DNA of 41,051 nucleotides from a virus. Position 1 is the stretch's first letter. Every line of letters begins with the position of its first letter. Position numbers and translations under genes: made by a program. The notes beneath the pieces are model-generated. The model had not been told where the DNA came from. It made no database searches and saw nothing but the letters and a program-made list of their open reading frames with translations. Positions 1 to 41,051 of this stretch are shown piece by piece. The DNA lies in the IMG/VR virus record IMGVR_UViG_3300030107_006102, positions 1 through 41,051 of that record; one strand, 5' to 3'.

Positions 1-1
1 C

Positions 2-517
2 GGTAAACTCGCATATGACTACCAACTCTGGATTGACTCAGATATCGTATTTGATTCTGCGAAGTTCTGGCAGTTATGTGATATGATGGTACCAGAAGAT
101 GCAGTAAATGAAGACGGCACAGTAGACGAAGAGAAAACTAAAGATATCGTCTCTGGATGGTATGCAACAGAGGACGGCAAAACTACTTCAGTTGCTCATT
201 GGTTAGAAGAGGATGACTTCCGCAAAAATGGCGGGGTTATGAATCACGAAACCGTCGAAAGTATCTCGAAAAGAAAGAAACCTTTTACAGTTGACTATGC
301 AGGTTTTGGATGGTTGATGATCAAGAAAGGTGTATTTGAATCAGAGCAGATGAAGTATCCTTGGTTTGCTCCAAAGATGCAAGTCTTTGAATCAGGTGCT
401 GTACAAGATATGTGTGGTGAGGATGTCAGTTTCTGTTTAGATGCAATCGAAGCAGGATTTGAGATCATGTGTGACCCTCGTATTCGTGTAGGGCACGAAA
501 AATCTCGTATTATATAA
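2..517 (+). CDS. GT-A-like glycosyltransferase, C-terminal part (5' end outside window)
   Basis: The reading frame is open from the first complete codon and ends at TAA 515-517, so 171 C-terminal residues are visible and the start lies upstream. Two features suggest a nucleotide-sugar glycosyltransferase of the GT-A/family 2 type. Near the left edge a W-I-D-S-D-I-V-F segment (residues about 10-17 of the visible part) resembles the DxD metal/nucleotide-sugar site. Near residue 139 a G-E-D-V-S-F-C...A-G-F stretch, followed by D-P-x-x-x-V-G-H-E-K, resembles the acceptor-side ED motif and C-terminal end of these enzymes. Similar proteins are common in marine T4-like phages, where the substrate is generally unknown. 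It could modify a virion or host surface glycan, but that is inference. The 28-aa ORF begins 5 nt after its stop. Confidence 0.6.
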   Translation, partial: GKLAYDYQLWIDSDIVFDSAKFWQLCDMMVPEDAVNEDGTVDEEKTKDIVSGWYATEDGKTTSVAHWLEEDDFRKNGGVMNHETVESISKRKKPFTVDYAGFGWLMIKKGVFESEQMKYPWFAPKMQVFESGAVQDMCGEDVSFCLDAIEAGFEIMCDPRIRVGHEKSRII

Positions 518-521
518 GGTA

Positions 522-608
522 ATGCTACTTCTTTCGTATCTCGGTCTAGCGGCGATTCTCGCAATATGCATTTTCGCTTGGTATATTAAAACTTATAACC
601 CACATTAA
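522..608 (+). CDS. 28-aa single-span membrane peptide (putative)
   Basis: ATG at 522 opens a 28-codon frame ending at TAA 606-608, filling the gap between two better supported genes. The peptide is almost entirely hydrophobic from residue 2 to 22 (MLLLSYLGLAAILAICIFAW) and ends with a short polar tail containing Y-I-K-T-Y, as expected for one membrane span with a small exposed C-terminus. A weak AAGG-like element lies directly upstream, closer to the ATG than usual, so translation is not certain. Its length and shape recall small membrane subunits of respiratory or photosynthetic complexes, but I recognise no family and assign no function. Confidence 0.4.
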   Translation: MLLLSYLGLAAILAICIFAWYIKTYNPH

Positions 609-611
609 ATT

Positions 612-755
612 ATGGCAAAGTCAGTTAACTGGAATTCAGATCAACTTATTGAATCTAAACCGAAAAAAACCCTTCAGGGGAGAGGAAAACACACTACTTA
701 TGCAGCGACCTCTCGAAATAAAGCAAAAAAACGCTACCGTGGACAAGGTAGATAA
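612..755 (+). CDS. Small basic conserved cyanophage-type protein (47 aa)
   Basis: ATG 612 to TAA 753-755, starting 3 nt after the preceding 28-aa ORF. The product is very basic: a P-K-K-T-L-Q-G-R-G-K-H-T-T block (residues 17-29) is followed by S-R-N-K-A-K-K-R-Y-R-G-Q-G-R at the C-terminus. This pattern matches, from memory, a small protein found in many marine T4-like phages and always annotated as hypothetical. The charge suggests nucleic-acid binding, but no fold or function can be assigned. The last codons overlap a late-promoter-like octamer and the gene is followed immediately by an intrinsic terminator, so it is probably the last gene of an upstream transcription unit. Confidence 0.6.
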   Translation: MAKSVNWNSDQLIESKPKKTLQGRGKHTTYAATSRNKAKKRYRGQGR

Positions 756-758
756 ATA
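751..758 (+). promoter_or_regulatory. Candidate T4-type late promoter octamer (GATAAATA)
   Basis: GATAAATA matches the T4 late consensus TATAAATA at seven of eight positions. It overlaps the stop codon of the 47-aa gene and lies 42 nt upstream of the 63-aa gene. If used, transcription would start around 764, inside the left arm of the terminator hairpin. Confidence 0.35.
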
Positions 759-759
759 C

Positions 760-786
760 AAGGGACTCGAAAGAGTCCTTTTTTTA
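760..786 (+). terminator. Intrinsic (Rho-independent) terminator
   Basis: A perfect GGACTC/GAGTCC stem (763-768 with 773-778) closes a GAAA tetraloop. It extends outward by a G-U and A-U pairs and runs into an unbroken T tract (779-785). It sits 4 nt after the stop of the small basic protein and separates the upstream block from the baseplate block. It is the only convincing intrinsic terminator I see in the window. Confidence 0.85.
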
Positions 787-800
787 TTGCAAAACCTAAA

Positions 801-992
801 ATGAACGATTTTTTAGACAACATGGGTAATCATCAGCATCAAAAAATGCTACGAGAGATAGCAAATGATAACCAAACTCCGAAAAAGAGGGATTTTAAGG
901 TAGAAAATGACTTATATGAACCTGATGGACTCGATTATGAGGTAGATTTAATGCATAATGGAGCGAATTCTGCTAACCTTCAGGAATTTTAG
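801..992 (+). CDS. Hypothetical protein, 63 aa, acidic
   Basis: ATG 801 to TAA 990-992, 14 nt after the T tract of the terminator and just before the late promoter of gp25. The product is hydrophilic and charged, with no membrane segment, no cysteine and no recognisable motif. The N-terminal third is rich in His, Gln and Asn (N-H-Q-H-Q-K). The middle has a lysine-rich patch, and the C-terminal half is acidic (E-P-D-G-L-D-Y-E-V-D-L). There is no clear Shine-Dalgarno sequence. I do not recognise a family. Length, tight packing and strand agree with a real small phage gene. Confidence 0.6.
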   Translation: MNDFLDNMGNHQHQKMLREIANDNQTPKKRDFKVENDLYEPDGLDYEVDLMHNGANSANLQEF

Positions 993-1003
993 TCATAAAC
1001 CCC

Positions 1004-1011
1004 TATAAATA
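1004..1011 (+). promoter_or_regulatory. T4-type late promoter (perfect TATAAATA) upstream of gp25
   Basis: An exact TATAAATA lies in the 40-nt gap between the 63-aa gene and gp25. Late T4-like promoters consist of this octamer alone, with the start about 6 nt downstream, so a transcript would begin near 1017 and reach the gp25 start at 1033. It is the best match in the window and heads the long baseplate gene run. Confidence 0.75.
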
Positions 1012-1032
1012 AAAGATAATCGGTATAATATA

Positions 1033-1434
1033 GTGCCTCTACAAAGGGTAAGTCAAAGTTTTAAAGATATTAGTATGTCATTTGGAAAAAATCCTATGAC
1101 AAATGATCTTATTGCTCTAAAAAATGCTAATGCAATTGCTAGATCGGTAAGAAATATCGTTCTGACCATACCAGGTGAAAAACCTTTTGATCCATACTTC
1201 GGTTCTAATGTCAGAAATATCCTATTTGAAAATCTAGATAGCATTTCTGCTAGTCTTATTGTAGATGAAATAAAAAACTCTATTCAAAACTATGAACCAA
1301 GGGTAGAATTAGTATCCGTAGAAGCAGTTCCTGATTTTGATAATTACAGTTATGATGTTGTGATCATATATGAGATTATAGGTGCAGATATACCACCTCA
1401 AGAATTACAATTCGCTTTAGAAACAGCTAGGTAA
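1033..1434 (+). CDS. 25: Baseplate wedge subunit gp25
   Basis: 133 residues, nearly identical in length to T4 gp25 (132). The GPW/gp25 fold is recognisable: an N-terminal helix region, then I-A-L-K-N, I-P-G-E-K-P-F-D-P-Y-F-G-S at about residues 54-66 (T4 has T-R-K-G-S-R-P-F-D-P-E-F-G), L-F-E-N-L, and N-Y-E-P-R-V near residue 95 matching T4 N-Y-E-P-R-I. It forms the inner core of each wedge together with gp6 and gp7 and contacts the sheath. I chose the GTG start at 1033 because it yields the family N-terminus (MPLQRVSQ-type); the ATG at 1075 would remove about 14 family-like residues. Followed one base later by gp6. A perfect late octamer lies 22 nt upstream. Confidence 0.93.
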   Translation: MPLQRVSQSFKDISMSFGKNPMTNDLIALKNANAIARSVRNIVLTIPGEKPFDPYFGSNVRNILFENLDSISASLIVDEIKNSIQNYEPRVELVSVEAVPDFDNYSYDVVIIYEIIGADIPPQELQFALETAR

Positions 1435-1435
1435 A

Positions 1436-3361
1436 ATGCCGTTAGTTAATTTTTCTAACCTTGATTACGATCAAGTTAAGACTACTCTTAAAGAGTATTT
1501 GCAAACAAATGCTAATTTCACTGATTATGACTTTGAAGGGTCTAACCTTTCAACCATTTTAGATGTTTTAGCATACAATACTTACATTACTTCATACAAT
1601 GCCAACATGGTAACGAATGAAGTATTCATTGATAGTGCAACTTTAAGAGAAAATGTTGTTTCGTTAGCAAGAAATATAGGATATGTCCCCCGTTCAAGGA
1701 CTGCAGCAAGGGCAACGGTTAGTTTTAGTGTAGATTTAAGTACAATTAACCCAGTTCCTTCATCTTTAACCCTTAAAAAAGGTCCAGTAGCATCAACAAA
1801 CTCATCTTTTGGCAATCAATCCTTTGTTTTTTGCATTTTAGAGGATATTACAGTCCCAGTTTATAATGGAAAAGCAGATTTTAACAATATTTCGATTTAT
1901 CAGGGTACACTTTTATCAAAAGACTTTACTTTTAGCAGTTCTGACCCAAATCAGAAGTTTATTTTACCAAATTCTGGTATTGATACCAATTTAATCACGG
2001 TTACAGTCAAAAATAACCAACAATCAACAACTGGAACCAAATATTCTTATCAAGATAGTCTTTTTGACATAGATAAAAATTCTTTAGTCTATTTTTTACA
2101 AGAAATTGAAGATGAAAGGTATGAAATCTTCTTTGGAGATGATATTTTTGGAAAATCTCTAACTGGAGGTAATTTTATTACAGTAGATTACATTACTTGT
2201 AACGGAGATAGTGCAAATGGCATCACTGGATTCTCATTTGCAGGAAAATTGTTCTATAATCGCAATAATTTAGAATATTCTATCACAAGTGGCATTTCTT
2301 TACTTGTTACAGGTGTTTCTTCTCAAGGTGGAGAGAATATTGAGACAGTTGAGTCTATTAAAAAGTATGCACCACGCATTTATGCCTCTCAAAATCGTGC
2401 TTTGACTGCAAATGACTATGAAACACTAATTCCATCACGAATTTATCCCGAAACTGAGTCAATTTCTGTTTTTGGAGGTGAAGAATTGATACCTCCTCAG
2501 TACGGAAAGGTTTTTATAAGCATAAAACCACGAACAGGTGATTTTTTACCTAATTTGATTAAAGAAAATATTAAAACTAAGCTTAAAAAGTATGCAGTTG
2601 CAGGAATTGTACCTGAAATTCTTGATTTGAAGTATCTTTACCTTGAAATTGACTCTAAAATCTATTATAACACCAATTTAGCACCAAATGCTGCTGCTGT
2701 TTCGACTTTAGCAATACAAAATGCTACAAAATACGGAGAATCAACTGAATTAAATAGATATGGAGCACGATTTAAGTATAGTAAATTCCTTAAGGTAATT
2801 GATGATAGTTCAAATGCTATTACTTCTAATATTACAACCCTTCAAATGCGTAGGGACTTAAGAGTTGTAGTTAATGCATTTGCTGAGTATCAAATTGGGT
2901 TTGGAAATGAATTCCATATTAAGAGTATGGATGGATATAATATTAAGTCTACTTCTTTTAAAGTAAGTGGATTTACACAAGATCTTTATATTTCTGATAT
3001 ACCTAATACTAATAAAGAGACTGGTTCTCTCTTTTTCTTCAGTCTTCCTTCTCCTAATTCAACAAGTCCAACTATTGTAAGGAGAAATGTAGGAACTGTT
3101 GATTATAAAAAAGGAATTATAACTATTAATCCAATTAATGTGCTATCTGGTAAGATGAAAGATGGTCAGCAAATTATAGAATTATCTGCATGTCCAAAAT
3201 CTAATGATGTTGTTGGATTACAGGACTTATATTTGCAACTAGATATAAGTAGCAGTAATTTTGAAACAGTTGTTGATGACATTTCTTCAGGAATGGATCC
3301 TTCAGCATCATCATATATTGTAACCTCCAGTTATCAAAACGGAACACTAGTAAGATCATAA
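1436..3361 (+). CDS. 6: Baseplate wedge subunit gp6
   Basis: 641 residues, close to T4 gp6 (660). The N-terminus (M-P-L-V-N-F-S-N-L-D-Y-D-Q-V-K) and following segment (D-F-E-G-S-N-L-S-T-I-L-D-V-L-A-Y-N-T-Y near residue 36, then R-E-N-V-V-S-L-A-R-N-I-G-Y-V-P) are the diagnostic gp6/gpJ-like core region. In contractile tails this protein dimerises and, with gp7, forms the wedge bundle, linking wedges into the inner baseplate ring. The central part contains the conserved Y-A-P-R-I-Y-A-S-Q-N-R-A-L-T-A-N-D-Y-E stretch near residue 310. ATG 1436 lies 1 nt after the gp25 stop, with a weak AGGT upstream. The gp7-like giant begins 1 nt after its stop, so 25-6-7 are translationally tight. Confidence 0.93.
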   Translation: MPLVNFSNLDYDQVKTTLKEYLQTNANFTDYDFEGSNLSTILDVLAYNTYITSYNANMVTNEVFIDSATLRENVVSLARNIGYVPRSRTAARATVSFSVDLSTINPVPSSLTLKKGPVASTNSSFGNQSFVFCILEDITVPVYNGKADFNNISIYQGTLLSKDFTFSSSDPNQKFILPNSGIDTNLITVTVKNNQQSTTGTKYSYQDSLFDIDKNSLVYFLQEIEDERYEIFFGDDIFGKSLTGGNFITVDYITCNGDSANGITGFSFAGKLFYNRNNLEYSITSGISLLVTGVSSQGGENIETVESIKKYAPRIYASQNRALTANDYETLIPSRIYPETESISVFGGEELIPPQYGKVFISIKPRTGDFLPNLIKENIKTKLKKYAVAGIVPEILDLKYLYLEIDSKIYYNTNLAPNAAAVSTLAIQNATKYGESTELNRYGARFKYSKFLKVIDDSSNAITSNITTLQMRRDLRVVVNAFAEYQIGFGNEFHIKSMDGYNIKSTSFKVSGFTQDLYISDIPNTNKETGSLFFFSLPSPNSTSPTIVRRNVGTVDYKKGIITINPINVLSGKMKDGQQIIELSACPKSNDVVGLQDLYLQLDISSSNFETVVDDISSGMDPSASSYIVTSSYQNGTLVRS

Positions 3362-3362
3362 A

Positions 3363-6300
3363 ATGGCAGTAAAAAGAGTTCAGTTTAATAATATAGTTCA
3401 AAACCAGCTTCCTGAATATGTCAGGGATGAATTTCCGCTGGTTTCTGACTTTTTAAAGACATATTATCAAGCAAATGAATATCAGGGTGCTCCTACTGAT
3501 TTAATTCAAAATATTGATCAATATTCTAAAATAGATGAACTTACTAATCTAGTTGATAAGGTTTCTTTGAATTCAGATATTACTGAAATTGAAGAAACCA
3601 TAGATGTAGATATATCAACCTATACTCAAGGAACTAAAGGATTTCCTGATAGTTATGGACTCTTAAAAATTGATGATGAGATTATAACTTATACTGGAAA
3701 AACAGATACTTCATTTACTGGTTGTATAAGGGGTTTTTGTGGTATATCTTCCTATAAGTCAGATAGTGATCCAGATGTACTAGTATTCAATTCAACCACC
3801 TCTGAGACGCATACAAAGGGGTCTGAGATAACGAATCTAAGTACTCTCTTTCTTAAAGAGTTTCTTTTAAAAACCAAATACCAACTATTACCTGGACTTG
3901 AAAACAGATCCTTACATGTTGACCTTGATCAAAATGTTTTTATCAAACAAGCAAAGGATTTTTATCTAAGCAAAGGTACAGATCAATCTTTTGAAATTTT
4001 ATTTAAAGCATTATATAATGAAGAAGTCAAAATCATTAGACCTGGTGAATTTCTTTTTACACCATCAAATGCACAACATCAAATAACTAATGATCTAGTT
4101 GTTGAAGCAATTGAAGGTGATCCAGTAGATTTACAAGAATCTACATTATTTCAAGATGGATATGGTACTGATATTGAAAAAGCATATGCTCCAATTACTA
4201 GTGTAGAGAAAGTTTGGACAGGAACTGCGACTACTGCATATAAATTAAGTGTTGATGGTGGATATAATAGAGATTCTAGAGTTGATGGTGCAATGTATGG
4301 TGCATTCTCTGTTCATCCTAAAACTAGGGTAATTGGAGAAGTAGGAGTAGGAAATACTGTACTTAATGTTGATTCAACTGTTGATTTTGCAAATTCTGGA
4401 GAATTATCAGTAATTTATAATGATGCTACTGCAGGAGTTGTTTCTTATACATCAAAATCAACAACTCAATTCTTTGGATGTTCTAATATAATAGGAATTA
4501 TTGAAGATGCTGCAAATATTGGAATCAATACTTATGCATACGGAACTTCTTTTAAAGATTCGACTAAAACTATTAAAGTAAGAATTAATAATGTTTTAGA
4601 TAAATTAGAACATTCTAATGAATCTTATGGATATGCTAAGGGTAATACTGCAAAAATTAAAACTTTAGGTGTAAAGGATAATACTTTTAAAGGAAAGAAT
4701 TGGTTTTATAATTTATCTCCCATTTATAATATTAGTAAAGTAGAATTACTTGATAGTATTGATTTAGTATATAAAGTAACTACTGAATCTGATGCCATCT
4801 TTAAGATTGGAGATACTGCTATTCTTAAAGGTTATGATGGAATTGATAGACAAACTACTATTATTTCAGTAAATGCATCAAATGCTTTTACAATTAAAGG
4901 ACAGGGAAATATTTCAACTAATCAAAGTACTATTCAAAGGAATTTATCAAACGCACAGTCCAATACTTTTCCTAATATTGACATATATACTGCCAATGTT
5001 CAGAATGTTTATGAAAAAGGTGATGATTTATTAATAGCATCTCCTTCTCTTCCATCTTATAATGAGCAACCATTAAATGTTTCTACTAGATCAGTAGTTT
5101 TTTCTGGTTTCTTTGATCAAGACACTTTTAAGATCTCAAGTGAGGAGCATGGTTTATATACTGGTGATGCAATTTATTATATCCCACAAAAAGTTTCTTA
5201 TACCTATTATGATTCATTTGGTCAATCCTTCACTGGTTTAAAGGTAGGATCTTCCTTATTTGCTAAGGATTATGATTATGTAATAGATGGTAATGATAAT
5301 GGAGTTATAGTAAGTGGTAGAATTCCTCCAGGTGAAGGTTTATATTTTGTTAAAAGAATAGATTCTACTACTATCAAACTTGCTGTTAGTAGAGCAAATA
5401 TTGAAGCTTCAGATTTTATTTTCTTAATTAATCCTTCTAATGTAACTGATTGTATAATTGAACATTATAATTTAAGAAATAGTACATTACAATCACAAAA
5501 ACTTTTAAAAGAAATATCTCTTCCTCAAGAAGATGGTGTTGTATATCCCACTAAACCAGGAACTACAGGTATTCTAATTAATGGGGTTGAAATAGAAAAT
5601 TATAAATCTACTGATTTTATTACTTATGGAAAATTAAATTCTGTTGATGTAATTAGTGGTGGAGAAGGATATAGCATTACAAATCCACCTCTTTTAAATA
5701 TATCCGATTCTGTAGGAGTTGGAGCAACAGGATATCCCGCTATTTCTGGATCTTTAACTAGAATTGAACTTATAGATCCTGGATTTGATTATACAGAAAC
5801 TCCTATTATTACTATTACTGGTGGTGCAGGAGAAGGTGCATTAGCTTCTGCAAATATGAAATCTATAATTCATGAGGTTTCATTTAATGCTAGTCTTCCT
5901 TTTGCAGGTGCTGTTTCCACTTCCTCAGTGAATCTTACTGATAATACTATTGGATTTGGAACTGTTTATCATAAATTTAGAAATGCAGAACAAGTTCTTT
6001 ATACTGCCAATGGACAAACAGAGGTTGGTGGACTTATACCTTCCACATATTATTTTGTAAATGTTAAAGATCCATATACTGTAGGAATTCACTCTACATT
6101 TGAAGCTTCAGTAGCAGGTATTAATACCATTTCTTTGACTGATTATGGTGTAGGAAAACAACTTTTAAAATCTGTTGCTAAAAAATTAATTATTGATTCT
6201 ATTAATGTTCTTGATTCTGGAAGTAATTATCAAAATAAAAAGAGAACAGTACAACCAGTAGGAGTTAGTACTGTTTTAGATCAGATTACAATTGATAATC

Positions 6301-9300
6301 ATGATTATAGTTCTGGAGAGGTTATTAAATATACAACTGATGGAACTATAATAGAGGGTCTAGTTCATGGATCTGAGTATTATGTAACATCAATTGATAA
6401 AGATAATTTTAAATTATCTCTAACAAAAGACTTATATGATACACAACAGTATGTTAATATTGGATCAAAAGGTGAAGGTACACAGACATTTAATTATCCT
6501 GAGATTAGCGTTAATTTAACTGGTACTATTGGAATACCTGCAGTAGGTACTGAAACTTTTACTGCGAAGATACAACCAATTTTTAGAGGAGAAACTACTT
6601 CAATCCATTTAGAAAATAATGGTGTTGGATATGGTTCATCTGAAATTGTTAATTTTAATAGGACTCCTTCAGTTTTCTTTGTTAATGGAGGAAGAAATGC
6701 TCAAGTGGAACCGATAGTTAGTAATGGTGCTATTATTGATATTATTATTCTGAATAAAGGTATTGATTATACTAGTGTTCCTAATTTAGATATTGATGGA
6801 GTAGGTACTGGTGCAGTTTTGACACCAGTAATAGAAAATAATCAATTAGTAGATGTTAAAATAATATCAGGTGGTGTTGGATATGTACAAGCATCTACAA
6901 CTATTTCTATTAGAACAGTAGGAAAGGGTCTTAAATTAAAATCAAATGTTCAAACTTGGAATATAAATTTATTCCAAAGAGATCCCAATTTTACAAAAGA
7001 TGATGGATTTATTGTAAAAGGTCAAGAAGGTTTACAGTATACTCATTTATATGCTCCAAGAAAACTTAGAGAGTCGGTATATTCTGTAGATCAGTCTGGT
7101 AAGACTTTATATAATAGACCTGATTTGAGAAGAGTAAACAATAGTGAAATACCTTCAGAATTCCATTCTCCTATAATTGGATGGGCATATGATGGTAATC
7201 CAATATATGGACCATATGGATACCTTACAAATGAAGGTGGAGTAATTGCTCAAATGCAATCTGGTTATTCTTTAGATTTGAAAGAAGGAAGACCTCCTAT
7301 TTCAATTTACCCTGAGGGATTCTTTATTGAAGATTATTCTCATAATGAAGTAAGTGATGATACAGTATTAGATAAAAATAATGGAAGATTCTGTGTTACT
7401 CCAGAATTTCCAAATGGAACTTATGCATATTTTGCAACTGTTGATAATTCTGTTGCTGCATCTGCAGGTCCATTTGATGGATATAAAGAACCTAAATTCC
7501 CATATTTAATAGGAGATAATTATAATTCTACTCCTAATGATTTTAATTCCTCAGTTTTAGCGTCTCAGGATAAATTTAATTATGATGGATGGTTTAGGAA
7601 TACTCAACCATATAATTTAGTTGCTAAAGATCTTAATTATAAGTATCTTTCTATTCCAAATAATTTAAAACAAACGATTGATATAACAGGTATATCTCCT
7701 GGTACTATTGAAAGTATAGGAATACAAACGGGAGGAGAATTATATAAAGTTGGAGATTCTGTAGTTTTTGATAATACAAACACAGAGGGTAGAGGAGCAG
7801 ATGCTAAAGTATCTCATATTGATGGTAAAGCAGTAACTAGTGTAAGTGTTGCTAGTAGTGTTATTACTGGTGTAGAGATTTATCCATCTAATACTAATGG
7901 AATCTATGAGATTGTTTCACCCAATCCTCATGAATTTTGGAATACTGAATTAGTTACTGTTAGTGGATTATCTACTACATCATCTAAAATTGGTGGTATT
8001 TATAATGTAGGAGTTACTACTCATACTTGGTCTTTAACAGGAGTTGGTAATACTACCATAGCAATTGATGATGTAAGTACGACGGGTATAGTTACTTTTT
8101 TAAATGTTTCTGGTAATTTCAATAATGATAGAATTAGAAGTAATGATATTTTAGAAATTGGTGCAGAAAAAGTAAAAGTTTTAAATATAGATCCTTTATA
8201 TTCTAGAATTAGAGTATTGAGAGAATTTGACGGTACTGTGGGATCTTCTCATAGTGTAACAACAGTTGCTTATGAGAAACCAAAAAGATTAACTATTAAT
8301 GCTGGATTTAATACAACTTATAATTATAGAGTCAATAAAGAAATTTATTTTAATCCAATTCATACAGTTGGGTTAGGAACTCTTACTGGAGTTGGTATAG
8401 GAACAACTATATCTCTTGATTATGTTGGTTCTGGTACTAGTGAAGTCTTTATTCCTACAAAAGCACTTTATATTCCAAATCATGGATTAAGAACAGGTGA
8501 TAAACTTTCTTATTCTCCAAATACTGGTCTTGGAATTTCTATTGCTTATGATTCTACTGTATCTGTTTCTACTTTACCTTCTACGGTTTATGTTGCTAAA
8601 ATTGACGATGATTTAGTTGGTCTAGCAACTGTAAGAGTTGCTCTGGGTTCAACAGGTACCTTTAAAGGCGTTGATCTTGGGTTTAACGGGTCTACAACGC
8701 TGTTCTTTACTGGAATTGGTACAAATGTATACCATAGCTTTAAAACGAATTATGAACCAATAACTGGAGAAATTTCTCAGCATATTGTTACAGTTGCTGC
8801 TGCATCTACACATGGATTATCCAATAATGATGTAGTTAATGTTTCAGTTAATCCTTCTAATACAAAAACCTTTATTCTTAAGTATAACAAGTATAATAGA
8901 AGACTTGTAGTTGATCCTACTACAGTTCTTGCTGCTAATATAAACATAACAAATAATTCATTTACTCTTAGTGATCATGGATATTTAACTGGCGAAAAGG
9001 TCATTTATAATGCTCCCGTTACTTCTTTAGGTGGGTTAATTGATAATGGAATATATTTTATTGTAAAAGTTGATAATAATACATTTAAATTATCTGAAAC
9101 ATATCATAAATCTACTTTATTAAAACCAGTAATTATTGATATTACAAGTGCTGCAGATGCAACATTTAGTAAAATTAATCCTTTAATAAAAGCATATAAA
9201 GATTCTAGTGTAGTATTTGATTTATCCGATTCTTCCCTTTCTTATATTAATCAAGGAGTATTATATCCAGCATTTGCATTAAATCTCTATACTGATAAAG

Positions 9301-12300
9301 ATTTTACTGAAGAATGGGAAAGTAGTAAAATCAATAGAAATTTTGAAGTTCAAAGAACGGGTACTGTTGGTGTAACTGCCGATGCTAAAGTTACTTTAAA
9401 AGTAGATAAGAATATACCTGAGACTTTATATTATAAATTAAATCCAATTTCTGATAATGATTTACCTGAATTATATAAAAATATTATTATAGATCCAGTA
9501 ACTAATAATAGTGAAATTGAGGTTAAAAATAGTCTTTATAATGGTGAGCAAACTATTACTCTTGGTTCTACTAGCTCATTTAAGTATTCTATACCAAATA
9601 TACCAGAACAATCTTCATATACACCAACTACTTCAGTATTAACATACAATACTACTTCTAAATCCGCTTATGGACCTATAAAGCAGTTTGAAGTTATTAA
9701 TCAAGGACAAAATTATTATTCTCTTCCTGGTATTTCTACTATTAACTCTAAGAGTGGTAATAATGCTTTAGTGGAAGCTGCTAGTACTTCTATCGGTAAA
9801 ATAAAGAAAACGAAGATTCAAGATATTGGATTTGATTTTCCATCTGACCCTACTCTAGAACCTAGTGTTAATTTACCTCAATTTGTGGTAATTAGAGATT
9901 TGGGATCTTTAAAATCTGTTGGTGTAACCTCAGTTGGACAGGGATATTCTATACCACCTAAATTAGTTGTTTTAGATGGAGATACTAAAAAAGAATTACC
10001 TGGTGTTGATTTAAAATATACTTTAGGAAATTCTAAAGTAGAAATTTTAAATAATAGTACAGGTATGTCTATGCTGCCTCCTACTATTCTTCCTATTGAA
10101 AATTCAAATGGTGTTGGTATTAGTAGTATTTCATATAATCCCAATACTAAAGATGTAACTGTTGAATTAAATGTTGGATTTAGTACTGCAGATACCTTCC
10201 CATTTAATGTAAATGATAAGGTGATGGTAGAGAATATAAGTGTTGGAGTTGGTTCAACTGGATTGGGATATAATTCTATTAATTATGATTATGAGTTGTT
10301 TACAATTACTGAAACTCACCCAAATATTGGTGGAATTGGTGCAACAGTAACTTATAATATGGGTACTTTGATCGGTGCAGGTCAAACTATTGGAGAATTT
10401 ATACCTTCTAATTCTATCGGAAGGATTATTCCTGCAAAACATTTTCCATTATTCCAAGTTGAATTAAAAACTAATGAGTTCTTTATTGGTGAAGAAGTTA
10501 AATCAAATTCTGCAACTGGTATAGTCGAATCTTGGGATACTAATGATGGTGTTTTAAAAATATCGTCTCCTGATAATTTTGTATTAAATGAAGTAATCAA
10601 AGGACAATCTTCAAATACTCAAGGAATTGCATCATCAATTACTACATATGATGCTAATTTTAAATTAAATGCTTTCACTAAAGTTGATAAAGGAAATAAA
10701 ACTCAGTCTGGAGTTCTTAATTTTAGTATGCAAAGAATTCAGGATAGTTTCTATTATCAAAATTTTGCATATTCATTAAGATCTAAAGTTGATTTTGATA
10801 CTTGGGATGATCTTGTAAGTAGTACGAATCATACTTTAGGATTTAAGAAGTTCTCTGATTACCAATTAGAGACTAATGAAGATGTTAATGTGACAGTTGG
10901 ATTATCTACTGATTTAACTTCTTTTGAAGTTATTAATGACTTAATTGGACATGGAGATTTGAATTGTGATTATAACTTTGATTTAGTAAAAGAAAATTCA
11001 TTAACATTAGATTATAAAATAGCATCTGATGAAATAATTTTTAATAGTAGAGTTCTTACTGATTATTATGAATCAATTGGTAACAGAGTACTTTCAATTG
11101 ATGATATTAGTCCACAATTTAATAGTCATCCTAGACCAACAGCATATAGTGTTGCTGGAAGTTTTAATTTAGATGATACTCGTTCTGCAAAATTTATTAC
11201 TTTTGTAAGAGATAAGAGATTTACAGGACAAAGGCAATTAATGATTGTTGATCTTGTTCATGATAGTTCTACTGCATATTTGAATCAATATGGTAGAGTT
11301 GAGAGTCAATATGATCAAGGTTCTTTTGACTTTAGTATTTTGGGTAATGAAGGACAATTATTATTCTATCCTACTCAGTCTGCATTAAATGACTATTGGG
11401 TCATGGCTCTTTCTTATAATCTAAATGATGATTTTGTTTCTACTGGTGCTACAAGTTTGGGTGGAGTTGCTTTAATTGATTCTCAAAGTACGGAAGTTGC
11501 TCCCAATACTCAAACCAATATTGTTAGTATTGCTTCTACATATCGTTCTATTAAAACACTTGTTAATATTACAGCTGATACAGGTATTCAAAATAATGAA
11601 TATCAGATGGAGGAATTGAATATTATTCATGATGGAACTAATGTGGAGTTAATGCAATTCGGAGAATTATCTACAACATTAACACCTTTGGCTGCTGCTG
11701 GATTGGGAACTTATAGTGCTTATATTGATGGTGGAAATGTTAAAGTTGATTTCCATCCAGGTGTAGGAATAGGAACAACTGCAGTAGTTAATACTCTTCA
11801 AGTTGCTTTAGCGACTGATGCAGCAACTGGTATTGGAACTGCTGATTTGAAACATGCAAGGATAGAAGCAAGAACTACTTCAATTAGTGCTAGTGCAAAT
11901 CCAACACCTACAGTAATAGCAGAATTTGAATCTCAAATTGCATCTGATGATATTTTTGATGCTGGATATTTTATAATTCAAGTCACTGATAAAACAAATA
12001 ATAGATATCAGATGTCTGAATTTATTGCTGTTGATGATTATATTGAAGAAGATGGTTTAGGTAATACTTATGAAGTTGAGTTTGGTAATGTAGAAACAGT
12101 TGTTGGACTGGGTACTATTGGATCTAAATTAGATATTAATGTTGGAGGAACTACTAATCTTCAAGTTACCTTTACTCCAACACCAAATATTGATGTAGAA
12201 GTTAATGCTTATACTAATGCATTAAGAATAACAGATGATGCTAAGACTAGTATGAGTCTTAATGAAGCAGGTTCTGTAAAAGCATTCTTTGGTGATTATA

Positions 12301-15300
12301 CTGGTACTGATAGAGATATTAAGAGAGCATTTGATTTAACACATAATAATTACGAAATTTTCCAAAGAAGTTTTGAGGGTAATGATAGTTCTATTGTTAG
12401 TATTGATGCTAATACTATCGCAATTCCTAATCATTTCTTTGTAAGTGGTGAGAAAATTAAATATGCTCGTTCTGGAATAGGATCTACACATGCAATAAGA
12501 ATTGCTAATACTAATTTCCCTGAATTAGGATTCTCTACAACATATCTACCAACAGAATTATATGTTGTTAAAATTGATGCTGATAAGGTTAAAGTAGCAA
12601 CTACTGCTGAAAATGCACTTAAGGTAGTTCCTGAAGTAATTGATATTACCGATGTTGGTATTGGCACATCACATAGATTTACTTCTACTAATCAAAATCC
12701 AAAAGTTATTGTTGCTTTAGATAATATCTTCCAATCACCAATTGTATCTACTGCTTTAACTACTCATCTTGCTGATCAAATATTTACTACCAGCGATCTA
12801 CTTGAATTTAGTGGTATAACTTCATTCACTGGAAGTGATTTGATTCAAGTTGAAGATGAGATAATGAAGATTGAAGGTGTTGGTATTGGTAGTACTAATA
12901 GGATAAGAGTGAGAAGAGGGTGGTTAGGAACTAAGAGTTCTGGATATGGTACAAATACTATGATTACTAAGGTAAATGGTAATTATAATATTGTTGATAA
13001 TACACTTAATTTCTCTGAAGCACCTTATGGAAATATTCCTCAAAGTTTGCCAACAAATCCACCAGATTCTAGAGATTGGGTAGGAATTTCAACGAGTTCT
13101 ATTTTCCAAGGCAGATCATTCATGCGTCGTGGAATACCCAATACAAGTAATGAAACTTATTCTGAGAATTATATTTTTGATGATATTTCTTCTGGATTTA
13201 ATGCTACTAACAAGGAGTTTACTTTAAAATCAAAAGGTCAAAATGTATCAGGAATTTCTTCAGCAAATGGAGTAATTTTAGTTAATGATGTATTCCAAGG
13301 ACCAGGTGCTGCTTATAATTATACACTTGAAGAAGCAGCAGGTATTACAACCATTACTTTCACTGGAGATGCAGTTCAGCCAGAAACTTTAGATAGAGAT
13401 GCTAATGCTACTAAGCGTCCATTGGGTGGAGTAATAGTATCAGTAGGATCAACCGAAGGTTGGGGATATCAACCATTAGTTGCTGCTGGAGGAACAGCAA
13501 TTGTAGGTGCATCAGGAACTATTACTTCTATTAGTGTTGGTAATACTGGTTCTGGATATAGATCAGGAATTCAAACTGTAAATGTTTCAATTAAACAAGA
13601 AAATCTTACTGATATTGATATAGTTAAGATTGGTACTGCTACTGTTGCTGATGGACATGTAACAGGAGTTGCGGTTACTAATTCTCAAGTATTCTACAAA
13701 CCAAGAAGTGTAACTAATGTAGGATATAGTTCAATAACAGGTATAAGTGAAATTAAGACATTTATGCCTCATGGATTATCTCAAGGTGATGAGGTTACTC
13801 TTTCTGGAATTGCATTTACTTGTACTTACTCTGGTCCTAAGTCTATTACTGGATTTGCTTATAGTGCATCAACTGGAATTGCAACAGTAACTACTTCAGG
13901 AAATCATGGATATGAAATAGGAAAAGAGGTCATATTTACTGGTATTGGAATGACCTGTGCATTAGATAATGGTGCTTCTACTCATTATTATCCAAGAGGT
14001 GAAGATTATGCTTATAATAATTCAGTAGCAATTGCTGCAACAACACCAACTACTATTACTCTTGATGTTGGAGTTTCTGCAAAGAATGATCAGTATACGC
14101 ATACATGGAACGGTGGAACAGCAACTAATGCTATAACCAGTGGTGGTGATTATCAGCATATATTTGCAGGTTCTACTTCAAATTCAATTAGTATTGCTAA
14201 TACTACAAGAACACTAACACCAACTGATGCTGCATATAATGCTGCTGTAGGACTAGTAACATTTACTGTTGCTAATCATGGATTGTTTACTACAGATACT
14301 GTTGGAGTATCAACAAATGCACTAGAATTTAGATGTGCAATGGATGATTATACATCATTACATTCATATCCTCGTACAACTGATCCTATTCATAATACTA
14401 TGGTAGCAGTTGCTGCAACAACAGCAAATACATTTACTATTAATGTTGGTACATCTGCATCAGTTACTCATAATGTTTCTGATGCAAATTATGATGCTTC
14501 TACAGGAATTATGGTATTGACTATTGGTGCTCATACTTTAAAAACTGGAACCAATATTAAGATTGGAACAGAGTCTTTGTCATTCACATGTTCTAAAGAT
14601 GGTAATGCATCTACTCACAAATATCCAAGAAAACCTGATCCTTATTATGCTGGTACAGAGGTAACTCAAGTTAATAGTGCAACTGAATTTGTAGTTAATG
14701 TTGGTATAGCTACTGTTCCAACTTTTTATAAAAATGGAGGAACTGTACAAGGAGTAATTATTGCACCAAGACCAACAGATCAAGCAGTTTCTAATGGAAC
14801 GGATACTGGAAGAGCGACAGTTTTAAGTATTATTGATAATAATACATTTAGTGTTAACACTGGAGTTTCAAGCAGAACTCACTTCTATGCCCGTTCTGGT
14901 AAGGTTCAGAAACCTTTAGATGTGGTATTTGATTTCCCTCTTTCTTATGATAATTTACCATTAATTTATGCTGATGGTGAAACTGGATTTGGAACTGCTG
15001 GAAGAGTGGATGTTCAGGTTGGTCAAGGTTCTAGTGTAATTGATTTTGAAATTACTAATACTGGATATGGTTATGGTGAGGGTGATATTTTAACAGTTCC
15101 TATTGGAGGAACAACAGGAATTCCAACTACTTCTGGATTCCAAGAATTCCAACTTACTGTTACAGAGGAATTTACAGAGGAATTTACAGGATGGTCTATA
15201 GGAACACTTGAAGTTCTTGATAATTTTGATGATTTATTTGATGGTGATACACAAGCCTTCAGAATTAGTAAAAGCGGAACTCTACTTTCAATTAGATCTT

Positions 15301-16877
15301 CTGCTGGTTCTAATGTTAATGTTGAAGATGCTTTATTAATATTCATTAATGATATTTTACAAGTTCCTGGAGAAGGATATACATTTAGTGGAGGTAGTGT
15401 AATTACCTTTACTGAAGCACCTAAAGTTGGAGATTCTTCTAAGATTCTATTCTATAAGGGAACTGGTGGTTTAGATGTTGTATTTAAAGATATTTTAGAG
15501 ACTATTAAGCCAGGTGATAAATTAACAGTTGGATACGATCCTTCTAAAGGACAAAAATCTACTTTACAGGAAGATCCTAGAATAGTTACAAGCATAGATG
15601 CTACTGATCTTGTAAGTACAAATCCATACTTTGGACCAGGCAATACTACAGATGAAACTCTTATGAGACCTGTAGTATGGTGTAGGCAGACTGAAGATAA
15701 GATTGTAGATGGAAAGGAAATTGGAAAAGATAGATCCTTGTATGAACCAAACATTTATCCTTCTGCTTATCTTATTAATAGTGTTGGAATTGGATCTACT
15801 ACTGTTTGGGTTGATAATTTAAGACCATTCTTTGACGCAGAAAATGAGAATGATACTGATCTTTCTTTCCAGAAAGGTGTTACCTTATACAATCAAGTTA
15901 ATACTGTAGGAGCATCTGCTACAGCGGTTGTTTCTACTGGTGGTACTATTTCCTCTATAGTAATAACTACGGGCGGTACAGGGTATCCTGGTGCCCCTAT
16001 AGTGAGCATTGCTTCTACTACTGGAGTTAATAACAATACTAGGGCAACAGCAGAGGCAACTATTAATAATGGAACTGTAACAGGCATAACAATTACCAAT
16101 AATGGTGGTGTTGGATATGATGCTGCAAATCCACCACAGGTATTAATAGATCCTCCTGTAGTAATTACTGAAACAGATAAAGTAACTTCTTATGCTGGTG
16201 ATAATGGTGTTATTGTTGGATTTGGTACAGATGATGTACAAGGTATTGATAAATTTGTCTTTGATTTCTATATTCCTGATGATTCTTATTTAAGGGATCC
16301 GTTAATAGTGGGTACAGCACTTACTTTGAGTACTATTCAAGTTAATGATTTCTTTGTTGTAACTCAATCGAATGTAGGTCTTGCTGAAACTTCTCTAGTA
16401 AGTAGAGATATTAATCAGAATATTATTGGAGTAGGAACTCAATTTGTTGATAATGTTTATCAAGCAAGTGAGGTATCAGTTGTCGAAGTATCTTTTGTTG
16501 GTGCAGAAGAATCTAAGACTGGTATTGGAACAACCCATATTGCGAGAGTTAAGGCTAATATGAGTGGAGTTACTACTGCAGGGTTTAGTAATACTAACAT
16601 TTACTTTGATTCTACTCAATATACTTTTGATAGTCAGGGTACAGGTAGTGGAATTGTTGGAATGAATACAATTGGTGGGGGAACTACTTCTAGTATATCA
16701 TTTGGAAACTTTAGTTGGGGTAGAATTGAATTAGATAATAGAAGTAAGTCTATTTCTTACCCTGCATATACATTGGATGGTATTGGTATTGGAGGAACTA
16801 CAAATCCTACAGGAATTCATACTTCTTCCTTAGTTGTAAGAACTGAAAAATTAAAATCTAAGAATTATACAATCTAA
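3363..16877 (+). CDS. 7: Giant gp7-like baseplate wedge protein, 4504 aa, with YHYH domain and repeated beta modules
   Basis: Residues about 20-235 resemble the wedge-core part of T4 gp7: F-P-L-V-S-D-F-L-K-T-Y-Y near the start, then A-K-D-F-Y-L-S-K-G-T-D-Q-S-F-E-I-L-F-K-A at about 197, then L-Y-N-E-E-V-K-I; T4 gp7 has Y-D-F-Y-S-T-K-G...F-L-F-K-V-L-Y-N-E-E-V-E-I. The rest is unrelated to T4 gp7, which has 1032 residues. A YHYH-type domain lies at about 1225-1395, centred on I-I-G-W-A-Y-D-G-N-P-I-Y-G-P-Y-G-Y (about 1271). Around it are many beta-rich modules: G-x-G-Y modules (about 760, 1078, 1447, 2105, 2186, 3389, 3892, 4197, 4239), H-G-L/G-D modules, a three-copy unit at about 2608-2956 and a TC/YPR array at about 3497-3790. 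Probable role: the N-terminus joins gp6 in the wedge core and the remainder projects as a peripheral arm. Starts 1 nt after gp6. Function of the added 4200 residues is unknown. Confidence 0.85.
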   Translation: MAVKRVQFNNIVQNQLPEYVRDEFPLVSDFLKTYYQANEYQGAPTDLIQNIDQYSKIDELTNLVDKVSLNSDITEIEETIDVDISTYTQGTKGFPDSYGLLKIDDEIITYTGKTDTSFTGCIRGFCGISSYKSDSDPDVLVFNSTTSETHTKGSEITNLSTLFLKEFLLKTKYQLLPGLENRSLHVDLDQNVFIKQAKDFYLSKGTDQSFEILFKALYNEEVKIIRPGEFLFTPSNAQHQITNDLVVEAIEGDPVDLQESTLFQDGYGTDIEKAYAPITSVEKVWTGTATTAYKLSVDGGYNRDSRVDGAMYGAFSVHPKTRVIGEVGVGNTVLNVDSTVDFANSGELSVIYNDATAGVVSYTSKSTTQFFGCSNIIGIIEDAANIGINTYAYGTSFKDSTKTIKVRINNVLDKLEHSNESYGYAKGNTAKIKTLGVKDNTFKGKNWFYNLSPIYNISKVELLDSIDLVYKVTTESDAIFKIGDTAILKGYDGIDRQTTIISVNASNAFTIKGQGNISTNQSTIQRNLSNAQSNTFPNIDIYTANVQNVYEKGDDLLIASPSLPSYNEQPLNVSTRSVVFSGFFDQDTFKISSEEHGLYTGDAIYYIPQKVSYTYYDSFGQSFTGLKVGSSLFAKDYDYVIDGNDNGVIVSGRIPPGEGLYFVKRIDSTTIKLAVSRANIEASDFIFLINPSNVTDCIIEHYNLRNSTLQSQKLLKEISLPQEDGVVYPTKPGTTGILINGVEIENYKSTDFITYGKLNSVDVISGGEGYSITNPPLLNISDSVGVGATGYPAISGSLTRIELIDPGFDYTETPIITITGGAGEGALASANMKSIIHEVSFNASLPFAGAVSTSSVNLTDNTIGFGTVYHKFRNAEQVLYTANGQTEVGGLIPSTYYFVNVKDPYTVGIHSTFEASVAGINTISLTDYGVGKQLLKSVAKKLIIDSINVLDSGSNYQNKKRTVQPVGVSTVLDQITIDNHDYSSGEVIKYTTDGTIIEGLVHGSEYYVTSIDKDNFKLSLTKDLYDTQQYVNIGSKGEGTQTFNYPEISVNLTGTIGIPAVGTETFTAKIQPIFRGETTSIHLENNGVGYGSSEIVNFNRTPSVFFVNGGRNAQVEPIVSNGAIIDIIILNKGIDYTSVPNLDIDGVGTGAVLTPVIENNQLVDVKIISGGVGYVQASTTISIRTVGKGLKLKSNVQTWNINLFQRDPNFTKDDGFIVKGQEGLQYTHLYAPRKLRESVYSVDQSGKTLYNRPDLRRVNNSEIPSEFHSPIIGWAYDGNPIYGPYGYLTNEGGVIAQMQSGYSLDLKEGRPPISIYPEGFFIEDYSHNEVSDDTVLDKNNGRFCVTPEFPNGTYAYFATVDNSVAASAGPFDGYKEPKFPYLIGDNYNSTPNDFNSSVLASQDKFNYDGWFRNTQPYNLVAKDLNYKYLSIPNNLKQTIDITGISPGTIESIGIQTGGELYKVGDSVVFDNTNTEGRGADAKVSHIDGKAVTSVSVASSVITGVEIYPSNTNGIYEIVSPNPHEFWNTELVTVSGLSTTSSKIGGIYNVGVTTHTWSLTGVGNTTIAIDDVSTTGIVTFLNVSGNFNNDRIRSNDILEIGAEKVKVLNIDPLYSRIRVLREFDGTVGSSHSVTTVAYEKPKRLTINAGFNTTYNYRVNKEIYFNPIHTVGLGTLTGVGIGTTISLDYVGSGTSEVFIPTKALYIPNHGLRTGDKLSYSPNTGLGISIAYDSTVSVSTLPSTVYVAKIDDDLVGLATVRVALGSTGTFKGVDLGFNGSTTLFFTGIGTNVYHSFKTNYEPITGEISQHIVTVAAASTHGLSNNDVVNVSVNPSNTKTFILKYNKYNRRLVVDPTTVLAANINITNNSFTLSDHGYLTGEKVIYNAPVTSLGGLIDNGIYFIVKVDNNTFKLSETYHKSTLLKPVIIDITSAADATFSKINPLIKAYKDSSVVFDLSDSSLSYINQGVLYPAFALNLYTDKDFTEEWESSKINRNFEVQRTGTVGVTADAKVTLKVDKNIPETLYYKLNPISDNDLPELYKNIIIDPVTNNSEIEVKNSLYNGEQTITLGSTSSFKYSIPNIPEQSSYTPTTSVLTYNTTSKSAYGPIKQFEVINQGQNYYSLPGISTINSKSGNNALVEAASTSIGKIKKTKIQDIGFDFPSDPTLEPSVNLPQFVVIRDLGSLKSVGVTSVGQGYSIPPKLVVLDGDTKKELPGVDLKYTLGNSKVEILNNSTGMSMLPPTILPIENSNGVGISSISYNPNTKDVTVELNVGFSTADTFPFNVNDKVMVENISVGVGSTGLGYNSINYDYELFTITETHPNIGGIGATVTYNMGTLIGAGQTIGEFIPSNSIGRIIPAKHFPLFQVELKTNEFFIGEEVKSNSATGIVESWDTNDGVLKISSPDNFVLNEVIKGQSSNTQGIASSITTYDANFKLNAFTKVDKGNKTQSGVLNFSMQRIQDSFYYQNFAYSLRSKVDFDTWDDLVSSTNHTLGFKKFSDYQLETNEDVNVTVGLSTDLTSFEVINDLIGHGDLNCDYNFDLVKENSLTLDYKIASDEIIFNSRVLTDYYESIGNRVLSIDDISPQFNSHPRPTAYSVAGSFNLDDTRSAKFITFVRDKRFTGQRQLMIVDLVHDSSTAYLNQYGRVESQYDQGSFDFSILGNEGQLLFYPTQSALNDYWVMALSYNLNDDFVSTGATSLGGVALIDSQSTEVAPNTQTNIVSIASTYRSIKTLVNITADTGIQNNEYQMEELNIIHDGTNVELMQFGELSTTLTPLAAAGLGTYSAYIDGGNVKVDFHPGVGIGTTAVVNTLQVALATDAATGIGTADLKHARIEARTTSISASANPTPTVIAEFESQIASDDIFDAGYFIIQVTDKTNNRYQMSEFIAVDDYIEEDGLGNTYEVEFGNVETVVGLGTIGSKLDINVGGTTNLQVTFTPTPNIDVEVNAYTNALRITDDAKTSMSLNEAGSVKAFFGDYTGTDRDIKRAFDLTHNNYEIFQRSFEGNDSSIVSIDANTIAIPNHFFVSGEKIKYARSGIGSTHAIRIANTNFPELGFSTTYLPTELYVVKIDADKVKVATTAENALKVVPEVIDITDVGIGTSHRFTSTNQNPKVIVALDNIFQSPIVSTALTTHLADQIFTTSDLLEFSGITSFTGSDLIQVEDEIMKIEGVGIGSTNRIRVRRGWLGTKSSGYGTNTMITKVNGNYNIVDNTLNFSEAPYGNIPQSLPTNPPDSRDWVGISTSSIFQGRSFMRRGIPNTSNETYSENYIFDDISSGFNATNKEFTLKSKGQNVSGISSANGVILVNDVFQGPGAAYNYTLEEAAGITTITFTGDAVQPETLDRDANATKRPLGGVIVSVGSTEGWGYQPLVAAGGTAIVGASGTITSISVGNTGSGYRSGIQTVNVSIKQENLTDIDIVKIGTATVADGHVTGVAVTNSQVFYKPRSVTNVGYSSITGISEIKTFMPHGLSQGDEVTLSGIAFTCTYSGPKSITGFAYSASTGIATVTTSGNHGYEIGKEVIFTGIGMTCALDNGASTHYYPRGEDYAYNNSVAIAATTPTTITLDVGVSAKNDQYTHTWNGGTATNAITSGGDYQHIFAGSTSNSISIANTTRTLTPTDAAYNAAVGLVTFTVANHGLFTTDTVGVSTNALEFRCAMDDYTSLHSYPRTTDPIHNTMVAVAATTANTFTINVGTSASVTHNVSDANYDASTGIMVLTIGAHTLKTGTNIKIGTESLSFTCSKDGNASTHKYPRKPDPYYAGTEVTQVNSATEFVVNVGIATVPTFYKNGGTVQGVIIAPRPTDQAVSNGTDTGRATVLSIIDNNTFSVNTGVSSRTHFYARSGKVQKPLDVVFDFPLSYDNLPLIYADGETGFGTAGRVDVQVGQGSSVIDFEITNTGYGYGEGDILTVPIGGTTGIPTTSGFQEFQLTVTEEFTEEFTGWSIGTLEVLDNFDDLFDGDTQAFRISKSGTLLSIRSSAGSNVNVEDALLIFINDILQVPGEGYTFSGGSVITFTEAPKVGDSSKILFYKGTGGLDVVFKDILETIKPGDKLTVGYDPSKGQKSTLQEDPRIVTSIDATDLVSTNPYFGPGNTTDETLMRPVVWCRQTEDKIVDGKEIGKDRSLYEPNIYPSAYLINSVGIGSTTVWVDNLRPFFDAENENDTDLSFQKGVTLYNQVNTVGASATAVVSTGGTISSIVITTGGTGYPGAPIVSIASTTGVNNNTRATAEATINNGTVTGITITNNGGVGYDAANPPQVLIDPPVVITETDKVTSYAGDNGVIVGFGTDDVQGIDKFVFDFYIPDDSYLRDPLIVGTALTLSTIQVNDFFVVTQSNVGLAETSLVSRDINQNIIGVGTQFVDNVYQASEVSVVEVSFVGAEESKTGIGTTHIARVKANMSGVTTAGFSNTNIYFDSTQYTFDSQGTGSGIVGMNTIGGGTTSSISFGNFSWGRIELDNRSKSISYPAYTLDGIGIGGTTNPTGIHTSSLVVRTEKLKSKNYTI
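11184..12230 (+). repeat. Three diverged copies of a ~90-100-residue module inside the giant gp7-like protein
   Basis: The protein repeats a unit of shape [Q/E/R-Y]-Q-M/L-x-[E/D]-x-x-x-[V/I]-H/D-D...Y/L-x-Q/E-F/Y-G-x-V. Copy 1 contains R-Q-L-M-I-V-D-L-V-H-D and N-Q-Y-G-R-V. Copy 2 contains E-Y-Q-M-E-E-L-N-I-I-H-D-G and M-Q-F-G-E-L. Copy 3 contains R-Y-Q-M-S-E-F-I-A-V-D-D and V-E-F-G-N-V. Each is followed by a glycine-containing link and a strand with x-V-x-x-x-P/T. DNA identity between copies is low, so this is old duplication and not recent slippage. Confidence 0.6.
13852..14742 (+). repeat. Tandem 'TC...YPRxxDP...NVG' modules (three full copies plus a partial)
   Basis: Three consecutive units of about 85-128 residues begin near 13852, 14236 and 14487. 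Each reads roughly Y-D/N-A-x-x-G-I/L-x-x-x-T/V, H-G/T-L, G, then F-T/R-C-x-x-D, S-T-H-x-Y-P-R-x-x-D-P/Y, a hydrophobic V-A-A/I-A-A-T-T strand and ending in F-x-V/I-N-V-G. A truncated copy with F-T-C-T-Y-S-G precedes them from about 13770. One further single copy lies in the 1267-aa protein (about 36540-36790), so the unit is shared between two virion proteins. Confidence 0.7.
15162..15185 (+). repeat. 12-nt direct repeat, two tandem copies
   Basis: ACAGAGGAATTT occurs twice in tandem inside the giant gene, giving an E-E-F-T-E-E-F-T-G run. Because the length is a multiple of three the frame is kept. This looks like recent slippage. Confidence 0.7.
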
Positions 16878-16880
16878 ATA
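16873..16880 (+). promoter_or_regulatory. Weak late-promoter-like octamer (TCTAAATA)
   Basis: TCTAAATA overlaps the stop codon of the giant gene and lies 23 nt upstream of the 714-aa fibre gene. It differs from TATAAATA at one position (C for A at the second base), in an important part of the motif, so this is tentative. Confidence 0.25.
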
Positions 16881-16902
16881 TTTAAAATTAAGAGTCTAAT
16901 CA

Positions 16903-19047
16903 ATGGCTAAAGTAGGAATAAATACGGGAACCTCGGCAAATGCTGGCGATGGCAGTACTTTGAGAGCAGGTGCTAATATTATTAATGCTAATTTTGATGA
17001 ATTATATACTGCTTTAGGTGATGGTAATAATCTGGCACCTGGTATTGTTACTTCTATTGTTGCTGGAACAAATATATCTGTTACTGGTACTGGTCAAGTA
17101 ACAATTAATTCTAGTGCTGCTGGAGTAACTGATGGTGATAAAGGAGACATTACAGTTGCTAACTCTGGAGCAGAATGGACAATTGATAATAATACTATTG
17201 GTTTAGATGAATTATCGGCAACAGGAACAGCAAGTAATACAACATTTTTAAGAGGTGATAATACTTGGGGAACACCTGCAGGAGGAGGTGGAATATCGGA
17301 TGGTGACAAAGGAGATATTGTAGTTACTAACTCTGGAGCACTTTGGACAATTGAAAATGATGCTGTAAATGCTGATAAACTTGCTGATACTGCAGTAACT
17401 GCGGGTTCTTATACTAGTGCAAATATTACTGTTGATGCTCAAGGTAGATTAACTGCAGCAGCTGCAGGAGCACAGCAGTCAGTTATTGTACCTGTAGCAT
17501 ATGCTCATATTACCAATAATAATGCTGGCACTGACACCAACATGTCTCATGGTGCCTATAATAGTAGTAATGGTGATATGGTATTCACCTTTGACAGTGC
17601 TATGGCTGATGCAAATTATTATGTATTAGCAGAAAGAGAGCAATTTGATACTCACACTGTAAGTATTATGGGTAAGGGCACTAATGGATTTACTGCAAGA
17701 TGGTTAGATAATGCAGGAACAAGTCCATTAGATCCTGCTACTTTCCCTGGTGTTCTTTTAGTATATGCTTCCACACCAACAACTTCAGTTGGTTCTGGTG
17801 GTGGACTTAGTAATATTATAGAAGATACTACACCTCAGTTAGGAGGAAACTTAGATGGTAATAGTAAGAGTGTTTATGGTGTAGGTATAGTAACTGCGAC
17901 AGAATTAGATATTTCTGGTAAGGTAGATATAAATGATAATTTAAATGTTGCTGGTTTTTCTACATTTGCTGGTATAACAACAGTAACTGGTAAGACTTTA
18001 TTTGCAGAACAAGCAGTTTTATCTGGTATTTCTACATTTGCAACTCATATACTTGCTGATGAATATGTATTTGTAGGAACAGGAAATACTCAACCATTAT
18101 TTACTCCTGGTGGATATGGTGGTAGGGTCTATGTTCGAGGAACAACTTCGGGAGATTCAGCTATTTCATTGAGACTTGATAATACCATTGTAGGTGGACC
18201 AATGTTAATATTTGGTAAGAGTCGTGGTGGTACTTATAATAACGATATTGTTCAAGATGGAGATCAGGTAGGACAAATATTGTTTACTGGTGCTGATGGT
18301 ACAGATCTGAATACTACTGCAGCAACGATAACGGGAAAAATAGATGGAACACCAACACAAAATGGTATGCCCACTAGTTTAATATTTATGACTAGTAGTA
18401 ACAACGGAGAAAGACTCCGCATAGGACCAGTAGGTCAAATTGGTCTTAGTGGTGCTAACTATGGAACAAATGGTCAAGTATTAACCAGTAAAGGTCCAAG
18501 TACTGCTCCTCACTGGACATCTGCTAGTGGAGTAAATGAGGTTGACCAATGGTATAATACTACTGACACAGCAAATATTACACCTGCAACTGTAATAGTT
18601 CAGTGGCCTAATGCTTTAAGAGCAGGAGCTGCAAATGGTAATTTTGCTGTAAAGGGAACGGGAATGACTCTCACAGCAGGGGAAGTTTGGTCATTTCCTT
18701 CAACTGGATATTGGCAAATTACATACAATCTTTTAACTACTGGTATTCCTACTGGTAATACTGTTAATCATGGATGGCAGATGACTACCAATAATGCTAC
18801 ATATGTTCCTCATATTCAACAATCGAATGATCCTGATAGCAACAACATCGTTCAAGTTTCAGGTACTAATATGATTAGAATAACTGATACTGATAATGAT
18901 AAAGTAAAATTCTTTGTTTATTGTACAGGTAATAATTTTGGAGGTGGTGGTACTTACACTGTTATGGGTGGAGACCAGACATCAGATGCTACAGATGCAC
19001 AATTTTCTGCATCAGGTTGGAGTTTTGTTAAATTATGCGATATTTAA
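16903..19047 (+). CDS. Tail-fibre-like structural protein with putative C1q/TNF-like C-terminal domain (714 aa)
   Basis: The N-terminus (M-A-K-V-G-I-N-T-G-T-S-A-N-A-G-D-G-S-T-L near 1-20, then N-I-I-N-A-N-F-D-E-L-Y-T-A-L-G) is the attachment-type start seen in many marine T4-like phage fibres. Residues 77-99 and 133-155 hold a near-identical duplicated D-G-D-K-G-D-I-x-V-x-N-S-G-A-x-W-T-I motif. The middle (about 330-420) has trimeric-fibre-like repeats with V-T-A-T-E-L-D-I-S-G and N-V-A-G-F-S-T-F-A-G. The last 155 residues (N-F-A-V-K-G-T-G-M-T-L, G-Y-W-Q-I-T-Y-N, ending S-G-W-S-F-V-K-L-C-D-I) have the strand pattern and 'F-V-K-L' ending of C1q/TNF-like jelly rolls, a common receptor-binding head. 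Likely role: trimeric fibre contacting the host. It sits between the 7-like gene and gene 8, which are adjacent in T4. The jelly-roll call is inference. Confidence 0.65.
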   Translation: MAKVGINTGTSANAGDGSTLRAGANIINANFDELYTALGDGNNLAPGIVTSIVAGTNISVTGTGQVTINSSAAGVTDGDKGDITVANSGAEWTIDNNTIGLDELSATGTASNTTFLRGDNTWGTPAGGGGISDGDKGDIVVTNSGALWTIENDAVNADKLADTAVTAGSYTSANITVDAQGRLTAAAAGAQQSVIVPVAYAHITNNNAGTDTNMSHGAYNSSNGDMVFTFDSAMADANYYVLAEREQFDTHTVSIMGKGTNGFTARWLDNAGTSPLDPATFPGVLLVYASTPTTSVGSGGGLSNIIEDTTPQLGGNLDGNSKSVYGVGIVTATELDISGKVDINDNLNVAGFSTFAGITTVTGKTLFAEQAVLSGISTFATHILADEYVFVGTGNTQPLFTPGGYGGRVYVRGTTSGDSAISLRLDNTIVGGPMLIFGKSRGGTYNNDIVQDGDQVGQILFTGADGTDLNTTAATITGKIDGTPTQNGMPTSLIFMTSSNNGERLRIGPVGQIGLSGANYGTNGQVLTSKGPSTAPHWTSASGVNEVDQWYNTTDTANITPATVIVQWPNALRAGAANGNFAVKGTGMTLTAGEVWSFPSTGYWQITYNLLTTGIPTGNTVNHGWQMTTNNATYVPHIQQSNDPDSNNIVQVSGTNMIRITDTDNDKVKFFVYCTGNNFGGGGTYTVMGGDQTSDATDAQFSASGWSFVKLCDI
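17131..17367 (+). repeat. Duplicated 23-residue motif in the fibre gene, 168 nt apart
   Basis: Copies begin at 17131 and 17299, both encoding D-G-D-K-G-D-I-[TV]-V-[AT]-N-S-G-A-[EL]-W-T-I-[DE]-N. The 56-residue spacing indicates a two-repeat shaft segment. Confidence 0.75.
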
Positions 19048-19066
19048 ATTTACTTCACATTATATT

Positions 19067-19074
19067 GATAAATA
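19067..19074 (+). promoter_or_regulatory. Candidate late promoter (GATAAATA) upstream of gene 8
   Basis: GATAAATA lies in the 46-nt gap between the fibre gene and gene 8, 20 nt before the gene 8 start, one mismatch from the T4 late consensus. A transcript would begin near 19080. Confidence 0.6.
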
Positions 19075-19093
19075 AAAAGAAAACTGTTTAACA

Positions 19094-20650
19094 ATGGCGG
19101 CCATAATAACTGATCAGATAAGAATATTGAATGCAAAGAACTTTGTTGCAGGTGTAACTACGGGTACTAATGCATATTATTCTTTTATAGGTCTACCTAA
19201 TCCTACCGATCTTCAAAGTGATTGGGATAGTAATCCTCCATCACCTAAAGATAATTTTGAAGAAGAGGATGAATATTGGGATAGTATGATTGCATTGAAA
19301 AAGATTAATGCAGGTGATGTTAGACAGGTTGTGAGAAGAAGAGTATGGTCTTCTGGAACTACTTATGATATGTACAGAAATGATTATAGTAGATCAAATA
19401 TTGCAAAGATTTCTGGAGCAACTAATTTATATTCTGCTTCATATTATGTTGTTAATAGTGATTATAGAGTTTATGAGTGCCTTCAAAATGGCACAGATCC
19501 TGAAAATCCTGATGGAAAACCTTCTTTAGATGAACCAACATTTACTGATCTAGAACCAAGGTCTGCTGGTAGTAGTGGTGATGGTTATATTTGGAAATAT
19601 CTTTATACTATTAAACCAGGTGATATTGTAAAGTTTGAGTCTACTGATTTTATTCCTACTCCTCCAAATTGGACTACTAGTACTGATGATGCTCCTGTTA
19701 GAGCTAATGCAGTTGATGGTTCAATTAAAATTGTTACTATTACTAATCGTGGTGTTGGTTTAGGAACTGCAGGTGAAACTTATACTAGAGTTCCTATTAA
19801 AGGTGATGGTACAGGAGCAGAATGTACGATTGTTATTAATGCTGAATCAAAAATTGGAACTATAGAAATTTCTAGTCAAGGTTCTGGTTATACTTTTGGT
19901 AGTGTAGATTTGATTGCAGGTGGCGTTCCTACTGGTACAACAATACCTACCTTTGATGTTATTGTATCTCCTCCAGGAGGTCATGGATATGATGTTTATA
20001 GAGAACTTGGTGCATACAATGTTCTTTTATATTCTAGAATTGAAAATGATATCGAAAACCCTGATTTTATTACAGGCAATCAAATAGCAAGAGTTGGAGT
20101 AGTTGAAAATCCAAAAGTTCCTGGAAGTCTTACAGAGAATTTAAGTATTGATAAAGCAAGTGCTTTAAATGCTCTTAGATTGACTGGTATTGGATATAGT
20201 ACTGCTACATTTACACCAGATTCTTATGTTACTCAAACCATAGGAACAGGACAGACTGCAGCAGGAAGAGTTGTAAGTTATGATCAAACTACAGGTGTTT
20301 TGAAGTATTGGCAAGATAGAACAGTTGCAGGATTTAATACTGTAGGAACTGCTCAAACCAATCCAACTTATGGTTATGAGTTGTATCAGTTTACAAGTAC
20401 TCCATCTGGAAATGGAAATATTACCATTGTTCCATCAAGTGGTTCAAACTTAGGTATTGATACTACTTTTACAGGTATAAGTACCTCAATAAATAATAAG
20501 ACATATTACCTTGGTCAATTCTTTAATAATGGCCTTGCATCTCCTGAAGTTAAACAGCATTCAGGAAATATAATATATGTTGATAACAGACCTTCTATTA
20601 CTAGGTCTGCTAACCAAAAAGAAGATATCAAAGTTATTTTGCAGTTCTAA
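19094..20650 (+). CDS. 8: Baseplate wedge subunit gp8
   Basis: 518 residues against 334 in T4 gp8. The ends match well. The C-terminus K-Q-H-S-G-N-I-I-Y-V-D-N-R-P-S-I followed by N-Q-K-E-D-I-K-V-I-L-Q-F parallels T4 R-H-S-G-E-M-I-Y-M-E-N-R-P-P-I...I-N-I-L-F-T-F. The middle has G-D-G-Y-I-W-K-Y-L-Y-T-I near residue 165 (T4 G-D-G-Y-V-W-E-Y-L-F-E-I), and V-V-R-R-R-V-W (T4 V-I-P-R-R-D-W). gp8 dimers join the wedge and connect gp7 and gp10. Most extra length comes from an inserted stretch at about 210-280 with the G-S-G-Y module (I-E-I-S-S-Q-G-S-G-Y-T) also found in neighbouring proteins. The start ATG follows a late octamer; no clear SD. Confidence 0.9.
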   Translation: MAAIITDQIRILNAKNFVAGVTTGTNAYYSFIGLPNPTDLQSDWDSNPPSPKDNFEEEDEYWDSMIALKKINAGDVRQVVRRRVWSSGTTYDMYRNDYSRSNIAKISGATNLYSASYYVVNSDYRVYECLQNGTDPENPDGKPSLDEPTFTDLEPRSAGSSGDGYIWKYLYTIKPGDIVKFESTDFIPTPPNWTTSTDDAPVRANAVDGSIKIVTITNRGVGLGTAGETYTRVPIKGDGTGAECTIVINAESKIGTIEISSQGSGYTFGSVDLIAGGVPTGTTIPTFDVIVSPPGGHGYDVYRELGAYNVLLYSRIENDIENPDFITGNQIARVGVVENPKVPGSLTENLSIDKASALNALRLTGIGYSTATFTPDSYVTQTIGTGQTAAGRVVSYDQTTGVLKYWQDRTVAGFNTVGTAQTNPTYGYELYQFTSTPSGNGNITIVPSSGSNLGIDTTFTGISTSINNKTYYLGQFFNNGLASPEVKQHSGNIIYVDNRPSITRSANQKEDIKVILQF

Positions 20651-20656
20651 GTAATC

Positions 20657-23600
20657 ATGCCACAGCAAACCAATCTAGATGTATCGCCATATTTTGACGA
20701 TTATAACCCTGCTGATGATTTTTATCGGGTATTATTTAAACCTGGGTATCCTGTACAGGCACGAGAGTTAACTACTCTTCAGTCTATACTGCAAAATCAG
20801 ATTGAGAAATTTGGTAGGCATTTCTTTAAGGATGGTGCAAAGGTAATACCTGGAAATACTAGTTATAATGATGATTATCGTTGTATACAATTAAACAATA
20901 CTTATCAAGGTGTTCCTGTAGTTGCTTATGCGGATCAATTAGTTGGTACTAAAATTACAGGAGAATCTTCAGGTGTAACTGCAGTTGTTAATAAAGTATT
21001 GGCAGATCAAGATTCGGAAAATGGCAATTTAACATTATATGTAAATTATATTGGTTCAAGTACTAGAAATAATTCTACTATTACTTTTGCAGATGGTGAA
21101 GAATTATCTTCAGATACTACAATTACTTCTGGATTATTGGGTAATACTGCTATAACTGCAGGATCACCTTTTGGAGTTACTATTTCAGAAAATGCTGCTG
21201 CAACTGGGTCTTCATTCTCTATTCAAGAAGGTGTATATTTTGTTAGAGGTCAATTTGTCCAATGCCAAGCAGAAACTCTTATATTAGATCAATATTCTAG
21301 TACTCCTAATTATAGAATTGGATTTTTTGTAAATGAAGAAATAATTACTTCAGATTTAGATGAATCTTTAACTGATAATTCTCAAGGATATAATAATTAT
21401 GGTGCTCCTGGTGCAGATAGATTAAAAATATCTTTAAGTCTTTTTAAAAAGAGTTTAAATGATAATAATGATACTAATTTTATTGAATTAGGTGCTCTTA
21501 ATGAAGGAGTATTAAAATCTACACCTAGAGAAGGATTTGGTGTAGGACCAAATGGTGGTGTATTTTACAAAGATTTAGAAGATACTTTAGCTAAAAGAAC
21601 TTATGAAGAATCTGGTGATTATTATGTAAAACCATTTTTCACTACTTTAAGAAATTCATTAAACGATAATATTGGTAATAATGGAATGTTCCAAGAAGGG
21701 CAAATTACTCCTTCAGGAAAAACACCATCTGATAATGTATTGATTTATAATATTTCTGGTGGTAACGCATATGTTAAAGGATATAAAATTGAGACTAATC
21801 AACCAACATTATTAGATGCTGATAAACCAAGAACTACAAAAATAATTAAGGATGAAGGCATACTTTATAATACAGGTGCTACTCTTAAAGTAAATAGAAA
21901 TTATGGTGCTCCTATAGTTGGAGTCGGTAATACATATGTTCTAAGTTTAAGAGATTTAAGGACTGTTGCAAACCAAGAAACAAATCCAGGAACCGAAATC
22001 GGAGTAGCAAGAGTATATGATTATAATTTAGAATCTGGTGGTTATGATGTTGCAAATACTAATTTAAATCAGTGGGATATTTCTTTATATGATATTCAAA
22101 CATATGTTAATGTAACAATAAATGAACCAATTGATTTAAGTGTACCTGCTTATGTTAAAGGTGAAAATAGTGGAGCAACTGGTTTTCTTAGAAATGCTGT
22201 CTCTAATTCTACAGCATTAACACTTTATGAGGTTAATGGTGAGTTTATTGAAGAAGAACAACTAATATTCCCAGGTAAAAATGATAATGGAACATCTGTA
22301 TCAAGGATTATTACTGCAGTTGATGTTAAAAGTATTAGTGATGTAAAATCTGTATTTGGTAAAGTTGGTGGAGGAAATACATTCTCTGCTGATATAATAC
22401 AGTCTGTTGGATCTGTAATTGGTATTGCTAGTATTACTGCTGCTTCAAGCGGTTTTAGTACTATTACAAGTACCAATGAACTATTTCCAGGTACTCTTGT
22501 ATCAGTAAATAATTTACTTAAATTTAGTAATACTGCTCAATCAGATTATCCAACTTATGGTCAAGTTACTTCAGTTGGAACTAATACTGTTACAGTAAGA
22601 GCAGTTGCAGATGTAACTGGAGTAGTTAACGGTAATTTACCAACTACAGATTTGCAAGTTACTGATTTGCAAGTTTTAACAACTGAATTGGAATCATCTT
22701 CAGATGATACTCTTTATACTGAACTTCCTAAAGAGAATATTGCAACAGTTGATAATAGTAAAGGTAATATAACAATAAGAAGGAAATATACTGTTGATAT
22801 TGAGAATAATCAATTAAAATCAAATACTATTCCTACTACAGGAACTAATGAAACATTCTTACCATTTGATGAGGAAAGATATGTTCTTATTAGATCTGAT
22901 GGTACTACAGAATCTTTAACTGCAGATCAGTTTATCTTTACTGGTGGAACAGAATTACAAATTTATGGATTAGGTTCTGATAATACTGATGCTACTTTAC
23001 TTACATCAATATCTAAAGTTAAACCTACTTCAAAGGAGAAGATTAGAAATAGAGTTAATTCTATTATTGTTGATAAGTCTACTATTGGTGGTTCTGGTAC
23101 TAATATTTCTGGTATTGGTTCAACTACTTTAAATGATGGATTAGAGTATGGTAATTATCCTTGGGGAACTAGAGTTCAGGATGAAGTTATATCTTTGAAT
23201 ACTCCTGATATTATTAAAGTTCATGGTGTATTTGAATCATCTACTATTAATGCTGCTTCTGCACCTACTGCTGTATTATCTTCTATTACAAGTGCATCTA
23301 CTACTACAGCAGAGTTTATACTTGGAGAACAAATAATAGGGCAAAATAGTGGAGCAATTGCTATTGTTGCTGAGATATTAACAGCATCACAAATTAGTTT
23401 TATCTATGAAAATGAAAAAGTTTTTACAGAAGGTGAAATTTTAGCAGCAACAGAATCATTAATTCAAGGTAATGTAACTAGTTTACAAGGTACTAGTTTC
23501 AATATTTCTGATGAATATGAATTTGATAATGGACAGGAAGGAAGTTTCTATAATTATGGATTTCTTACTAGAAATTCAAATGTTGATGCACCTACTCGTC

Positions 23601-26600
23601 AATTAAAAATTTATTTTGAAAATGCATACTATGATCCTACAGATACTGGTGATGTAACTACGGTAGAATCTTATAGGAATTTTGATTATTCTACAGAAAT
23701 TCCATCAGTTAATGGAATTAGGAATAGTGATATTATTGATATAAGACCTAGAGTTTCTACTTATACCGTTGGAGTAGATAGTCGTTCTCCTCTTGAATTT
23801 GATGGTAGAACATTTAATGGTGCTGGTAATTCTGCTGGTGCTATGCTCCAATCAGATGGATCTATTTTAACCACTTATTCATATTATCAAGGAAGAATAG
23901 ATAGAATTTTTGTTAATAAAGAAGGTATTTTCCAAGTAGTATATGGAACACCTGCAGATAGACCTAGTTCACCTCTTCCTATAGATGATGCTATAGAAAT
24001 TGCAACAGTTAGTCTTCCTGCATATTTGTATGATGTACAGGATGCTTCTGTGAAATTCTTAGAATATAAGAGATATCAAATGAAGGATATCCATAATATT
24101 GCAACTAGAGTTAAGAATTTAGAGTATTATACTGCATTATCATTATTGGAAACTAATACTGCCAATATGTTTGTTTCAGATGCAAATGGATTGAATAGAT
24201 TTAAGTCTGGTTTCTTTGTGGATAATTTCTCTGATTTTATTACTCAAGAATTAAATCAAGGAGTTAAAAATAGTATTGATCCACAAATTGGAGAATTGAG
24301 ACCATCTCATTATACAACTGCGGTTGACCTTATGACTGGTCCTGTAGAAAATAATATTCCTAATCAAGATAAGAATTTTGAGACTCCTCAAGGTTTGAAT
24401 ATTAGAAAAAATGATGGTATTATTACTTTAGATTATGGTGAAGTTGAGTGGCAAAAGCAGACTTTTGGAACTAGAACTGAAAGCGTAACACCATATGTTG
24501 TTGCTTATTGGAGAGCAAATTTAGAATTAAATCCATCTTCTGATACATGGGTTGATCAAACTAGATTAGATGCTCGTATTATTAATAGAGAAGGTAATTT
24601 TGCTGAAACAATAGCAGAACTATCTCAAACTAGAGGATTTAACCCTCAAAATGGATTTGGTCAAACTGTATGGAATTCGTGGAATAACTTCTGGGCTGGT
24701 AACTCCAGAACTTGGAATGATGTAGATACCCGACGAACGGCTGAAAGAAGGGGTAGATGGATTTTTAACAGGAGAAGAGTAGTAACTCGTCTTATGACAT
24801 CTGAAGATGGAACTAGAACAAGAACTGGAACCAGAATGCAGGTTAGGGAGCAGTTTGAGACTGAATCTCAAGGAGATAGAGTTATAAGTAGAGAGTTAAT
24901 TCCTTTCATGAGATCTAGGAATGTTGAGATTACTGCAAACGCATTAAAACCTTTAACTCAACTATATGCTTTCTTTGATTCTATAAATGTTTCTGAGTAT
25001 TGTGTACCTAAATTACTTGAAATTAATATGATTGATGGTACATTCCAAGTTGGAGAAACTGTTCAGGGAACAATGCAAACAACTTGGAGTGGTGGTACTG
25101 GACCAACAAATCTAATTACTTTTAGAGTTGCTCAAGCAAATCATAAAGAAGGTGAGTATAATATTCCAACTAGTACTTATAAGGATAATCCTTATACTCT
25201 ACAACCACTTTCGTCTGCATATTCTTCTACTTCCACTTTATTGAATGTAGATACTTTCTCATTATCTAATATTAATCAACCAGAATTTAATGGTTATGTT
25301 CAGAATCAAATGATTTTGGTTGGACAAACAAGTGGTGCTCAAGCAAGAATAAGTAATGTCAGACTTATTTCTGATATTTCTTCTTGGCTTCAAGGTTCAT
25401 TCTTTATTCCTGATAATAATAGAAATCCTTCTGCACCTAGATTTGAAACTGGTAATAAGTTGTTTAGACTTACTAGCGATATTGATAATACTATGAAATC
25501 TTCTACTAGAGCAGAAGAGGAATATAGAGCAGAAGGATTCCATGATGTGGTTCAGGAAACTATTATTTCTACAAGAAATGCTACTGTAGAAATGACAGAT
25601 GTTTCTCAAACTGAAAATATATCAAGAGTACTTAACAGTAGAAGAGTTTCTGATAGTGGTTGGCAAACTATTAGTCAAAGATTTTTGGGAGATCCACTTG
25701 CTCAAACATTTAATGTTGAGGATGAAACAGGAGTATTCTTAACAAGAGCTGATGTTTACTTTAGATCTAAAGATGATATGGAGGTTCCTGTCAACTTCTC
25801 TATCAGAACAGTAACTAATGGTATTCCAAATAAAGTAATAGTTCCAGGAACAGAAATTAATTTAAATCCTGAAGAGGTTAATATTTCTAGTGATGGTTCA
25901 TTTGCAACTACTTTCCAACTTAAATCTCCTGTTTATTTTGAAGGAAATCAAGAATATGCTATGGTCTTGATGAGTAATTCTGCGAAATATGAAGTTTATA
26001 TTTCTAGAGTAGGGGAGAATGATTTAATTACTGATGCTTTTGTAGGACAGCAACCATTCGCTGGTTCTTTATTCAAGTCACAGAATGCTTCTACATGGGA
26101 ACCAAGTCAGTGGGAAGATCTTAAGTTTACTCTTTATAGAGCAGACTTTAATCCATTATCAGGTAGTATAGATTTTTATAATCCTGAACTTGCTGCAGGA
26201 AATAATCAACTTCCATTACTTGATAATAATGCATTATCATTTACTTCAAGAGAATCGAGAGTTGGTTTAGGAACTACTGTTGTTGATGGTGGTCTTAAAG
26301 TTGGTAATTTGATTATACAAGCAGGAACTAGTGCTTCAGGAAATTTAGCAGGATTTGCAGGAACTGTTACTTCTTTAAGTATTGCTAATGCTGGTATTGG
26401 TTATACTCCTAATGCTGGTACTTTAACCTATAATAATGTTGATTTAGTTACTGTAACTGGTGGTGGAAGAGGAGGAAAAGCTAATGTTACTATTGGTGAT
26501 GGAGTTATTACTGGTGCTGTTATTTCAAATGAAGGTGGTGGTGGATATCAGGTAGGTGATATTGTTGGTATTGCTACTTTAGGAAGTGCTGCAGTTGGAA

Positions 26601-28132
26601 GAAATGCAAGATTATCTATAGTCTCTATTGGTAATACTAGTGAGTTAATTCTTAATGAAATCCAAGGCAATTTTGCTGTAGGAGCTGCTCAAACTTTATC
26701 TTATGTTAATAATGCTGGTATTACTACAATATTGAATTATGACTTTGGAGGAGATGTACAGGTTGTTTCTAATAATCTTATAAGTGATGGTTTACATGTG
26801 AAGGTTAATCATAAAAATCATGGAATGTATTCTGATAAGAATAAGGTGACTATTTCAGGAGCAATATCTGATATTAAACCTACTAAATTAACTGGTAGTT
26901 TAAGTGCAATAGGTCCATCAAATCTTACATCGTTGGCAATTAGTGTTGAGGATGCATCAGATTTCTTGAAATTTGAAAATGTTGGTGTTGGAACTACTAA
27001 TGCAGGATATCTTAAGATTGAAAATGAAATCCTAGAATATCAAACTGTTTCTGGTAATGTTATTACTCTTACTAATAGATCTGTTGATGGAACTTCTAGA
27101 TTCAATTATCCTGGAGGAACTCCTGTTTATAAGTATGAACTTAATGGAGTAAGTTTGCATAGGATTAATAAAACTCATAATGTTTTATCAACTAAACCTA
27201 TTACTTTTGATGATTATTATATTGAATTGGATATGTTTAATGATGGTGTGAATAGAACTGTTGCTGGTTATCCTCTATTGTATGCAGGAAAAACTAAGTC
27301 TACAGGTGGAGAGGAGATAAGAGCAACTCAAAATATACCTTATGAACTAATTACTCCTGTAATAGACAATATTACTTTACCTCAAACCTCACTTACAGCT
27401 CAAGTAAGAACTGTTAGTGGAGTAAGTTTAGACGGTACGGAGGAAGAATGGCTTGATGAGGGATATGAACCTGTTTCTCTTAATGAAACGAATTATCTAG
27501 AATCTCCTAGATTAATTGCATCTAAAGTTAATGAAAATGAGTATTTGACTCAGTTGGAAGGTAAGAAATCATTACAAATGAAATTACTTTTATCTACTGG
27601 AGATAGTCGTATAAGTCCCGTAGTAGATACTAGAAGAATTTCTACTATATTAACATCTAATAATGTTGATAGACCTATTACTAACTATGCAACTGATAAG
27701 AGAGTTAATTCTCTTACAGAAGATCCTAATGCATGTCAATATGTATCTAAGGAAATGATCTTAGAGAATTCTTCATCATCAATTAAGTTAATACTTGATG
27801 CACATCTTACTGAAGAGAGTGATATTAGAGCATTCTATGCTATTAATAATACTCAAGGTAAGAAACCAATTTTCATTCCTTTCCCTGGTTATGATAATAT
27901 TGACCGTAAGGGAGAAGTAATTGATCGTGCAAATAATAATGGTAAATCTGATAAAAAGGTAATCAAATCTAATGAGTATACTTTCAGTCCAAATGCTGAA
28001 TTTAAAGAATATACTTTTAGTATAGATCAATTACCTTCATTTAAGACTTATAGAATTAAATTAGTAATGACTTCCACAAGTCAAGTTCATGTCCCAAGAG
28101 TTAAAAATCTTAGGGTTCTAGCATTAGCTTGA
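20657..28132 (+). CDS. DUF4815-domain virion structural protein, 2491 aa
   Basis: The N-terminus (Q-T-N-L-D-V-S-P-Y-F-D-D-Y at 4-16, then V-L-F-K-P-G-Y-P-V-Q-A-R-E-L-T-T-L-Q-S-I) is the signature of the DUF4815 family of phage structural proteins, usual in marine T4-like phages at this locus. Later landmarks include G-N-A-Y-V-K-G-Y-K-I-E-T near 373, a R-V-K-N-L-E-Y-Y-T-A-L-S-L helix near 1150, a basic R-R-G-R-W-I-F-N-R-R-R-V-V-T-R segment near 1367, and G-D-P-L-A-Q-T-F-N-V near 1678. A G-I-G-Y module lies at about 1905-1965 and an 'IEnEILEY...RSVDGT' module at about 2115-2150. It occupies the T4 gp9-gp12 position and is probably part of the outer baseplate or fibre network; exact role unproven. 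Starts 6 nt after gp8; its stop overlaps the next ATG. Confidence 0.75.
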   Translation: MPQQTNLDVSPYFDDYNPADDFYRVLFKPGYPVQARELTTLQSILQNQIEKFGRHFFKDGAKVIPGNTSYNDDYRCIQLNNTYQGVPVVAYADQLVGTKITGESSGVTAVVNKVLADQDSENGNLTLYVNYIGSSTRNNSTITFADGEELSSDTTITSGLLGNTAITAGSPFGVTISENAAATGSSFSIQEGVYFVRGQFVQCQAETLILDQYSSTPNYRIGFFVNEEIITSDLDESLTDNSQGYNNYGAPGADRLKISLSLFKKSLNDNNDTNFIELGALNEGVLKSTPREGFGVGPNGGVFYKDLEDTLAKRTYEESGDYYVKPFFTTLRNSLNDNIGNNGMFQEGQITPSGKTPSDNVLIYNISGGNAYVKGYKIETNQPTLLDADKPRTTKIIKDEGILYNTGATLKVNRNYGAPIVGVGNTYVLSLRDLRTVANQETNPGTEIGVARVYDYNLESGGYDVANTNLNQWDISLYDIQTYVNVTINEPIDLSVPAYVKGENSGATGFLRNAVSNSTALTLYEVNGEFIEEEQLIFPGKNDNGTSVSRIITAVDVKSISDVKSVFGKVGGGNTFSADIIQSVGSVIGIASITAASSGFSTITSTNELFPGTLVSVNNLLKFSNTAQSDYPTYGQVTSVGTNTVTVRAVADVTGVVNGNLPTTDLQVTDLQVLTTELESSSDDTLYTELPKENIATVDNSKGNITIRRKYTVDIENNQLKSNTIPTTGTNETFLPFDEERYVLIRSDGTTESLTADQFIFTGGTELQIYGLGSDNTDATLLTSISKVKPTSKEKIRNRVNSIIVDKSTIGGSGTNISGIGSTTLNDGLEYGNYPWGTRVQDEVISLNTPDIIKVHGVFESSTINAASAPTAVLSSITSASTTTAEFILGEQIIGQNSGAIAIVAEILTASQISFIYENEKVFTEGEILAATESLIQGNVTSLQGTSFNISDEYEFDNGQEGSFYNYGFLTRNSNVDAPTRQLKIYFENAYYDPTDTGDVTTVESYRNFDYSTEIPSVNGIRNSDIIDIRPRVSTYTVGVDSRSPLEFDGRTFNGAGNSAGAMLQSDGSILTTYSYYQGRIDRIFVNKEGIFQVVYGTPADRPSSPLPIDDAIEIATVSLPAYLYDVQDASVKFLEYKRYQMKDIHNIATRVKNLEYYTALSLLETNTANMFVSDANGLNRFKSGFFVDNFSDFITQELNQGVKNSIDPQIGELRPSHYTTAVDLMTGPVENNIPNQDKNFETPQGLNIRKNDGIITLDYGEVEWQKQTFGTRTESVTPYVVAYWRANLELNPSSDTWVDQTRLDARIINREGNFAETIAELSQTRGFNPQNGFGQTVWNSWNNFWAGNSRTWNDVDTRRTAERRGRWIFNRRRVVTRLMTSEDGTRTRTGTRMQVREQFETESQGDRVISRELIPFMRSRNVEITANALKPLTQLYAFFDSINVSEYCVPKLLEINMIDGTFQVGETVQGTMQTTWSGGTGPTNLITFRVAQANHKEGEYNIPTSTYKDNPYTLQPLSSAYSSTSTLLNVDTFSLSNINQPEFNGYVQNQMILVGQTSGAQARISNVRLISDISSWLQGSFFIPDNNRNPSAPRFETGNKLFRLTSDIDNTMKSSTRAEEEYRAEGFHDVVQETIISTRNATVEMTDVSQTENISRVLNSRRVSDSGWQTISQRFLGDPLAQTFNVEDETGVFLTRADVYFRSKDDMEVPVNFSIRTVTNGIPNKVIVPGTEINLNPEEVNISSDGSFATTFQLKSPVYFEGNQEYAMVLMSNSAKYEVYISRVGENDLITDAFVGQQPFAGSLFKSQNASTWEPSQWEDLKFTLYRADFNPLSGSIDFYNPELAAGNNQLPLLDNNALSFTSRESRVGLGTTVVDGGLKVGNLIIQAGTSASGNLAGFAGTVTSLSIANAGIGYTPNAGTLTYNNVDLVTVTGGGRGGKANVTIGDGVITGAVISNEGGGGYQVGDIVGIATLGSAAVGRNARLSIVSIGNTSELILNEIQGNFAVGAAQTLSYVNNAGITTILNYDFGGDVQVVSNNLISDGLHVKVNHKNHGMYSDKNKVTISGAISDIKPTKLTGSLSAIGPSNLTSLAISVEDASDFLKFENVGVGTTNAGYLKIENEILEYQTVSGNVITLTNRSVDGTSRFNYPGGTPVYKYELNGVSLHRINKTHNVLSTKPITFDDYYIELDMFNDGVNRTVAGYPLLYAGKTKSTGGEEIRATQNIPYELITPVIDNITLPQTSLTAQVRTVSGVSLDGTEEEWLDEGYEPVSLNETNYLESPRLIASKVNENEYLTQLEGKKSLQMKLLLSTGDSRISPVVDTRRISTILTSNNVDRPITNYATDKRVNSLTEDPNACQYVSKEMILENSSSSIKLILDAHLTEESDIRAFYAINNTQGKKPIFIPFPGYDNIDRKGEVIDRANNNGKSDKKVIKSNEYTFSPNAEFKEYTFSIDQLPSFKTYRIKLVMTSTSQVHVPRVKNLRVLALA
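22648..22674 (+). repeat. 12-nt direct repeat at 15-nt spacing
   Basis: GATTTGCAAGTT occurs twice, separated by ACT, inside the DUF4815 gene and encodes a doubled T-D-L-Q-V. It is in frame and looks like a short local duplication. Confidence 0.6.
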
Positions 28133-28350
28133 TGTATAAAGTAGAAGGAAATAGGGATCTCGCAAGAGACCCCTCTACAAATTCAATTGTTAATGTGAAT
28201 GATATGGAATATACAAAATATATTTCTAGTCGTAATGCTAAACAAAAAAATAATGAAAGTCTTGATAGTATGAAAAATGATCTTGATAATATGAAAAATG
28301 AAATGAACGAAATCAAAGCACTACTTAAGGAATTAGTCAATGGCAACTAG
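28132..28350 (+). CDS. Conserved small protein, 72 aa, C-terminal coiled coil
   Basis: I start this gene at ATG 28132, which overlaps the upstream stop as TGATG; an in-frame TTG one codon earlier is less likely. The N-terminal half (M-Y-K-V-E-G-N-R-D-L-A-R-D-P-S-T-N-S-I-V near 1-20, then Y-T-K-Y-I-S-S-R-N-A-K) recurs, from memory, in small proteins at this place in marine T4-like phages. The C-terminal half has a heptad-like pattern (L-D-S-M-K-N-D-L-D-N-M-K-N-E-M-N-E-I-K-A-L-L) typical of a coiled coil. Function is unknown; location suggests a minor virion or assembly factor. Its last 11 nt overlap the next gene, and its TTAAGGA supplies that gene's SD. Confidence 0.75.
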   Translation: MYKVEGNRDLARDPSTNSIVNVNDMEYTKYISSRNAKQKNNESLDSMKNDLDNMKNEMNEIKALLKELVNGN

Positions 28351-28741
28351 AAAAATTACATTTGATCCAGATGCAGGAGTACCAGTTGCTTCTAATTTGA
28401 CCATTTATGGTGGTACGGATTTCAGTGCAAAATTTAATGTAGTTGATGTTTCTAATGTAGGATATGAGTTTACTGATGAATGGAGTATTTCATCACAAAT
28501 GATAAAAAGTGCTGGTATAGGAGCAACAACTGTCCCTACAGCAACTTTTACAGCAGGTATTAATACTATTACGAAATCAATAACATTAAATTTACCCAAA
28601 GCAACTACAGGAGTTATAACCGAAGGAAGATATGAGTATAATGTTTTAGTAAGTACTCCAAATAGATCTGGAATTACTACTGTGTATAATATAATAAATG
28701 GAAATATACTGGTATATCCAGTTATATCATCAACACCATAA
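28340..28741 (+). CDS. Conserved virion structural protein, 133 aa
   Basis: ATG 28340 overlaps the end of the 72-aa gene by 11 nt and has TTAAGGA about 8 nt upstream. The product is all-beta in appearance: M-A-T-R-K-I-T-F-D-P-D-A-G-V-P, then N-L-T-I-Y-G-G-T-D-F-S-A-K-F-N-V, E-G-R-Y-E-Y-N-V-L-V near residue 100, and I-N-G-N-I-L-V-Y-P at the end. It resembles an Ig-like or lectin-like domain with no catalytic residues. Proteins with this pattern occur between the DUF4815 gene and gp13 in marine T4-like phages and are annotated as structural or hypothetical. The stop codon overlaps a late-promoter-like octamer. Confidence 0.7.
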   Translation: MATRKITFDPDAGVPVASNLTIYGGTDFSAKFNVVDVSNVGYEFTDEWSISSQMIKSAGIGATTVPTATFTAGINTITKSITLNLPKATTGVITEGRYEYNVLVSTPNRSGITTVYNIINGNILVYPVISSTP

Positions 28742-28744
28742 ATA
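28737..28744 (+). promoter_or_regulatory. Candidate late promoter (CATAAATA) upstream of gp13
   Basis: CATAAATA overlaps the stop of the 133-aa gene and is one base from TATAAATA. It lies 22 nt before the gp13 ATG, with the AAGGGG ribosome site (28750-28755) in between, so a very short leader would carry the SD. Confidence 0.55.
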
Positions 28745-28766
28745 TATTGAAGGGGTAATAGTCTAA

Positions 28767-29621
28767 ATGGCACAACCAGCAAGTAGATCAGACTTAATAA
28801 ACTATGCTAAGAGGCAATTAGGTGCTCCTGTGCTGGAGATTAATGTCGCTGATGAACAAGTAGAGGATATCTTAGATGATTCCATCCAGTATTTCCAAGA
28901 GAGGCATTTTGATGGTGTAGAACGCACCTACATGAAGTATAAATTGACAAAAGCAGATATTGATCGAGGAACTGCTAATACAAGTACTGGTTCTACAAAT
29001 ACAGATGGTATAACAACTACACAGGCATCTACAACTATTAATGGTAGTACAATTCAATTTGATTGGGTAGAGAATAGTAATTATTTACAAGTACCTCCAG
29101 AGATTATTGGAGTATATAAAATATTTCATTATGACGGATCTAACACTGCTAGTAACAATATGTTCAGTGTTAAGTATCAGTTATTCTTAAATGACATTTA
29201 TTATTGGGGATCGACTGAGATATTAACTTATGCAATGACTAGAAGATATCTAGAGGATATTAACTTCCTATTAACAACAGAGAAGCAAATAAGATTTAAT
29301 CAGAGAATGGATAGATTGTATTTGGATGTAGATTGGCAAGCAGTGAATGAAGGAGATTTTATTATCATGGAATGCTTTAGGGCATTGAACCCCGCAGACT
29401 TCCCTAGAGTATGGAATGATTCATTCTTAAAAAGATACTTTACTGCTAACTTAAAAAGACAGTGGGGGCAAAATTTACTTAAGTTCCAAGGAGTTAAATT
29501 ACCTGGTGGCATAGAGTTAAATGGACGGCAAATCTATGATGATGCCAATCTAGATCTTGAAATTATAAGAGAACAGATGTCCAATACTTATGAAGTTCCA
29601 CCACTTGATATGATAGGATAA
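28767..29621 (+). CDS. 13: Neck protein gp13 (head completion)
   Basis: 284 residues (T4 gp13 has 309). The N-terminal helical region R-S-D-L-I-N-Y-A-K-R-Q-L-G-A-P-V-L-E-I-N-V followed by D-E-Q-V-E-D-I-L-D-D-S-I-Q-Y-F is the family signature at about 8-43; then the H-F-D-G-V-E-R-T-Y segment. The second half contains R-F-N-Q-R-M-D-R-L-Y-L-D-V-D-W near 185 and ends in a P-P-L-D-M-I-G tail. gp13 with gp14 makes the neck ring joining portal and tail. A good SD (AAGGGG, 28750-28755) lies 11 nt before the ATG. An inserted Thr/Ser/Asn-rich stretch at about 73-90 (N-T-S-T-G-S-T-N-T-D-G) is low complexity. Its stop overlaps the gp14 start by one base. Confidence 0.9.
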   Translation: MAQPASRSDLINYAKRQLGAPVLEINVADEQVEDILDDSIQYFQERHFDGVERTYMKYKLTKADIDRGTANTSTGSTNTDGITTTQASTTINGSTIQFDWVENSNYLQVPPEIIGVYKIFHYDGSNTASNNMFSVKYQLFLNDIYYWGSTEILTYAMTRRYLEDINFLLTTEKQIRFNQRMDRLYLDVDWQAVNEGDFIIMECFRALNPADFPRVWNDSFLKRYFTANLKRQWGQNLLKFQGVKLPGGIELNGRQIYDDANLDLEIIREQMSNTYEVPPLDMIG

Positions 29622-32185
29622 TGGCATTAAATCCATACTTTCAACAAGGAGCAAGATCTGAGCAGAGTTTAGTTCAGAGTCTCATCAACGAACAGTTGAG
29701 GATGTATGGCATTGAAGTCCATTATATGCCTCGAAAATATTTGGCAACTAATACAGTTATAAGAGAAGTAGTACAGTCTAAATTTGATGATGCATATCCA
29801 TTAGAAGCATATGTTGATACTTATGATGGATATGGAGAGAATCCTACTATTCTATCTAAGTTTGGTATAGAACAAACTAATGAGATAACATTAACTATAT
29901 CAAAAGATAGATGGGAACAATATATTGAACCTTTGATGAAGAATGAACCTGATGTCAAGTTAACAACTAGACCTAAGGAAGGTGATCTAATCTATTTCCC
30001 TCTTGGAGATAGATTGTTTGAAATTAAATATGTTGAGCACGAAAAACCATTTTATCAGTTACAGAAAACTTATATTTACGAACTTAGATGTGAACTCTTC
30101 CGTTACGAAGATGAGGTTATTGATACTGGTATTGCTGAAATTGATGATGAATTAACAGGCGATACTGCAAGTGGTGAGACTGAAGATGGTACTCCAATTA
30201 TTATTGGTCCAACTCAAACTCTTACCTTAGTAGGTGCTGGTGTACAAGCAACAGCAGTAACAGGTATTCGCAATCATTATATTAGATCAGTTACGGTAAC
30301 TGGTAGAGGTGGTGGATATAATCCTCCAGTCTATATTGGATTCTCATCAGCACCTACAGGTGGAGTAACTGGTATTGGTACTGCTTCATTGATTGGTGGA
30401 ATTAATGTATGTAATTTAAATATTAATCCTAGAAATCGTTCTGTTCAAGCAATTAATCTTATTAACTCTGGTAGTGGATATACTGTTTCTCCTGGAGTAG
30501 CAGTAACAGGTGATGGAAAAGGAGCAACTGCTACTGCTGGAATAGGTACTACTGGTGGTGTAGGTATAGTAACTCTTAGTGCTGCTGGTGGTGGTTATGT
30601 ATTTGCACCAACAGTTACCTTCTCAACCCCCGTACATGTAGGAGCAGCAGCAACTGCTGTTCTTGATGTTCCTATGGTTGGTGGAGGAGTAAGTATTACA
30701 TCTGCACCTATTAGTATTGGTGCTTCCTCATACCTCTTTAATGGTGGAACAACAGGTGGTGTTTACTATAAGAAAGCACCAAAAGTTACATTTGCTTTGC
30801 CAACTGGTAGTGCTGACACTGCAACTGCTACAGCTACTTTAGATGATTACCATACAACTGGTGGAACAGTATTAAGTATTGCAGTTAATGATGGTGGAAG
30901 ATTCTATGATTCTTCAACTCCACCTAATGTATACATTTCTCATCCAGGATGGTCTTATGCTTCTGCATCAATTGGAATTGCAGGTACTTCTATTGATCCA
31001 GATTCTATATCATTTGGTTCTACAGGTAGAGCATATACAACAAGTCCTACAGTTATTATTGGAACAGGTAGTGGTACAGATACGCCAATAGAATATGCAG
31101 TTGGTATTGCTACTATTAATCCGATTACTGGTGTAGTTACTGCTGTTTCGTTTGATGTTGCTGATCCTTGGGCAGTTGGAACTGGTGCTACAATTGGTCT
31201 TGGTTACACAGTTACACCAACAATTTCATTTAGTGGTGCTCCCAGTCCTGTTAATGCAACAGCAACTGCTTCGATTGATGCTGATGGTCAAGTTGAGGCT
31301 ATTTCTATAGGTAATAGTGGATTTGGTTATGTTTCTGTACCATCTGTAACAGTAGCAGCACCTACTTCTACTGCAGAACAGTATAGAGCATTAGGAGTTG
31401 CTACAATAAGGTATAACTCAGTTGAGGTCGAAGGAACCGTTGGTATAGGTTCTACTGTCATTACAGGAATTACTACAACTAATATTGTTGTTGGTGATAG
31501 AGTTAGAATGTTCTATGATTATGATGATGTTTTTGTTAACTATATTCCTGAAGATACTTGGGTAACACAGATTGAACCAAATGAAGTTTATATATCTGCA
31601 GAAGCAACTAATGTAGGTATTGGAACAACAACATTTGAGTTTGGTATTGATAAGTGTGGTATTGTTACAGGAATTGCTGTAACATGGGGTGGCGGTGGAT
31701 ATCTAACACCACCACTTGTGTCTATTTCTAATACTGAAGGAGATAAGAATTATATAGAACAAGTAGCAGGAATACACACTGCTACAGGTATATCTACATT
31801 AACTCCTGCAGGAAATGTAGCAGCTGCATACATAACTGATGCAGGTCATGGATATGTATTAACTCCAACAGTTACTCTATCCGAACCTTCGATGGATTCT
31901 ACAGGAAACTTTATCTTTAATGAAATTGTTACAGGTTCAGTCAGCAATACAACTGGTAGAGTAAGAACATGGAATGGTACAACTAATGTTCTTGAGGTAT
32001 CTTCAATTACAGGATCATTTAAACTTGGTGAGATGATTGTTGGATCAACTTCAGGTGCATCACACAAGTTACGCATTATTGATACTGAACCTACTGATGA
32101 TGGTTATGCAGATAACTTTAATATAGAAACGGAAGCAGATAAGATTTTAGACTTTACAGAACAGAACCCGTTCGGGATTCCCTAA
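29621..32185 (+). CDS. 14: Neck protein gp14, greatly enlarged (854 aa)
   Basis: Residues 1-185 match gp14: M-Y-G-I-E-V-H-Y-M-P-R-K-Y near 28 (T4 M-R-G-V-E-C-Y-Y-V-P-R-E-Y), the A-Y-V-D-T-Y-D-G-Y-G-E-N segment, and K-E-G-D-L-I-Y-F-P-L-G-D-R-L-F-E near 118 (T4 K-E-G-D-L-I-Y-F-P-M-D-N-S-L-F-E). The end (I-L-D-F-T-E-Q-N-P-F-G-I-P) is the expected C-terminal tail. Between them, about 195-800, lie roughly ten G-x-G-Y-x-x-x-P-x-V modules of 45-75 residues, absent from T4 gp14 (256 aa). The core should form the neck with gp13; the insert probably projects outward as beta-rich decoration. The start overlaps the gp13 stop (TAATG). Confidence 0.88.
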   Translation: MALNPYFQQGARSEQSLVQSLINEQLRMYGIEVHYMPRKYLATNTVIREVVQSKFDDAYPLEAYVDTYDGYGENPTILSKFGIEQTNEITLTISKDRWEQYIEPLMKNEPDVKLTTRPKEGDLIYFPLGDRLFEIKYVEHEKPFYQLQKTYIYELRCELFRYEDEVIDTGIAEIDDELTGDTASGETEDGTPIIIGPTQTLTLVGAGVQATAVTGIRNHYIRSVTVTGRGGGYNPPVYIGFSSAPTGGVTGIGTASLIGGINVCNLNINPRNRSVQAINLINSGSGYTVSPGVAVTGDGKGATATAGIGTTGGVGIVTLSAAGGGYVFAPTVTFSTPVHVGAAATAVLDVPMVGGGVSITSAPISIGASSYLFNGGTTGGVYYKKAPKVTFALPTGSADTATATATLDDYHTTGGTVLSIAVNDGGRFYDSSTPPNVYISHPGWSYASASIGIAGTSIDPDSISFGSTGRAYTTSPTVIIGTGSGTDTPIEYAVGIATINPITGVVTAVSFDVADPWAVGTGATIGLGYTVTPTISFSGAPSPVNATATASIDADGQVEAISIGNSGFGYVSVPSVTVAAPTSTAEQYRALGVATIRYNSVEVEGTVGIGSTVITGITTTNIVVGDRVRMFYDYDDVFVNYIPEDTWVTQIEPNEVYISAEATNVGIGTTTFEFGIDKCGIVTGIAVTWGGGGYLTPPLVSISNTEGDKNYIEQVAGIHTATGISTLTPAGNVAAAYITDAGHGYVLTPTVTLSEPSMDSTGNFIFNEIVTGSVSNTTGRVRTWNGTTNVLEVSSITGSFKLGEMIVGSTSGASHKLRIIDTEPTDDGYADNFNIETEADKILDFTEQNPFGIP
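30290..31880 (+). repeat. About ten G-x-G-Y...P modules inside gp14
   Basis: The insert shows, in order, G-G-G-Y-N-P-P, G-S-G-Y-T-V-S-P, G-G-G-Y-V-F-A-P, G-V-Y-Y-K-K-A-P, G-G-R-F-Y, G-R-A-Y-T-T-S-P, G-L-G-Y-T-V-T-P, G-F-G-Y-V-S-V-P, G-G-G-Y-L-T-P-P and G-H-G-Y-V-L-T-P, several followed by a strand and an Ala/Thr-rich A-T-A-T-A stretch. The DNA copies are diverged, so the array is not from recent slippage. Confidence 0.8.
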
Positions 32186-32188
32186 ATA
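32181..32188 (+). promoter_or_regulatory. Weak late-promoter-like octamer (CCTAAATA) upstream of gp15
   Basis: CCTAAATA overlaps the gp14 stop codon and lies 22 nt before the gp15 ATG, at the usual distance. It has two mismatches to TATAAATA, so support is positional. Confidence 0.25.
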
Positions 32189-32209
32189 TAATACACTAGG
32201 ACTATAACA

Positions 32210-33214
32210 ATGTTTGAATATTTTTATAACGAAATTTTGAGGAGGACTATTATATCCTTTGGTACTCTTTTTAATGGAATTTCGGTTGAACAAAAGAATG
32301 AAAGTGATCAGACTGTTAGTAGCATAAGAGTTCCACTTGCATATGGACCAACTCAAAAATTCTTAGCAAGATTAGAGCAGCAACCTGATCTAAACAAAGG
32401 TGTTGCAATTACTTTGCCTAGAATGTCTTTTGAGTTTACTGGACTTACTTATGATCCTACAAGAAAGGTAACTACAACTCAGCAATTTACTGTTGCAGAT
32501 CCTAATGATGGTAGTGAAACTAAAAAAGCATTTATGCCAGTTCCATATAATATGCAATTTGAACTTGCTATTATGTGTAAGTTAAATGATGATGCATTAC
32601 AGATAGTAGAACAGATATTACCTTATTTCCAACCAGCATATAATGTAACTGTAGAGTTAGTAGAAAGTATTAAAGAGAAGAGAGATATACCAATTATTTT
32701 AGAAAATATTACAATGCAAGATGATTATGAAGGAGACTTTACTCAAAGACGAGTTCTTCTTTATACTCTAAGATTTACTGCTAAGACATACCTATTCGGT
32801 CCTGTTCAGTCTGCTACCAAGGATATCATCAGGAAGGCTACATTGGGTTATCTTACAGGTACAGATACTACCAATACTACAAGAAATGTTTCTTATACTG
32901 TTGTACCTCGTGCAGTTAAGAGTTACAATCCTAATGCAGAGACTACATTATTAAGTGCTGATCTTGATTTATCTGCTCAGGTATTTGATGTTGATAGTAT
33001 AGGTACGATTGCTGCTACTGATTATATTGTAATTGGTTCTGAAGAAATGTTAGTAAGGTCTGTTTCTGGTAACCAACTAACAGTTACTAGAGGTAAGGAT
33101 GGAACTACAATTGCTTCTCATTTGAAAGGCGAAGAAGTTAAGAAGATTACAGCAGCAGATACTCCATTCATTGAGGATGGAGATAACTTTGGTTTTGATG
33201 GATCTACCTTTTAA
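32210..33214 (+). CDS. 15: Tail sheath stabiliser / tail completion protein gp15, with C-terminal module
   Basis: 334 residues (T4 gp15 has 272). The start M-F-E-Y-F-Y-N-E-I-L-R-R matches T4 M-F-G-Y-F-Y-N-S-S-F-R-R. I-R-V-P-L-A-Y-G near 43 matches I-R-V-P-I-T-Y-A, and I-V-E-Q-I-L-P-Y-F-Q-P-A-Y-N near 133 matches I-V-E-Q-I-L-P-Y-F-Q-P-H-F-N. gp15 caps the tail tube and holds the contracted sheath while joining to gp13/gp14. From about residue 255 the protein departs from T4 and carries a module with D-Y-I-V-I-G-S-E-E-M-L-V and L-T-V-T-R-G-K-D-G-T, also seen in the giant gp7-like and DUF4815 proteins. The ATG is 24 nt after gp14 with no strong SD. Confidence 0.93.
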   Translation: MFEYFYNEILRRTIISFGTLFNGISVEQKNESDQTVSSIRVPLAYGPTQKFLARLEQQPDLNKGVAITLPRMSFEFTGLTYDPTRKVTTTQQFTVADPNDGSETKKAFMPVPYNMQFELAIMCKLNDDALQIVEQILPYFQPAYNVTVELVESIKEKRDIPIILENITMQDDYEGDFTQRRVLLYTLRFTAKTYLFGPVQSATKDIIRKATLGYLTGTDTTNTTRNVSYTVVPRAVKSYNPNAETTLLSADLDLSAQVFDVDSIGTIAATDYIVIGSEEMLVRSVSGNQLTVTRGKDGTTIASHLKGEEVKKITAADTPFIEDGDNFGFDGSTF

Positions 33215-33216
33215 TC

Positions 33217-33651
33217 ATGACTGAAAATTTTGACAGATTAGATAAGACTTTTAATGTTACTCCTGAAGTAGAAGTAGTAGAAGAAAAGACTGAGGTTGTT
33301 AAACCTGAGAAACCTGATAGACTTACTAAAGACGATATAACTAGAGATTATGAGTATACAAGAGGTAATCTTTATAGTATAATAGAGAAAGGACAAGAAG
33401 CAATTGACGGGATTCTTGAAATTGCTCAAGAAAGTGAAATGCCCAGAGCATATGAAGTTGCTGGACAGTTAATTAAGAGTGTTTCTGATGCCACTGACAA
33501 ATTAATAGACCTTCAGAAGAAATTGAAGGATGTTAATGAGGAGACGGTAGCAAAAGGACCATCAACTGTTAATAATGCACTTTTTGTTGGTTCCACAGCA
33601 GACCTTGCCAAATTAATCAAAGGTCAAATACCACCAAATAAGTCTGAATAA
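33217..33651 (+). CDS. 16: Terminase small subunit gp16
   Basis: 144 residues (T4 gp16 has 164). The pattern is characteristic: an acidic/proline N-terminal tail (V-E-V-V-E-E-K-T-E-V-V-K-P-E-K-P), then D-Y-E-Y-T-R-G-N-L-Y-S-I-I-E-K-G-Q-E-A near 45, P-R-A-Y-E-V-A-G-Q-L-I near 75 (T4 P-R-H-M-E-V-F-A-T-L-M), a coiled L-I-D-L-Q-K-K-L-K-D-V-N-E-E segment and N-N-A-L-F-V-G-S-T-A-D-L (T4 N-A-T-V-F-M-G-S-P-T-E-L). It recognises DNA and stimulates gp17 during packaging. In T4 gene 17 follows at once; here it begins 6.9 kb further on. Starts 2 nt after gp15. Confidence 0.92.
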   Translation: MTENFDRLDKTFNVTPEVEVVEEKTEVVKPEKPDRLTKDDITRDYEYTRGNLYSIIEKGQEAIDGILEIAQESEMPRAYEVAGQLIKSVSDATDKLIDLQKKLKDVNEETVAKGPSTVNNALFVGSTADLAKLIKGQIPPNKSE

Positions 33652-33654
33652 ATA
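33647..33654 (+). promoter_or_regulatory. Candidate late promoter (AATAAATA)
   Basis: AATAAATA overlaps the gp16 stop codon, one mismatch from TATAAATA and 26 nt before the GTG of the 1267-aa gene. A transcript would start near 33660 and include GGAG (33666-33669) as a possible ribosome site. Confidence 0.5.
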
Positions 33655-33680
33655 TACTTGTAGATGGAGTAGAAATAAAG

Positions 33681-36600
33681 GTGCCACTTAAAAAGCCATC
33701 AGAATTTTACGATAAGAATCCTAATTCTCCTTTTGATAATGTAAAGGAAGAGTTAAAGAATGCTAAGCCTGAAAAGGTTGAGCGAATTTCGGAAGCTTTT
33801 GATTCTTTTAAAGGTAATTTAAATAACTTACAAGCACTTAAAGACTTCACTGAAACCTTTGGTACATTTAAGTCTAATGTTGAAAAGGTAGAAACTTTAT
33901 CATCTTCAGTAGAAGAGATAAGAGAAAGTATTACAGATTTAATTGATAGAAAAGATTTAGATGATGCCATGATGGCTCATCTATTGTTTGTAGAAGAGTC
34001 AATAAGAAATGTTCAAGATAAAGTAAAAACAGTTAATTCAAATACTTTATTAGAAATAAATCAGGGATTTGATTCATTATCTAATAGTGTATCACAATTT
34101 TTGGGTGAAGAAGTACCTGCATATAAAAAGTTAATTGTCGATTCTGAGACTAGAGTTGATAATAGATTTGGAAGTTTTAAAGAGAGTGTAGCAGAATCTT
34201 TTAAAGATTTTGGACAAGATATTTACAAAGAGATTGCTACAATAACTGAAGGTATTGAAGGTGTAAATGAGAAAAGTCTTTCTTCAATTAAGGAAGATGT
34301 TAAGGGTATTGGTGAAAAAGTAAAGGCATTACTAGAAGAAGAACTTCCACAGTATCAGAAGTTTTTTGCTGAAACAGAATTAAAGGTAGAAGATAGAATT
34401 AGTGAAAGTGAGGAATTAGTAGAAGGAAAATTAAAGTCTACTAAGAAAGGTTGTAAGAAGGATATTGAAGCAGTAGAAGAGAATATAAAAGGGATTGAGG
34501 AATCTAGAGCAAATACTGAGAAAGGAATAAACAAGTTATTTAAAGCATTAGCAAATGATATTGTTACCTTAGATGAAAAGATATCAGTAGTTGATATTGG
34601 TCTTACATCAATTCATGAACAGGTTAAAGATAAGGATACTTCTGTTAATAATATTCTAGCAGAGAAGATTGTAAAGATTGAAAATCTGGTAGAAGAATCA
34701 AAGCAACTATCCGATATCTTTAAGAGAGATTTTAAGAATAGAGAGATTAATGAAGATAGAAAACTTCAAGAGTATTCTAGTACTTTAGATGCTTTCTCCG
34801 AAAAGATTGAAAAATTAGAAGAGAATTTAGAAGGTAATATCTGCGAGTTGCAGGAAAATTTAGATACTAGTACTACAAAATATTATGATGATTTAAAATC
34901 AAATGTAGGTGAATTTCAGAAGGATTTAGATGATAAGTTAAAAGGAATAAAGATTGATTTTGTTGTAAATGAAAAGCATATTGAAGGTATAAGAAGGGAA
35001 TTTGAAACAGTATTAGAAAAACTTCAAGTAGATAAGATTGAGCAAAAGAGTAAGGAACTTACAAGTAAAGTAAGGCATTTAGAGGAAGTTCTTGAGAAAT
35101 TTGACGAAAAACAAGTTCTTACAGAAGGTCTTTTAAATATACCTCCTGATGTAGATAACTCAGATCCTCTTACTCCGATAGGTCAGAAGTATGTAACTTT
35201 TGATAAGTTAGCAGAGCATTATCGTTTATTTGTTAATAGAGTTCAGCAACAACTAGCAACTCTTGGAGGTGGTGGTGCTGTTCGTCTTGATGATTTAGAA
35301 GATGTTGATGTAAGTGGTGGTATAGCAGATAATTATATTATTCAATACAGTACATCAAATTCTAAGTGGGTAGCAAAGGCAGGTAATGTCGGTGGTGCTG
35401 GTACTTGGGGTTCAGATTCTGTTGGTGTTAGTACATCTAAGAATGTAGGTATTGGTACTACTGCTAAAGCTGATGTTAAACTATTTGTTGAGGGAGATAT
35501 TGAGGCAACTGGAAATGTAAATGTTGCAGGAACAATAACATATGATGATGTACAGCATGTAGATTCTCTAGGTCTCAGTACCTTTAGAAGTGGATTAGAA
35601 GTACAAACAGGAACTGCTACTACTGCATTATTAGTAGAAGGTGACGCAAGAATTACTGGTATATTAACTATTGGTACTGCTTCAATTACTATTGATGGTG
35701 ATAATAATGAAATTAATGTTGGTGTTGTTACAGTTACTAATTCAACTATTTTCATTGGTGCTGGTGTAAGTATTAGTGGCACTGCATCTGGTATTAACTC
35801 TGCACCTAATGTCTTATATGTTGCTAAAGATGGCAATGATAATAATAATGGTACATCAATTGATAATGCATTTTTAACAATTAAATCAGCTGTTGGCGTT
35901 GCACAATCAGGAACAACAGTTAAGGTATTATCTGGAAGTTATGAGGAAGCAAATCCAATTGAAGTTCCTGCATTTGTATCAGTTGTTGGTGATGATCAAA
36001 GAGCAGTCAATGTAAGTGGTGCTACAAAGACTAATAATATATTCCATGTAAGAAAGGGTGTTAAGTTAGCAAACATGACCTTCAAGGAGCATTTACACCC
36101 TGCTGCTGCGGTTTCTTTCCCTACTGATGAGATAGCAGAAAATGTAGGTGGTGGTAAATGGAAAGGTCCATACATTCAAAACTGTACGAGTGATACTACA
36201 ACAGGAACTGGACTTTATATTGATGGTGATCAAGCAAGATCATTGAAAGCAATGAATGTAGATGCCTTTACTCAGTATAACCAAGGTGGAGTTGGTGTTG
36301 CTGTTACTAACGGAGGATTTGCTCAGTTAGTTTCATTATTCACTATTTGTACTAATGAAGCAGTTACTGTAGATAAAGGTGGTCAAGCAGATATAGCAAA
36401 TAGTAACTGTAGTTTTGGTAGTTATGGTTTAGTTGCAAGAGGAGTAAGTGATTTACAGTATACAGGTGAAACATCTGCTACTGCTGCAATATCTCAACCA
36501 AATATCAATGTAAATGTAAGTACACCTACTTTAAATATATCCAATTTCCAGTATGATCATTTAAGTGGTGTAGCAACAGTAACAACAACTACAAACCATA

Positions 36601-37484
36601 ATTTCCAAGTAGGAATGGGAGTTACACTTTCTGGTATTCAAATGTCATGTGCTTATGGAAATAAAACATATCCATATCAAACACCATTTATCTTTGATGT
36701 AGATGCAATTCCTTCAGTTAGAAAATTTGTAGTTAATGTTGGTATTTCTACTGTTTCACATGGTTATGTGTCTGGTGGTACTGCAAAGATTGATGTAGAT
36801 AGACCTTATGATGGACAGTTAGTTTACTTTGATGAACTTTATAAAGAAGTAACTACCATAACAGTTACATCTGGTGGTGCTGGATATAGTGCTACTCCTA
36901 CTGTAACTGTTGATGCTCCTACTGGTCCTAGTGGTGAGACATGTACTGCTTTTGCAACTCTTGAAGGAGATAGTGTTGCAAGTATTACGATTATTAGTAG
37001 TGGTAATCAGTATGTAGGAACTCCTAATGTAACAATTTCTGCACCAGAATCTGGTAGTGATACTGCAACTGCTACTGCATTGATGCAACCATTATACTAT
37101 ACAATAAATAGTTCAACTCCAGTTACTGCTGGAATTACTACATTAACTCTTGCTACTAATTTACTTAATAGTGTAGGTGTTGGTTCTACTGCATTTTTTG
37201 CTCAAGGCAGTAGAATTGTTGCTAGTTCTCATACATTTGAATATGTTGGTTCTGGTAATCAGATTGTTACTGCTACTCCAAAACGAGGTGGTGTTACCAA
37301 TCAAGAAAATGAAGTAGTTACTTTAGATGGTGGTAAGGTTCTTTATACCAGTACAGACCAAGCAGGTAACTTTAGAATTGGTGATGATTTGCAAATCAAT
37401 CAAGAAACTGGTACAATTAGTGGACGATCTTTTAGTAAGAGTTTGTTCTCAGAAATGACTCCGTTTATCCTAGCATTAAGTTAA
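33681..37484 (+). CDS. Large fibrous virion protein: N-terminal coiled coil, beta-helix-like middle (1267 aa)
   Basis: Residues 1-490 are highly charged with long heptad-like helices (many K/E, repeated 'V-E-E-x-I-x-x-I-E-E' patterns), so a long coiled coil is likely. At about 490-535 comes D-P-L-T-P-I-G-Q-K-Y-V-T-F-D-K-L then F-V-N-R-V-Q-Q-Q-L-A-T-L-G-G-G-G, a signature seen in marine T4-like phages. A fibre-like segment (565-700) leads to N-V-L-Y-V-A-K-D-G-N-D-N-N-N-G-T at 710, which opens a region to about 935 resembling a pectate-lyase-like right-handed beta-helix (G-P-Y-I-Q-N-C-T-S-D, N-G-G-F-A-Q-L-V-S-L-F). A TC/YP module (about 955-1035), a G-A-G-Y module (about 1057) and the end G-N-F-R-I-G-D-D-L...M-T-P-F-I-L-A-L-S follow. 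I use GTG 33681, giving M-P-L-K-K-P-S-E-F. Role probably fibre or whisker-like; enzymatic activity cannot be claimed. Confidence 0.7.
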   Translation: MPLKKPSEFYDKNPNSPFDNVKEELKNAKPEKVERISEAFDSFKGNLNNLQALKDFTETFGTFKSNVEKVETLSSSVEEIRESITDLIDRKDLDDAMMAHLLFVEESIRNVQDKVKTVNSNTLLEINQGFDSLSNSVSQFLGEEVPAYKKLIVDSETRVDNRFGSFKESVAESFKDFGQDIYKEIATITEGIEGVNEKSLSSIKEDVKGIGEKVKALLEEELPQYQKFFAETELKVEDRISESEELVEGKLKSTKKGCKKDIEAVEENIKGIEESRANTEKGINKLFKALANDIVTLDEKISVVDIGLTSIHEQVKDKDTSVNNILAEKIVKIENLVEESKQLSDIFKRDFKNREINEDRKLQEYSSTLDAFSEKIEKLEENLEGNICELQENLDTSTTKYYDDLKSNVGEFQKDLDDKLKGIKIDFVVNEKHIEGIRREFETVLEKLQVDKIEQKSKELTSKVRHLEEVLEKFDEKQVLTEGLLNIPPDVDNSDPLTPIGQKYVTFDKLAEHYRLFVNRVQQQLATLGGGGAVRLDDLEDVDVSGGIADNYIIQYSTSNSKWVAKAGNVGGAGTWGSDSVGVSTSKNVGIGTTAKADVKLFVEGDIEATGNVNVAGTITYDDVQHVDSLGLSTFRSGLEVQTGTATTALLVEGDARITGILTIGTASITIDGDNNEINVGVVTVTNSTIFIGAGVSISGTASGINSAPNVLYVAKDGNDNNNGTSIDNAFLTIKSAVGVAQSGTTVKVLSGSYEEANPIEVPAFVSVVGDDQRAVNVSGATKTNNIFHVRKGVKLANMTFKEHLHPAAAVSFPTDEIAENVGGGKWKGPYIQNCTSDTTTGTGLYIDGDQARSLKAMNVDAFTQYNQGGVGVAVTNGGFAQLVSLFTICTNEAVTVDKGGQADIANSNCSFGSYGLVARGVSDLQYTGETSATAAISQPNINVNVSTPTLNISNFQYDHLSGVATVTTTTNHNFQVGMGVTLSGIQMSCAYGNKTYPYQTPFIFDVDAIPSVRKFVVNVGISTVSHGYVSGGTAKIDVDRPYDGQLVYFDELYKEVTTITVTSGGAGYSATPTVTVDAPTGPSGETCTAFATLEGDSVASITIISSGNQYVGTPNVTISAPESGSDTATATALMQPLYYTINSSTPVTAGITTLTLATNLLNSVGVGSTAFFAQGSRIVASSHTFEYVGSGNQIVTATPKRGGVTNQENEVVTLDGGKVLYTSTDQAGNFRIGDDLQINQETGTISGRSFSKSLFSEMTPFILALS

Positions 37485-37485
37485 T

Positions 37486-37818
37486 ATGGCACTCGCACTT
37501 AACAGATTTAAAACATATACTAAAGAACTTACTACAAGTAGTCAAACAGTATATACTGCTCCTACAGGTTATACAGGAATAGTTTTGTATGCTCATGTAA
37601 CCAATTATGGTTCAGCAGCAACTACTCTTACTATGTCTCATAAGAGAACTTCCACAACAACAGAAATTATTAAGGGAGCAAGTGTTCCTGTTGCTGATGC
37701 TTATATTCCTTTAGATGGAAAATTAGTATTAGAAACTAGTGATTATATTGCCGCTGAAGCAGGTGATAATAGTACTTTAAAAGTTATTCTTTCTGTACTG
37801 GAGACAGCAAATGCCTAG
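37486..37818 (+). CDS. Small beta-rich virion-type protein, 110 aa
   Basis: ATG 37486 lies 1 nt after the 1267-aa gene. The product starts M-A-L-A-L-N-R-F-K-T-Y and reads as a beta-sandwich: T-S-S-Q-T-V-Y-T-A-P-T-G-Y-T-G-I-V-L-Y-A-H-V-T-N-Y-G near 17-42, then T-T-L-T-M-S-H-K-R, and E-T-S-D-Y-I-A-A-E-A-G near 83. This layout (T-V-Y-T-A-P... then an 'N' strand then L-E-T-x-D-x-I) is frequent in small phage virion and fibre-associated proteins. I know of no defined function. It overlaps the next ORF by 8 nt, consistent with translational coupling. Confidence 0.65.
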   Translation: MALALNRFKTYTKELTTSSQTVYTAPTGYTGIVLYAHVTNYGSAATTLTMSHKRTSTTTEIIKGASVPVADAYIPLDGKLVLETSDYIAAEAGDNSTLKVILSVLETANA

Positions 37819-37981
37819 ACTTCTGAGTCAACTTAATAGTTCTGGACAAGTAGGTATTGCTAGTGATGGAACTAGTTTAGGTAACATGAGCGAATTAAAC
37901 TTTGAAAGTAATAGAGTTAAATTAAGTGCGACTGGTATAGCAACGGTTACATCAGACCCATTAACAATCATAGGATTATGA
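37811..37981 (+). CDS. Small protein, 56 aa, fibre-tip-like
   Basis: ATG 37811 overlaps the end of the 110-aa gene by 8 nt (ATGCCTAG) and its own stop overlaps the next gene by ATGA, so overlapping starts on both sides support a real gene. The peptide begins M-P-R-L-L-S-Q-L-N-S-S-G-Q-V-G-I-A-S-D-G-T-S-L-G and ends S-D-P-L-T-I-I-G-L. The phrase G-I-A-T-V-T and the overall Ser/Gly/Thr richness are like the fibre-type proteins nearby. No known family. Confidence 0.55.
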   Translation: MPRLLSQLNSSGQVGIASDGTSLGNMSELNFESNRVKLSATGIATVTSDPLTIIGL

Positions 37982-38259
37982 AAAATTTTTCCAAATTTAT
38001 GGGTGAAGCACAGGAAGCAAAGAAATGTCCTGATGGTAAGTATTGGTGTTTCCAAGACAAAAAATGTAAAAAAATTCCCCGTGGATATCATATAGGTAGA
38101 AGCGGATATCTAGCACATGATAAAAAAAATGGTAATGGCAACGGCGAAAACGGTAACGGACATGCTCATGGGAATGGACATGGTGGGAATGGTAATGGTA
38201 ATGGTGGCAACGGGTCTAGCGGTAATGGCGGTGGCAATGGCGGTGGTAATGGCGGTTGA
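37978..38259 (+). CDS. Cys-motif protein with Gly/Asn-rich tail, 93 aa
   Basis: ATG 37978 overlaps the previous stop (ATGA). Residues 17-40 contain C-P-D-G-K-Y-W-C-F-Q-D-K-K-C-K-K-I-P, spacing C-x6-C-x5-C, flanked by basic residues. From residue 51 to the end the sequence is almost only Gly, Asn and a few His/Ser (repeated N-G and N-G-G). Three cysteines are too few for a typical zinc finger, so disulfide, metal-bound or multimer roles are open. I recall related short proteins with the same Cys phrase in marine T4-like phages but no function. The tail suggests a flexible, possibly surface-exposed linker or coat segment. The repetitive DNA is prone to slippage. Confidence 0.7.
   Translation: MKNFSKFMGEAQEAKKCPDGKYWCFQDKKCKKIPRGYHIGRSGYLAHDKKNGNGNGENGNGHAHGNGHGGNGNGNGGNGSSGNGGGNGGGNGG
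38128..38256 (+). repeat. Low-complexity Gly-Asn codon repeat
   Basis: A run of AATGG/GGTAATGG-like units encodes repeated N-G and N-G-G pairs in the 93-aa protein. Local base composition is more G-rich than the surrounding AT-rich DNA. The copies vary in third positions (AAT/AAC, GGT/GGC/GGA/GGG), so selection on the peptide is likely. Confidence 0.75.
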
Positions 38260-38261
38260 AC

Positions 38262-38269
38262 GATAAATA
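38262..38269 (+). promoter_or_regulatory. Candidate late promoter (GATAAATA)
   Basis: GATAAATA lies 2 nt after the stop of the 93-aa gene and 29 nt before the DUF2997 start. One mismatch to TATAAATA. It would give the metabolic-type genes their own late transcript. A TATAAT (38273-38278) also lies close by but has no suitable -35. Confidence 0.5.
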
Positions 38270-38298
38270 TGCTATAATGTTTGTAATTATTGATTATC

Positions 38299-38520
38299 AT
38301 GCCTGAGCAACAAACACTTAAGTTTACAATTAGACAAGATGGTCATGTAACAGAAGAGGTTACTGGCACAACTTCTCATGAGTGTGTAGAAATTACTAGA
38401 GCTATAGAAGAAAAACTTGGAACTCTAGAAACCCGTCAATTTAAACCTGAATTTTATTCTAACAATGTCGCACTTCAGCACAATCAAAACGAAAATCAAG
38501 AACAAACCACAACTACTTGA
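38299..38520 (+). CDS. DUF2997 family protein (partner of Ycf35-type DUF1257)
   Basis: I start at ATG 38299; a TTG three codons earlier is not needed. The 73-residue product reads L-K-F-T-I-R-Q-D-G-H-V-T-E-E-V-T-G near 7-23, then C-V-E-I-T-R-A-I-E-E-K-L-G, which fits the DUF2997 pattern of 'I-x-F-x-I-x-x-D-G-x-V...G...C...A-I-E-x-x-L-G'. The final 20 residues (H-N-Q-N-E-N-Q-E-Q-T-T-T-T) are a polar tail lying over the next gene. In cyanobacteria and other bacteria DUF2997 genes lie next to DUF1257 (Ycf35) genes, as here, with 56 nt overlap. Function is undefined in the literature I know. Probably host-derived. Confidence 0.7.
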   Translation: MPEQQTLKFTIRQDGHVTEEVTGTTSHECVEITRAIEEKLGTLETRQFKPEFYSNNVALQHNQNENQEQTTTT

Positions 38521-38845
38521 AGCGTTAGAACTTCTTCAGTATGATGTTCAAGAGGATCAAGAATTAATAAACCCTATTAATCATCAACATGAGAAGGTAA
38601 AAGTTGATGTTTCTATTGGGAATGATATTGGATTTCGTTTGAATAATGATGGTGAATATGAATTAGTAGCAGATATTCAAACATGGAATCAATCTATACC
38701 TCCAAAACGGTTTATTGAAAAGGTTACTCAACAGTATGCTCGTATGACAGTTCATAATCAGGTTAAGGAATTGGGATTTAAGGTTGACGAAGAGTGGGAA
38801 ATGGATGATAATAGTATAGAATTAACAGTTTCACGCTGGATTTGA
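38465..38845 (+). CDS. ycf35: Ycf35 / DUF1257 family protein
   Basis: 126 residues, close to the usual length of Ycf35. It begins M-S-H-F-S-T-I-K-T-K-I-K (family start M-S-H-F-x-T-I-K-x-x-I-K-D), continues with L-L-E-A-L-E-L-L-Q-Y-D-V, then N-D-I-G-F-R-L-N-N-D-G-E-Y-E-L-V-A-D near 56 (family D-I-G-F...Y-x-L-V-A-D), Q-Q-Y-A-R and ends L-T-V-S-R-W-I (family V-x-R-W-x). ycf35 is encoded in red-lineage plastids and cyanobacteria and its role is unresolved. Here it overlaps DUF2997 by 56 nt, an arrangement expected for a functional pair. The AAA-type ATPase often found nearby in bacteria is not in this window. Likely a host-acquired auxiliary gene. Confidence 0.85.
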   Translation: MSHFSTIKTKIKNKPQLLEALELLQYDVQEDQELINPINHQHEKVKVDVSIGNDIGFRLNNDGEYELVADIQTWNQSIPPKRFIEKVTQQYARMTVHNQVKELGFKVDEEWEMDDNSIELTVSRWI

Positions 38846-38847
38846 TT

Positions 38848-38997
38848 ATGAGTGAAGAGTTTGGTCGTATTGCATCAGCACTTGAAAGAATTGCTGCTGC
38901 TCTTGAACATTTGCATATTGAACAGATTGATCATGCACACATCGATGATATCGGTGAGATTCATGGTGATGTAACAACTCATCCTAAAAATTTCTAA
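38848..38997 (+). CDS. Small His-rich helical protein, 49 aa
   Basis: ATG 38848 lies 2 nt after the Ycf35 stop and the TAA ends 1 nt before the next ATG. Residues 1-23 (M-S-E-E-F-G-R-I-A-S-A-L-E-R-I-A-A-A-L-E-H) form an amphipathic helix with heptad-like spacing. The second half has six His residues in 25 (H21, H23, H29, H31, H39, H45) alternating with Asp/Glu, which could bind divalent metal. I recall similar short 'R-I-A-x-A-L-E-x-I-A' proteins in marine phages but no function. Confidence 0.6.
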   Translation: MSEEFGRIASALERIAAALEHLHIEQIDHAHIDDIGEIHGDVTTHPKNF

Positions 38998-38998
38998 A

Positions 38999-39535
38999 AT
39001 GAAAAAGATATTAGCAACAATGACTGCTATGATGCTAGTGCCTTCTGGGGTACTAGCATCTTCTATTAGACCAGGATCAAGACCACCAACACATAAACCT
39101 AAAGCACCTAAGTGTCTTGTTGAAGAGAAGTGGCAACCTTGTGAGGTAGTAATAGATGAGGCAGGAGTAAAAGCATCCGAAGGACATATAACTGATGTGG
39201 TTCAATGGACTACAGAAGAGAAAGACTTTAATGTAGCAGGTGGAATTGCTGGTGGTGCTGCTGGTGCAGGAGTAGGTTTTGCTGCTGGATTAGGTAGTTG
39301 TGCTTTTATGGGACCATTTTGTTTGATTACAGCACCAGCAATAATGAATACAGGTATGAATGTAGGAGGAAAAGCAGGTGGTAAAGGTACTGGAAAATTC
39401 TTTACTATCGTTGGTGATGATGCTAAGGGTAATAGATTGATACAAGAGGTCTATTATAGTACAGGTAAAGGTGCTAGAGCAGCATCTAAATTATTACTTA
39501 AAACAACTGGACTAGTAGAAGGAGAGGTAAGATGA
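38999..39535 (+). CDS. Secreted or membrane protein with signal peptide and glycine-zipper region, 178 aa
   Basis: M-K-K-I-L-A-T-M-T-A-M-M-L-V-P-S-G-V-L-A at 1-20 is a classic signal peptide (two Lys, hydrophobic core, V-x-A cleavage site before S21). A Pro/Lys-rich stretch (24-38) precedes Cys39 and Cys48. Residues 79-125 are glycine/alanine-rich and hydrophobic (G-G-I-A-G-G-A-A-G-A-G-V-G-F-A-A-G), a glycine-zipper pattern that can pack in membranes, with Cys101 and Cys108. The end (I-V-G-D-D-A-K-G-N-R-L-I-Q-E-V-Y-Y then K-G-A-R-A-A-S-K-L) resembles, from memory, small cyanobacterial envelope proteins. Function unknown; an envelope or lysis-related role is inference. Its last 4 nt overlap purS (ATGA). 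Confidence 0.65.
   Translation: MKKILATMTAMMLVPSGVLASSIRPGSRPPTHKPKAPKCLVEEKWQPCEVVIDEAGVKASEGHITDVVQWTTEEKDFNVAGGIAGGAAGAGVGFAAGLGSCAFMGPFCLITAPAIMNTGMNVGGKAGGKGTGKFFTIVGDDAKGNRLIQEVYYSTGKGARAASKLLLKTTGLVEGEVR
39519..39527 (+). promoter_or_regulatory. Strong Shine-Dalgarno for purS
   Basis: AAGGAGAGG lies 4-12 nt before ATG 39532, one of the best ribosome sites in the window. Most other starts here have weak or absent SDs, so it decides this start and suggests efficient translation of PurS. Confidence 0.7.
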
Positions 39536-39858
39536 GATTTAAAGCCCTTGTTCATGTCAGATTAAGAGGATCTGTATCGGATGCTGCTGGTAACGCAGTA
39601 ATGAATAACACACATTTGGTTGCTCCTAAACTTAAACCTCATTTGTTGAGGATTGGCAAGGCAATTGATTTTTGGTTTGATGCAGAGAGTGAAGAGGTGG
39701 CAAGAGAACAAATGGATCTTCTTTCTGATAGATTTTTATCTAATACAGTTATAGAAGATTGGGAGTATGAATTAGAGGAGACTGAAGAAACTGGAATAGG
39801 AAATATATCAAATGATAATGCTGGTACATCAAAGCACCACTTATTTGATGATAAATAA
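39532..39858 (+). CDS. purS: PurS-like subunit of phosphoribosylformylglycinamidine synthase
   Basis: PurS binds PurL (small type) and PurQ and is needed for FGAM synthase, step four of purine synthesis. The match is clear: M-R-F-K-A-L-V-H-V-R-L-R-G-S-V-S-D-A-A-G at 1-20 (family V-x-V-x-L-x-x-x-V-x-D-x-x-G), R-I-G-K-A-I-D-F-W-F-D-A near 41 (family R-x-G-K-x-I-x-L-x-x-D), and L-L-S-D-R-F-L-S-N-T-V-I-E-D-W near 64 (family L-x-N-P-V-I-E-x-Y). Typical PurS is about 80-90 residues; this has an extra acidic and polar C-terminal tail of about 25. Cyanophages are known to carry purine genes, so this is a probable auxiliary metabolic gene that raises purine supply. Its stop overlaps the late octamer of the next gene. 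Confidence 0.85.
   Translation: MRFKALVHVRLRGSVSDAAGNAVMNNTHLVAPKLKPHLLRIGKAIDFWFDAESEEVAREQMDLLSDRFLSNTVIEDWEYELEETEETGIGNISNDNAGTSKHHLFDDK
39850..39857 (+). promoter_or_regulatory. Candidate late promoter (GATAAATA) upstream of the DUF192 gene
   Basis: GATAAATA overlaps the purS stop codon and is 23 nt before ATG 39881. A transcript would start near 39863, within the left arm of the hairpin at 39861-39876. Confidence 0.5.
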
Positions 39859-39860
39859 AA

Positions 39861-39876
39861 GGTAAGGATGCTTACC
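39861..39876 (+). promoter_or_regulatory. Perfect 6-bp hairpin just before the DUF192 start
   Basis: GGTAAG (39861-39866) pairs with CTTACC (39871-39876) around a GATG loop and ends 4 nt before the ATG. The AAGGA Shine-Dalgarno-like bases (39864-39868) lie in the stem and loop. No T run follows, so it is not a terminator. It may control translation from read-through transcripts. Confidence 0.5.
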
Positions 39877-39880
39877 AGTA

Positions 39881-40564
39881 ATGAATATCCATATAGATTT
39901 ACCACTTAATATAGAAGTTCCCGACTCTGAAACAGATTTCAGATTGGGATTGATGTTCAGAGAAAGTCTGGAAAAAGATAGTGGAATGTTGTTTATATTT
40001 GATAGTGTAGAGCAACAATCTTTTCATATGAAAAATACCAAGATTCCTTTGGATATTGCATTCATTAAGGAAGATGGGACAGTTGATAGTATTAAAGAAT
40101 TAAAACCACATAATCCTCTTCCAGTTTACTCTTTTGGTGAAATTAAATATGCATTAGAAGTAAATAGAGGATGGTTTGAAGAGCATAATGTTAGAATAGG
40201 TGATAAGATACTTGAGGAGGTAGTTGATAATTACAACACTTCTGATTGGAGAGATGATTTTAAACCAACAGAAATTGAGTCTATTGATATAATTAAACCA
40301 GAACCTATGGTTTCACCTAAATCAAATATTCCTTATGAAGATTTAGCAGAAGCAACTAGAATTGCACCTAAGGTTGGTAATATAATTGATGTGTATTTGG
40401 CATGGAGAGGTCAAAATTATATGTTAAAGACATTTTTTCCTCAAGTAACAACACCATCAAGAAAAGAAATTAGAGATCAAATTCATAAAGTATATCCAGG
40501 TGCTAAGATCTGGAATTATCAAGTGTCTACATATAAACCAGGCGAACCATTATTAATGAATTAG
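39881..40564 (+). CDS. DUF192 (COG1430) family protein with C-terminal extension
   Basis: The N-terminal part (about 18-85) matches the DUF192 pattern: R-L-G-L-M-F-R-E-S-L near 22 (family R-x-x-G-L-M-x-R), D-S-G-M-L-F-I-F-D near 33, then S-F-H-M-K-N-T-K-I-P-L-D-I-A-F-I near 47 (family F-W-M-K-N-T-x-I-P-L-D-I-A-F). The usual Trp before Met is His here. The rest (about 110-227) is unrelated to the core: an acidic linker (W-R-D-D-F-K-P-T-E-I-E-S-I-D-I-I-K-P-E-P) and a globular-looking tail with Y-L-A-W-R-G-Q-N-Y-M-L-K and V-Y-P-G-A-K-I-W-N-Y. DUF192 proteins are of unknown biochemical role. In marine T4-like phages such a gene commonly precedes gp17, with which it is spaced by 1 nt here. Confidence 0.8.
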   Translation: MNIHIDLPLNIEVPDSETDFRLGLMFRESLEKDSGMLFIFDSVEQQSFHMKNTKIPLDIAFIKEDGTVDSIKELKPHNPLPVYSFGEIKYALEVNRGWFEEHNVRIGDKILEEVVDNYNTSDWRDDFKPTEIESIDIIKPEPMVSPKSNIPYEDLAEATRIAPKVGNIIDVYLAWRGQNYMLKTFFPQVTTPSRKEIRDQIHKVYPGAKIWNYQVSTYKPGEPLLMN

Positions 40565-40565
40565 T

Positions 40566-41051
40566 ATGGCAATTGATGAAGTCTATCTTGGTAATCCGCT
40601 TTTAAAGAAAGCCAATGTCCAACAAGAATTTACGAAAGAACAAATTCTTGAGTTTATGGCATGTAAGAATGATCCAGTATATTTTGCAAAAAATCATGTA
40701 AAGATTGTAAGTTTGGATGAAGGTCTTGTACCTTTTGAACCATATGATTTTCAAGAGAGATTAATTACTAATTTTCATGAGAATAGATTTAATATTTGTA
40801 AGATGCCTCGTCAGACTGGTAAGTCTACAACATCGGTATCATACTTATTACATTATGCGGTATTTAATGATAATGTAAATATTGGTATTCTTGCTAACAA
40901 GGCAGCAACTGCTAGAGACTTGCTAGGTAGATTGCAGACTGCATATGAAAACTTACCTAAATGGATGCAGCAAGGAATCATATCATGGAATAAAGGTTCA
41001 TTGGAGTTAGAAAATGGTAGTAAAATCTTGGCGGCTTCCACTAGTGCTAGT
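40566..41051 (+). CDS. 17: Terminase large subunit gp17 (5' part; cut by window end)
   Basis: ATG 40566 is 1 nt after the upstream TAG, and the frame stays open to the end (162 codons); about three quarters of the gene lies outside, since T4 gp17 has 610 residues. The visible part carries an adenine-binding Y-D-F-Q at 60-63 and the Walker A motif P-R-Q-T-G-K-S-T at 81-88 (T4 S-R-Q-L-G-K-T-T, lysine 166). Downstream N-I-G-I-L-A-N-K-A-A-T-A-R-D-L is the family context. It powers DNA packaging with ATP and cuts the concatemer. No SD is obvious. The catalytic glutamate and nuclease domain are outside the window. Confidence 0.93.
   Translation, partial: MAIDEVYLGNPLLKKANVQQEFTKEQILEFMACKNDPVYFAKNHVKIVSLDEGLVPFEPYDFQERLITNFHENRFNICKMPRQTGKSTTSVSYLLHYAVFNDNVNIGILANKAATARDLLGRLQTAYENLPKWMQQGIISWNKGSLELENGSKILAASTSAS

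Follow-up and report, generated by a model that had tools for sequence, protein, structure and literature searches.

Tandem domains in tail-associated proteins are known from crAss-like phages, in which arrays of BACON repeats have been shaped by domain duplication or horizontal transfer and a role in host binding has been proposed (PMC6949934). Among receptor-binding and neck passage proteins, fragments are shared across functional classes, and recent shuffling within proteins has been described (PMC10684548). In T4, the part of gp14 that follows its barrel is disordered when the neck complex is isolated, and is bound to gp15 in the virion (PMC12270204).

The DNA analyzed here (hereafter the window) is a 41,051-nucleotide stretch of a 46,354-base IMG/VR virus record and comprises the virion gene cluster of a T4-like marine phage whose nearest cyanophages include S-SM2 and Bellamy. 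The cluster encodes gp6, a giant gp7-like baseplate protein of 4504 aa, a gp10-like protein, gp8, a DUF4815 (VrlC-like) protein, gp13, gp14, gp15, gp16, and a fibre-like protein of 1267 aa. The N-terminal head-closure domain of gp14 matches T4_neck-protein PF11649 (101 bits against a cut-off of 25; E 8e-29), and gp14 is homologous to T4 gp14 (PDB 9mkb, 9lu4-9lu7) over residues 3-168 (E 2e-24). However, T4 gp14 has 256 aa and no modules of the kind described below, whereas the window's gp14 carries an extension of ~680 aa. The window's gp8 aligns with the T4 baseplate wedge protein gp8 (PDB 1n7z) over residues 3-203 and the last ~34 residues, and its two modules fall in the region without a T4 match. 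With respect to the giant protein, a full-length member of phrog_2885 (3746 bits) with modules at orthologous positions, the window is ordinary.

A beta-strand module in five particle proteins

An original prediction made from the window's sequence proposed that a G-x-G-Y...P-x-V module recurs in the giant protein, gp8, the DUF4815 protein, gp14 (ten copies) and the fibre-like protein. We confirmed that these five particle proteins carry ~29 copies of one small beta-strand module without a name (Table 1). In its strict wording, the motif was present only in the giant, gp14, and fibre-like proteins, the pattern as worded being too narrow. A looser core, G.GY.{2,4}P, matched the giant protein four times, gp14 seven times, and the fibre-like protein once, compared with 0.235, 0.105, and 0.015 matches, respectively, expected in shuffled proteins. 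At sites 7707, 15036, and 26513, a variant, GY..GD, replaces GY...P. An HMM built from the ten gp14 copies alone matched the fibre-like protein (22.7 and 31.9 bits) and the giant protein (14.7, 9.8, 7.5, and 5.9 bits), and gave no significant match to gp8 or the DUF4815 protein; locally shuffled proteins produced 0.03 matches per set at ≥6 bits.

We also compared 60-residue slices with a gp14-only profile by hhalign, using orthologue alignments for the giant protein, gp8, DUF4815, gp13, and gp15, a single sequence for each remaining protein, and column-reversed slices of identical composition as the null. A score of ≥18 was reached by 44 of 526 forward slices and by none of the 526 reversed ones (null maximum, 16.7). 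At ≥15, forward matches were confined to the giant, gp8, DUF4815, and fibre-like proteins, each of which scored above every reversed control; gp6, gp13, gp15, and the gp10-like protein stayed below this score throughout. The proposed membership of all five proteins was thereby upheld, with matches extending beyond gp14 and above shuffled sequence, even though the HMM of ten copies reached only two of the other four. As for individual sites, those predicted scored above the null except 15036 (16.9), which is doubtful, and the list had missed those at 5754, 6192, 6732, and 6846. Independent evidence comes from other viruses, whose module-array proteins hit the PHROG families for gp14, gp7, gp8, the baseplate hub, and fibre; in the gp8 family, phrog_438, positions 188-273 are matched with E down to 5.7e-12.

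Table 1. Module sites and gp14 layout in the window. "New" marks sites absent from the original prediction.
Feature	Position	Strand	Support
Module, giant gp7-like aa 758-792	5634..5738	+	hhalign 30.8
Module, giant aa 798-830 (new)	5754..5852	+	hhalign 36.8; module alignment A4 profile E 7e-16
Partial module, giant aa 944-956 (new)	6192..6230	+	hhalign 26.6
Module, giant aa 1078-1106	6594..6680	+	hhalign 23.6
Module, giant aa 1124-1156 (new)	6732..6830	+	hhalign 35.2
Module, giant aa 1162-1190 (new)	6846..6932	+	hhalign 21.4
Variant module (GY..GD), giant aa 1449-1481	7707..7805	+	hhalign 20.6
Module, giant aa 2106-2125	9678..9737	+	hhalign 20.2
Module, giant aa 2183-2201	9909..9965	+	hhalign 28.2
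Partial module, giant aa 3387-3399	13521..13559	+	hhalign 19.8
Doubtful variant module, giant aa 3892-3920	15036..15122	+	hhalign 16.9, at null-maximum level
Module, giant aa 4196-4231	15948..16055	+	hhalign 47.9
Module, giant aa 4239-4265	16077..16157	+	hhalign 30.0
Module, gp8 aa 214-226	19733..19771	+	hhalign 21.3; phrog_438 188-273 matched by module arrays
Module, gp8 aa 254-267	19853..19894	+	hhalign 24.1
Module, DUF4815 protein aa 1904-1920	26366..26416	+	hhalign 23.5
Variant module (GY..GD), DUF4815 protein aa 1953-1974	26513..26578	+	hhalign 19.0
gp14 conserved core aa 1-172, T4 neck-protein domain	29621..30136	+	PF11649 8e-29; T4 gp14 in PDB 2e-24
gp14 module 1 aa 222-262, short forms too	30284..30406	+	gp14 HMM, long/short comparison
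gp14 module 2 aa 275-313, short forms too	30443..30559	+	gp14 HMM, long/short comparison
gp14 module 3 aa 314-353; cassette opens inside its short-form equivalent	30560..30679	+	gp14 HMM, long/short comparison
gp14 swapped stretch, cassette of extra modules	30611..31902	+	sole gp14 DNA unaligned to L014, L020, L057
gp14 module 4 aa 376-415, cassette	30746..30865	+	gp14 HMM
gp14 module 5 aa 417-456, cassette	30869..30988	+	gp14 HMM
gp14 module 6 aa 461-506, cassette	31001..31138	+	gp14 HMM
gp14 module 7 aa 517-558, cassette	31169..31294	+	gp14 HMM
gp14 module 8 aa 558-597, cassette	31292..31411	+	gp14 HMM
gp14 module 9 aa 682-733, cassette	31664..31819	+	gp14 HMM
gp14 module 10 aa 733-763 = module 4 of short forms	31817..31909	+	gp14 HMM, long/short comparison
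gp14 C-terminal part: two other small repeats + conserved tail ADNFNIETEADKILDF.E.NPFG.P	31925..32182	+	
Module, 1267-aa fibre-like protein aa 1057-1094	36849..36962	+	22.7 bits; hhalign 33.7
Module, 1267-aa fibre-like protein aa 1099-1134	36975..37082	+	31.9 bits; hhalign 40.7

These sequence comparisons support the view that the copies are homologous across otherwise unrelated proteins. Considering that only a short core (G, Y, and P) is conserved and that Gly/Thr-rich composition is common among virion proteins, Gly/Thr/Ala-rich beta proteins could conceivably have converged on one short pattern without being homologous. We regard such convergence as extremely improbable, since the reversed slices stayed below threshold despite their identical composition, a module profile gave 753 matches in bacterial/archaeal and viral loci but 2 in reversed proteins, and the profile spans 34 positions, with tandem copies spaced ~40 residues apart.

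The module, of ~40 residues, is predicted to consist of three beta strands: an A-T-A-T strand, one ending in N/D-x-G-x-G-Y, and a short P-x-V-x-F strand. In the AlphaFold model of a short form of gp14, the array appears as repeated strands (pLDDT about 80-92); the three-strand unit is visible in this confident model, which represents one of the five proteins, and the C-terminal part has strands at aa 395-448. The cassette of the long form was poorly modelled. With regard to a fold shared with BACON or Ig-like carbohydrate-binding repeats, Foldseek with the short-form model gave no match at E 0.001 and VIA-align gave Z scores of at most 5.8, to translation-factor barrels, although absence from the list excludes nothing. 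This eIF2gamma/EF-Tu likeness over the outer strands, seen in the searches against the PDB, was weak and was read as common architecture; beyond such barrels, only the T4 gp14 core was returned. Neither the module alignment nor a bacterial array, used as queries in sequence searches of the PDB, found anything convincing.

Age of the spread between genes

The original prediction attributed the distribution of the module to copying between genes. If this had been recent or were continuing among the virion genes of one genome, copies should group across proteins. To compare neighbors, orthologues were collected for 27 of the 29 window copies, the two fibre copies being left out. All 27 were nearest to the same-locus orthologue in other cyanophages, so that the expected grouping across proteins failed; same-locus orthologues retained 0.47-0.88 of the self score, whereas the top copy from a different window gene retained 0.21-0.40. 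A DNA repeat search of the window showed no repeats between genes beyond short patches of low identity, and the module positions in the giant protein, gp8, and DUF4815 are shared with as many as six further phages, representing at least five genera. Recent copying does draw on the fact that the copies in different genes are truly homologous, and the best match of one fibre copy (0.57) is a gp14 copy of another phage rather than a copy in its own protein. Nevertheless, on the nearest-neighbor pattern it appears largely refuted for the giant protein, gp8, DUF4815, and gp14, and overall we consider it very unlikely.

Because the copies are nearest to their same-locus orthologues and inter-gene DNA repeats are lacking, the spread of the module between genes predates the divergence of the compared phages, and is ancient rather than ongoing. 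The idea of copying between genes is thus retained as past movement, to which the homology testifies, and not as a current process. Placement of the module into the gp7-like protein, gp8, DUF4815, and gp14 probably came ahead of the divergence of the marine T4-like phages compared here, with inheritance in place thereafter.

Size classes and array exchange in gp14

The length of gp14 is bimodal: among 80 complete gp14s, 68 have 456-491 aa and 12 have 851-870 aa. Short forms have about 4 modules and long forms about 10, and S-CAM9 gp14 is intermediate, with 8. Long forms contain an extra cassette of ~370 residues, which in each case is opened inside module 3 at one site. Since the long form also occurs in 12 other records (the partial L011 included), it is not an assembly artefact. 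Long and short forms intermingle in a tree built on the gp14 core (aa 1-172), with six changes, at least four of them forced by well-supported branches; a single clade of long forms is rejected (p 2e-60), and the window and L002 nest within a clade of short forms.

Taken alone, this tree fits either repeated loss or transfer; the pattern of identity between alleles argues for transfer. Compared with its short sister, L019, the window's gp14 is 93-100% identical in the core, up to about aa 195, whereas aa 271-345 and 706-765 are 63-80% identical to a distant long form and, in most of the intervals compared there, 31-52% to L019. From about aa 766 onward, the protein again resembles L019. A three-way scan places the swapped tract at about aa 275-760, with flanks 87-100% (upstream) and 77-87% (downstream) identical to L019. 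At the DNA level, 19.6-39.0 kb of the window aligns with close relatives at 83-92% identity, the gp14 array (30611-31902) excepted; two of them, L014 and L057, align over this whole region at 83-86% with that array as the sole gap, and shorter relatives of up to 92% identity show the gap as well. In another pair of phages, L004 and L007, the cassettes are 75% identical and the cores 65%.

Long gp14 might alternatively be ancestral and the short form the product of repeated deletions in separate lineages, without transfer. Tandem modules are mechanistically easy to lose and short forms predominate; however, deletion should leave the shared modules as similar as the core, and those of the window have diverged from L019 while the core has not, which is why we favor array exchange over simple deletion. 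In addition, the window's modules beside the cassette resemble those of distant long forms, and the cassettes of L004 and L007 resemble each other more than their cores do. Repeated deletion is therefore unlikely. Exchange of gp14 arrays between related phages, by recombination inside the gene, is well supported by these alignments, and the array, as an allele of one gene, is what moves now. Arrays of 4 to 10 modules, lying between the T4-type neck core and the conserved C-terminal tail, are probably swapped as whole alleles.

Occurrence elsewhere, putative role, and comparison with known systems

Neither Pfam nor NCBIfam has a family that covers the modules in the window or in six bacterial arrays, and no description of the GxGY...P module was found in the open-access literature. 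One sub-cut-off match to E1_FCCH was seen at aa 3503-3534 of the giant protein, outside every module. Searching with an idealized consensus revealed arrays in numerous contigs of bacteria and in some of archaea; since this consensus was written by hand, the bacterial and viral samples are biased to canonical copies. The module is carried by multicopper oxidases (laccase-like; six or ten copies), by a GH64 glucanase with dockerin (twelve), and by the tail sheath of a Nostoc contractile system (six); the solved Anabaena sheath has none. Plasmids gave no module match. Within the Nostoc phylum (146 genomes), the module was confined to the Nostoc genome itself, and thus cyanobacterial hosts are not an obvious source. 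Overall, the module behaves as an insertable beta repeat.

Since the post-barrel region of T4 gp14 binds gp15, the cyanophage arrays would sit at the neck-tail joint, between the core and the conserved tail. We infer that the gp14 ring carries them outward around the neck, where they may alter contact of the particle with host or environmental surfaces, a role that has been suggested for carbohydrate-binding or Ig-like repeats in other phages. By analogy with BACON repeats and shuffled domains, our best guess is that the module serves as a surface-exposed spacer or adhesive repeat, and adhesion to the host is plausible. The modules could instead be structural spacers or stabilizers of the neck and baseplate and not adhesins, a serious possibility to which we give roughly one chance in three: they occur in core assembly proteins and not in fibres alone, the C-terminal region of T4 gp14 binds gp15 (PMC12270204), and bacterial arrays are also found within laccase-like enzymes. 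Yet close relatives, aligned at 83-92% in the gp15 region, differ two-fold in array length, and a load-bearing fit would hardly tolerate such variation. Taken as a whole, the explanation that we consider probable is an unnamed three-strand module serving as an insertable surface domain, anciently placed in several virion genes, with gp14 arrays swapped and outward arrays altering surface contact. More tentatively, and with some doubt, gp14 may be a length-variable surface locus and a third site of host or particle interaction besides the tail fibres and baseplate, built on a widespread beta module absent from the searched libraries.

Although many virion proteins of cyanophages carry the module, as do bacteria and archaea sporadically, neither Pfam nor NCBIfam has a model for it. 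A name would bring annotation to parts of the "virion structural protein" space, in which matches such as those of gp14 to gp7 or to fibre may stem from the module alone. In the gp14 allele swap, recombination acts on a core assembly protein and not on a fibre, which makes it a clean case open to testing.

This kind of system is already known. The window resembles the BACON-bearing crAss-like phages in having tandem domains in tail-associated proteins (PMC6949934); however, BACON is an established, named domain, whereas the module described here has ~40 aa, matches neither Pfam nor NCBIfam, and occurs also in core neck and baseplate proteins, and it appears to be undescribed in the searchable literature. 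In comparison with the shuffling of receptor-binding and neck passage proteins (PMC10684548), the window has a small tandem module together with an allele swap inside a T4-type head-closure protein, gp14, and this swap would be a specific new case.

Repeats and domains outside the module

At the DNA level, 60-nt stretches of the giant gp7-like gene and the fibre-like gene were 77% identical. Both encode F-V-V-N-V-G-I-[AS]-T-V, a further motif common to the two proteins. The giant protein also contains a YHYH domain (PF14240, E 3e-22), and a 76-nt repeat occurs twice in the gene for the gp10-like protein, with 82% identity between the copies and 168 nt separating them. A second small repeat (F..GE.I.G..SG) is present in two copies in the C-terminal part of gp14, outside the module array.

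Genes downstream of the virion cluster

Genes with DUF1257, PurS, and DUF192 domains lie 3' of the virion cluster, and the PurS-domain gene would be an auxiliary metabolic gene. A 178-aa ORF, for which no match was found in Pfam, is a lineage-specific gene: the region containing it has no aligned counterpart in the close relatives L014, L057, and L002.

Locations of the features described
Feature	Locus	Nucleotides	Residues
YHYH domain, giant protein	window	7149-7451	1263-1363
60-nt stretch, giant gene	window	14686-14745	
76-nt repeats, gp10-like gene	window	17121-17364	
Small repeats, gp14	window	31910-32110	
60-nt stretch, fibre-like gene	window	36724-36783	
DUF1257, PurS, DUF192 genes	window	38465-40564	
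178-aa ORF	window	38999-39535	
Multicopper oxidase	L110	3551-7927	
Multicopper oxidase	L139	1442-5371	
Tail sheath	L142	2972-5083	

Module-bearing proteins of bacteria

Two bacterial loci, L110 and L139, encode multicopper oxidases (CotA/PhsA-like) whose sequence is broken by six module copies ahead of the C-terminal copper domain; that of L110 carries four additional modules near its N-terminus. In Nostoc foliaceum, the tail sheath of a contractile system has an insertion of six modules between its two conserved parts, and this was the only genome with the module in a 146-genome sample of the Nostoc phylum.
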